NCBI GenBank assembly: GCA_944989445.1
Contig: CALYLW010001097.1
Span: 380,671 to 444,670, forward strand
Direction of reading: 5' to 3'
Source: Ampullaceana balthica
Lineage: Eukaryota > Mollusca > Gastropoda > Lymnaeidae
DNA: 64,000 nucleotides
The first letter of the stretch is position 1, and each line of letters begins with the position of its first letter. Shown piece after piece: positions 1-64,000 of the stretch. Made by a program: the position numbers and the translations under genes. The notes below the pieces were generated by a model. The model ran no database searches, was not told where the DNA came from, and saw only the letters and a program-made list of their open reading frames with translations.

Positions 1-178
1 TGTAAATGTAAACATGTACACAAACAAGTGGTCTGTACATGGGTGTAAATGTAAACATGTACACCAACAAGTGGTCTGTACATGGGTGTAAATGTAAACA
101 TGTACACAACAAGTGGTCTGTAGATGGGTGTAAATGTAAACATGTACAAAAACAAGTGGTCTGTACATGGGTGTAAAT
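1..178. repeat. 43-bp minisatellite, about 4 copies
   Basis: A 43-bp unit (TGTAAATGTAAACATGTACA, then a segment containing AAGTGGTCTGTACAT) repeats about four times with few differences. It begins at the window edge, so the array may extend further left. It lies in an intron of the RagC/D gene. Confidence 0.9.
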
Positions 179-500
179 AATCTCTTCACTTCTTTCTTTG
201 TACAGCTAACAGGGAAAGTATAAGATTAATCCCTACTTACAGATTTTATTGTAATTGTTATCACCTATCTGCCTACTATAGTCATCTGATGGGCAGTTCT
301 TGTTCAGGTTGACAAGGGATATCAACCCTGTAATGCCACAACAACTAACTTTTCATAAACAGCAGCCACACCAAGAGCTGCAATTTAAAAGATAAATCTA
401 TTGTCTTTTGTAGACGGAAAGATGCCATAAATAAGCAGCAATATCTGCATTTCTTTTTCAATATTTAAAATAAAACAGCTACAATCTCACAATATAAATT

Positions 501-1480
501 TTAAAAACCCGTAAAAAAGCAAGTTTTTGACTATAAATCCTTTATGTACGAGACGTAACTAAACGAATGTTCATTATAATACGCAGCGCAAGACCATCCA
601 AAAATACAAAATTGCAGTTGTGTCGTAAAACATGTTTAATATAATGCGCACCGATCAGGAATATGTTTATAAAAAGTGTTGTCAATAAAATACGCACCTT
701 ATTGCACGACAGAAAGGTCGTTCAATATAATACGCACCGCGACACTCTATCTCAAAAAATAACATGATACATAGGAATAAATAAAATTATCTAAAAAATC
801 AATAATTTAATTACGGTACATGCGATCGATCTGAAATTTTGATACATTGTTTTTTTACCATCTGTACGAAACTGCCTTCAAAATTTCAGCTCGCTAGCTT
901 ACGAAGAAGTGGGTTAAAAATCGATCCAAAGTTTTGGCGACAAGCAAACACTCAACCAAACAGAAACGGCGAGTTAATATAAAGGATTTTTTTTAAAAAC
1001 CCGTAAAAAAACAAGTTTTTGACTATAAATCCTCTATGTATGAGAAGTAACTAAATGAATGTTCATTATAATACGCAGCGCAAGATCATCCAAAAATACA
1101 AAATTGCAGTTGTGTCATAAAACGTATTTAATATAATGCGCACCGATCAGGAATAAGTTTATAAAAAGTGTTGTCAATAAAATACGCACCTTATTGCGCA
1201 ACAGGAAAGGTCGTTCAATATAACACGTACCGCGACAATATAGCAAAAAAATTTAACATGATACATTGAGATAAAATAATCTAAAAATTCAATAATTTAA
1301 TTACGGTACATGCGATCGATCTGAAATTTTGATACACTGTTTTTATCATTGGTACAAAACTGCCTGCAAAATTTCAGCTCGCTAGCTTACGAGAAAGTGT
1401 GTTAAAAATCGATCCAAAGTTTTGGCGACAAGGGCGCAAGCAAGCAAGCAGACACCACGAGTTAATATAAAGGATTTAAA
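501..1480. repeat. Tandem pair of a ~490-bp dispersed-repeat unit
   Basis: Two units, 501-990 and 993-1480, are offset by about 492 bp and align nearly end to end. Both start near TTAAAAACCCGTAAAAAA and end in GAGTTAATATAAAGGATTT. Each holds phrases such as TTCATTATAATACGCAGCGC and AATTTCAGCTCGCTAGCTTA. There is no ORF of note. The unit resembles a mobile-element body, but I cannot name a family. Confidence 0.8.
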
Positions 1481-1734
1481 TACCAGATTTATGTGTATAA
1501 ACACAAGGCTCATTGACAAACTACAATACCATCTCTCACTAAACATCTAAGCAAATCACCTGTTTAGAATTGTTTCCCTTTTTTGCAAACCCCATGACAA
1601 GACTTTCAAAGCAATTAGCAACTCACATTCCACATTATTTAACCAGATCACAACAGTAAGAAATACATCACTTTGTCATCCAGAAATCTTAAACTGAAGA
1701 CAAAATATAGAAAACAAATTGTCTCTGTGTGCAG

Positions 1735-4700
1735 GATGACTACATGGAGGCTCTGTCCAGGCTACAGATGGTGGTGACCAGAGCCCACAAAATCAATGAG
1801 AACATCAAGTTTGAGGTCTTCATCCACAAGGTTGATGGACTCTCTGATGATAATAAGATTGAGACCCAGAGGGACATCTTACAGAGAGCGACTGATGAGC
1901 TGGCGGATGCTGGAATGGATAATATCAGGCTCAGGTACTTTGTTACAACAATTTTTTATGGATAATATCAGACTCAGGTACTTTGTTATAACAATTTTTG
2001 AGGGATAATATCAGACTCAGTTACTTTGTTATAACAATTTTAGGAAATTTTTTACATTGAAAGAATTATTTATGAAATTATGACCCCCTTTCCAGTCCAT
2101 GACGGGACTATGGGGCAAGTGAAGTAGCATTCACAAGTTTTTAGCCACCATTAACGAGCAGGGGAATGTGTGGCCAGCACAATGCCCAGGGGCCTGCCAG
2201 TACCCGGGCTCAAACCCGCGACTCGGGATCTGCCTCGGATCGATAGTCCAGTGCGCTACCACTTAGACCATCGCGCCCCCCATGAAAGAATAATATAAAA
2301 ACAAATTTTTAAAGTTGAAGGGACATTTTTTTTACTTGAATGAGCTGTGTGTAAGGAAGGATGCACTCAGTATTATAACATATTACAATGACACTACACG
2401 CCCCGCGGCGTAGCATACGCCGCAGACTTGCTCATGGAGAGTGCAAAGAAAGTGGAGAAGGAACTGACACAAACTACAGCACGAAGAAATCAAAACAACG
2501 CGAGTGAACGTGGGTTTGGGGGGGAGTGTCTGCCAACTCATTGTTGGTTTTCGAGACATTTGCAGCCGAAATTCGGTACACCCCTAACTTCTATGAAGTC
2601 AGCTGTAAAACGATAATCTGTTTAAAATCGGAGTTACATAATCGATAATTGGTTTTCCAAATAAAAAAACAAAAAAAACCACGCAATTAACAACCCTAAA
2701 TATGACTAACCCTCGCTAGGGTCGCCAATCAGTTTATGTTTAAGGGATGGTAATATTAAATGGGAGGTGGGTAACAACAACCTCAGTGTACATGTCTTCA
2801 CGTTTACTGGTTATTTTTTATTTACTTGGTGCTGCTTTTTGTGTCTGTACTCTCAAACCCCCCCCCACCACCAACCGTTCTTTGCACTGTCTATGATGAG
2901 CAAGTCTGCGGCGTATGCTTTGCAATAAAGGGGTAAAAAGAACGGGCACAGACATTTTTAAAATTTTTTAAAAATTAATGTATTTGCTGGGGCTTGATCC
3001 CAGGACCTTGCCGCATGAGGCGGACGTGATAACCAGTACACTACGAATCTCACGTCCTTCTGTGAAGGAACAATGCAAGTGAAACGCAAGGACCATTGTT
3101 GGTAACCCCTCCACTACCTTCGCTTTCCAACCGTTCTAGACGCACTGTGGCGTAGCTTACGCCGCAGACTTGCTCATAGATAGTGCAAGAAAAAAAGGGT
3201 AGTGGCAGAACGGACACAAACAGTAGCACGAACAAATGGGAACAATGCGAGTGAACGTTGGGGGACCACAGAAGCATTTTTGGTAAGTATTTCGGACATC
3301 GCCACAATATATAAACAAATATTACAGCCATGAAGCCAAGTTGGAGAGCAACAACGTCGTCCATGAACGAAATATGCGACCAATAGAAACAGACAGGTAC
3401 CTGGTGAAGGAATTGATATAACATTGAACTAAGCTTTTTTCCGTGACATGCGAAGCGGTGTTTATGTTTGCTAAGAAAGGGGGGAAAAGAACAGGCATTA
3501 GCGTTTAATTTTTAAAAATTAAAAAAAAACATATGTTGCCGCTTGGGCTTGAACCTAAGACCTTCCGCATGTCAGGCGGATGTAATAACCAATACACTAC
3601 GAAATACATACACACTGTGCAGGAACATCAAAAGTGAATGTAAAAAACATTGCTGGTCTCAAGACATGCCCCAACCCACCACTACCTTGGTTGCCAAACG
3701 TTAACTGTGTTTAGTTGACCCCAGCGAGGGTCATTCGTCATGCTCGGATGCACATACTTGCAGCTTGCCTCCCATGGTCCTACCATGAAGAGAATTATAT
3801 ATATAGATGTGTTAAAGTATTCGGCTTGCAAGTTGTAAGCTGTTTTGGAAAAATCAGAGAGTGGACAATTATTTTCTATTTTATAAGTTAGCATTTTTTG
3901 TGTAAAGTAATTTAACAAAAATCAGTTCAATCTGAATGCTAGTGCATAACCCGTGGACATAGAAGCAACATTACAACCTCACATTATGAACAATAAACTT
4001 GTTAAAAACTATATTCACTATAGTTGTATTCCTTGTATTCACTGTGGTTGTATACCTTGTATTCACTATGGTTTTATTCCTTGTATTCACTATGGTTGTA
4101 TACCTTGTATTCACTATGGATGTATTCCTTGTATTCACTATGGTTGTATTCCTTGTATTCACTATGGATGTATTCCTTTTATTCACTATGGATGTATTCC
4201 TTGTATTCACTATGGTTGTATTCCTTGTATTCACTATGGTTTTATTCCTTGTATTCACTATGGATGTATTCCTTGTATTCACTATGGATGTATTCCTTGT
4301 ATTCACTATGGTTGTATTCCTTGTATTCACTATGGATGTATTCCTTGTATTCACTATGGTTGTATTCCTTGTATTCACTATGGTTGTATTCCTTGTATTC
4401 ACTATGGTTTTATTCCTTGTATTCACTATGGATGTATTCCTTGTATTCACTATGGTTTTATTCCTTGTATTCACTATGGATGTATTCCTTGTATTCCCTA
4501 GGGTTTTATTCCTTGTATTCACTATAGATGTATTCCTTGTATTCACTATGGTTTTATTCCTTGTATTCACTATGGATGTATTCCTTGTATTCACTATGGA
4601 TGTATTCCTTGTATTCACTATGGTTGTATTCCTTGTATTCACTATGGTTGTATTTCTTGTATTCACTATGGTTGTATTTCTTGTATTCACTATGGTTGTA

Positions 4701-7700
4701 TTCCTATTCAGCAGTTGTTTCAACTTCTCTGTTTAATCCATTTTATTCCTTACTCTTATTTAAATTCATAATTTATTAATTATGTTTGAAGTTAACAAAA
4801 TATGCTGCTGAAAAACTCAAACATTGCCTTATTTTGTGACCTTCGTGGCTCTAAACTGATTTGTTTTTTTATTTTGTTCCTTTCAGTTTTCATCTGACAA
4901 GTATTTACGACCACTCCATATTTGAAGCCTTCAGCAAAGTTGTGCAAAAATTAATACCTCAGCTTGCAATATTGGAAAATTTATTAGACATTGTTATTTC
5001 AGTAAGTACTTGTTGTTTAAGTAAAAAAAGTAAAGAGCAAAATTATCAAAAAGTAATTAAGAATACATATGTTATTTGCTAGTTATTTGTTAGTTGAATG
5101 AGCTGCTATGTACCACACCCCGAGAAAAAAAAAGGTAAAAGATCCAATTATTAAAGGATAAATAAGAATTGTTTTGTCTTTCAGCCAGTTTGAACAAAAG
5201 CGGTGGAAAGTTATTCCATGTTAATCCATGTTTTTTTATGTTGCTTAATTTCAGAATTCAAAAATTGAGAAAGCATTTCTCTTTGATGTTGTTAGTAAAA
5301 TCTACATTGCCACAGACAGCTCCCCAGTCGATATGCAGTGTTATGAGTTGTGCTGTGACATGATTGATGTTGTCATTGATATGTCATGTATATATGGGTG
5401 AGTAGATGTTAATATTGTCATTGATATGTCATGTATATATGCGCGAGTAGATGTTAATAAACCTCATTTTCATTTATGATTTTTGCATATAATTGAACTG
5501 CCATAATCGTAATTCATCAAATATCATAGTGCTTTGATGCTTCTGCCATCAGTTGTAAAGCTAATGGGGACTTAGTGGTTATTAGTTAATTATTTCAAAG
5601 TTTTAAGTAAGTGTCATATAATTTAAGGTCACGTATTACACAGATTTATTTACTCTTGTGTATTTTACAACTATTTACTTTTTTAGATTAAAATTATTAA
5701 AAAAAACATGTTAAAGTCAATTTTAGCTCTTTTTCACATCCAGCAGTGTATTACAAATTTACATCCATATTTAGTGTTCCTTAGAAGTGTACTTGTGCAT
5801 TAGTGTACATAGTAGGGATAAAGGGGTAGTGCTTAATATGTTTAAAGTTTAAAAATCACAAACAATTTATAATGATGAGGAATGTCATCACTTTGATGCT
5901 TTCACAATAACTTATTCAAAGTACTTCCTTCTGCTGCTTATTAAATCTAGTACTTCATATGCTGCTTATTATATCTATTACTTCATATGCTGCTTATTTA
6001 TATCTAATGATCTAAATCAAAATCTAAACTTGCTGTCTGGATCTATTGAGAATGTATTTGAGAAATGTAGTTCTTTCCCTGAAAGCAAAAAAAAATTTAA
6101 AAGCTTTTTGCTTAGTGTATTTAAAAAAAATAAAAATCACCCAGCAGTTGTATAGTTTTAAAAACCCTATAAGATTATAATAAACATTTTCTGATAGTAA
6201 AATCAGGTTCTTAGGCAAATCAGCGTTCAGCAGAGTTAAATATTTTGACTCATATGAGGCCTTCACAATTAACTTATTTCTTCACTCAATTTAAAATAAT
6301 TTTAATTTATTGGATTAAATTGCATTTGAAATATATATAATATATAGAGATCAGTTTTAAAATATATATAATATATAGAGATCAGTTTTTAAAATATATA
6401 TAATATATAGAGATCAGTTTTTAAAATATATATAATATATAGATATCAGTTTTTAAAATATAAATAATTATAGAGATCAGTTTTTAAAATATATATAATA
6501 TATAGAGATCAGTTTTAAAATATATATAATATATAGATATCAGTTTTTAAAATATAAATAATTATAGAGATCAGTTTTTAAAATATATATAATATATAGA
6601 GATCAGTTTTAAAATATATATATAATATATAGAGATCAGTTTTTAAAATATATATAATATATAGATATCAGTTTTTAAAATATAAATAATTATAGAGATC
6701 AGTTTTTAAAATATATATAATATATAGAGATCAGTTTTAAAATATATATAATATATAGAGATCAGTTTTTAAAATATATAAAATAATAATATATAGAGAT
6801 CAGTTTTTAAAATATATATAGTATATAGAGATCAGTTTTTAAAATATATATAATATATAGAGATCAGTTTTTAAAATATATATAATATATAGAGATCAGT
6901 TTTTAAAATATATATAATATATAGAGATCAGTTTTTAAAATATATATAATATATAGAGATCAGTTTTTAAAATATATATAATATATAGAGATCAGTTTTT
7001 AAAATATATGTAATATATAGAGATCAGTTTTTAAAATATATATAATATATAGAGATCAGTTTTTAAAATATATATAATATATAGAGATCAGTTTTTAAAA
7101 TATATATAATATATAGAGATCAGTTTTTAAAATATATATAATGTATAGAGATCAGTTTTTAAAATATATATAATGTATAGAGATCAGTTTTTAAAATATA
7201 TATAATGTATAGAGATCAGTTTTTAAAATATATATAATGTATAGAGATCAGTTTTTAAAATATATATAATATATAGAGATCAGTTTTTAAAATATATATA
7301 ATATATAGAGATCAGTTTTTAAAATATATATAATATATAGAGATCAGTTTTTAAAATATATATAATATATAGAGATCAGTTTTTAAAATATATAATATAT
7401 AGAGATCAGTTTTTAAAATATATATAATATATAGAGATCAGTTTTTAAAATATAAATAATTATAGAGATCAGTTTTTAAAATATATATAATATATAGAGA
7501 TCAGTTTTTAAAATATATATAATATATAGATATCAGTTTTTAAAATATAAATAATTATAGAGATCAGTTTTTAAAATATATATAATATATAGAGATCAGT
7601 TTTAAAATATATATAATATATAGATATCAGTTTTTAAAATATAAATAATTATAGAGATCAGTTTTTAAAATATATATAATATATAGAGATCAGTTTTAAA

Positions 7701-10700
7701 ATATATATATAATATATAGAGATCAGTTTTTAAAATATATATAATATATAGATATCAGTTTTTTAAAATATAAATAATTATAGAGATCAGTTTTTAAAAT
7801 ATATATAATATATAGAGATCAGTTTTTAAAATATATATAATATATAGAGATCAGTTTTTAAAATATATAAATAATAATATATAGAGATCAGTTTTTAAAA
7901 TATATATAGTATATAGAGATCAGTTTTTAAAATATATATAATATATAGAGATCAGTTTTTAAAATATATATAATATATAGAGATCAGTTTTAAAATATAT
8001 ATAATATATAGAGATCAGTTTTTAAAATTTATATAATATATAGAGATCAGTTTTTAAAATATATATAATATATAGAGATCAGTTTTTAAAATATATGTAA
8101 TATATAGAGATCAGTTTTTAAAATATATATAATATATAGAGATCAGTTTTTAAAATATATATAATATATAGAGATCAGTTTTTAAAATATATATAATATA
8201 TAGAGATCAGTTTTTAAAATATATATAATGTATAGAGATCAGTTTTTAAAATATATATAATGTATAGAGATCAGTTTTTAAAATATATATAATGTATAGA
8301 GATCAGTTTTTAAAATATATATAATGTATAGAGATCAGTTTTTAAAATATATATAATATATAGAGATCAGTTTTTAAAATATATATAATATATAGAGATC
8401 AGTTTTAAAAATATATAATATATAGAGATCAGTTTTAAAAATATATATATAGAGATCAGTTTTTAAAATATATAATATATAGAGAGCAGTTTTTAAAATA
8501 TATATAATATATAGAGATCAGTTTTTTTTAAATGACTTTTCTGATAAAAATACTTCAACATTGCTTTTTTAAAATTAAAAAAATCATGGGTTTGGAAAGA
8601 GGGGGGGGGAGTGGAGCCTCGTATTACCACTTGGTACAGGCCATATCCTTTACACTACGATCAGTGATAATGGTTTGATATTTACTAGGCTATTTCTTTT
8701 GTTTTATTGACCATTACCATGCAGTGATGAGCAACTTTGAGATACTCGAGTTTATACAGCAAAACAAAATGATACTATTTTGGGAGTTCCAGTGTAAAGT
8801 GGTCTGATATGATACTATTTTGGGAGTTCCAGTGTAAAGTGCTCTGATATGATACTATTTTAGTAGTTCCAGTGTAAAATGCTCTGATATGATACTATTT
8901 TGGGAGTTCCAGTGTAAAATGCTCTGATATGATACTATTTTAGTACTTCCAGTGTAAAGTGCTCTGATATGATACTATTTTGGGAGTTCCAGTGTAAAAT
9001 GCTCTGATATGATACTATTTTAGTAGTTCCAGTTTAAAGTGCTCTGATATGATACTGATATGATACTATTTTAGTAGTTCCAGTGCAAAGTGCTCTGATA
9101 TGATACTATTTTGGGAGTTCCAGTGTAAAGTGCTCTGATATGATACTATTTTGGGAGTTCCAGTGTAAAGTGCTCTGATATGATACTATTTTAGTAGTTC
9201 CAGTGTAAAGTGCTCTGAAAAGATCTAATTTTTGGGCCTCTATAGTTACACCTGAAATGATATAAGCTCTGACAGTTTTCAATATTTATTCCCTCGAGCA
9301 CAGTCTTAAGCTGATCAAAAATAATTCCATAAACTTATTTACTCACAGCGTACGGGACTTCTTGTTCTCACGGTAACATTTTTAGTCTCCTAATCCTTAG
9401 TTTCCCATCTTTCATCCATTTGTATCTTCACAAACCTATTTATGGCAAAAATATTAATATACAGGGAATTCATAGAGAGTTTGGGAATATAGCTATGTAT
9501 TTTGATATTACTTTTATGGGTTGTTGTTTTTTTTCCCATACTCCCTTCCCCCTTTCAAATTTACTCTTTTATTGGGCAACATTTGGAACGAGTAATTTTT
9601 CTTCTCCTCATATATTAATCATCATATTATATTTTTAACAAGTTATAGAGGTTAAGGCTTTGATCTTGAGTTGTGCATTCATTTTTGTCAAACATCACGT
9701 AAAAATAGATTAGCTATGCTTCAAAGTTAAAACTCATTTCAAATTTAAAGTGATTTATCTACCAAAGGCATTTCATGACATTCTCGATTTGACGTAATTT
9801 CATTTCATTAAATTTGGATGTCAGAAGGTATAAACCATTTAAATTTTTCAAGTTTCAAACCTCTTATGATATGATGAACTCTTAGGTCATCCCCAATACA
9901 GGGTCATATCTAGGGAGGGTCAGAACTAAGGAATGTGTTCTAGGAACCATTACAAGTGTTCAGAAAATTGTATATCTCCCTCATCACCTGCACCACCCTC
10001 CGCATTGAATGGACTGGACGGTCTTCCAACCACTACAAATATATACCTTGTACCTGAGTCTTCCAACCACTACAAATATATATACCTTGTACCTGAGTCT
10101 TCCAACCACTACAAATATATATACCTTGTACCTGAGTCTTCCAACCACTACAAATATATACCTTGTACCTGAGTCTTCCAACCACTACAAATATATATAT
10201 ACCTTGTACCTGAGTCTTCCAACCACTACAAATATACCTTGTACCTGAGTCCTCCAACCACTACACTACAAATATACCTTGTACCTGAGTCTTTCAACCA
10301 CTACAAATATACCTTGATTTCTTCCCTGAACAAATAAATTTAGAATAGGACTGCGATAAAGCTTTTAAATAAAATACAAAATTTATTGTTTTCATTACAC
10401 ACTTTGTTTGTGTATATATATTTTTTTTATCTGAACAAATGAAACAACTGATTATAAATATGAAGATTATCTTTAACAGAATAAAGAAAACTTACTTCAA
10501 TTTTTTTTTCTATTTTCATGTCATAGATGTTTTTTTAAATATTTTTACAAAAATTAACTAAAAAAATTGTATTCAACAAACTTTAAAAAATTTGAATAAT
10601 TAACTCTTGTCAATTAATAAGTCAGAAACTTACTAATCATTTGGTTCAATAAAATTACAATGTATACATTTATCAATCCATTAAATGATATTATGATACT

Positions 10701-11504
10701 TCCTAACACAGTGCTAGAGATGACGGTGCTTTTGACAATGAATCTGCTGCCTTCATAAAACTCAACTCCAGCACCGTCTTGTTCCTTAGGGAAGTGAACA
10801 GGCACTTGGCTCTATTGTGTATCCTCCGTGAAGATGGCTGTGAAAATAGAGGTGCGTCATTCCCCTTTCTCTTCTGAGCTTAGTAGATAGAATACGTGGT
10901 CATGCCAACTTAACATAAGAATTGGCTTCATTTACTTCAATGTACATAATTATTGACATTACTCAGTAACATCATTGAGTTAAATCATTTAAACTAAGAC
11001 AATATAGAATTTTAAAAATTGTTGTTATTCTTTTAAAATAAAGCTAAAATATTTACAAACTAAGAGTTAGGAAGAGTTATTACAGATAAAACTTAAGTTC
11101 AAAGTCAAGTAAAATTTCTGAACTAACAAATTCTTTAAATAGCTGATCTGAAGTCATACAATAATAACTGGTGAATCAATGAAAACATCTGACTTGTTAA
11201 CATGTGATTAATTAATCATGTCTCTCACCAGCTTTCAAACCTTTTATTTCATATACTTCCAGGCATCATTGAATATAACTTTAAGTGTTTCCGCACTGCC
11301 ATCCAAGAAGTATTTGTTGCCCGCAACAAGCAGGCCAACAAGAGCACTGGACATCCACAGATGGACCATTTAGTAAACAGTCAGATTGACGGAACACTTA
11401 ACTCTGCAATATCCTGCCAAAGCAATGGAATGCTGGGAGCTGCCAGCGGTCATTCATTTCTAAATGGCTCAGTGCGTCAGGTTGATGATGATGATGATGA
11501 TTAA
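1735..11504 (+). CDS. RRAGC: Ras-related GTP-binding protein C/D (RagC/D), 3' part
   Basis: Rag GTPase that pairs with RagA/B on the lysosome to recruit mTORC1 in response to amino acids. Five exons are visible: 1735-1934, 4887-5001, 5255-5397, 10712-10851 and 11263-11504 (stop TAA 11502-11504), joining in frame to 279 codons. All introns are GT-AG. The first exon opens with [10 protein letters not shown] and carries HKVDG, the RagC form of the G4 guanine-specificity motif. Exons 2-4 encode the C-terminal roadblock-type dimerisation domain ([32 protein letters not shown]). The P-loop, G2 and G3 exons must lie left of the window. The tail differs from vertebrates: it is polar and ends in six Asp from a GAT microsatellite. 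Invertebrates usually have one RagC/D gene, so the C versus D name is nominal. Two exon ends are tandemly duplicated (1918-2046 and 5370-5459). Confidence 0.95.
1918..2046 (+). repeat. 43-bp triplication spanning a RagC/D exon end and donor
   Basis: A 43-bp unit starts at 1918, 1961 and 2004. Copy 1 is the true exon end plus donor (CTCAG/GTACTT). Copy 2 keeps an intact donor. Copy 3 has TCAGTTACTT, so its GT after AG is shifted. The exon codes for conserved Rag residues, so the first copy is the ancestral one. Confidence 0.85.
2080..2281 (-). mobile_element. tRNA-derived SINE
   Basis: On the minus strand the element starts with a tRNA-like head. It has an A-box-like TGGTCTAAGTGGTAGCGC and a B-box-like GGGTTTGAGCCC at suitable spacing, followed by an unrelated body ending near CCAGTCCATGACGGGACTAT on the plus strand. 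Such heads drive Pol III transcription of SINEs. It lies in a RagC/D intron. Its family is not identified. Confidence 0.75.
2405..2922. mobile_element. Foldback/MITE-like element with ~45-bp inverted ends
   Basis: The left end (2405-2452) and right end (about 2877-2922) are inverted copies sharing GCATACGCCGCAGACTTGCT and AGTGCAAAGAA. The left end also contains a small perfect hairpin, GCGGCGTA-GCA-TACGCCGC. There is no transposase ORF. A related end with the same hairpin lies at 3146-3190. Confidence 0.7.
2986..3053 (-). repeat. tRNA-Val-like pseudo-tRNA within a dispersed repeat (copy 1)
   Basis: The minus strand reads GTAGTGTACTGGTTATCACG followed by TCCGCCTCATGCGG and GGTCCTGGGATCAAGCCCC. 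This resembles a eukaryotic tRNA-Val, but the anticodon position reads CAT and the acceptor stem does not close. A diverged copy at 3538-3607 has the same flanks, so this is a SINE-type tRNA relic and not a working gene. Confidence 0.6.
3146..3705 (-). repeat. Second copy of the hairpin-end and tRNA-Val-like repeat
   Basis: The stretch 3146-3250 repeats the left end of the 2405 element, with hairpin GTGGCGTA-GCT-TACGCCGC. The stretch 3460-3705 repeats the AAAGAAC-rich spacer and the tRNA-Val-like segment (3538-3607) in the same order. Divergence is high, which suggests an old duplication or a second insertion. The apparent 124-aa minus-strand frame at 3050-3424 falls inside this repeat and is not a gene. 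Confidence 0.6.
4020..4705. repeat. 24-bp minisatellite, about 28 copies
   Basis: The unit TATTCACTATGGTTGTATTCCTTG repeats about 28 times with G/A/T variants at one or two sites. Because 24 is a multiple of 3 and the unit lacks stops in several frames, long repetitive ORFs appear on both strands. These are artefacts. The array lies in the intron between RagC/D exons 1935 and 4887. Confidence 0.95.
5370..5459 (+). repeat. 45-bp duplication of a RagC/D exon end and donor
   Basis: The unit TTGTCATTGATATGTCATGT and its continuation start at 5370 and again at 5415. Copy 1 holds the real donor (TATGG/GTGAGT at 5398). Copy 2 differs mainly at the donor, where GTGAGT reads GCGAGT. The rest is almost identical, so the duplication is recent and the second donor is weakened. 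Confidence 0.85.
5460..6320. other. Intron sequence, no feature seen
   Basis: AT-rich intron of the RagC/D gene. The short phrase CTTCATATGCTGCTTATTA repeats loosely around 5940-6000. I see no coding or RNA feature. Confidence 0.6.
6325..8525. repeat. 32-bp AT-rich minisatellite, ~69 copies, with higher-order repeat
   Basis: The unit of about 32 bp reads AGAGATCAGTTTTTAAAATA plus TATATAATATAT. Variant units recur in the same order about 1085 bp apart: an AAATAATAATATATAG variant near 6783 and 7868, an ATATGTAATATA variant near 7005 and 8094, and four consecutive AATGTATAG variants near 7140-7230 and 8225-8330. The array therefore grew by segmental duplication as well as unit slippage. Confidence 0.95.
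8771..9222. repeat. 40-bp minisatellite, about 11 copies
   Basis: The 40-bp unit reads GATACTATTTTGGGAGTTCC then AGTGTAAAGTGCTCTGATAT. Two main variants (TGGGAGTT and TAGTAGTT) are interspersed. One unit junction near 9050 carries an extra 10 bp. It lies in the same RagC/D intron. Confidence 0.95.
9223..10012. other. Intron sequence, no feature seen
   Basis: AT-rich intron sequence of the RagC/D gene between two minisatellites. The small ORF at 9420-9638 has no recognisable domain and no splice context. Confidence 0.6.
10013..10316. repeat. ~36-40-bp minisatellite, about 8 copies
   Basis: The unit is built on CTTCCAACCACTACAAATAT and ACCTTGTACCTGAGT. The TA run inside it varies in length, so the unit length varies too. 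The overlapping ORFs on both strands here are products of the repeat. Confidence 0.92.
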
Positions 11505-14010
11505 GCCTGAGTAGCTGGTCCTCTGTGTTGAGAGCTTCGACACACACGGTGAATGGGAACTTTTGTTGCAGTGAGCTGTAGCCACGGTGAACAAGATGGG
11601 GTTATATTTTAGGCAAAACCAAAATTCCATCAATTTGAAATCATCTCTTGCAAGAAGTGGGGAACATGAAATTTGCCATTTTTGTTCTGAGCATGTTTGT
11701 TTCTGCTGATAACAAAACTGAAGCATGAAGAGTTTTCAGTCAAATCATTTTTTTGACAAATTAGACCAGGTTATTTAGGTTGCATTAAAAAAACAAAAAC
11801 ATGTCTCTCGTTATTAGATATTGTTGATGCTGATATTAGTTTCAACAGCTTTGAGAAGTTTCAATGGATTTAGTCATCACCTGTTTCAAATAATTGAATT
11901 GTTTAAGATGAACACCTCAATCCTCTGTGAAAAAAACCCTAAACATTTTGAGCTATTTGTAACAAATACAATTATCAATTAAACAGTTAGTGGCTGATAA
12001 TGAAAATAGTTATAAAAGAGAGACTCAATGTCCATATGAAACAACATGGACTTGGCACACCAGCCTTACAAACAACGAACATATTAAACCTAAAGTTGGA
12101 ACAAATCCCATCTTTGTTAAAATAAACCCGTTACCTCCAAAGCTACTGGAAAACATTTCTCGTCAAATTTTTAAAAAATCACATTTCATTTATCTTAATA
12201 AAAGTTAGATTAAAAGTTAAACTTTAATTGTATGAAATACAACAATTTATAATGGTTCAATTGATCACAACACCTAGAAATACTGGGGCAGCTTGTACTG
12301 GTAAAAGGTTTGAAGTACATGACTCTATAGTAATGTGTGATACAACATTAAAAAATGTGAGAAGACTTATGTTACTCAATGGAGCTGGGGATAACGTAAT
12401 ATGCATATGGTAGATAAAAGGCTTATTTATTTATTAAGGTCAGACGTCAGATTTGTCAATCTCATCTCTTATGTGACTGTTTTATGTAAAGTATGTCAAT
12501 GACATTTGAAAGCAAATCTAAACAAATCAACAAACCACAACATTATATCTCTAGTATTTTAAAAATAATTATTAAAAAATATTTTAGAGCTTGAATATTA
12601 GTTGAAAGTGAACTTTTTTGTTAAAATAATTTATTTAAACTGTTCTTTTTCTTCTCTCATCCTTTCCTTTATTATTTATTGTCTCATTAGTTCTTGGGTT
12701 CTAGCCAAATTGGTGTACCAAAAAGTGCCATGTGCAGTAAATGCAGTCAACAAGTTAATTGATTTGTTTTGGAAGCCCAACTTGATGCTCATGAATAAAT
12801 TTAGAGTAAATAGTCTCCCCTTCTGGTGTGTTATTAGTTTATGTCAAAACTACAGTCACTTTATGTGGGCACTTCAAGGAAAATTTAACAGCTTCAGTAA
12901 TGGCTCCCACACCTGCTAATATTTCACTTGACACTGCCCGTCTGTGTGAGAGATCAAAAATAAAGCTTGCCTGTGCCACATTATAATTTCCAAAATGCAA
13001 CACGAAAACAATAGTATTGTGTTTTATGTTTTGAGTGTTTCTTCTTCCCCTTGTAAAGCATTTCAATTTAGGTTTGTTATACTCAAACTTTTCAGCTCAA
13101 TTATGTTTTTAACGATTGCTTCACACTCTTAAGGGCCAAGACTTGTTCATATAAGAATGTATGGGTTATAGTTATAAAAATGCATTGTTGTGGTGGTATA
13201 TAGAAATAGCTGCAAATAGGTGAATGAGGCTAAAACACTTGTGTGTGGGAACTTTGGTTTCAGAAGTCTTAACTTTGACATATGAGGCAGCTCACTTGTA
13301 ATGCAATATCACACATCTATGGTTAAATTGTTTAACATGTTTCTCTGCTCCTAGCCCGGAGTCAACTAGAGATCAACATATAAGTTCTGACCCTTCGTTT
13401 GTGTACATCCTTTGTTGACATGTGATGAGGGTGTGCGGTTGTTTTTGAGGGGCATTGAAGACAAATGATTATAGGGCATTCAGAACATGTTAATTTGCTA
13501 AGGAAGAAACCAAATGCTGAAAAGGTATGTCTGTACACAAGACAATTTTTTTTTAAAAATGTGATTGAATGCGACACCTCTTTTAGTGTCAACTCATCGA
13601 CATGAAATAACAGATAGATAGATGTGCCATTTTTCATTGTGCATCTTTTTCATAGATTAAAATATCATTTTAGCTCCAGCAGCTACAAATATGTTGTTTA
13701 CCACTGTATATGGGTGTATTTGAATGGTGCTGTTAACTGTGAATTTATTATAAAGATGTTTCTTGAACATTTTCTGGACGAGTTATAACAATTTTCCCCA
13801 ATGCCATATAGTCCTCAAACTTTTGAATTGTCAACTCATGTCCTTTAAATACTGATATTTGAGACTTTGATTATATGCCATTCTCTGTTTGCTGATTCTC
13901 TAATACTGATCTTACTTGGTGTGTCTTGTATATTGTTTTTCTGAACAGAATTTGATTATGCTAAATAATTTGATTATTTTGTGCTAACTTAACTGCAGAA
14001 TAAATACAAT
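11505..14010 (+). other. Probable RagC/D 3' UTR
   Basis: No protein gene or clear repeat is seen after the RagC/D stop. AATAAA occurs at 13999-14004, with further copies near 14747 and 15483, so the UTR could be 2.5 to 4 kb long. Small ORFs here (for example 11990-12208 and 12602-12919) show no recognisable domain. The true cleavage site cannot be fixed without transcripts. Confidence 0.4.
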
Positions 14011-16198
14011 TAAAAGTATTGTGTGGATGTCTAATAAGTGAATTGTTGCAAGATATTAATGATTTTCTTTTGTACAAACATCAAATGGACTGAAGGTAAA
14101 AACATACGTTGGTCAGAGGTCATGGACTAAGAACTCTTGTTTGTCATAAAACATGCACCATGCATAAAAGTTGATTTATTAATGCATTTAATTTTTGGCA
14201 CATAATGTCATTAGTTAATTTTTTTTATACTAAAAGTTTGCCCCTATTACTTAAAATAAATTTTAAGTCATGTACCCGGTACTAATTCACATGTTTAACA
14301 TAAAAAAATTATATATTAATGATTAGAAAAAAATAACTTGTTGTAATTTACAAAGCTTGATTTGGCAAAAACAATGAGACATCTGTTTATTTAAATCCAA
14401 ACAGCACCTGGCCTGCTCCTGTAGTGTAAAGTTAAAATTCAATGTTTGTGTGAAATAGAAACCTGGCCCATAACTAGAGCTGTGCATTTTTAGTTCAAGC
14501 TGTTTTTTTGTTGTTGTTTTGTTTATGTTATTGCTGAGATACTTATAGCCAAATTTTGTCATTGCATTAATCCCAATACTTTAGATTTAGTCATATGAAA
14601 TATTGAGATTATATTTTCCGAGGGCTATGTTTATGCTGCATTTGTTGACTTTTCTTTCACACAATTTTACTTCATAATTACTGCACATTCTCTTCTTTAG
14701 TTCAAGTTAATTGCATCAAACAGATATATATGTTTTTCATTATGAAATAAAATGCAACAGTATAAGTGGTCTTGGGTGCTCTCACAAGATATATTATTTA
14801 TTAAATGACAGGTTCATTGAATCATTATCCCTCTATTGATTTTGTTCCCCTTATAACTTAATATCAATCTTCTAAAGTTGTCCTGGGTGTGAAAATGAAG
14901 GTATCATGAATTTATTTAATTTGTATCGCCTGCTTTGACCAATCTAGTTGCACAAAGTTAAGAGGGAAGAGTATACAAGCATTGTTATTTTTAGCTTTTG
15001 TTTTGTGCTTCTGAAGAGGCATTGCATTTGTTTAGTATCATTAAAATTCACTCTAATGATTTTTTTTCCTATCTTATGCACACTCCTTAATAAGTTAGAG
15101 ATTTTCCCAGAATTTTAACAAATTCCTCATTCACCCCAGCATTTGTTCCCAGAGACAAGGTCAAGAAACTTGTCCCAGACATTTGTACCAAGCGGGAACC
15201 AGCATGTACCATAGCAACAAATCCCTTGTTGTTAATGTTTTGTCTATTTTACTATTACATATTACACCATGTTCTGAAATTGTTCTATTTCACCAATGAA
15301 GGCATAGTGCAGTGGAGTCCTGTTTTGATCTACAGGCTTATGCTGTGTGAATCAACCCTACATAACTACTGCAAACCGGTAATCAGACTGACTGCTTTAA
15401 AAAATGTTTTCTATATTGCATGTGTGAGCATTTATGATAAAGAATATGTAAAATGCATCAATTACATTAAAATTATGATTGAATAAAATAACTTTGCTTT
15501 ATGTTTGGTTATTTTAAGCAATTAAATATGGATTGTAAAGTTGGGAGACTTATTAACAAATTTTTTCCCTAATTTAAAATAAAATAGAAATGTACAAGCA
15601 ATGATATTAAATTATAATGAACTCTTTTTAATGTTTCTGTCTCGATGGTTGAGAGTATGATATGGTAAAATGTTTTTAGTTTTTTTTATAATTGAGTAGA
15701 AGTTAAAGTATAATGCAGTTAAATTTGATGCAGAGGTCAGAAAAATATTGAATGGTATAAATGAGGCTTGCCACCATTTTGATCAAAGACTTTTCTTTAT
15801 GTGAGAGACCTTCCCATGATATTTTATTTTGGCCAGTTTATTGGGTGACCAAGATCAATTTTTTTTATAAATATATAATTCACAATTTTTATTTTAGTTT
15901 AGCTGGTGTGCAATTGAATGAAAAAAAAGTATTTAAACACTTTAGCACAGTATCATTTAATTTATTAAAAATATTTGTAATTTCGATAATTACAAAATCA
16001 CTAAGAATGAGAGGTAGTTGCTTGCATTTAAGATATTTCAGTGTCACCTCATTTTCAGTTGGCCATGGTCTAGTTAATATTCATGTTTCAGTCTTTGCTG
16101 CTTATTGAGTAATACATGGTATGTCAGCCAACTTGAGTACAGGCAATAGTAAATGTGCCAGGATGTCTTCCTCATAGTTTTTTTTTAAAAGGTGGTTG
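14011..16198. other. Convergent intergenic/3' UTR region, no gene seen
   Basis: AT-rich sequence between the convergent 3' ends of RagC/D (+) and the Rab gene (-). ORFs at 15226-15486 and 15761-16108 have no recognisable motif. The region is probably UTR and spacer. Confidence 0.5.
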
Positions 16199-18380
16199 TT
16201 AAATAAGACATTTTGAATTTTTATTTTGCTTTCCTTTACTATTTTTCTTAGAACCAAATAATCTAATGGGTCCTCCCCTTGTACTTCCAACTGGTCCTGG
16301 TGCTGTGCTACACTTCAAGTCTTGTTCATTTTCTTTGTCCACTGTTAACATTCTTGCTATTAATGCCTTGATGACAGAAATAAAAATATAGATTTATGAT
16401 ACATTAGTTCATAAAATATCATAGGTTTAAGCCACTTGGCTATTCTTTATTTATTTTCATATACAAATGTAAAAATATCCTTTTTTCTACACGACTGAAC
16501 ACAGATAACTTCACATTATGCCAAGGGACATTGTCCTACAAATACAACTGTTTTTATTTGTTGGAATGAATTAATATCCCCACCTATTTCTAAAGATAGC
16601 TTAATGAATGCACATACGAACCTGGAACGCGTTCATAATATTGATATCAGCCCTGGCACTTGTCTCGAAGAAAGAGCAGTTTCTTTCACTTGCTAACTTG
16701 GCGCCTTCTTCTCTACTTACCTGTCTGTAAGATTCACCTACGTCGGCCTTGTTTCCAATAACCAACTGGTAAAAAGTTCATTTTGAAATAGATCTGTTAC
16801 ACACACAAAAATTCTAGCACTTTTTAAAGTAGCGAAAGTGTATTCTTTAAATGCATAAATGGCAAAAAATGTTTTGATAAGGATACATGACAGTTTGTCT
16901 TCAAATATGTGGGAAAAAATTCAAGAAGGGACTGTGTGATCTTTCAATGGGATGAAAGTGAATTCAACTAAAGCCATCCCACATCCCCCCCCCCACCCAA
17001 CATTTGCCTGTATCTTGACTCACACTGTAAACTAGAGCAGACCATACGTACAAGCACTCTGTCTGGTACTGTGAGTTGTTCTATTTGATCTAACCAAGTG
17101 GGAATTTGATCAAAGGTTTGTTTTTTAGTGATGTCATACATAAGGATAACACCTTTGGTGCCCCTGTAGTAGGAGTTGGTGATTGTGCGAAATCGCTCCT
17201 GACCAGCTGTGTCCCATACCTGCAAAAGTAGAAGTTTTCATGTCATCAAAGGGTGAAATTTGCACTACATCCTCCCTAACCCTACCATTCAACACAAAAA
17301 AAGTAGATATAACATAGGTTAGAAATTAGATTGCATAATTTTAAATATGTATCTGTTTTGATGTTTGTTTTCTTTTGATAGGTTTTTAATTTAAAAAAAA
17401 AGGCTTTAAATGTGTAAAGGCATTAAATGTGTAAAGACATTAAATGTGTAATGGCATTAAATGTGTAAAGGCATTAAATGTGTAAGGGCATTAAATGTGT
17501 AAAGGCATTAAATGTGTAAATACTCTTATTATATTAATGGAGGTCATCTGAAAAGGTACTTTGAGTAAGGTGGATTTCTGCATTAGCATGATCATAATTA
17601 AAGGAAGGGAAATTATGATGCGGAAAATAGATGATATTTTTTAATTAATTTGTTTTAAAAGTCCTCCTATGAAAATTTGTACCTGCAATTTGACAATCTC
17701 ACCATTCTCAGTTTCAAAAGATTTAGTACAAAAGTCTACACCTATTGTAGGCAGGTAATCCTCACTAAATGTTTGTTCAATGAATCTGAAAAAAAAATCT
17801 TATAATGTATTCGTTGAAACATAGAGAAGTGGCTATCATTTATAAGAGATAAGATACCTTTTATTCAAGCTCACACTAAATTTATTGATCATTTTTACTA
17901 CTATATATATTTGAGAGGGGGGAGGGGTCGGCACATGCTCCTGTAGTATTAAAGAGGATACTCAACTAGTCAAAGGGGCTAATGAATGATGGTAGTATTA
18001 TTTTATTATAAACTATATGTTGAGAGGAGGCAGTAGATTATTTCAGTCTCTATATTTGTAGGAATGAGCAGCTCTTTTATTGCATTCTTGCTGTTAAATT
18101 GTCAGCCAGAATTGTCTGTCGTGGCCTCGTCTGCTTTTAGGAAGAGATCGAGTCAATCAATTAATAGAAACTATAAACTATTCCATCCTCCTGTCTACAT
18201 TTGTATAAATTTCATCAAATAAAGCACTTTACAAGTAATTTAAAGATGTAGTCAGGCTCACCTTTTCAGAAAACACGTTTTTCCAACGCTCTCATTACCG
18301 ACAATGATGACTTTAAACAAATGTGTAAAATTAACCGTCTCATTTGAAGATGCCCTTACTGCCTTTAATTCACCACCCAT
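16199..18380 (-). CDS. Rab family small GTPase (Rab8/10/35-like), complete
   Basis: Small GTPase of membrane traffic. Five minus-strand exons, 18380-18262, 17785-17683, 17219-17052, 16765-16622 and 16366-16199, join in frame to 233 aa. All introns are GT-AG. Motifs in order: P-loop GNESVGKT, switch I PTIGVDF, switch II WDTAGQERFRTITNSYYRG, G4 NKAD and G5 ETSA. This is a full GTPase core with the catalytic Gln (AGQE) present. An N-terminal extension of about 22 residues precedes LFKVIIVG. The C-terminal region is Lys/Asn/Ser-rich and ends SKCLI, leaving Cys third from the end. That is neither CAAX nor CC/CXC, so membrane anchoring is uncertain. It is closest by eye to the Rab8/10/35 group, but I cannot assign a subfamily. 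It is convergent with RagC/D and divergent from EEF1D. Confidence 0.93.
17403..17521. repeat. 17-bp minisatellite, 7 copies
   Basis: The unit AAATGTGTAAAGGCATT repeats seven times with single-base variants. It lies in the Rab intron between exons 17219 and 17683. Confidence 0.9.
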
Positions 18381-20032
18381 GATTATTGATATTTTTATTT
18401 TTTAAAGTGGTTATTGCTTTATATTTCACTAGAACTATACCATAATTTATATTTGATCTGCATCAATTAGTATTTACAAGTACTATTTCAAATAAATTAT
18501 TATAAGGAAGACGTCTGCTGTTGCCAAGAGAAGGTAAACAAACGAGAAATTACTCTTAAAATGTTGACCTATTTTCATAACCCGGAAACATTTCACTGTT
18601 ACAAGGTTACTTCCTTTTAAATAGTCGTCGTGGTTTGGAAACACGAAAGTTTCACATGTGAGAAATAAAATACTTTAAAAAGTTATAAACATTAATTTTA
18701 AATGTTCAGACCCAAAGAATTCTTTTGCAAATAATCTACATCTAAATTTAACATACTTATTTTGAAGTCTTAACTAGTTCTCAGTTAGCTTTATAATTGT
18801 AATCTTAAGTTTGTCAAGCAGAAAATTAAGACTAAACTTAGCTAAGTTAGTTAAGACAAGACTTAAGACTCAGTAAGACTGAAGTGAAGTGATAGTGACT
18901 AAGTCTAAGAATAATAATTAAGTACTTTCTACTTTCGTTATTACGGTAGAAGAAAAGTATAATATGAATTAAGAACGGGAAAGAGGTAGTCTAAGTACCC
19001 TAATCCACTCCAACGTCAACGTTGTTATTATTTTTAAAAAAACGGGGTTGACGTTCTATTATATTAATGTTAATGGTTTTGGTAATCTACCACTAAGTCC
19101 ACTACCACTCACATAAGTCATAACATAAGGCGTAAGCTTCAGGTAGTCAAAAATCATTTCATTTTGACAAATTATTTAAACAAACTCAAACAGGCTAGAT
19201 ATGAATGAGAATAACTTAACTGCATATAGTAGGCCTACAGTGAAGCTACTGATTAATCACTGGGTTTGAGTATAATCGAATCAAATGTTTAAGGTTAACA
19301 TGCGGCGCTCGGTTTCATTAATTTTAGACAAAGTTATTACTATTAAGATTAAATACAATGTTTGTTAAAATGGATAAGCTTCCTCATGGTAAAAAAATGG
19401 AAGTCGCTATGTCAATAGCAAATGGGGAAAAGACTAAAATAACCACTTACCCTCACTTTGCGCTCCGATTGTTCGTCTGAGAGAAATGAAAGTGAAACGT
19501 TATTTATATCCTCATGACTGGAATTCTTCGGTGAATAAAGTTTAAGTTAAAAAATTAGCTATTTTTAGGAAATGACGCATAGAAACCACAAAACATGATG
19601 TATACCCAACGCTGCCTTCCATTGTTAATCACAGTGGAATGCTACCAGCAGCCCGCGGTTTTCTGCGGCTCGCGCAGCGAGTATTGGAGTGCCTACTATA
19701 AATAAGACAAGCAAACACCTTTTGATAGGACAAGGCTTTTCAAACACACAGCTGTGGTCCATTATTAAAATTTTAATGAAATGTAGATAATAATAAGTAC
19801 TTCAATACCATACTCATACGTTGTAAGGGCATTCTTATGCACATGTCAAAAATTTAAGGAATAAATTTTTTTTAAACTTATCTATTAGTACTACAGTGAC
19901 CTCGGAATTCCCCTTTTTATTCACGGACAGAATGCTAAAATGCATGCAAAACAAAAGTGCATTAGTTTAATACTTTCTATTTTAAAAATGTTGTGATTTA
20001 TATATAAATAATATAAAAGCCCAGGTCACTCA
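18381..20032. other. Intergenic region upstream of Rab and EEF1D
   Basis: This is the left part of the 3.4-kb divergent intergenic space. It presumably holds the Rab promoter, but no TATA box or CpG island stands out. The stretch 18770-18990 is enriched in the words TTAAGACT and CTTAGT. The stretch 19640-19690 is GC-rich, with CCCGCGGTTTTCTGCGGCTC. No gene is seen. Confidence 0.5.
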
Positions 20033-20285
20033 TTCTGTCTCATTCCGTAACGCTGAGGGACATAGTACAATAGTCCATAGCAGTTAAAAAAGAAAGTTAT
20101 AATTTTGGTTTCAAGATTAACAGAGCGTGTGGTGTTTCTCGCCGTAAAATATTATATGACGTCAATTACCCAAACAATTATAAAATACTTTGTGTACATT
20201 TCAGGAAGTTTAATATTTTGTATTTATCAAACAAGGATAAGCTACTTGGGATTTTGAAAAAAGTGGGCGCCCTACAACCCCTAGG
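20033..20285 (-). repeat. Dispersed repeat, copy 1 (TGACGTCA-bearing)
   Basis: On the minus strand this matches the repeats at 23675-24060 and 45850-46190. Shared words include ACTTCCTGAAATGTACACAA, AGTATTTTATAATT and TTTTAACTGCTATGGAC. The copy includes the palindrome TGACGTCA. No inverted ends or ORF are visible, and the family is unknown. Confidence 0.75.
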
Positions 20286-21764
20286 CCCCTAGTTATATTA
20301 TATCCTCTTATTATTCTGTCATAAATTAATGGGTTTTCAATAATCTACCACTTAGTGTTGACAAGTCAAAAATCACTCAAGTGGTACTTTACTCTAGGGT
20401 TGACAGCGCTCAGGCAAAAGAAGGGCATATCTTTATTTTTAACGACTTTCATTTTCCTTACTTATTTGTGTTTTTTTTGTTGGGTTGATATCCTAAATGC
20501 ATTAAATCTTTTATGACATTTGACTTTATTCCAAATGTTTTTACTATTTCTTGTGGTGCTAAATAACGAGGCAGTGTCATTGTTCAGAAAAAGTGTCATA
20601 GGTTGGCAAAGGGATGGGGTGTGAACAATTTTAATGGCTATTTATGTACATAGTGTTTGTCAATTGTTTAAGGTATGACTACATCCCTGATAGCTGTAAG
20701 TGCCGTTATGCCACGGGGTCATTTTGAAAGTTTATATTCATAGTCTCTTTAAACTGATGAATTAGTCTATTATCAGCCTCTTTTTTTATACAATTTTGGT
20801 CAATCTCTAATACTAATGGGCTATTTCCGAAGATTAGGTATTTTTAGTATGCACCAACTTTGAAATTTTTGTTGAAGTACCTAGAAATAGAAGGAATTTG
20901 GAAATACAAATTTAAAGATTACACAACTTAAGAAACTAAAAGTTATAACAAATGTGTAAAAGACTTGTATCATAGACTCACTAAAAGGTAGCAAATAATT
21001 TCATTTCCTTTAAATGTGTTTCTCTAAAAAAAATTGAAAAAGATTTCAGGCTGTTATGTTTATTTACATAAAAAGAGTTTTAAGTTTTTCACATGCAGTG
21101 TTCATTTATATTTATTGGTCACTGGAGACAATTGTTATGTAAATTTTGGAGGCATTTAGAGAAGTGTAGGTAAAACTTGTTCTTTTATTTGAGAAAGCTT
21201 TGAGCAATCTCTACCCTTCACAGAAAAGCTGCTATTGAATATTCAACTCAAATGATTTTTGTAATGAACCTAATATAATGACAGCCCGGGGTACCTTTTA
21301 AAACCTTCAACAAATTGGTGTCTGGTAACTAGAATAAAGATTTTGGATACTTTTCAGTTACTAGTTATTTGAATAAAGATCTTTTAAGTACCCTTCAGCA
21401 TTGGTTAACTGAACCCCCCTGATATGAATAAATCACAAACTGCTATTGAGAATAAATTTATTAAACAAAAATAAGATAAAATTAAAATGCAAATGAGAAA
21501 CTGTTATAAAAAATATAAAAATTTAATTAAGGTAGTCCAAAAGTCTTTAAAAAAAATATTACCAGTATACTTGAAATTAATCTTGGAGCTAAAAAATATC
21601 CTAATAAATATCCTGACCAGTAATGAGCAACTACACATACTCATTACTGTTGAAAATCTATTTTTGTTTGTGATAAAAGTTTCTTGATATATAGTATAAG
21701 ACAAAGGTTATAACATATTTTCTTTCTCAAGACTTTTTCAGATTTCACCAATCATCACCTAGCA
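20286..21764. other. Upstream region of EEF1D, no other gene seen
   Basis: AT-rich sequence. A TTTTTCAG acceptor-like site at about 21734-21741 could mark the start of an exon containing the EEF1D start codon, which would put a 5' UTR intron upstream. The antisense ORF pair near 21487-21704 shows no recognisable domain. Confidence 0.4.
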
Positions 21765-24700
21765 ATGGCTAATCCTCTGTTGTCTGAAAATGTGTGGCTT
21801 CACCAACAAAAGTTTCTAGATGCTGAGTCATTGTATCGACAACTGGAAGCTGGAACTGCATCAGTCGGAGAAGTAAGTGTATTGCAGCAGCACAAATTTA
21901 TATATTTTCCAATTAGGCATTGTAAAACTGGTTAACTGGTCCTAAGAACTTACTTCAGTTCTTTTTAACATTGACCGGATAACTGATCTTCAATTTGTCT
22001 GCAATATCGTATTAGCCAGAGAGCTATTGTGATTGCCTCTAGTTAAGTGCCACAAGGTATAACTGTGAAAAGGAAGTCTGTTAGACAACTGAGTGCTGCA
22101 GGAACCTAGTTACACAACTGTGTATCTGACTGGACTCTATCGTGTTTTACATAACAATGTTTGACGTCAAATGGTAAATTAAGATTACAGCCGATGGTTG
22201 AAGAATAATATGTATATTAGGGGTCTACTGATATACATTTTTGCCGATACCCGTATTACCGATATTTTTTTTGCCAATGTGAGTATTTGTTAGGACAAAA
22301 ACTAGGGGTGTATTGATAATTGGTTAGGCTACTCAGTATCTGCGCTTTTCGTATACCTGGCAATCAGATTGTAAGTGATGCAGATGCAAGTATACAGTAA
22401 TTGCTCCAATAGCAAAGATGCACGCAGAATCGCAGATGTCTAAAACATTTCGTTTCATATAGAATAACAAAATGTACTTTGTGCAGACTTGTTGTCATTG
22501 GCAACCATTCATTCTTCAAAATGTCACTTGTGAAATGTTGGGACCTATACATGCTATCGATATTGCCGATATCCTGATATCGGTAGACCCCTAATGTATA
22601 TATTCTTTTTTGTGTTAATTTGTTTTTGCATTTTTATAGACTTTTCACTTGAGCTTCAGATAGACCTATAAATGATGCAAACGTTAGCATCAGTAATAGT
22701 AATAGGTAACATCTAAGAACTTAAATGTGAGCAGTGAAAGAAGCGGGCAAGTGTAGAGTTTCTAGAGTTGTGGCCTATTACCAAGCTAGTCATGGGAAAG
22801 ACATTGCTACAACTAACGGTTAAATGGTTAACCAGACTTTTAAAAAAAAGTTTGTCAGTCCTTTATACGGTTTTAACCGCCTTATAAAATATGTTATAAC
22901 CTAAAGAATTTTTTAGTTGAATTAGCAGCTATAGCCTAACTAAAATGGTAGTAATGGAAAAATAAAGATGTGAATTTTAAAAAAATAATTTGTTCTTTTG
23001 ATTATTATTTTAATATGACCAGAGGGGCATTTATATGCAGACTTCATAAATATGTAACATACAGGTCAAAGGAACTGAATATTGTTTTTCCCACTATCAA
23101 TAACTTAAATTTCTGTCTGAGCATGAAAATGTTCATATTATAGCCTATTTATTATTATTCTTTTGATGGTTATGCAGACATTGAGACCAAAGAAAATAAT
23201 TGCTAAGTCGCAGAACAAATATTCAAACTACCCATATCAGATTCTGGCTGGGGTTAGGATTTACTTTCCAGATAATTAATTGAAGTAAATTCTGGCCATT
23301 CCTTCTTTATCTTTATGTGAGTAACCAGACTGCAATGCCAGAGACTTGAAGAAGGACAAAAGTGGTAACTAGGGATTCATACCTTAACCAATAAATTGAG
23401 ATGATATTTTTTTAAGTTGAGAAGTTCAATTAGGCAACTGGTCATCCCATGAACAACTAAACTAAAAATGGAATTGTAATATATGTCTTTAGTGTTGGAA
23501 AATCTTTTTCAAAGTTAATGTAATTAATTTAATTAAGTCACCTTGAAAGAAATTACAGTATCTGGGAGCAGAGCAAACAGTGACAACTGGATAATTACAG
23601 TTTTGTTTTCTGTTACATAGTTTTATTTTTACTGGTATATTTTTAGTGTGTGGTTAATTGGTTGTTATATTTAAACTGGGTTTCGCTGGGGCGCCTATGC
23701 CGCTGTTTTTGGTAAAAAGCCCAAGTAACTTATCCTTGTTTGATAAATATGAAATATTAAACTTCCTGAAATGTACACAAAGTATTTTATAATTATAAAA
23801 TCTTAAATCCTCTTTTCACATCGTTCCCTTTTCCAAAATTAAAATATAAGCTAAAACAATGACGTCATATAATATTTTTACAGCGTGAAACACCACACGC
23901 TTTTTTAACTGCTATGGACTGTTGTACTGTATTAAAATATAAGCTCAAACAATGACGTCATATAATATTTTTTTACAGCGATAAACACCTCACGATTTTT
24001 TAACTGCTATGGACCGTTGTACTATGTTCCTCAGCATTCTCCATCCACTGACTTGGGCTATTATATTATTTATAAGTTGTAGCATAAAGTTTCTTTGTAT
24101 CCAAAATATTAAACATAAGATATTTAAAGTAAAAAAAGACAGAGCCAAATTCAACATTATTTGTAATTACATAACAATGTGAATTTACCAATAAGAAGAA
24201 AAAAATTAGAATTAAGCATATTCTGTGCTCAGGGGTTAGTACATGACATTACTTTTTGATATTTTTTTTTGATGAGTTACAGCATTGTGTACTTTTTATT
24301 TTATTTAGCAAAAAATGGTCTTCTGTGTAAATTAACTCTTACAAAATGAATGGTGCTTTGGGGTAATTGCAAGATATCTACTAGTGCTCGTGACATACTT
24401 TGAAAAAACTGTAATGATAATTTAACATTTTGTAACTCTTTTAATTAACTGAAATTTGAATCAAATATCAACTTATATGTTGTTAATTTACAAAATCAGT
24501 CATACTGCTAGTGAAAAGTAAAACATGTTTTAACTGGGTACAATAACTTAAATGTCATTTAATTGATTGACCTTAAATGTGCATCTCAACATGGGAATAT
24601 TTTTTTTTATTCAGCTGAGTTAAAAGTATTAACGGTTTTAGTGATTTTTTTAAAATATATTTTTTAATTCATAGAAAGTGAGTAACTCTTTGGCTGGTGA

Positions 24701-27700
24701 TATAGCACAAGTGAGAAAGGACATACAGAATGCATTAAATAATGCACCAGTTAAGGGAGTGAGTAGACTTCACAGTATTCACATCCACATCAAAATCCCA
24801 TATGTTGTAATACTTCATTCTTTTTTCTTTTTACATTTTAAGAAAAGAGATAACGAGCAATACCATTTGTGTAATATTAATTGGGAGTGATTAATAAAGC
24901 TTTTTACGAGTTACCCTTCTTTTTTCTTTGCTCAGTTCTTTAATTGACTGACAAATATCTAGATTAATTGGAATATCAATGATTATTTTTTTTATCATCT
25001 TTGCATGCAGCTTTGCCTGTGTAAGCAAATTAACTTATCCACTTCATTAAATTTTTTAAAATTGAAAGCTTAACATTATTCTCTTAAAAGAGGTTTACAG
25101 TCTGTTGTCTTAAAAATAACTTTAAAAAAAATGTTCATGATAAAGTTACACCATTTATAATCTTGAAATAAATGGAGAGAAAACTGATATGACCAAGTAG
25201 ATGTAAGTTGAAAAATTTCTAAAAGTAAGGGTAAAAAGTAAGCAGTACTTATCATTATGCTTATTGTTTGAATTTAATGACTTCTAAGCCATAAAGTGTA
25301 ATAATTGTTTTAAGTCTGCATAATTTTAAGAGTTTACAATGTCACCTGTTTCTATTTATGTTTACATATTTTTTAAAGTAGTTATCATGTAATGTAATGA
25401 TTACATAAAATAATAGCTTCAGGGCTTCACTTTAAAACAAAAAGGAATATTTGATATTAAAATGCATTCATTGCTTATTTTAAGTGAACTAAAATTGGAA
25501 TAGCATATTTTTAAAAGGATCAACTTTAAAGGCTCCTCAAGATTTATTACAATTGTACATATTGCTGTATTGCTGTATCTATTCTGAAAAGATCATTTAT
25601 AAATTTCAAATGCACTTAGTTTAAATTTGAAGTTGTATAAGTGTAAGTGTTGAAATTTAACTATGTGCTGCCAAGGAAAACATTTCTGTAAGAGTGAATT
25701 GTGTGCTCACCTTTTCCCCCTGTGAACAATAGACCCAAAATCTGCTTAGAACTCACATTTTCAGCACTTGAAAAATTATCTAATACATTAATAGAAAAAT
25801 ACTTGAATTAAAATGTGTTGGTACATTAAGCTCCATTGTCAAGGAAATGTGATAATGTAAATGGAGTGGTGAATAGTTTTTTGTGTGTTTTTTTTTGTAA
25901 GCTATATACTGGCAAGCCTCAGGATTTTAACAAAATAGAGTTTTTTGTAACAACCAGCTTCTGTTTATTATTTCCACCTCACAAATTATTGCTACATGTA
26001 GCACTATTTTATGTTAATACAGTGGGGCTCGCTTAAGTCGACGGCCTCGGTGTATGAAAAATTGGCGCCGAGATAACCGATCACCGACTTAAACGAAAAC
26101 CAATATGGCGGCAAAATATTAACATGCGCTTGAAATTTCTTTATAATTATATATATCGTGTGCGTTAATTAGTGATGGGGCGATTTATCATTTAATAGGA
26201 ATCGTATCGGAATATCGGGACCCTAATATTTCTTCACTCTTTCCTATAATAAGGTTAAGACCGTTCATTTTTAAGGACCGTTTGAATATAACATAATGGG
26301 GGTGAGACTGCAATCAATTAAAATAATTTAAATATAACCCAGGGCTCCTACTCAGTCGGGAATTCTCTTAAAATAATTTTCCCGGTCTTGAAAGTCGGGA
26401 AATAGTCGGGAAAAGTTATGACTAGTCGGGAATTTATATATATATATATATTTTTTGCCGAAGTAAAAGTAAAATGACTTTGATTACCTCTCTGTGGTCA
26501 TTTTTCGATTCAATTTAATTTTTAAAAAAGTTACCATTTTATAATTGTCTGCGCATGCGTTAAAGGTCAAATTTTTCGCCTCTCCTCGTGGCGCGTGTTT
26601 GCACTGCCCATCGAATCGGCGAATTTAAAAAAACAACAACATATCCATATGGTAATTTTAATTTTAATGCTTTTGATGTGCTGGATATCTGTCACTATGA
26701 GACCGCACTCGAATTTCCTCCGTCAATCAAATGATACATGTAACTTGTAATATAAATAGTAACAAATGCGGCCTTGACCTTATCAGAATTTGACCTACAA
26801 CAGTGATGACGTGTATATTATATATCTACTAGAATATTAAGAAAATGATTTGATTTCAGCGTCACGCGCGTGTTAGTCACAGTCACGTATCTTACTGGTA
26901 ACAAAGCAACAAACTTTTAAAAGAATAATAATAATTTTTTATTTAATTATATAAAAACCACCGTCGATTCTCGATACAAACCCTTATTTTCTTTTCTAAA
27001 GATATTCGTTTATCTTAAAAAATAAAATGATTAATGCATCAGAAAATGAATTAAGTTTAATAATAATATAAAATGCACAGCGAAATAATGACGGGTTAAA
27101 GACCACTATCGCCATTTTCGAGTACATACTCAATCTAACGGAATCTAATTGAAAGTAAAAACATCCGGTAATTTTTATTGAAATCTCGTAGAATCACACA
27201 ATAGCCGGAAGTCTCGAAGAAAGCGAGATGTCAACACTGTGAACTAAAAATGTCAAAGTGCATTGCTAGGCGAACAGACAGGGATCGAGCTAACCGACGT
27301 TAAGTTTCAAATTTGGCACTCTTTTGTGCTCGAAATATTAGGGCTTGGCGACTTTAAAAAATTGAATTAACCGCTGAAAAAAATGCAAAGACAACGAGAG
27401 AATTTGGCGGTTCCAAAAAAAAACGTCGACTTAATAGAGCTGGTGAGTTAACCAGGGCTCGAGTTAAGTGGGCCCCACTGTAAATTTTTTCTATGACTGG
27501 ACAAGCTTAGCCTTTACTAATTGTTTGTTGTAAATTTGTTCCTGCATGTAGTAGCAACCTAATATTCATGTTGTTGTAAATAATGTTAGGACATGTGTAA
27601 AGGTTATACAATTAGGCTCATAATTTGTGTACACCTTGCTTATATTTTATTTAAAAATAAAATAAATCTTGACATTTCTTTCTAAATACTTTTTATGTAA

Positions 27701-30700
27701 GTGGCAATGCTTAATTTCATGTGATGTATTTTTAAAAAAAATTCCTTTATTATTTTTTCACTTTATATTAACTCACTGCATTTTTGAAGAAAGTATTGGT
27801 GGAAAGTTAATGTGACTTGTATCCATAATTTTTGCACAGTTTCAAAATGCTTTTCTCTTTTTAAAGTTCTTAAACATAATTTTAAAAAATTATTTCTTGG
27901 TTTTAATTAATACTATTTATATAGTACTTGGTTTTAATTTTAGTTTCCAATATTAATTTTTAAATTACATAAAAATGTCTCCAGAGTGTAAATCACATTT
28001 TTAAGCTTAGTTCACAATTTAATATCAAATATCTAATTAATTGTTTCAGGCTGGTGGTGCTGGAGGGGACAGTGTTATCAAACGTATTGAGGCCTTAGAA
28101 ACAGAAAACAAAGAACTTAGGAAGAGTATGTACCCATCTATCTCTTCAAAATATCATCTTCTATTGATTGCATCATTTATTCAATAAATATTTTGTCTTA
28201 TATTCTTTGTAAAAAAACAACATTTTATTAACAAATAATGTTTTTAAAAAAAGTTTGAAAATTCTGCAGATACTTTTTTAAACTTATAAAATAATTCACA
28301 ATCTTAGATGATAGCTTTAAAATGTCCAACAGTTTATGTTAACTGCTGTCATTTTACTTAGTCACCGATGAACTCCGAGCCTTGATACTTAACAAGTCTT
28401 CAGAAGGCTCAACACCTGTTGCTAAACCTGCTGCTGCTGCCCCCACGCCTTCTCGCCCACAAGGAAAACCAGCACCAAAGCCCGCTGCTGCGGAGGAAGA
28501 GGATGATGATGATGATGATTTATTTGGAAGTGATGTAAGAATATACCTTCATAAGTTAACAAAAATTGGGGCATTGGTAATTTTTTGTAAGTATAAAAAT
28601 TAGTATTATCAACCTTATCCAGATCTTCACCTATTGTAGTTACAAAATAAATGTCTGTGTAGCTATTTATGAGTAATCACTGAAAATTAAGTACAACTAA
28701 ACTCTCACTTAATACAGGATGAGGAGACCAAGGCCCTAAAAGCTAAACGAGTTCAAGAGTATGCTGAAAAGAAGGCCAAAAGTAAGTTAACCTACAAATT
28801 ATTCTAAATGTGTCAACGCTACTGTGGTAGTTCAACAAATTCTATATCTGGTTTCACAAACTAAAGCAAAATCATAACATTTCTCATGCACGTTCATATT
28901 CAACTGATATAGAAAGAGAAAATGTGGTTCTGTAACAATATTTTTTTGAATTTGTAGAATATAGTTCATTGCAAAAATTTTGTAAAATTCAGTTGTGTTA
29001 ATTACATATGAAGACCTCAAGGGAAGAAACGGCTAAGTGACATTTTTGAAATGTTTTAGTTATCCCCTGTATCTGATAGAGGATCAAAAGTAGAATGCTC
29101 TGAATGAAGTTTTAAGAAAAAATCATTTCTCTGACCCTATTAAAAATTCAAATGTATTTAAATAATTTATAGGAAATCTGTATAATTTTAAACTTTCAAA
29201 CGTTAATATCTCAAAACTACAAAAATGTGACATAGCCGTTTCTTCCCTTGAGCTCTTCATATGAAATCAAGCAAAAAGGCTGTCTAATTTACTATGAAAT
29301 TCAAGAACACTCACTATATGATATTCATGCCATGACACAGCAATATCTGCTTTAAAAAATATCCAATGTGGGACAGCGCATGGTCGCACTGTTCATAGGG
29401 TACTGGGAATTCTCCCAATTTTGGTTTTTGAATACTGATTTTTGGTTTTTAACTTTTTTTTTACATTTCCGTGATAGAGTTTATATTTATAATTATATAT
29501 CTCATTAACAGTTTCAATTAAATTGTGTTATTTAGATAAAATGTCTTGCTTTAACGTTTAAAGTGTCAAAGCGCTGTAATGCGCGCCTTGTCTCTAATCC
29601 GCCTTAATGTAATGAAATCATAGAGTAGAAACTCTTCATTTAGTGAGAGAAGCTTTAGTCAACTTCCGTAAATGTCAGTGGTTGATTTCGCTAGTGTTTT
29701 CGCTCGGTTCGCAAAGTTTGTGGTACTTTTTAGGTGTTTTTTTTTAAGTTGCGGTTTGCTATGCTTTTTTGTAAAAATAATAGTACTAAACTACAGGTAA
29801 AAATAGTATTAAACTCAAGACGGTCATACGGAAAATATTCATTCTTATCCTAAAAGATGAAGTCAGTATGACAATAATAATATAAATACATTTTCAGCAA
29901 TTTTTTAAAATTTCATAACCAGTTGATCCCAATAAACGTGAAATCCTTACAGGACTGAGGCGGAAGTTTACCAAAAACCTTATGGGGCTTTAAACGCTAA
30001 TCATTTTTTGGTGGTTTTTTTGGTAACCATACCTTGATGAATTAATATTTCAAAAGTTATATTATTAAATGATTTAATTATTTTCCATTGAGCTTAATCA
30101 ACGATTTTTTAAAAAGGACAAACTGGACTTTTTGTCTCCCTCTCCATTTAAAAAAAATGGGCTAAGCTCATTTTGTAATAAATTAATTTTTATTCGGCGG
30201 CTGGGTAGCGAAGTCAATAGTGCGCTCGCCTCACAAGCTGAGGGGCGTGGGATCGAGCCCACGTTAAAGCCACTATAAAAATGTTGATGAATGACTAACG
30301 CTAAGATAGTCCTCCGCTGACCTGGAGAGGGATGGGCGCTGCCAGGTCTACTAAGCCCGAGAATGTTCTAATGGAAACATTAGGATCCCCTACGACCTCA
30401 AAAAGAGGTTAAGTCCCATTTTCTGACAAACCTAGACAAATTTAGTTTGTTACATGCATAATTGACTGCTTGTGCAAGAAATTTGATAGAATGCATTTGC
30501 TTATTTTAGAAAGATACAAGTTTTCCAAAATTATGCATTAAATTAAAATAATAGTACCATTTGTTCTGAATTATCATAAATTTACTACTTAAATTGAGTG
30601 ACAACAATTTTTTTTTACCTGTTCGGATGACGATAATCACTGTTTGGGGAATTTTCACCCTTGAAAATTTCATTTAGAATAATGAATTTAGCTAAAAATA

Positions 30701-33700
30701 TATATTTGTAGATTTTCAATTTTTTTGCAAAGAAAAATTATAATTAAAATTCAATTTAAAATATACTGCTCTACTACATTACACTAAAAAAATATTATAT
30801 CTCAGTAAAAAAAAAGTGTACAGTCATAGAAAGATAAGACTAATCTTTCATTTCAAGTGCCTAAAATTAATTTAATTTCCATTTCAGAGCCAGCTCTTAT
30901 TGCTAAATCAAGTGTTCTTCTTGACGTCAAGCCATGGGATGATGAGACTGACATGGCTGAAATGGAAAAGAGAGTTAGAGCAATTGAACAAGATGGCCTT
31001 GTGTGGGGAGCTTGTGAGTAACATTCAAAATTTATTTTGTTGTCTACATTTTTTTTTACAAAGAATCAAGTGGGTAGGCTCCGAAAAAATTTCTTTTACC
31101 AACTTAAAATACAAACAATTCCACAAGATACACCAAAAAATTGTGTGATCAAAACAATAGCTTAAAGCTTTATTAATTGACTAATACACAAGTAAACATT
31201 TTGATTAATCCCTTCATCTGTACAAATAACTTACACAAGTATTAAAATTAAATAATACATGCAATAGTGTACAGGTCAAATAAACACAAAAAGGTAAAGA
31301 AGAAAGATGGACACAGATATAAGAAAAGGCAAGAAGTATCAAACGTTCTTATTAAGGTTGTTAAGACCGCTCGTTTTTGAGGACCGGTTAACCTTTCAAA
31401 AAAAGACCGGTTAACCGGTTAGCCGCTCCGTATTTATACAATTTATACCATGTTTAGTGAACCAACAAGAGAATGGATCAAATTTTCCCATCGCGTGCGT
31501 CGTCGTTTAATTTGACATCAAAGAGCCCGTGATGTACCGACTCTAGTGTTGCTGTCAAAACAGCGAATTCAAAAAAAAATAAATCCCCAACAAAGAATTA
31601 AACTGTAATGATATTCAATTTTTATATAATAATAGTATTAAAACGGCATATTATAAATTGTTGTCAAGTCAGTTTGTTTTTGAGGACCGGTTAATCATTT
31701 TTTAAAAAGCCCGTTTTACTGAAAAGAATATTATTATTATTAAGAAAACGCTTTGATTTTGACGTCACGGTCGCTCGCGTGTTGGCTCTGGTATTCTGCC
31801 GTAACACAACACAAAATTAACTCCGGGTAATAAGCTAATATACCACGTAATTAGCTAATATACCGACTAAATGAAGTTACGATTAACCAGTCCTGATAAA
31901 ACGGAGTAAACAGTGATAATAAGATGGAATTTATTTAAATTAAATACCATATTTTGTTTCACTCGTCAACTTGCCAGAATTACGCGCACACGACGACCCC
32001 CCCCCCAACCCAATAGGGTGGGGTATAGGTGGGGTTGAGCTACACTCGCCATTTTCCAAGGCATGCTCTGACTCAATTTAAAAAGAAAAATGTTCCTTCC
32101 CCCAACCCACTGTAGATGTATAACAGTGGGTGAGGGGAGGAAAGGTGTCTCTTGGCGCGGTCTTGTATTGGCGTGTCAAAGCAAGAGGCTTCCTGTTACG
32201 TAAACATCAAAGACATTTCAAGCCTTCTAGCCTCCCCCACCACCCTCATCCCTAACTAGAAAACTCCGTAACTTGTCCCCACCCCACCCCCACCCCCGTC
32301 CTTTTGAGTTGACCGTGGTTCTCATGAAGCTCTCATACAGTGCCTCGACAACTAAGCAAATTAAAATTTAGCATTCCTTAGCCATAGGCGAAGTAGACTA
32401 ATAGTGATGACGTGTATATTATTTAGATACCAGAATAGGGAGAAAGCGATTTGAAGTCAACTCAACACAACAAAAACAGAACTCCTGGATAAAAAGCTAT
32501 TACGGGCTTATTAAAGTTGCGGGGGGCCTTATTGAATTTGCGGTTAACCGATCCTGAGTAAATAGGACCGGTCCTGATCCGAGGACCGGCTAACCGGTTA
32601 ACCGTTAACAACCTTAGTTCTTATAGAAGAACTGAAATGAAAAATGATGGTGATGAAGATAAACCTAAACGCTTTTTTGCATTTTTCTTTTTTTAAAGCA
32701 ACATGGTCATTGGGATTTAGTATATTATTTAACTGTACCAGGTGCATGGCCTTCATCTTCCATAACTTTACTTGATGGTTTGGTTTCATCAAAACCAAAT
32801 TTAAAAAAAAATTAATTTAATTTTCACATACATAAATTGTGCTGTTTAAGAATTATTTTTATCACCATTTCTAGCAACTTAACATGGTTATATACAAAGC
32901 TCAATCTAGTCCACTTTTGTCCATAACCTTTAAAACCACATTTGGATGACTAGGTATGTTTCCAAGGTCATCACTGAAATTGAAGCATAAGTAAAATTGC
33001 AGCACTGCCATGTAGAAACTTTTGTATATCCTTTAATTAGCTCTCTTTTTGGCCTAGTTGTGTCAAAATTTTTGTCTATTTTAACTTTAATATTTGGTAA
33101 AATAACTCTTTGCAATATTTCTACTTTAAAAAACATATCAGTTTAATACTTTCTATCAGTAATAGGTTTGTGTGGTTTAGATGGGTTTTAAAATTTATTA
33201 TAGAATAATAAATTGATTTTTTAAAAGCCTTTTAACTTTAAAATTAAGGATAATTTTCTTAATCTTGTAGAGGAGTTAAACAAACAAATCACTTACAAAC
33301 TGATAAATAAATTTTTTAAAAAAAAGGAATTAATTAAGAAAAAGAATTATGTATTTAGCTGTATTTCAAGTCATTTTCAATTTGTCCATACCAATGCAGA
33401 CGATAATAAAAAATGCTTTGCATTATTATCAAATCTGTTTAATATTTCCTCTATAGAATTATTGATACAGAGCATTAACTTTCATTGCACTTTTATTCTA
33501 TGTGGGATTGGACTAAATAAATTACTTACTGATCTCAATTAGCCTACTAGCATTGATTATATATTAAAAGCTAAACATTAAAGTAACACCCTTTATAAAA
33601 CTTATTATAATTATACCTAACTTACAAGAATTCTGTTTTGCACATATATTGATTATGTCAATAATTCCATGCTGCAATGCAAAATGGAAATCCAGAAATT

Positions 33701-36513
33701 ATATTTCCAAGAAGTAGTTTGACCTTGTTTGCAGCTTGACTGACCTCTGCTTGACTAAATATATTTATTTTCATAGTCATCATATTATAGCCATTTTCCA
33801 TAATAATAATGTTTTTCTAACATAAAGGTAAATGAAAGATACTAAAAATAGAATTACCTGAGTCCAAAAAATGAATTATACTTGAACTGCCAATACAAAT
33901 ATTATTGAGTTGGATTATTATTATGTTATCCTATTATATAAACCCATGGTGTCCAAATGCATTGATGTTTTGAGTAGGGCCAACATGGCATGGCAGCAAT
34001 GATTATTATTTATACGTTTACTGTGAATTTAGGGGATTTCTTAGTCCCCTTGAATCTCTTCCTATCAAATATTAATATCCAGCTTTTACTTTTACCACAT
34101 CAACGAAGGTGTAAGTGTACAATTTCACATTAAAATCTGTTGATGATCTTGTTTGAAAATTGCAATAATGTAAACAGAACAGTCATCTTAATTGTGAATA
34201 ACCCACCTGAACAACTACTTTGCGCAATAATTGTTTTCATCCTAATTTGTGAATAACACACCTGAGCAAGTAGTTTGCGCAATAATTGGTTTCATCCTAA
34301 TTTGTGAATAACACACCTAGCAAGTAGTTTGTGAAATGGGTGTCATTCTAATTTGTAAATAATCCACTTAAACAGCTAACTTGCGCAAAGTGTTCAAGCT
34401 AACTTGCGCAAAGTGTTCAAGCTTCTTTCTCTTTAGTTTAGACCAATGAAAATGTGTAAAATAATGGATCCAATTATCTATGGAAAATATAGTCACTATT
34501 TTTTAACTCTAAATATAAAAAACTATTTGAATTAACCTTCCATTTAAAAGACCTTAATAATTGAATGTTGTGATATAATTAAATAATGTCTTGAACTTTG
34601 TTTGCTATTATAATAGTTACCTCCTATTTAGACCTATATATTGTGAATTATCTTGACTTCCTAAAAAAAAGTCAATTTTTAAATGGAGGTAAAGTGTTTA
34701 AAAGAAAGTATACATGCTTATGTTATTAATTCTATGGTTGTTAAGCTTCATAAAAATTTTAAAAATGTAGGCCTCTACCCCTAAGTAAATGCATTGAAAC
34801 TATTCTTTAAAAAATGCTGGGGCATTAGTAAAAATGTATATTAAGATATAAATTATTATTATTGTGTTTCCTTCAGCCAAACTTGTTGAAGTTGGATATG
34901 GCATCAAGAAACTTACCATCATGTGTGTTGTGGAGGACGACAAAGTCAGCATTGAAGATCTGTCTGAAAAAATCACTGGCGAAAATGAAGATTTGGTAAT
35001 GAGATGCATACTGTGATATTGAACCTAATTTGAACTTTTAAGAAAATGAAGTTGACACACCTCTCTTTCTACCTTTCTTAAAACTTTCTTTTTGTCTTTT
35101 AAAAGCCTTTTTATTTAAAACAAGCCCAGCAAAAAAGGGTTGGCTAATTCTGAAAATTATTACATTTTCTACAGGTCATAGGTATTTTAACTCATTCGCT
35201 ACTAATGCGACTGAATGCGACATACCCCCCTCGCTACTAATGCGCCCAAATGCGACATGGCGTCTAGCAACGCGCATATAAAAAATGATCCCGCGAGAAG
35301 CATTGTTACCGTGCGAATAGCTCTCGGCTTTTTAAAAAGTAGAAACATAGCTGATTTCGTTTAAAAAAAACCGGATGTTTATGTCATTTACGGTTCAAAA
35401 GCTGTGTGGCTTAGAAGTCGGACACTATTTGGTGAAATTTGATCGTGTGGTTTCTGAATATTCTTATACAATGGCCTTTCATTATCTTTACTCTTTAATT
35501 GCTGCTTCAACGTTTAATTATGCAGCAGTTAATAATTTAAACAATGAGGAATCAGATGTTGAAATTAGTGATAGTGATACTGATAATAATTAACTCTTAA
35601 CTCTAATCAGAGTGACGCTAACGAGAGTTATGAAATGAAGGAGATACTGTCACTAGTGTCACTGAATCTTGGTCAGACAATTTGATTAGTGTTACAGACA
35701 ATTTAATGAAATTACAGGGGAAATCATTTTCTCCCTATTGACAGCAGTCTCATAGACTACTTCAAGCTTTTCATGAACTCTGCCATGATTGAGTTGTTAA
35801 TTGCTGAAACAAACATTTACGCTGAACCGCAGCAAACGGCCAAGGGTAAGAAGGACGCCCTGTGGAAGGAGGTTACTAATGAGGACATATATAAATTCCT
35901 ATACATTGACATCATGATTAGCCTCAAGTAACCAATTACAAAATTGTATTGGTCAGTGGATTAGATGTTTCTCAAAGTTTCATGAGACAATAAATTGACA
36001 AAAAGGTGACAAACAACGGAGGTCGCATCCCAAAACAGCGATGTAAATTTTCAAAAAACACTTTTCAAGATTTATTTCAAATATATTTGTGAATTAAAGT
36101 GCATCAACCTATACATTTTTTTAAAGCTCATTCAATTTTCTGTTTTTTGGTGTGTGTTTTGTTATTTTAAAATTTCATTTAGGTGTTTAAAAATATTTTT
36201 ATTTAACATGGGGGTGCATGTTTTTGAGAGTAATCTCCCTTTGCTTAGTATTTCAGGGGGTGTTTTGGTTATTGCGCTTAGTAGCGAATGAGTTAAATAC
36301 CCCTGTACTATTGCAAAAATCCTATGCTATTGACATAAAACAAAAGTTAAAACAATTATTCAGAACACAAATAATCCTCAAAAATTGAAATTTGATCCAT
36401 GTTATTTTTATTTCATTTCATTGGTTATCATGAAGCAATTTTTTTATCCACCAAATTTCATATTCTCCCCTCAGGTACAAAGTGTTGACGTTGCAGCATT
36501 CAACAAAATCTAG
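21765..36513 (+). CDS. EEF1D: Elongation factor 1-delta (eEF1B-delta), complete
   Basis: Guanine-nucleotide exchange subunit of the eEF1 complex, which reloads eEF1A with GTP during translation. Eight exons, 21765-21872, 24675-24758, 28050-28125, 28362-28534, 28718-28781, 30888-31013, 34877-34995 and 36475-36513, join in frame to 262 aa. All introns are GT-AG. The N-terminus begins [17 protein letters not shown], the delta form and not the GST-like N-terminus of eEF1B-beta. A heptad-type helix around [16 protein letters not shown] is the leucine-zipper segment. An Ala/Pro-rich linker and an acidic [14 protein letters not shown] region follow. The C-terminal exchange domain has [17 protein letters not shown] and the usual ending AFNKI. 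At 262 aa it is slightly shorter than the 281-aa human form. A poly(A) signal follows at 36555. Intron 2 and later introns hold several transposons. Confidence 0.96.
22218..22593. mobile_element. hAT-type MITE, 376 bp, 8-bp TSD
   Basis: The element begins TAGGGGTCTAC and ends GTAGACCCCTA, an 11-bp perfect inverted repeat. It is flanked by the direct repeat ATGTATAT (22210-22217 and 22594-22601). The 8-bp target duplication and the TAGGGGT termini are typical of hAT elements. It is non-autonomous, rich in CGATAT/GATATC words, and lies in EEF1D intron 1. Confidence 0.85.
23675..24060 (+). repeat. Dispersed repeat, copy 2, with internal ~85-bp duplication
   Basis: Matches the repeats at 20033-20285 (inverted) and 45850-46190. 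The segment from AAAATATAAGCTAAAACAAT to ACTGCTATGGAC occurs twice in tandem, at about 23840 and 23934, so this copy carries two TGACGTCA palindromes. It lies in EEF1D intron 1. Confidence 0.8.
26020..27480. mobile_element. pogo-like (Tc1/mariner) non-autonomous element, 1461 bp
   Basis: The left end CAGTGGGGCTCGCTTAAGTC and right end (reverse complement CAGTGGGGCCCACTTAACTC) are inverted repeats flanked by TA on both sides (26018-26019 and 27481-27482). CAGT...CTCGCTTA ends with TA duplication fit the pogo group. No transposase frame is visible. The interior contains other repeats, including a segment near 26250 and 26800 that resembles the hAT element at 31353-32616. It lies in EEF1D intron 2. 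Confidence 0.8.
29005..29263. mobile_element. Palindromic MITE, 259 bp
   Basis: The ends CATATGAAGACCTCAAGGGA and the reverse complement of the right end, CATATGAAGAGCTCAAGGGA, match for about 45 bp with few mismatches. The interior is AT-rich with no ORF. The transcript of this intron could form a long hairpin. The target duplication is unclear. It lies in EEF1D intron 5. Confidence 0.75.
29264..30190. other. EEF1D intron sequence, possible unclassified repeat
   Basis: The stretch 29370-29990 has more CpG and GC than the surrounding intron (for example TAATGCGCGCCTTGTCTC), which suggests an inserted element. I could not find its ends or any coding frame. Confidence 0.35.
30195..30432 (+). 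mobile_element. tRNA-derived SINE family 2, plus-strand copy
   Basis: The head has an A-box-like GGGTAGCGAAGTCAATAGTG and a B-box-like GGGATCGAGCCC. The body reads GTCCTCCGCTGACCTGGAGA and ATGTTCTAATGGAAACATTA. The same order occurs inverted at 46684-46903. It lies in EEF1D intron 5. Confidence 0.8.
31353..32616. mobile_element. hAT-type non-autonomous element, 1264 bp, 8-bp TSD
   Basis: The left end TAAGGTTGTTAAGACCGCTC and right end (reverse complement TAAGGTTGTTAACGGTTAAC) are inverted, and both ends are rich in the word ACCGGTTAACC. The flanks are the perfect 8-bp direct repeat GTTCTTAT (31345-31352 and 32617-32624). No transposase frame is visible. C-rich and G-rich tracts lie around 31996-32290. 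It lies in EEF1D intron 6. Confidence 0.9.
32625..34192. other. EEF1D intron sequence, no feature seen
   Basis: AT-rich intron sequence with no recognised repeat or coding segment. Small ORFs at 32598-32798 and 32930-33136 (-) show no domain. Confidence 0.55.
34193..34405. repeat. ~58-bp tandem repeat, 3-4 diverged copies
   Basis: The unit contains GTGAATAACACACCTGAGCA and AGTAGTTTGCGCAATAATTG. The first two copies are close. The third and fourth are diverged or shortened, ending in a small AGCTAACTTGCGCAAAGTGTTC duplication at about 34375-34425. Confidence 0.8.
35191..36292 (+). mobile_element. Decayed piggyBac element, 1102 bp, TTAA TSD
   Basis: The ends CTCATTCGCTACTAATGCG and CGCTTAGTAGCGAATGAG are inverted and flanked by TTAA (35187-35190 and 36293-36296), the signature of piggyBac insertion. 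Inside are an acidic N-terminal-like frame (35375-35593, ending in Asp/Glu/Ser-rich residues) and a transposase fragment (35734-35931). It lies in EEF1D intron 7. It is too short and too broken to be autonomous. Confidence 0.9.
35734..35931 (+). pseudogene. piggyBac transposase fragment
   Basis: The reading frame gives [20 protein letters not shown], then LIAETNIYA, and [20 protein letters not shown], ending in TAA. This order matches the start of the PGBD transposase core (the DYF.LF...I..I..ETN.YA and W..VT..E...FL families of motifs). The catalytic Asp residues further downstream are absent, so this is a truncated relic. Confidence 0.8.
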
Positions 36514-36554
36514 GCTGGGACAGATGTGTAGAAATGTGTTTAATGTGATGCAAT

Positions 36555-36560
36555 AATAAA
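36555..36560 (+). terminator. EEF1D poly(A) signal AATAAA
   Basis: Canonical AATAAA 42 bases after the EEF1D stop codon. It implies a short 3' UTR. Confidence 0.7.
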
Positions 36561-37152
36561 AAAATATATTTATGTGAACACTACCAATTTCTTTAAAAAG
36601 AGTTGTGTATCTTTTATTCACTTAACCATGTAAATGTTTTTTTTGTTTGATTTCTGTCTGTCTGTCCAAGTAATAATTATCAGAATCTTGAGCCTGACAT
36701 GACTTCAGTGAGCTATTAAAATTTTGTTCAAATTAATGTTTATTTTATTGAATCATTGTTACTGATCGTAACTGAAACAACTTTTAAAAAATAGCTTAAT
36801 AAATTAAATTCCAACACCCTTTGCTCCTGCTTTTTGTTGGATTTGGGAATACCCAGCACGTAAAGTTTATTTGCAATATATTAGTATTATTGTTTTTTGA
36901 TTGCATGAGTTAGGGGATAGAGGGAGTTTATAAAACAGGTTTCCTTCCTGCAATTCCTTAATATTATATCTGACATAAAATTTGAAGGAAAAAAAAAGTA
37001 ACTTTTCAAAAACAATTTCTTCAAAAAGTTTACAAATGGAATTGTGGGTTAATTTGAGTAACTGATTTTATGACTTAGTATGTAGGCCACCTGCAATGAA
37101 TTAATAAATACAGGATCAAAATGTAATGAGATAAAAAATTACAAATCTTTGA

Positions 37153-37224
37153 TGCCTCCGCAGGGGATCGAACCCTGGATCTTCGGTTTACGAGACCGAC
37201 GCCTTACCACTTGGCCACAGAGGC
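37153..37224 (-). tRNA. tRNA-Thr (anticodon CGT)
   Basis: A 72-nt minus-strand cloverleaf can be drawn. The acceptor stem GCCTCTG pairs with CGGAGGC with one G-T wobble, and the discriminator is A. The D-arm has the A-box TGGCCAAGTGGTAAGGCG. The anticodon stem CGGT/ACCG encloses loop CTCGTAA, giving CGT. The T-arm is CAGGG-TTCGATC-CCCTG. A T6 run, a Pol III terminator, lies about 15 nt downstream. It is intronless and lacks encoded CCA, as in eukaryotes. It lies between EEF1D and UNC45. Confidence 0.85.
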
Positions 37225-39150
37225 TGACGCATTTCAGGGGACTTAATAGTATATAATCGTATTTAATAATTTTAATTCTTTTAGTGATTTCCATGAACTT
37301 TATGCTGCGAAACTTGAAATTTTCATTTTGTAGGTCTCTACGACTAATCAAAAATATGATTTTTCTGTATACATGTTGCTGATATGTTTTTTCCTTATAT
37401 GGTACCGATTTTTACTCTTTTTCTGCACTCTTAAGAGTTTTTAAAAAATTAAGACCAAGTAAGCTACGGCACAGTTATTTCCCATTTTAAAATGATACAT
37501 TATATGATACTGTTATAATTTATATATATTTTAGCAGCCAGAGAACGAGATAAATTTTTATTGTCCGATAAATATTTTATCTGCCAATAATAAAGTTATA
37601 TGCCTATCACTATCATAGAAATTTCTAGATTAAGATTTATTTAACTCTTTTATGCTGTCGGGATAAAAAGAGTATTATTTCCGGGTTATTGGTCATAATT
37701 CGGAGATGGTAAAATAAACTTACGAAAATAAACTTAGCTGAGTGCGTTAATTTTCATTTTCAGTATTTTTACTGGTAAGCTTGGTCATAGTTAATTATAT
37801 GCTTCAATTATTTAATTGTTTCTGAAACGTATTTTATCGTAAAATATTTCATTATTACAGTAACTCATTAAGTAAAGTCAGTAAACTAAACTTGGACTTG
37901 TCTTAGTGACTTAGTCTTTAGTGCTCAATCAGCTTTCACATCACAGTTAAGTCGGCAAGTTGACTCGCAATACTCACATTGCGTTTGAGTTGACTGCAAT
38001 CTATACTAAACAAAATTATGCCAATATTAGTTACTGCGTAATATAGTTAAATTCATAACTACTACATTCAAGTATCAGGGACTGAGCCTTTGCCTTTAAT
38101 AAGTGAGATTAAGAAGCTGTTATTTTTTTAAAAATAGCATTAAATTTAAATTTAAGTTTTTTGTGGAATGAATAAAGATAACCATGACAAACCATATATT
38201 GTTAAATAAATTTAACGCAAAAATGCTTAACTCTTAAAAGTGAAGTCTTAAGTTAAGAAGATATATCGAAAGTAATAAAACAGTCCCCACAAATTACTAT
38301 GTATTTTCGAGGTGATTATTCGCACGGTTTTGGTCTTGAGAATAACGCCTAGCAGCTTATCCCCATGGCTCGTCGGATAACGGACGTTTTGACAGTGCGA
38401 ATAATGCTTGCCATGTATTTTCATACATTTTTTTATTTCTCTTAACATGAAATCAAAATCACTTAAGACTTAACAGGAAAAGATTTAGCATCTTGGAATG
38501 AACATATCATACTACCAACTGCGCTGTTTAAAATTAAGTGGGGATTCAGATAAAAGAGAGGTCGCATCTTATGTTTACTACATAAGGAAGCTAAGATAAT
38601 CAATGCTGTTAGCAGCTAAGTCTTTTTTAAATATATAATCTTAAAAAAAATTTTGAGTCTTTAATCTCTCTGTTAAGTAGGCATTATAGACTTAAAAGTT
38701 ATTAGTAGCATAACAATGTTCATTCATTGCAGTCAGTCTTTTAAACGATGAATACTTGTATGAATCTGTTAAAGGTGCTGCAAACATAGGAGCTTACTTA
38801 AAATTATTTTTTTATTTTTAATACAATAAGCTGTTTTTATTTAAATTTTTGCACTGTACACGTAGTTAAGTCATACAAAAGCACTTAAATGAATTACAAT
38901 AATGGGATACCATTTTGGAGCATGTCTTTCCACCCAAAAAGGTGTCAATTGTTAAAAGAAACAAATAAATGCAAACTATTTCATTCATGGTAAACAGCTA
39001 ATCTAAACTAATGATGCAAAGTATTAAGCTTTAATAATATATGAGAAATTATCAGGAATTCCTATGTTAATAAAGAAATATAAAATAAATCCCTCAAAAC
39101 TTGAAGCTTTCTCAAAAGTAACTGTTACCAATGTAAAAAGAAAATAAAAC
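37225..39150. other. Intergenic region, no gene seen
   Basis: AT-rich spacer before UNC45. The words CTTAGT and TTAAGACTT recur at 37900-38700, as they do at 18770-18990, perhaps from a common old repeat. No promoter motif can be placed with confidence. Confidence 0.5.
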
Positions 39151-39155
39151 TAATA

Positions 39156-39260
39156 TGCTACCATACATTGGTTAGACCTATACTAGAATATGCATTTTCT
39201 GTATGGGACCATCTACCAAAGAAAACATAAGCTAGAAAAATACCCAAAAAAAGAGTTTCT
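39156..39260 (+). pseudogene. Non-LTR retrotransposon (jockey-like) RT relic
   Basis: The frame reads CYHTLVRPILEYAFSVWDH followed by LPKKT and a stop. This matches the thumb-region signature YxxLVRPILEYASxVWDP of jockey/CR1-type LINE reverse transcriptases. The rest of the element has decayed. It lies just upstream of UNC45. Confidence 0.7.
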
Positions 39261-39525
39261 TAGTGAGCATTACTGAAAATATACTTGTGCAATTAAATAT
39301 TGTAAGGGGCAATTAACCACCTATACATTAAAAATAATTCAATCAGTGGATAGTAATGGCAGTAACAGGTTCCTGCAATAATAATGGCAAATCTTTGTGA
39401 TCTGTGTTAGTCCACTTTCATGGTTTTTATTTTATTCCAGATTTATTTGCAATACTTGATTCAGATAAATATAAATATTGGCTGCTGCAAATCTGAAGTA
39501 TCATATCCTTTCAGCAAATCACACA

Positions 39526-42500
39526 ATGGCAGATCCTAACAGCCTGAAAGAGAAAGGAAATGCTGCCTTTAAAGAAGGGAAGTATGACGATGCTCTCTCA
39601 TACTACAGCCAGGCCCTCAGTGAAGCTCCCTTGAAAGACTTGGAAAAGGCTGTTGTGTACAAGAATAGGGCAGCATGCTTTCTCAAATTGGCCAAATACC
39701 AAGAGGCAGTCGACGATGCCACACAATGTAGTATTTTATGTCTGCCTAAAGTATTTAATGAAAATCTTTTTTTTTACTTACGATTTTTAAAAATGTCATG
39801 CTCAAAATGAAAATTTACCTTAATATCCATTCAGTATAACAGTTGAGCTTCTATTAGCGCATGTATCAAAATCAACCCTAAATGCCATCAAATAAACCAT
39901 ACGAACTTTAATTTCAGCTCTTGATCTAGCTCCAAATGACCCTAAAGCATTGTTTAGGCGTTGTCAAGCCTATGAAAATTTAGGTAAGATTGAGGAGGCG
40001 TACAAAGATGCTGTGCTCCTTATTAAGGTTGACCCCCAGAACAAAGCAGTGAGGCCACAGTTCAACAAGCTCAACACAGTTGTACAAGAAAGGGTAAATG
40101 TCAAAGTTGTGATTCTTGAGTTTTATTACACAAGTAGCCTTAAGCAATGTTTTGTTTCTTAAAAAGTGCATAAGTCACAAAACACGCATTTTGAGAAAAT
40201 GGAGTTTTAATTAATAATTTTTTGTCTATTTGAGGTTGGCATTTTAAATTTTTAGGCTGTTAAAAAATTGAACTTAGTTACGTTGTATTGTCTTCAACTT
40301 TATACAGTAGATTGGTCTAAACCAGATGTTTAATGTTCACTGTTTAGATTGTATTGAACAAAAATGTGATTTAAATGTGTACTTTTGGCACTAGGATTTT
40401 CAAATTATGTTTTTCTTTTTCTGTGCACTATGATAGAAATTTCATCCATTTACACGGAACAGCACATAGAAATAACTGAATATTTAAAATGTACTCAGGT
40501 TAAACAACAGAATAGCACAGGCAATAAAGTTTCTCAGATGTTTAACATTGTGTTCAACCCTTCTGGTGATCATGAAAAAAGGTTACAGGTATGTGTTATT
40601 TTATCTTTCGTGTATATTTAAAATCTGAAATAATTATGTTTAAAAAAATTTGACTATGGTTGGAGGGGGTGAGGGTATCGAGAAATAGATTTTTTAGGAA
40701 TCATTTTAAAATCCTTTAAATTTATGGGAAAATTATAAATACAGCGTAAACTCCTTATGAATTAAAGAATTTAACTGTGTACACGATAACAATAAAAACT
40801 TAGCAACAAAAATCTCCTCTCGCCAGGGCTTGAACAATTTGATAGTTTTGTCAAGAGAAGAAGTAGGCGCCACACTTATTTTGAAAGAAGGTGGTCTGCC
40901 CAAGCTGAAGCTACTTCTGTCAGAAAAAGATTTGGGAATCCAGCAAGGAGCCATCAGAGTTTTGGGAACGCTAGCAAAAGGCAGCAAAGTCAGGGTGAGT
41001 GTTTGCTACATGTCTGTCCTGGTGATCAATGTTTGAAAAAAACTATTTTAAGAAATTGTATTACAATTTTAATTAAATATATTACAAAGAAATGTGTATG
41101 TGTTATAATTTTTAGCTTATAGGTTTGAAGAATCTGTCCGGTATGGATGTTTTGTTGAGCTTGCACAAGCAACTACTCCTGAAGCATACCAGATAGAGTG
41201 TTCAGGTCTTTTGCAAATATGTTAAGGAGGTCCCAAAGATGTGCACGGGCCAACATTTTTTTGTCAATTTCTCGGGTTGAAACAAACGCCAAACGATGGC
41301 TAATAATATTTAGAACAATGTTGGAGAAGGAATTTGTCAAAAATCTTTCGTTCGACTCCCAAAATTTTTAGCAGCAATATATAGATAGCAATTATTTTGT
41401 TTACTTTCAGAATTATTGATTTGGAATGACTTTTAATGTAATCTAGAACGATTTCGGAAATTCTTTGTTTCAACTCAACGTGTTTTCACCGCAAAAGAAG
41501 CGTTTTAATCACTTATTATTAAAATTTTGTGTGATCGTTATTTACTTGCTGAACACTATTTAGTGATTTTTCTCGAAAATAGTTATGGGCAAATTGGAAA
41601 TTGCGCTTAAATACTCATTTATTTTTTATTTAATTTTTATTACTTGTTTTATTTCAAAGATCTGACTTTAAACCCCCTCCCAAAAAAAAATCAATGTGCT
41701 TAAAGAATTGTTATGGTTATTGAAATCGACAACATCTATTATGTTATCACAATTCACCTGATGCTATTTATTACAGTGCTCATCAATCCTCAAAGAGATC
41801 GGTCTTCCACCTCTAATCCACCTGATGTCAGCCGCTGAATCAGAAGACATGGCATCCTCAGTGGCCTTGCTGCTTCAGAATCTGATCACCTATTACACCG
41901 GACTGGATGTGTATCATGAGATTTTAAAGAAGTATGAGGAGGCCAAGAAAAATGGTGAAAGGAAGCCTTACCCACGCATTACTATTGGTAATATACATTC
42001 CTTCTTGAACTGTTTATGTGATTTCAAAATTAACCTAGAATCTATATTTATAAATTAAATCTATGTTCATAATGTTGGGAGATGATATAAAAAATAATGT
42101 TTAGGTCAAGTACTTAAGTTGAAAACTTTAATACTTCTCATATACTTTACAGTGTTGAATTGGGAGTTTTTAAACAAACCTAAGAATTTTTATAGACTTT
42201 TATGGAATGTATTTGGTTTGAATGAATATAATAATTTTGTTTCATTAATTTGCTTTTTTTTTCCATAGGCTTTTCTCCTCTTCTTCTTCACTTCCCTTAC
42301 AACACACAATAATGTTTCCAACTCTTCCCTTGAAAACTCTTACAAGACATGAAACTTCATCATTAAAATCATTGTTTAAAATAAGATTTGATATAGCCTT
42401 GTAATTATTATTCACCTAGACGAACAGTCCAGTGTATTCCTTGATGAAGCGTTCAAAGCTTTGGTGAAGATGTTGGTCAACACTAAAGTGACGGCATATG

Positions 42501-45500
42501 GAAGAGACTCGGCCATAGAGCTGATAACCAAGAATATCACATCAAAAGATGGTTTAGATTGGACGAAGCCTTTTATGGATACACCAGGTATGTAATCTAT
42601 GACCCAGTTGAAATGTCAAATGATTGTATAATCAATTATCAAAATTTTGACTTAGTCAAAGCAATGGTGAACCTTTTATAATATTATTAAACCCTTAAAC
42701 TGCCAAGAACATTTTTCTGCAGCATCACACATGTTTTTGAGATATTTGAGACAATTTTGCTTTCGAAAATGTATTGTAATGGTTTTTTGTGTTGTTTTTT
42801 TTTCCAAACTATAATTTTGGTGATTTTTAACATTTAAATTCTCTTCCTTCAAATTTCTGTCTTAAAAGTACAAGGGAAGGGGAGCATGAAAACTTTTTTA
42901 AAAATTAATTTTTAATTAAAGCTATTTAATTGTTTTTATTTTGAGTGGCTATGACACCAAGAAAAGATTTAAATTGACAGTTCAGCAGCTGGTTCTGGGG
43001 TTAATATAAAAGTTTGTTTTGGAAAACTGACCAATGTTTAATGTTTGAATATGTCATTGTTAAGCTACTGATAATATTTCTATAATGAAATGTTGTGTTC
43101 TCTGTTGACAGGCGTCGAGAATCTGTTAACTGTGGCAGGTGTGCAGAAGGAGTTCAAAACCTTACAGATCACCCCACAGTCTGCAATGCACGCATCAGTG
43201 GCCTTGTCGAAAATCTATGATGACCTTATCAATGACAAACTAAGGGATAAATTCAAAGAAAAGTGTCATGAATATTTTCGGTAATTCAACTTGTTTTAAC
43301 AAAATGTCAATTTTAAATTGCAGTGGTTTGACTAGCAACTGATTTTCATTTCTTCCAGCCTTATCTCTGTTTATAGCCTCTCTATGGAAATACTTTTTTT
43401 TACTATTTAATTAAAAAACTTCCAAAGATTCCCTTTCTCTTTTTTAATATGTTTAAATTATTATTATTCTTTTTTTAAGATTTTAGGTGAGATGTAAAAA
43501 GAATATCTATTTAAACTTTGATTTTGATTAGTTTCAGCTTTTCAAAATTTTATTTATGGTCCAGAGATTAATGTTCACCTCTAATAGAAGCCTGTTAAAT
43601 ATCTGTTAAGTATCCCTTGGGTAAAAAGCAAGGTATGGCATACCATACGATAGACAGATACAGATCTCAGAAGCCTGTTAAATATCTGTTAAGTATCCCT
43701 TGGGTAAAAAGCAAGGCATGGCATACCATAAGATAGAAAGAGACAGATCTCAGAAGCCTGTTAAATATCTGTTAAGTATCCCTTGGGTAAAAAGCAAGGC
43801 ATGGCATACCATAAGATAGACAGATACAGATCTCAGAAGCCTGTCAAATATCTGTTAAGTATCCCTTGGGTAAAAAGCAAGGCATGGCATACCATAAGAT
43901 AGAAAGATACAGATCTCAGAAGCCTGTTAAATATCTGTTAAGTATCCCTTGGGTAAAAAGCAAGGCATGGCATACCATAAGATAGACAGATACAGATCTC
44001 AGAAGCCTGTTGAATATCTGTTAAGTATCCCTTGGGTAAAAAGCAAGGCATGGCATACCATAAGATAGACAGATACAGATCTCAGAAGCCTGTTAAATAT
44101 CTGTTAAGTATCCCTTGGGTAAAAAGCAAGGCATGGCATACCATAAGATAGACAGATACAGATCTCAGAAGCCTGTTAAATATCTGTTAAGTATCCCTTG
44201 GGTAAAAAGCAAGGCATGGCATACCATAAGATAGACAGATACAGATCTCAGAAGCCTGTTAAATATCTGTTAAGTATCCCTTGGGTAAAAAACAAGGCAT
44301 GGCATACCATAAGATAGAAAGATACAGATCTCAGAAGCCTGTTAAATATCTTTTAAGTATCCCTTGGGTAAAAAGCAAGGCATGGCATACCATAAGATAG
44401 AAAGATACAGATCTCAGAAGCCTGTTAAATATCTTTTAAGTATCCCTTGGGTAAAAAACAAGGCATGGCATACCATAAGATAGACAGATACAGATCTCAA
44501 TCAAATGAGATAATTGGGGCATTTTTATTTCTTTAGGGATCTCTTCTCAGACGGCATCTTTGAATCCAAAATTGAGGCTGTTGCAGCACTTTCTACATTA
44601 CTTCAGGTTTTAATTTTTTTTAAATAACCTTTAAAAACTGATAGGGTTATCTAATTTATTTAAGTCCTTGGTTTAACCAAAGAAGAAAAAAAATTTTTAA
44701 CCTCTGAATACTCTGATGATACAAAAACTTGATTATTGAAGGCAGGCCAAATATTATAAAAGTATTTAATTCTTTATTATAAGGAAGGTTATTTGTTTAA
44801 TTCATTTTTTAAAAAAAGATAATGTTATAAGTGAAATTTTTAAAAATTACGTTTTAGTCCCGTTTTCGCCTTTGTTATAAGGTAAAACTTGTTATATTTT
44901 TTTTGAGACATTCAATTCTGTTACCTTCAAGTTGAATGTCTATCTTCATGTACTACATGTTACCTTATTTAAGTTGAATGTCTATCTTCGTGTACTACTA
45001 CTTCTACTATATGTTACATTATTTTAAGTTGAATGTCTATCTTCATGTACTACTACTACTACATGTTACATTATTTTAAGTTGAATGTCTGTCTTCATGT
45101 ACTACATGTTACCTAATTTAAGTTGAATGTCTATCTTCATGTACTACATGTTACCTTATTTAAGTTGAATGTCTATCTTCATGTACTACATGTTACCTTA
45201 TTTAATTTGAATGTCTATCTTCATGTACTACGTATCACTATTTCAGGGTACATATGAAGTGGGCGGTATGCTCTTGGGTCTGGAGGGAGTAGTGCAGCTG
45301 ATGTTCACTTTGGCAGACAGTGACAACCCACATTTTCAGGTTAACATTTTCTTCCTTTTCATGAATTTTTTAAAAATCAGAATGCAATTATATATTTAGG
45401 ATGCACATTTATATTCCCATGTGGAGTTAGTTACATGTCATGTATAGAATTGGATTTGTGTAGGGCTGAGACTTGTAAGTTTGTGTTGATAGGGCGACAA

Positions 45501-48500
45501 ATAAGACTAATTTATATTGAAAACTTTTCATGTTATACTTTTTATGGCACATTTATATTGTAAATTATTTGTTGTGACAATTGATGATCTATTTGTAAAG
45601 AGCTGTGTCAGAGCTTAGGGCTAGGCATTTGTTCTCAAATATGTTGTGACAATTGATGATCTATTTGTAAAGAGCTGTGTCAGAGCTTAGGGCTAGGCAT
45701 TTGTTCTCAAATATGTTATAGAGGAATATTGAATTTTTAAAATGGTCTGAATTTCACATTGATCTATCAACATGACGAGTGTAACTAACAAAATAGGAAC
45801 AAACATTTACATCATGGATCATTTGTGTATCGCATTAATAACTAGGTGGTTCTGGGGCGCCCACTTTTTTTAGGGCACCTACGGCGCCCACCTTTTCAAA
45901 AGCCCAACTAACTTGTCCTTGTATGATAAATACGTAATATTTAACTTCCTGAAATGTACACAAAGTATTTTATAATAGGGGTTGCCACTTTTTTTTTGGG
46001 TCAAAAGCCCAAGTAACTTAAATACGAAATATTCCTGGAATGTACACAAAGTATTTTATATTTAACAATCCTGAAATCCTCTTTTTACATCGTTCCCTTT
46101 TCCAAAATTAAAATATGAGCTAAAACAATGACGTCATATAATATCTTTTTACAGTGCTAATCACACAACGATTTTTTAACTGCTAATGTTAATCTGGAAA
46201 CCAAAATGATTATGATTTTTAAGTCTATATTTTCAATTAAAAAAAAAGCATAGTGATGTCCCTTAGCGTTACTGAATGAGTGATAATTTAGGGCGTTTAT
46301 ATTATATATTTGTCTTATCAAACCTTTCTTTCCCTCCACACAGAAAGTTGCTGTGGAGGCCATTGTAAGCTCTGCTTCTAAGAAAGAAAAGTGCAGTGGA
46401 ATTCTGAAAGATGCTGTCCCTATTTTAAAGAAGCTCTATCAATCATCTGAGGACCACATCAAAGTTAGGGCCTTAGTGGTGGGTATTTTCGTTATCTTAT
46501 CACCAGATTCCTTCAAATATATTTGTTACCTTGGAGCCTCTTTGAGACTACAATCAGTATGAACTATGATGAAGTGTAACTGAAAATAAATATATACTGA
46601 CAGAGGAAATTAAGTATTTAAAATAATAAAATACTTCAACCTTCACATCACCAGCGGTAATAATTTTTTTGTTGTTTTTTTGTGTGACCCATAACCTTGT
46701 GGTCGTAGGGGGTTCTAATGTTTCCATTAGAGCTTCCTCGGGGCTTGGTAGACTTGGTTATACCCATCTCCTCTCCAAGTCAGCGGAGGACTTGTTAGCG
46801 ATAGTCATATATCAGTCTTTATAATGTGGCCTTAGCGTGGGCTAGATCCCACGCACCTCAGCTTGTGAGGCGAGCGCACTACTGACTTCGCTATCCAGCC
46901 GCCAATCATATTTACATATTTACAATAAATATCATGTGATATCTACATTCAATATTGTTAGATGTGTTCTCTGTATTAACTGAGGGTTTTAGCTTTTGAT
47001 TATAATNNNNNNNNNNNNNNNNNNNNNNNNNNNNNNNNNNNNNNNNNNNNNNNNNNNNNNNNNNNNNNNNNNNNNNNNNNNNNNNNNNNNNNNNNNNNNN
47101 NNNNNNNNNNNNNNNNNNNNNNNNNNNNNNNNNNNNNNNNNNNNNNNNNNNNNNNNNNNNNNNNNNNNNNNNNNNNNNNNNNNNNNNNNNNNNNNNNNNN
47201 NNNNNNNNNNNNNNNNNNNNNNNNNNNNNNNNNNNNNNNNNNNNNNNNNNNNNNNNNNNNNNNNNNNNNNNNNNNNNNNNNNNNNNNNNNNNNNNNNNNN
47301 NNNNNNNNNNNNNNNNNNNNNNNNNNNNNNNNNNNNNNNNNNNNNNNNNNNNNNNNNNNNNNNNNNNNNNNNNNNNNNNNNNNNNNNNNNNNNNNNNNNN
47401 NNNNNNNNNNNNNNNNNNNNNNNNNNNNNNNNNNNNNNNNNNNNNNNNNNNNNNNNNNNNNNNNNNNNNNNNNNNNNNNNNNNNNNNNNNNNNNNNNNNN
47501 NNNNNNNNNNATATAATGAATATAAAACATGAATATTTGCATTGATTTTTGTTAAACCAAGTTTTAATCCCTGAAAATGAAGTTTTACTTGTAATGATAT
47601 CTATTTTGGTTTATTTTAAAATTAACTTTTATTACACAGGGCCTGTGCAAACTAGGTAGCTTCATGGGAACTGATGCGAGTTCTCAACCTATGGCTGAGG
47701 GATCAACAGAGAAATTATCAAGGATCTGTAGAAAGTAAGGCTGAACATTTATTTCTGATTTTTTATTTAATTTTTTTTAAAATCATATCCATATATCATA
47801 AGCATAAGTAATGCTAAAAAAAAATATTGTTTAATTTTTACTAGTTTATTTTTTTTAACACAACATATCATTTTAGTTATTTTGTCATCTTTGAAATTTA
47901 GTTAATTACCCCAAACACGTAGATATAAAATTTTTACTCGTTCAAAATCAGATTCCTAGTGAATGCGACTAAAGATTCTGACCTTCGCAAATGGGCTACA
48001 GAAGGCTTGGCTTACCTCACTTTGGATGCTGACATCAAAGAAGAATTGGTGGATGATACTGCAGCCATCAAGTCAATATTTGACTTGGCTAAGGTTTGAC
48101 TTCACCATGATTACATTTTGAAAAAATCAGGATCATAAAATACCTATAAATACTATTACAATATCCAAAAAGAAAATAATTCTTACAACAATATTATTAA
48201 CAAAAATTATGGTTTTTCATCTTCCTAATGTGGGATTGCATGTACTATAAATAAATTTATTTTAAAAATGTTTTTCCACCTTAAGACTATTAACACACAA
48301 GTGTATATTTTTATTTAGCCAGTTAGGTTACAGTCCAAAAAGAGAGTATTTTAAATATTAATGTTTGCCTCTCCCTGTTTCAATAAAAATATTTTTGAAA
48401 GAGAGAGGTAACTTAAGCTCAATATGAACAATTTTTTTTTGGTACTAAACCTTTTTATCATTGGACATAAAACAACAAAATACTTAAGTAAATAATTATA

Positions 48501-51500
48501 AATAAAGAAACAATTCAAAATAATGTTTAAAATATTTAATAAAAATAAGAATGCATAAATTAATGTTGCATGCTTTGGAAAACTGTTTTAAATTATGTTA
48601 AGTGCCTCTTTTTACATGTTTGCATTTAATTTAATCCCTGGGGAAACAAACAGTCTTTAAACCTCCCACTTTATTCCTTTCCTGATTTTACGATAAATAC
48701 ACCTGAACAACATATTTTCTCATCAGATGTCAGACCGCAATGTCACATATGCAGCTGTGACCGTCCTCGTTAATTGCACAAACAGTTACGACAAACAGGA
48801 CATCATGCCTGAACTGTTGGAACTGGCCAAATTCGCCAAGCAACATGTCCCGGAGGAACATTCAAAAGTTGGTGTTTTTGTGTGTTTTAGAATGTTTACC
48901 GGTATTTACTCGCTTATAAGCCGAGTTTAGAACTATAAAATACAATACTGAAGTCAGGGGGTCGGCTTATATCTGTATAAAACAAAATGGACACAAGGAC
49001 AGACACTAAAATGTATAATTTTTTCTAAATGTATACTTCGTTAATCATCAGTTGTGAGAAACTTATGAGCGGAGGTTCAGATATCATTATAGCAAATAAT
49101 GTGAAAAGAGCGGAACACATTTTTGTGTCATTCCAAAGGGTAAACAAACTGGTATGTAACAGAAAAGTAAGCATTTTACATATTTAAAGTAACAAATTTC
49201 TATGAACCAAAAATATGGAGTAAAATTAGACAATTGTATGGTTGGCTTATATGCGGGTTTTGGCAAAAAACTGGCCATTTTAAAGCAGTTTTAGGGGGTC
49301 GGCTTATATGCGATGTAGGCTTATATGCAAGTAAATACGGTAACTAAATTAAAAAACAATATTATACAATCGTTGTGTTTAGTTTAAGTATTATCTAACT
49401 TTATGCCATTCTGTGTGGTAATTCAGTTTTCCTTTTAATTGTCAGGATAAAGGTGAATATATTTCTGGAAGAATTCAGAAGTTGGCCAAGGCTGGAGTCA
49501 TAAATGCCCTTGTTGCTTTATCAGATACTGAGAGTAAGAACAGCAGAGAACTCATTTCCAGGTAAGATATGTTAACTCACTTTTGAAATAAGAACAGTAG
49601 AGAACTCTTTTCCAGGTAAGGTCTGTACGCTCACTTTTAAAACCATCAGAACACGTGGTACATTTTGCAAATAGTCTTTCAAGAGAAGACTTATTACAGG
49701 AATACTTATTTGATTTTGAGACTTTGTACTGAAAGTAAGAACAGTAGAGAGCTCATTTCCATCTAAGATATGCAGACTCACTTTTAAAACCACCAAATCA
49801 CTAGTTACATTTTGCAAAAAGTCTTTCAATAGTTGACCTATTACAGGAATGCTTGTTTGATTTGTAGACTTTGTTAAGGCATTTGGTCGGTATAAGCTGA
49901 TTGACTGAAATACTCTTTGTTGTTACTTATGTCGATCAAGGAAGTCATTATTGGTTGATACAAAGGAAACAGTGACCTCATAAAATCTCCTGCGTGTCAA
50001 TTTTTTTTTATTGACGTGCCTAATTAATTTATTTCATAGGCTTCTGGCTCCTTCTGTTTTTTTAGTAACCATAACTTGTTGTCTTTATTTAGGGTGTTTA
50101 TGTCCTTGTCAACAGAGGAAACACTGAGAGGTCTCATCGTACAACAAGGAGGAATTAAGGTAATGTTGACAGTAGGACCTGTGTATTAACAGTACTTTTT
50201 AAATGGTGGTGTCAAACCTCATGTTAACATCTTTTTTTTTAAAAGTTCATTTAATGAGTTGACTAAAAATTATTATTTGTTTATCGTTATTTGCTTTCAG
50301 TGACTTCTTTAATTATTACATCTAAGGACAAAAATAATTTTGTACAAATGTTTTTTCCCCAGACCCTTCTTAACCTCATGAACAACAACACAGATAATGG
50401 AACTATTCTGGCGTCACATGCCCTCGCCAAGATCTCTGTCACATCAGATCCTCACTTTGCCTTTCCTGGCCAGAGGGTGAGAAATTTATGGCGTCAAATA
50501 AAAAATTTTTTTTAAGTATGATACTTAAAAGATAATCTTCAATTATATTTTTTAATCAGTCAGTTTATAACCCGCATTATATGGGTGAGACTGCAATCAG
50601 GCCTTTTGATTGTACAATATATATATTGTTTAAACAGGGTTTATATAGGCCTGACAGGACGTCACAGTGTATAACCCTCATTATCTATCTGTACTACTAG
50701 ATCTATGAAGTTGTCAGTATATAACCGTCATTATCTATCTGTACTACTAGATCTATGAAGTTGTCAGTATATAACCGTCATTATCTATCTGTACTACTAG
50801 ATCTATGAAGTTGTCAGTGTATAACCGTCATTATCTATCTGTACTACTAGATCTATGAAGTTGTCAGTATATAACCCTCATTATCTATCTGTACTACTAG
50901 ATCTATGAAGTTGTCAGTATATAACCCTCATTATCTATCTGTACTACTAGATCTATGAAGTTGTCCGCCCACTGCTGTCACTCCTCCATGCTGACAGGTC
51001 TGGCCTACAAAACTTTGAGGCCCTGATGGCATTAACAAACTTGGCGTCTGTCAGTGAGTCGGTCAGGTGAGTCTGTCAGTGAGTGGGTCAGGTGAGCAGC
51101 AGTCCTTGATGTGCTGAATAAATATAATATTTGGTTGATTCATCATATATGTAAAACAACTTTTTTAATTGCGAGTAAATTTGATCTCCTGTTTAAAATG
51201 GTTGTTAATATAAAAGTACAGTTTACACTTTTCTACCAGTTATCCCTCCTTACCCCCTACCCTTAATTTATTTCAGGAATCGCATTGTGTCTGAGAAAGG
51301 CATCTCCTCAATAGAACATTATATGTTTGAAGAACATGCCATGTTAAGAAGGGCAGCAACAGAATGTATGTGCAATATGTTGCTAAGTGAGCAGGTAAAC
51401 AAAATGTCATCAGTTGGCACTATAATTCTTCATGTTTTTAACTTTTGGTCTTAAATAGCTAGAAATAGTTGGGATTCCTTATATTTTCCTGGATGTGAAA

Positions 51501-54415
51501 TCCAGAACACCGAAAGAACTTTTTTAAACCATTCATAAATTTTTAATTCATTTTTTAAAAAAAAGTTAACGTATTTTGAAAAATTAGATCTGAATTTCAT
51601 TATTAACGGCTCTTTGTCATTTATCAGTTATCTGTAGTTCTTAATTATCCTCATCTGTAGAAAGCTTAATTTCTGATGCTGATCGAATTTAAATTGTGAA
51701 ACACATGTTATGATTCTGAACCATTTGTTCTATATAATACCGTTACTAGCAAACCAAGCAATATCAATTTAAAAAAAAACACAATAATGACTGTCTGTCA
51801 TACAGAGACCCAGCCTTGCTTTTTTCCATAGGCATGAATTTTCATTTTTAGCTGGGGAAAAGTAGTGACTTGTTTATTTAAAAATGTGGGAACCTTTTAG
51901 ATGTAAAATAAGTGTTCTGTCTCCCATTCATTTATTAACATCCAATTATTTAAATTTTTGCTAGCATTTAAGCTTTTGTAATGAACTATTAACCCAGAAA
52001 TGTTGTTTTGTATAAGTTTGTTATTTTCTTAGAGGTCAATTTTTTAAAACTTGTATCTAAATAAATTCTGTTGATGTTTTTTTAAAATTGTACAAGGTGC
52101 AAGACTTGTATGAAAAAGAGAATGACCGCGTTAAAGTCATGGTGCTCTTCTCTGGAGAAGATGATGAAGCCCTGGTCAGGGCAGCCTTGGGGGCGTTGGC
52201 TATAATATCATCGAGACCAACACTGTGTCAGAAAATAGTGCAGGTTAGATGATATCTAGATGTTTTTGGTGGGTTACGTTTTGATGTTATATTTCGCTGG
52301 GATAAATCAGACTGGTGGTAGTTGTGTTAATTAGAAATAGCTTGATTGTGTGTCTGTCTTGTGTGACTCCCTCAGCTCAGGGATACTTTGTTTATGCACA
52401 GGTCAAATCTTGGCTCGACATCTTCCAAGTACATGCCATCAGTGAACTGCCAGACATTCAACATCGCGTCTGCCACACTCTTTTAAATATCATGTCAGCT
52501 GATAAGGAACTGGCCTTATTGGTTGTTGAGAGCCCACTCTTAGAGATACTTGGAGCAGTTGCCAAACAAAAAGACCCTTCGGCAGTGAAGGCTACACTGG
52601 CAGCCCAGGAGGTAAGTTTGGCCAGTTTTCAATGAATCTAGAGGAGATTATAAAATGTACATTTAAAGTAAGGTTCCTTTTAAGCCTATGATAGTTAACA
52701 TTTCCTGTAATGTCCTTTTTAAAAAAAAGATTTTATTGACCTCATTCATGGTTAATGTTTAAATTTAGAAACCCCTCGTTCGTTGTAAATTTATTTAATA
52801 TATTTAACTGCAGAAATTTTAACTGACATGTTCTGAAAACAGAATTTCTTTTTTTTCATGTTATAGTTGTGATACCTAACAGTGTCATTTGGATTAAATG
52901 CATCATAGTTATGTTATTAATCAACATTCCATTTGAGTCAATCTTGATTGAAATCAGTGTTTTAATTTAAATTATTTTAAATTTCAAGGCCCTTCAAAAA
53001 GCTGTTGACTATGGACTGATCAAGGAAAATGAACAAGGGAGGGCACCTGAAAACTTTTTGGACATCTTGAGAACTCAGCTGCGCAAGGCCAGAGAGGAGG
53101 AGGAAAGAAAAAGGAAAGAGGAGGAAGAAGAGGAGGAGAGAACAAGAAAGTTACAAGAGGAGGAAAAGAGAAAAGCCTTGGAGGAATTTAATGAGAAGGA
53201 AGTTGTGAAAGAGGAAGAAGAAGTTGAGGAGATTGTTGTGGATAAAAAAGACTTAGCCAGTGGACCAAAGATAAGAGAACTCACAGAGGAAGAAGTGGCT
53301 AGATTAGAAATAGAAAAAAAGAGTAAAGTAGAAGGTCCTGAAAAAGATGAAAAAGACAGTAAGCCTGTTGAGAATAAGGAGGACAAAAAGGAAGACAGTG
53401 AGATAGATGAGGAAGAGCTTGAGAAAGGAGATGTGTGGAATGATGAAGGTGGGTTGCCCTCTTGAACAAATGTATGAACATCTGTCCATGAATAATAATC
53501 AAAACTCTATGAGCCATCTGTGCATTTAAAGAAAGAAAATGTTGAAATATGGTGCTAACAGTTGTTTCTATTTTAAAAATCTTTTTACAAAGTGAAAATG
53601 TAAATAGTCAAGCTTACCATTTGTGGTACATTGTGAGCCTAGTAGCAGTCTTAAGCTCCTCTCACATCAATATGAGTCAGGTTTTCGTAATAGATATCAA
53701 TACTTTTAAAATATAGATAGTTCTATACAAATATTGTCATAATAAATTGTACAAACAACTTTTAGCAATTGTAAGTTCACTTGTATATTTTAACCAAGAA
53801 GTCATTTAAATAAATGACATAATGATCTAAAGTGTTTCTGTCTAATAATTAAATACAAAATGAATTCTAAAATTGGTGACAAAGACTTAGTGATTATGTC
53901 CATTAGAGTGACTGTGGGCAAGCGCCTCTCAATTCTTACTCACTGTAGACAAAATAATTTTTAGATCTCTCTTTCCTAACCTAAAGGGAAAGAATTCATG
54001 TGGATCTTAGGTATCTGTTGAGCATGGTAGTATTGGTAGAATGTTTTATAAAAAAAATTAGTTTAACAAAAGTATGTTCTACATTTAATCAATGTTTGAT
54101 ATCACATGATGAATTACCACTTCAAGCAAATTTTAAATATTTAGGTTTCCAACTGCTCTGTAGAATAATAACTTGTTTGTAAATGCCAATATTGTAAAAA
54201 AAAATTAAAGATAGAAATAGAGAAGGCTTTGGTTGTTTTTAAAAAAATATATATGAAAAAAAGTATTTGGCCATGCTAGCCCATTGGACGCGCCCAGACT
54301 GTTATTTTACTATTGTGAGTTTTGGGTTGGAGTGAAGTGATAGTGTTGGACATGGATTTAACATGTGATTCTAAAACATTGTTTAATGTTACTTTCAGAT
54401 GAAGCTAATGATTAA
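39526..54415 (+). CDS. UNC45: UNC45 myosin/Hsp90 co-chaperone, complete, with extended tail
   Basis: TPR/UCS protein that folds myosin heads together with Hsp90. Exons: 39526-39727, 39918-40093, 40499-40588, 40827-40994, 41777-41987, 42420-42587, 43112-43280, 44537-44606, 45247-45339, 46344-46478, 47640-47734, 47952-48093, 48727-48867, 49446-49561, 50093-50159, 50363-50476, 50951-51066, 51277-51394, 52097-52243, 52402-52611, 52989-53448, 54399-54415. All introns are GT-AG and all phases agree, giving 1074 aa. ATG 39526 is chosen because a TTTCAG acceptor at 39514 precedes it. Residues 1-126 are TPRs ([14 protein letters not shown]); the armadillo-like central region follows; the UCS domain ends at YGLI (about 927), with [11 protein letters not shown] and [10 protein letters not shown] typical of the family. 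A 147-residue Glu/Lys coiled-coil tail follows; the family usually ends near 930-960. One intron contains an assembly gap, but flanking exons read through (ALV/GLCKLG). Confidence 0.97.
41115..41226 (+). other. Unexplained exon-like stretch in a UNC45 intron
   Basis: The segment AGGTTTGAAGAATCTGTCCG onwards gives about 34 open codons ([20 protein letters not shown], then [14 protein letters not shown]) to a stop. It is more codon-like and less AT-rich than the surrounding intron. It cannot be spliced in frame between exons 4 and 5, which join directly on conserved sequence. It may be a retrocopy or transposon fragment. I do not recognise it. Confidence 0.3.
43586..44500. repeat. 83-bp minisatellite, 11 copies
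   Basis: The 83-bp unit starts AGAAGCCTGTTAAATATCTG and ends AGATACAGATCTC. The 11 copies differ by single bases (GACAGATA versus GAAAGATA, CTGTTAAG versus CTTTTAAG). The array fills most of the UNC45 intron between exons 7 and 8 and stops about 35 bases before the exon 8 acceptor. Confidence 0.95.
44920..45240. repeat. ~42-bp minisatellite, about 7 copies
   Basis: The unit reads AAGTTGAATGTCTATCTTCA then TGTACTACATGTTACCTTATTT. Two copies carry a CTACTACTA expansion. The last unit runs to within a few bases of the UNC45 exon 9 acceptor (TTTCAG at 45241-45246), so the polypyrimidine region of that site lies in or next to repeat sequence. Confidence 0.9.
45571..45716. repeat. ~72-bp tandem duplication
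   Basis: GTTGTGACAATTGATGATCT through TTGTTCTCAAATAT occurs twice back to back with no visible differences. It lies in the UNC45 intron between exons 9 and 10. Confidence 0.9.
45850..46190 (+). repeat. Dispersed repeat, copy 3 (TGACGTCA-bearing)
   Basis: Same family as 20033-20285 and 23675-24060. It starts with two imperfect copies of GGGCGCCCAC/AAAAGCCCAA-type sequence, followed by ACTTCCTGAAATGTACACAA and AACAATGACGTCATATAATA. It lies in a UNC45 intron. Confidence 0.75.
46684..46903 (-). mobile_element. tRNA-derived SINE family 2, minus-strand copy
   Basis: Reverse complement of the element at 30195-30432: GGCGGCTGGATAGCGAAGTC head, GGGATCTAGCCCACGC B-box region, and the body with CAGCGGAGGACT and CCATTAGAGC words inverted. 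It lies in the UNC45 intron just left of the assembly gap. Confidence 0.85.
47007..47510. other. Assembly gap (504 N)
   Basis: A run of N inside the intron between UNC45 exons 10 and 11. Protein continuity across the gap shows that no UNC45 exon is missing. The two long X-filled frames here are meaningless. Confidence 0.99.
48899..49340. mobile_element. MITE with CCGTATTTACTTGC-type ends, ~442 bp
   Basis: The left end CCGGTATTTACTCGCTTATA and right end (reverse complement CCGTATTTACTTGCATATAA) are inverted, with TA on both sides. GGCTTATAT motifs occur near both ends (GGGGTCGGCTTATAT twice). There is no ORF. It begins only about 30 bases after UNC45 exon 13. Confidence 0.75.
49535..49875 (+). 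repeat. Triplicated exon 14 end plus donor of UNC45
   Basis: TAAGAACAG...CTCATTTCCAG starts at 49535 (true exon), 49589 and 49736. Copy 1 donor is CCAG/GTAAGA, copy 2 is CCAG/GTAAGG (intact), and copy 3 is CCATCTAAGA (destroyed). The 147-bp segment after copy 2 is itself repeated after copy 3 (ACATTTTGCAAA, ATTACAGGAAT). Use of the copy 2 donor would read AGG then TAA, a premature stop. Confidence 0.85.
50666..50965 (+). repeat. 50-bp array carrying six copies of a 3' splice site
   Basis: An exact 50-bp period places TACTACTAG/ATCTATGAAG at 50701, 50751, 50801, 50851, 50901 and 50951. The last is the real start of UNC45 exon 17, whose first codons ATC TAT GAA GTT GTC encode the conserved IYEVV. 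In the decoy copies, reading continues into AGT ATA (or GTA) TAA, so every upstream acceptor gives a stop after seven codons. Confidence 0.95.
51046..51095 (+). repeat. 25-bp duplication of the UNC45 exon 17 donor
   Basis: GTCTGTCAGTGAGTCGGTCA plus GGTGA (51046-51070) is repeated at 51071-51095 with one C-to-G change. Both copies hold CAG/GTGAG donors. Use of the second adds 25 nt and shifts the frame. Confidence 0.9.
53449..53465 (+). CDS. UNC45: Alternative intron-retained C-terminus of UNC45
   Basis: If the last intron (53449-54398) is retained, exon 21 continues to TGA at 53463-53465, replacing the spliced ending DEAND with GGLPS. Both forms are 1074 aa. A retained transcript could use an AATAAA near 53741. 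Splicing is preferred because donor GTGGGT, acceptor TTACTTTCAG and a good downstream poly(A) signal all exist. Confidence 0.4.
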
Positions 54416-54420
54416 ATAAA
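54415..54420 (+). terminator. UNC45 poly(A) signal overlapping the stop codon
   Basis: AATAAA begins at the last A of the TAA stop (54413-54415). A GU-rich stretch, ATGTGTGGGGTGGAATG, follows at about 54443. This is a complete cleavage context with almost no 3' UTR. Confidence 0.6.
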
Positions 54421-56650
54421 AATTAATTTCAAATTGTTCACATGATGTGTGGGGTGGAATGATTTTATTTAAAGTTTCCTGTACTTGTTTTTTAATTCAC
54501 CACAAATATTTTTTTTAAAAATTACTAAAAATTTAACTTTCATTCCAATATGTGGTGTAGATTTTAGAAAAGATATACACATTTTGTGGTTTTGAATTTA
54601 TGTTTCAATACTTCATTGATAAAATCTTTTTTAAGAAAAGCTTTGAAATAAATTTACTGTTGTAAACATTATTAAGAGAAAAGCTTGCCTCAACTTCAAT
54701 GTAAGACACACACATATTAAATTAATAACAAACAGATAATGTTTTGTGAGGTGCCTTTAAAAAAAAACAGTATAACGTCACTGGTTTTAATGTGTGGTAT
54801 ATGAGTACCAGTAGGTTGAAATTTAATAATTGAGGGCTTAAATAAAATCATGAAAAACTGATGGGATGATACTTTTATTGAAATGTATTTATTCATCATG
54901 ACTCCTATAAAAAAACTTGTGATCACTACTAATTTAAAGTGCAATATAAATAACTCATTAACAATAGTGAATGGGAATTCTAATATATATAATGTCAATT
55001 CAAATGTAAGCCAATTACTTCCCCTTCCTTAAAAATATAAAATGAAAAATGCGAAAACTAGCCATTATTTTCTATTGGCTCACTTGAGTCTCATTGTCAT
55101 CGATTTTTTTGTTGTAATTATAATGACCCTAATTCATCATTCAATTGCATGTAAAAGTTTGTACTTGAAAACCTTTTAATAATTTCCATTTATAGTGTGT
55201 AGTTATTTTTAATGAGTGCTGTGATTGATGTATGATCATTAAAATTTATTTTTATTACTTGTGGTGCCTTTATTATTTTTTATTTAAGTTAAGTACTGTT
55301 TATTTGTAGGAGTAGCTTCCCATTATTGATTTCCCACACACATTTACACTCTCATTAAACATTTTGAGATTTGTCAGCAAAATTTTACTCATCATAAAAA
55401 ATAACACCCATTTACTTAGTAGTTGCAGGTTCAGATAAAATTGGGTTATGATTAGTTTTAAAATGGGTTAAGGTACATTTTTTTAATGAACGCGTTTCAA
55501 ACACTCATCTAAAATATTGAACATTCTCTTAAGTGAAATGGCTAGAAAAAATATAATGGTTTAAAGAAAATAATTAACATCAATTTGCTTCAAAATAACT
55601 TAAAATTATTATTAAGCTATTGATTTTTATTATAGAAGATTACTGCCTCAGGGCCAGTGGGTGGGTGTAAAAAGATTATATCATCAAGAAAATGAGTTAG
55701 TGAAGAACAAACTTATTGACATACTTGAATAAAAACTTACTTAAATTAAAAAATTAATAAACAAAAATTTATATTTCAAACACCTATTTGCTTGTGTCTG
55801 AGCCATTAAATGGAGAAAAAAAGCACAGCTTCTGAAGATTTGACCTCACTGTGGCGTAGCAGAGGTATTCATTCCAAAATTCAGTAAATGGGAGAACATT
55901 GTGACTTTTAGGATAAATATTGCCATAATTCCAAATGTCTGATTCCTTGTTAGTTAAACCACCACAATGAAAGAAGTTTGAATATTGAACAACTTTTCTT
56001 TAAAAAGAAAAAAACAAAGCTTCAAACCAATTTTATTGTTTTGTAATTCTTTTATTTTGTTTAAACAGATTCCTTTTTTAAACATGAAAAATAAACATAT
56101 TGCATTACACCCAGTTCTCTACCATTCATGGTTATTTTGGAAGCTTTTTTGTTTTATTATATGCAATGGCCCACCTGGAGAAGTGCAAGATTTTGGCCAT
56201 CCTTCCTCCAAAAACATTGGTAGTTAGCTAAAAACGCCACCTGAAGTGGAGTGCCTCCTTCCTACTACTTCTATGAGTAAATGTCTGGCAAGAATATTCA
56301 AAATTGATCATGAACATTGAAAATTTTAAATTCTTCTGCAACCTCTCAAATTTGAAAATTAACTTGAACACATTATACTGCCTATATAGTTAGATACCTG
56401 GGGTATATCTTTAAATTTTGAAATACATATAATACTGATCTGTGAACATAAACAAATTAATTTTTTTAAATATCCTAGATTATCCAAATTTAGTTTTGCT
56501 TTTTCAATTTATTCTGACAACGTCACATAAAACTAACATTTTTAAAAAAAAATTGATGAAGTGTTCTTAAAAGAAGAGAGCTTACCTAGCAATCTTACTG
56601 CAATAAATTCAATGAATTATAAAGTAACATAATTTGCAATGTATGTCACG
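54421..56650. other. Intergenic region, no gene seen
   Basis: AT-rich sequence between UNC45 (+) and the FMN reductase gene (-). Small ORFs at 54717-54998 (-) and 55985-56227 (+) show no domain. Nothing else is recognised. Confidence 0.55.
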
Positions 56651-56658
56651 TCAGTCTA

Positions 56659-56870
56659 TCCCGTCCCGTCTGTCTGTCCGTGACGTTACTAATTTTAGAC
56701 AGCGCACCAAATTATTGCACCAAAAAATAACTCTTCGAACGCCCGCATAAAATTGTTCAATAGGGAAATAAATTAATAAAATAAATGAAAGTTCTGTATT
56801 ACGTTATATTTTAATCTCATTTGAATTTATTTTGAAAACTTCCGTCATTTTTGACGGGTGATACACTAGT
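56659..56870 (+). mobile_element. Helitron-like non-autonomous element (candidate)
   Basis: The 3' end has a hairpin, CCGTCA-TTTT-TGACGG (56842-56857), then after a short spacer CTAGT (56866-56870), matching the Helitron CTRRT terminus, followed by T. The 5' side shows TCCCGTCCCGTCTGTCTGTC preceded by A, consistent with the 5' TC rule. The 5' limit is uncertain. The region stands out as CpG-bearing in AT-rich DNA. Confidence 0.5.
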
Positions 56871-57112
56871 TGTTATAATAATAAATGAGTATCAACACTT
56901 ATGACTGAAAAAATCAAGTGCATGAAAGAATCACTTGAATCCACTAAATATTTAGAGAAATAGAAATAAAATAAATTCCCCAGTGTATACAAATTTTTTA
57001 AAAGCAAAAAGATATTGCATTCCTTATTCAACTTGTTCTAATGCATTTCAAAATATTTACCAACAAAAAAATGAACCAAGATCTGTAATAAAATCAAAAT
57101 TTAAAAAAAAAC

Positions 57113-59303
57113 TTAATTTGGTACACCATGTGCATCCCTATGATTCTTCATTGCCCATGCCATCCAGTCCAGCTGTGTCAGTAGACGGTCAGAACCACTG
57201 ATCATGTGATCATTTAATGGCGTACCCTCCTCGTCCAGGGCTTTGTGGACTTCAGGGATGCCAAATATATGTGAGACACTAAGTGTGCCTAACTCACTCA
57301 GGAACACTCTCAGCTGCATGGCTGCTCTCATGCCTCCATAGGGTCCTAGAGATGGAATTGTATTGAAGAAATGTGCCATAAATTTTAGCTTAGAACATAT
57401 TTTCAAGAGGCTGGACAGAAAAACAAACAACTAATAGGGAAATCAATTTTAAAAGAAAAAAAAATTAGTTTAAATTTATGACAGACTTATCAGAAATAAA
57501 TGCTTATTTCTTATTTAAGACCTGTTCATATTATATATATATATATATTATATATTTATAAATAAATCCAAGCAGCAGTATCTTGAGTAATTTAGTGTCT
57601 TAAATTTTAGTGTCTTAAATTCATATATTTTTTAGCTTTAGACATTTGAAACAAGATCTCTCAACAATGGAAACTAGAGCACTCACCTGGAGAGTAAGTC
57701 ACGATTGCACTTGGTTTGTAACCAAATATTTTCAGTGGAAAATGATCCAGCATGTTACTGAGTGCTGGAGGGATGCTGTGGTTGTATTCTGCAGACACCA
57801 CCACATAGGCATCAGCTTCTTTTATCTTCTCCTCGCAGTTCAACATCCATTTTGGCACATCATCCCTGTTCTGGTAGTGGAAAGTGCTTTTCTCCAGTAA
57901 AGGAAATTTGAGCTGCACAGGATCTGAAACACATTAAAAGGAAGTCTCATGTTCATTTTTTGTGTGTGACAGTTTTCATAATAAAATTTTATGAATGGGG
58001 TCCAATTGTTATTCTAAGTAAGGGGGAGTCAGAAATAAATTTCACTTTTCAGGTTGACTTTCGTCTCAAAATCAAATCCTTAATTTCATCAAAATATCCA
58101 ACAATGTTTTACCTGCAAGTGGCAATATGGACTGATCTAAATTACTAAAATGTATAGGCTTTACCTTCATATTTAATTAATAGGTAGGATTATCACCCTT
58201 GACTATATATGAATGAATTCACATAAAGTGGTACTAATTGTTCATATCATGCCTGGTCCCAGACAGCAAATGATATCCTCTTGTGTCAATATGTTGAATA
58301 TTATTATTGGCTTGTAGAATACACCAGTGGTTCCCACATTTTGGGTAGCAAGCCTCTAGTGTGCACCAGTTTACTCACATCGAGGTAGAGAAATATTGTA
58401 TTACTGGTGGCATTTTTATTAATTGCACGATTCAGACTACAATATATCAGTCGTACGTCCCATGAACTTCTTCCATTAATTTAAAAAAATCTAATTTAGG
58501 CACATTATAATTATACACTACAGTTCTACAGCCAGTTCAAAAATTAGACTTGTGACACCAGATAATCTAATTCTAACTTTAATGGGTTATAGTACTTGTG
58601 ATATCCTGTGTTAACCAATCAAGTACAAGCACATTCTCATATTATTATGCACTGAGATTTAAAAAGATGAGAACCCCTTGCACCCAACATGCGTTTATGC
58701 CACACTCGATCTTTGGCCTGTTAAGCTTAAATGTTCTGGATAATAACCTTAATATGTAAGTGCAAATATGGCATATTCATATGTATATTATATATACACA
58801 TGTATATATAAATTAATTTATAATTTATATCATATTATTATTATTATATTATATTTATTTAAATTACATTGCGTGAGTGTGTCTTATTTAACTTCTGTAC
58901 ACCATACTAAATTAATTTATAATATTTGACTTGATTTAAATTAATTCTTGGTACTTCTTACAGTTTGTAGTATAGTTAATTCAATAACTTACTATTAGTA
59001 CGATTTATGCAATTCAATGAATCATGAAAATGAAACCAATGAAAGCGAAAGTATTAACAATAATATGAATAAATTGAATAATGATAATAATGTATTACTT
59101 ACTTTACTTAGTATTACTAAATTTACTATATTGAATATTGTTTTTTACGAAATTTAAAAAATGTTCCTCTTTCACTTACCAAACAAGTCAACATGAAAGT
59201 TTTTCTCTTCAAGTTGTTTTTGCATGAATTTTGCAACTCTCAATCCTAAACGGCCTTCTCTAGTTGAGCCTAGAAACAAAATAGCCTTTAATTTTCCTGC
59301 CAT
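57113..59303 (-). CDS. NAD(P)H-dependent FMN reductase family protein, paralog A
   Basis: Flavodoxin-fold NAD(P)H:FMN/quinone reductase (FMN_red family). Three minus-strand exons, 59303-59180, 57923-57687 and 57345-57113, join in frame to 197 aa, the normal length. All introns are GT-AG. The N-terminus MAGKLKAILFLGSTREGR has the beta strand and the FMN-phosphate loop (GSTREGR). The middle exon has VVVSAEYNHSIPPALSNMLD, the conserved flavin-site segment, and SAIVTYSPG. The last exon has GPYGGMRAAMQLR and ends NHRDAHGVPN. The cytosolic role is likely two-electron quinone or FMN reduction. There is no signal peptide. The substrate is not known. Paralog B lies immediately upstream in the same orientation with the same intron positions. 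Confidence 0.93.
58325..58690. mobile_element. hAT remnant (candidate)
   Basis: CAGTGGTTCCCACATTTTGG at 58325 matches the common hAT terminus CAGTGGTTCCCAA. A decayed inverted partner may be AAAAAGATGAGAACCCCTT near 58660-58680. A similar GTGGTTCCCAATCTTTTAAC terminus lies at 59931. No target duplication was found. Confidence 0.35.
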
Positions 59304-60008
59304 TTCTGCCTCTGTTACAGGAAGATTAAAAGTTTATCAAACTTTGTCCACTAGAATTCCCTATTGTGCTATACAAAGTTATTTTATGAAATCTTATGCT
59401 ATTGTGACGTTAAGCTTTTAACTTTTGTGCATCTGCCTCTGCTGAGCGAAACAATTTGACTTAACCACGTCTCTAGCTCTAAACTCTAAAGACCAACGCT
59501 CTAGACTAGTTTTTGATATCACATAATGTCAAATACATCCACCTGCAGCTCAAGACAAATATTAATAACGCTCATTCGCCATTATTTAGAGACAGCGGGA
59601 AGATCACGCTGAGGGCAATAAGGAAAAATAAAAACCAAAAACAATAGGCCCAGGGGATGCCAGTGGAACATGCGGGAGTGTGATGCGGGGGCGGGGCGAG
59701 CGCCGCAACGAATCGTTCGTGGACGATTACTCAGCAGTTTTACAGTTTGACTTCGTGCTACGGGCAATATAATTAAAAACAATAACTAACTAAATAAATA
59801 GAGCCGGGGGGAGGGGGGGGAGATAATTACTACTTTGAACAGTGGAATTTCCCCTACCGTACATTAAGATCTACTCACATCCTTTGCTAACAATTCATTA
59901 TGTCGGAGCCGTGGTTCCCAATCTTTTAACCCTATCTTCCTGCCCACCGGCTCTGTGAGATTGGCATGCTGTTCTAGCGTCAACTGGCCTTAAAACTACT
60001 AGATGGTC
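59304..60008. other. Upstream region of FMN reductase A with GC-rich patch
   Basis: The patch 59660-59730 is GC- and CpG-rich (GATGCGGGGGCGGGGCGAGC), about 370 bases upstream of the minus-strand start codon. It could be part of the promoter (GGGGCGGGG is an Sp1-type box) or an inserted repeat. A C/G-rich tract is at 59802-59820. No gene is seen. Confidence 0.35.
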
Positions 60009-60195
60009 AATGTTCCCTCTAAGGTTCGTTGGTCCGTGTGCAAACTAAACAAAAAAAAACTCGTGTGCAACACAGAATCCACATTTTCTGCATTATTTAA
60101 CTAAATTTACTGCGTGGTAATCCTAAACTGCCGCGCAGCGTCTGTCAGGTGTCTGCGCGGTCGCACAGCCACGCAGCTTAAAGAGAAATTCACCT
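60009..60195. mobile_element. Small MITE (candidate), ~187 bp
   Basis: The left end CAATGTTCCCTCTAAGGTTC resembles the reverse complement of the right end, GTGAATTTCTCTTTAAGCTG. The GC-rich inner arm (CTGCGCGGTCGCACAGCCAC) is typical of a widespread hAT-type MITE. The ends are diverged. Confidence 0.5.
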
Positions 60196-60860
60196 ATGAA
60201 GCAAATCATAATATACAAAGTTTATGTAACCTTGGCACACCTATATACTAACTTAAATGGTGTCACTGAAAATAAACATGATCTTTTGGAAGTTCAATTT
60301 GCAATTCAGCGTTTCATTGAACAATAAAAAAATTAAAAAAGAGGTGGGTAGTATAAAACATTTGTTCTTAATTAAAAGACTTAAATATAAAGAGTCTGTA
60401 TTTTCGACAAGTGTTTTAAAATCCATTTATTTATTTATTTTTATACTCCCCCGCCAAATTCACCGCCACGACCTAAAAAATTTTAATTTAAAAAAAAACA
60501 CTGGAAATTAATGTGTGTTTATTTGTAATTATTCGTTTTTCAAAATTAATTCAACACTTAAATCACAAATGACATTGTTTATGAATCAGGCAATTTAATG
60601 CCACTCCAATTGCCATGATCTAACAGCTGGTATGTGATGTGAAATTCATGATCCACTGACTGCTCCAGTTGATTTTTTAAATTAAAAAATTTCAGTGCAC
60701 GAGGAAATGAAATTCACCTCAGGTTACTAAAGTATCATCGGCTGGTTTGGATAAATGTACCAACGTTCAGTTTTGCTGTGCCCTAAAGCATTTCATTGAC
60801 ATTTTATCTTATGTATTAGGATTTGCGTCCTCCGTTCTGATAATATCGTATTGGCGACTG

Positions 60861-61015
60861 CCGCAGCGTTCACAGGCCACGGCTATACCGGAGCATGCTA
60901 TTCCCTGCCTTATGCGCCTTGGTTTCCCCCTTGGCCCCGGGAACAAATCCCTGCCTTCACGGAGATTCGAACTAATGACCCTCGGTGCGCCAGCCCACCG
61001 TGCCCCTGTTTCATG
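60861..61015 (-). mobile_element. tRNA-derived SINE fragment (candidate)
   Basis: The minus strand starts GGGGCACGGTGGGCTGGCGC and has a canonical B-box, AGTTCGAATCTCC, 30 bases later. It then has a G/C-rich body (GGGGCCAAGGGGGAAACCAA). The A-to-B spacing is shorter than in a tRNA, so the head is deleted. The overlapping ORF at 60747-61028 is a product of this repeat. Confidence 0.55.
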
Positions 61016-61235
61016 TTTTCATCATTAAGTTAAGCATATAATTATAAACATTAATAAAAATTCACACAATTCACTATAATTCAGGTGGTCTAATAAAAAA
61101 AACAACAAGCACCTGAAGCAATAATAATTATTCATCTGTATTATATACGGTTATATACAGGAGAAGGCGCAAAGTCTCGTCACGCCTTTCTCTTATAACT
61201 TATAACCTTTACCGTCTACACTTCGACTCTACACA

Positions 61236-61370
61236 GTGCCCGATTGGTGAGGCGGATAGAGTAGGGTGTTTATCCCTGCACGTTTCCTGGGTCCACTTCA
61301 AGGACTTGTTCCACCTCAACCGCACGTTTCCGGTTTTTCCCGTGATGGGCAGACGGCAGCTAGAGCAGTT
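61236..61370 (+). repeat. tRNA-like repeat segment (candidate)
   Basis: CGATTGGTGAGGCGGATAGA resembles an A-box region, followed by GTTTATCCCTGCACG and TGGGTCCACTTC in B-box position. No full cloverleaf can be drawn. It may be a SINE head. Confidence 0.3.
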
Positions 61371-62886
61371 TGCTGCGTTATTATATTTTCTTTACTTTAC
61401 TCTCCGGTCTAGGCTTGACGCGAATGAAGCATTCCAAACGTCCAGCCCAGACACGTAGACCCATGCATACACTGCCACATGTAAGGTATGCTATGCCTTA
61501 TGTAAACAAATCAAAACGAGCCATTAATTTACCAGCGTACCAATCTTGTATTGGCAGATCATAAACTCAACTATTCGACCTGTTCGTACATCTGTAGAAA
61601 TATTTTTTTTAAAAAGATAACTTTCTGTTAAACCCAAAGAATAAAATACAATTGTACTCATATTTTTTAATAACCCGGACTGCCTCTGAGCCGTTTGGCC
61701 TCAAGATCAAACATAAATAAAAACGAAATTAGATGATTGGGTTCGTGAACTTTGGCTTACTTTATGGCCATGTTCTAGCAGCTGTGTATTAACTCTTACA
61801 GTTCTGGTATGTGAAATTCATGACCCACGAACTACTCCAGTGACTGGCCTGAAATACCTAATTTTTAAATGTGTTTTTTGCCACTGATTTTCTAAAGATG
61901 AAGTTAGTGGAGCACCACCCACTTTTGTCAATGACAATGTCATACCAATCTTGAAGTTCAACTGTTTTGATTGTACCTCAGTAATGTCCAGAATAGATAA
62001 AAAATATTCTATCATTTTAATTGCACTTCTGTATGGGATAAAATTGATAAACATATTCAACTATTTTTTATTGTACCTCAGTAAGGAATACATGTAGCAT
62101 ATATCAAAATATTGAATCATTTTAATTGTACCTCAGTATGGGATAAAATAGAGAAATATATTCAATTATTATTTTAAACACATAAAATAAATATATTTTG
62201 AAAACAAAGATAAAGAGGGATACATTTTTCAAAAAATATTTATTAACTTTGCAAAAATTATTTTCAATAGGCAAACTATAAATGAACATTGCAATTACAA
62301 TGTCATTATCTAACCATTTGAAACCCATTTTTTTGAAGATGCATCACATTACTCATGAGATTGCATTCCTTGTTGGACTTGAAGGTCAGAAAAAAAACAT
62401 TTTAAACTTTTGATTTGTTTCTCTTAGTGGAAGGATTATTTGAAATCACAAGCATTGACAAAGCACCATAACACTGATATAGAAATAAAATATAAATGGG
62501 CAAGAATAGAAACAAAAACTCAGGAATGACAATAAAAGAAATATTTGAAAAGTATACATGATGAGAGTGTACACATGATTTGTTTACACTCAGCACAATC
62601 CCCTCCCGATCCAAAAATGTATTTACTCTTTCTATAAACTAGAATGCTTTCAAATGATTACTATTTTATTAAGAGTGAATATGTTAATGAAAGTTTTACA
62701 TTTTTAAAATAATGGGTAATTTATTCTGATACATGTCTGTAGGCAGAAGTGAACTCCACATACAATATACAAGATGTAACTCACATCGTCATGCAAAATT
62801 TTCCTGTGATGCTGCCTGAAATTCCAACTTGTGATATGATCATAAATTAGTCTCATTTCTCACGATACGTTTACAGTTGAGAAACA
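61371..62886. other. Intergenic region between reductase paralogs
   Basis: AT-rich. TTTTAATTGTACCTCAGTA-type phrases repeat loosely at 61965-62160. No gene or clear element is seen. Confidence 0.5.
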
Positions 62887-62892
62887 TTTATT
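62887..62892 (-). terminator. Poly(A) signal of FMN reductase B
   Basis: AATAAA on the minus strand about 19 bases after the stop codon of paralog B. Confidence 0.65.
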
Positions 62893-62910
62893 TTCGGAAC
62901 CACTCATTGT

Positions 62911-63756
62911 TTATTTTGGCACTCCATGTGCGTCCCTGTGATTCTTCATGGCCCAAGCCATCCAGTCCAGCTGTGTCAGTAGATTTGTGGCCCCCTTGAC
63001 CATGAAATCATTTAATGGTTTTCCAGTTTCATCCAGGGCTTTGTGGACCTCTGGGATGCCAAAAATATTTGATACGCTGAGTGTGCCCAGTTCCGAAAGG
63101 AACGCTCGTAACTGCATGGCCGCTCTCATGCCTCCATAGGGTCCTGAAAAATAAAGAAAAGTTTCAAAAATAAAAAAGATGAATTTCTAGCTTGTTTCTT
63201 GAGAAAATTGTAACATGCACACAAATTATTGGTTAATCTTCTGTCACATTATGTTCACAAATAATTATCATAAAAAGAGAAAAAAAATATGCTGGAATCT
63301 TTTTTTTTAAATGCTGACAAAAAAAAACACAACAACAGGGGATCAGAGAAGCATAAAATTTTCTATTGCAATATCTTCATCTCTAATAGAAAAAAAAATT
63401 AAAAGTATGCATAATCTCACTTAATAATTCTTTTCAGGGCACAACAATTTTGTGATAACACAGCTATTAAATACCTTAAATTAAACATCAACAGTTAGAA
63501 TTAGAATAGATCAACTCACCAGGAGAGTAGGTTACAATAGCACTAGGTTTGTAACTGAAAATGCTACCAGGGAAGTGGTCAAGCATATTGGAAAGGGCTG
63601 GTGGGATGCTGTGGTTGTATTCTGCAGACACCACAACAAAGGCGTCTGCTGCCTTGATTTTCTCCTCGCAGTCCAAGAGAAATTTTGGTGCAGTTTTTCT
63701 GTCCTGGTAAAAGTGAAGGGCTTTCTCTAGAAGTGGGAACTTGAGCTCAACAGGAT
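62911..63756 (-). CDS. NAD(P)H-dependent FMN reductase family protein, paralog B (partial)
   Basis: Exons 63756-63520 and 63143-62911 (stop at 62911-62913) have exactly the same lengths (237 and 233 bases) and phases as exons 2 and 3 of paralog A. The last 72 residues from MRAAMQLR differ at about 11 sites, and both end NHRDAHGVP plus one residue. The flavin-site segment SAEYNHSIPPALSNMLDHF is identical. The first exon, encoding GSTREGR in paralog A, is not found up to 64000 and presumably lies beyond the right edge. Nothing visible suggests a pseudogene. The paralogs differ mainly in the FYQDRKTAPKFLLD region, where A has HYQNRDDVPKWMLN. Confidence 0.9.
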
Positions 63757-64000
63757 CTAAGTTATGGTGTGAAATAAAACATGACATAAGTCATAAGTAT
63801 AGGTTTAAAACAAAATGTTAAATATTATTTTAATTAATGTGGGGTTTGTAAATTTTATTAAAGCTCATTCAAGGCGAGCAACAAATTTCACTAAAATTTT
63901 AGAATATTACATTTTTAAACAATTTTTATTTGAGTTTTTAATTGGTGATCATTAAAACTGAAGTTTTTCTCCTTTTAACTATCACTACAAACAGACATGT

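Follow-up and report, generated by a model that had tools for sequence, protein, structure and literature searches.

Are exon-intron junctions hit by tandem duplication more often than chance would allow, and what becomes of the splice sites that are copied in this way? The question is raised by a 64,000-nucleotide stretch of DNA from the gastropod Ampullaceana balthica (the window, meaning the whole stretch that was analysed), for which a sequence-only reading had claimed five local tandem duplications that include the exon edge and the splice site, in two genes, RagC/D and UNC45. All five are found at these places by Tandem Repeats Finder, the same five are recovered by an independent ungapped self-comparison of the window, and each of them crosses a modelled junction, with at least 5 nt on either side. 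The existence of five tandem arrays across modelled splice junctions is confirmed.

The UNC45 gene, on the + strand, comprises 21 exons and shows 92.9% identity over 1069 aligned residues in the spliced alignment to its best match and reference, the UNC45 protein of Lymnaea stagnalis (P0001). The RagC/D model comes from a spliced alignment with Biomphalaria RagC, with P0121 and P0122 as the relatives compared. Six of its exons are placed within the window; spliced alignment and tblastn do not find the first exons there, and these presumably lie outside it. The other genes placed in the window are eEF1B beta/delta, a Rab-like gene and two FMN-reductase-like genes, with parts of the former and of one FMN-reductase-like copy matching Pfam entries. 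The junction set was taken from the coding models, UTR junctions being left out, and includes 75 junctions (36 donors and 39 acceptors), that is 40 from UNC45, 14 from eEF1B, 11 from RagC, 4 from Rab and 3 from each FMN gene. The Rab and FMN junctions, the last of eEF1B and the first of RagC were placed manually using GT/AG and the reading frame. Donor 31012, which has no GT, was moved to 31013; the whole-array test described below used 31012, which is untouched by any array. Five RagC pseudo-exons proposed by the aligner at 297-1655 were dropped, tblastn giving no match there, as were short eEF1B pseudo-exons at 20641-21619 and 32116-33500, instead of which the exons at 34876 and 36475 were used. 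The RagC microexon 9349-9372 and the eEF1B exon 24675-24758 were retained, though they are skipped in the alignments to P0122 and P0244, respectively.

The exons and arrays concerned are the following (unit length, copy number and identity from Tandem Repeats Finder).
1735..1934, + strand: RagC/D exon with a duplicated donor at its end (spliced alignment to Biomphalaria RagC; acceptor 1735 placed manually from AG and frame, AG checked)
1915..2041, + strand: RagC/D array, three 43-bp units over donor 1934 (3.0 copies, 94%); decoys at 1977 (intact) and 2020 (GT lost)
5255..5397, + strand: RagC/D exon with a duplicated donor at its end (spliced alignment)
5370..5459, + strand: RagC/D array, two 45-bp units over donor 5397 (2.0 copies, 95%); decoy at 5442 (GC)
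49446..49561, + strand: UNC45 exon 14 with a duplicated donor at its end (spliced alignment to Lymnaea stagnalis UNC45)
49535..49874, + strand: UNC45 54-bp tandem pair over donor 49561 (49535-49642, 2.0 copies, 85%) and an overlapping 147-bp duplication (49584-49874, 82%) that supplies a third copy; decoys at 49615 (intact) and 49762 (GT lost)
50665..50965, + strand: UNC45 array, six 50-bp units over the exon 17 acceptor (6.0 copies, 98%); decoy acceptors at 50701, 50751, 50801, 50851 and 50901, TAG intact in all
50951..51066, + strand: UNC45 exon 17, with duplicated boundaries on both sides (spliced alignment)
51046..51096, + strand: UNC45 array, two 25-bp units over donor 51066 (2.0 copies, 96%); decoy at 51091, intact (GTGAGC)

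The junctions crossed are therefore four donors (1934, 5397, 49561 and 51066) and one acceptor (50951). For two of the arrays, the anatomy differs from what had been read from the sequence. The junction placed at 50701 corresponds to the first copy of a genuine array, whereas the acceptor that keeps the frame belongs to the last copy, at 50951. Three copies are indeed present in the 49535 array but do not form a plain triplicate: the third (from 49736 on) starts 93 nt past copy 2, and the 147-bp duplication consists of copy 2 plus its downstream intron, giving a nested arrangement. When junctions are scored for repetition against their surroundings, the five array junctions reach 26-37 of 40; none of the other 70, searched for duplications that are older and degenerate, exceeds 23 of 40. 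The lowest array score, 26 at 51066, is a level attained by 9 of 670 exon-interior positions as well; it is low because a 25-bp unit does not fill the 40-base probe, and the two units of this array agree at 24 of 25 bases. Within the four donor arrays, 1 to 9 differences separate the units, and the arrays are unlike their flanks past the array ends. In the six-copy array, copies 2 and 3 are identical, as are copies 5 and 6, and all units differ at only 0-2 of 50 bases, which youth or homogenisation could explain. Four of the five arrays exceed a whole number of units by 0-1 nt (90=2x45, 108=2x54, 301=6x50+1, 51=2x25+1) and the 127-base RagC/D array falls 2 nt short of three units, while two clean intronic pairs carry a surplus of 4 nt (148=2x72+4, 50=2x23+4). 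Across the gene models, arrays occupy 18-19% of intron bases versus 2-3% of exon bases, depending on the threshold.

At all five junctions, only the copy attached to the exon maintains, in the models, both the frame and the conserved protein. One intact boundary is kept at each array and, according to the spliced models compared with relatives, a normal protein can be encoded. On translation, all eight intact decoys (three donors and five acceptors) run into an in-frame stop; a stop also follows translated copies 2 and 3 at 1934 and copy 2 at 5397, and copy 3 of the 49535 array is located downstream of the stops reached from copy 2. Inserted residues were sought at the array junctions of the spliced proteins, and none were found relative to P0001 for UNC45 or to P0121 and P0122 for RagC. 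In the models, none of the duplicated segments forms an intron or exon of its own, every extra copy lying inside an intron. The proposal that the arrays are raw material for intron gain and boundary shift agrees with an idea put forward in PMC3087553 and PMC4974935, but the models contain neither a new intron nor a shifted boundary. A microexon route within the acceptor array was also considered and rejected, the GT sites of the units scoring at most 0.8.

The arrays do give rise to decoy splice sites, as had been proposed, since intact extra copies of donors and acceptors are present in the modelled introns. The damage described in later copies is also found: with a slash marking the junction, it consists of CAG/TTACTT at 2020, TGC/GCGAGT at 5442 and CAT/CTAAGA at 49762. 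Hence, three of the six later donor copies lack GT and three (1977, 49615 and 51091) are intact, versus no dinucleotide loss in the five acceptor copies. From the divergence of each copy, 1.11 broken donors are expected under neutrality, and the probability of three or more is 0.075. In later donor copies, 5 of 18 sites of the G/GT core are changed, as compared with 23 of 246 other sites (Fisher P=0.03); for this comparison, the core was picked after the damage had been seen, copies were taken to be independent and two of them contribute two hits apiece. All sites are intact in the arrays that are 96-98% identical, and one copy is broken in each of those that are 82-95% identical; much of the decoy damage is accounted for by array age. 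It is plausible to read the damage as a sign of harm from extra sites, with weak support from the per-copy and per-site comparisons, whereas the five upstream acceptor copies remain intact.

Site strength was scored, leaving one out at a time, with a matrix built from the junctions of the window itself. Among the 36 donors, the duplicated ones rank 1, 4, 11 and 16 (P=0.039); the duplicated acceptor 50951, at rank 38 of 39, is the second weakest. The run of six equal weak acceptors seems to be the locus most worth testing for decoy use.

Whether junctions are hit more often than expected depends on how chance is modelled. When whole arrays are moved at random (four thresholds, giving 25, 22, 17 and 16 arrays), the five straddling arrays compare with 3.95-4.45 expected over the window (P 0.34-0.47) and 5.29-6.04 within gene bodies (P 0.67-0.78). 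This null is too generous because long arrays may swallow exons, which selection would forbid. A second null places one unit per array in gene bodies, neither wholly exonic nor containing a whole exon, and equates the present period with the founding unit; under it, 1.08-1.14 are expected for the Tandem Repeats Finder arrays (P 0.0035-0.0047) and 0.98-1.05 for the self-comparison detector (P 0.0019-0.0026; three full sets of 15-17 arrays). When the arrays of this detector are divided by copy number, 3 of 8 low-copy arrays straddle a junction (0.49 expected, P=0.0096), as do 2 of the 8 that exceed 3.2 copies (0.54 expected, P=0.097). Restriction to RagC and UNC45 (hand list of 13 arrays) gives 1.11 expected (P=0.0029), and doubling the unit length in the 13-array list gives 2.22 (P=0.054). 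For short arrays, about 1 is expected if exon overlap is limited to one unit (P 0.0007-0.0017) and 2.8-3.0 if they are freely placed (P 0.13-0.16). In the same hand list of 13, intronic arrays are not significantly clustered near exon edges (median distance 231 versus 431 expected, P=0.13; 2 within 40 nt of an edge versus 0.98 expected, P=0.26). Counted at 26 of 40 matches, repeats hold 5 of 75 junctions (7%), as compared with 518 of 2538 positions in introns (20%) and 9 of 670 in exon interiors. Long intronic arrays make up most of the 20% intron figure. All these tests are post hoc and deal with five events, of which three fall within 1.6 kb, in a single window that had been flagged for the same pattern. 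As repeats, the five junction arrays exceed chance; as a positional pattern, the answer varies with the null, and junction arrays may be in excess of intron density, though this is unproven. The local mutational habit that had been suggested is not established by these tests: unit placement shows an about 5-fold excess (P 0.002-0.005), weaker with doubled units (P=0.054), and whole-array placement shows none.

Several explanations can be weighed against these data. It is very unlikely that the extra sites have been retained by selection to tune expression via unproductive splicing. In favour are the in-frame stops reached from all eight intact decoys and the weakness of acceptor 50951, with which its upstream copies could compete; against it, intron sequence generally meets stops fast and decoy integrity is mixed. 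An origin of the copies in misassembly or collapsed haplotypes is hardly credible. The window does contain an assembly gap (47007-47510), the near-identity of the units in the six-copy array means that its copy number could be wrong, and a comparable amphioxus array is reported in the available text of PMC3087553 to have been misassembled in a draft; however, the differences of 1 to 9 bases between donor-array units, the unit size of merely 25-54 bp and the lack of match between the arrays and the flanks beyond their ends all argue for genuine duplications.

A process directed at junctions, by which short tandem duplications would be commoner at exon-intron borders than elsewhere in introns, is rather unlikely. 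It could act, for example, through transcription-linked nicks or breaks near splice sites, followed by fill-in and end joining. Such a process would fit the five arrays observed against about 1.1 expected from unit placement and the strength of the duplicated donors. The 0-1 nt found past whole units in four of five arrays is also what end joining would leave (two intronic pairs having 4 nt), but the fifth array, 2 nt short, cannot be read in this way. Set against it are the post hoc character of tests made on a few clustered events in one window, the lack of excess under the whole-array null, the results obtained with doubled units and with arrays of more than 3.2 copies, and the position of intronic arrays, which are not significantly nearer to junctions. 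Moreover, the conserved copy attached to the exon would prolong the detectability of an array and would inflate the count somewhat. The broader proposal that lymnaeid snails and lancelets, members of two distant phyla, independently possess a border-preferring process of short duplication, feeding decoys and possibly intron gain genome-wide, is unlikely.

The arrays are probably minisatellite-like duplications in which an exon edge has been included by accident, like the structures known as mirages, and targeting of junctions would not be needed. Combined with the observed anatomy, frame logic and copy divergence, the following model can be drawn. A segment of 25-54 bp would be duplicated head to tail over a splice junction, probably by general slippage or break repair, the end overlaps (0-1 nt in four of five arrays, 4 nt in two intronic pairs) being too few to separate the two. 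At a donor, the first copy would keep contact with the exon and the later ones would become intron; at an acceptor, the last copy would keep this contact and the earlier ones would become intron. Splicing would take place at the exon-attached copy. The event would be nearly neutral and would survive because a complete boundary is retained beside the exon, while an equivalent event wholly within an exon would mostly be purged. Junction duplications would be tolerated, unlike most exonic ones, and would therefore accumulate in a minisatellite-rich region, and the surplus splice sites would then decay at a near neutral rate. Two observations count against the preferred reading of fortuitous duplication: the single-unit null (about 1.1 expected, P 0.002-0.005) strains chance placement in the window, and the excess of changes in the G/GT core (P=0.03) hints at selection against decoys.

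Under the description of mirages, boundary-spanning repeats are, in the literature searched, mainly a matter of lancelets. With five of them in a 64-kb stretch of protostome DNA, existing snail genomes and RNA-seq could readily serve to test whether duplication strikes exon edges more often than introns and whether boundary repeats precede intron gain. If no genome-wide excess were found, the arrays would still show why such duplications are tolerated, one intact exon edge being kept.

Related structures are known from several systems. In the potato RdRp gene, a tandem duplication over an intron-exon boundary created a new intron, according to the available text of PMC4974935, and tandem duplication as a mechanism of intron gain is reviewed in PMC3443670, of which parts were available. 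The potato case and those of Gao and Lynch and of Hellsten et al., as far as described there, have in common with the snail arrays a duplicated segment that holds splice signals; they differ in that the extra copies of the snail lie within existing introns, with no new intron in the models. Variable internal tandem repeats in human segmental duplications, where boundary minisatellite units can change gene structure, are described in sections of PMC2812944; these belong to recently duplicated primate paralogs, whereas the proteins encoded by the snail genes appear unchanged. A large gene duplication in fish (excerpts of PMC7605655) was set aside as a parallel. No mollusc case of boundary-spanning repeats emerged from a search limited to open-licence papers, and the accessible part of a cone-snail intron paper (PMC3862624) reports intronic microsatellites and contains no boundary repeat. 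The closest relatives of the snail arrays are the amphioxus mirages. The parts of PMC3087553 available describe these minisatellite-like repeats over exon-intron boundaries in globin genes, cite those of Adh3, with units of 10-72 bp, and of other loci, and propose mirages, which appear not to disturb splicing, as a route of intron gain; those of PMC3902484 add troponin C and PGBD5. Undisturbed splicing is reported in these texts for Adh3, globin and troponin C. The snail units (25, 43, 45, 50 and 54 bp) fall inside the range of 10-160 bp given for mirages in the same pages of PMC3087553, and the anatomy of the mirages described for Adh3, the globins BflGb6 and BflGb9, troponin C and PGBD5 is shared with the snail arrays. 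These, in contrast, sit in RagC/D and UNC45 of a gastropod and are known from the sequence of one assembly, while copy-number polymorphism, somatic instability and cDNA evidence are reported for the amphioxus mirages. As far as the literature search showed, the snail arrays are a known kind of structure in a new phylum.

The acceptor of UNC45 exon 17 (50951), which is the one present in six copies, ranks second weakest among the 39 acceptors of the window's gene models, as scored with a matrix built from the window's junctions. In RagC/D, spliced alignment of the Biomphalaria protein recovers a microexon that keeps the reading frame and agrees with that protein, and that has intronic minisatellites on either side. 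As the alignment of the Bradybaena protein P0122 passes over these 24 nt, this protein comparison suggests that the microexon may be optional. Two adjoining diverged copies (480-960 and 1000-1470) of a repeat of several hundred bases were also seen by eye upstream of a RagC/D exon.

Other features of the window (the four long minisatellites, located with their units by Tandem Repeats Finder, lie in introns of RagC/D or UNC45)
3540-3601, minus strand: tRNA match, weaker than tRNA-Thr(CGT)
4012-4705: long intronic minisatellite, 24-bp unit
6325-8526: long intronic minisatellite, 32-bp unit
8769-9218: long intronic minisatellite, 40-bp unit
9349-9372: RagC/D microexon, 24 nt
35710-35928: open frame, last eEF1B intron
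37153-37224, minus strand: tRNA-Thr(CGT) gene
43586-44499: long intronic minisatellite, 83-bp unit
47007-47510: assembly gap (run of N), UNC45 intron 10
57113-57923, minus strand: FMN-reductase-like gene
62911-63756, minus strand: FMN-reductase-like gene

The two adjacent FMN-reductase-like genes look like paralogs; the FMN_red domain was matched in the 62911-63756 copy, the one covered by the scan. The weaker tRNA match may be a tRNA-derived short repeat. In the domain scan, the open frame within the eEF1B intron matched the DDE transposase domain DDE_Tnp_1_7 with 21.5 bits, slightly below the curated cut-off of 22.4, and is perhaps a piggyBac-like remnant.
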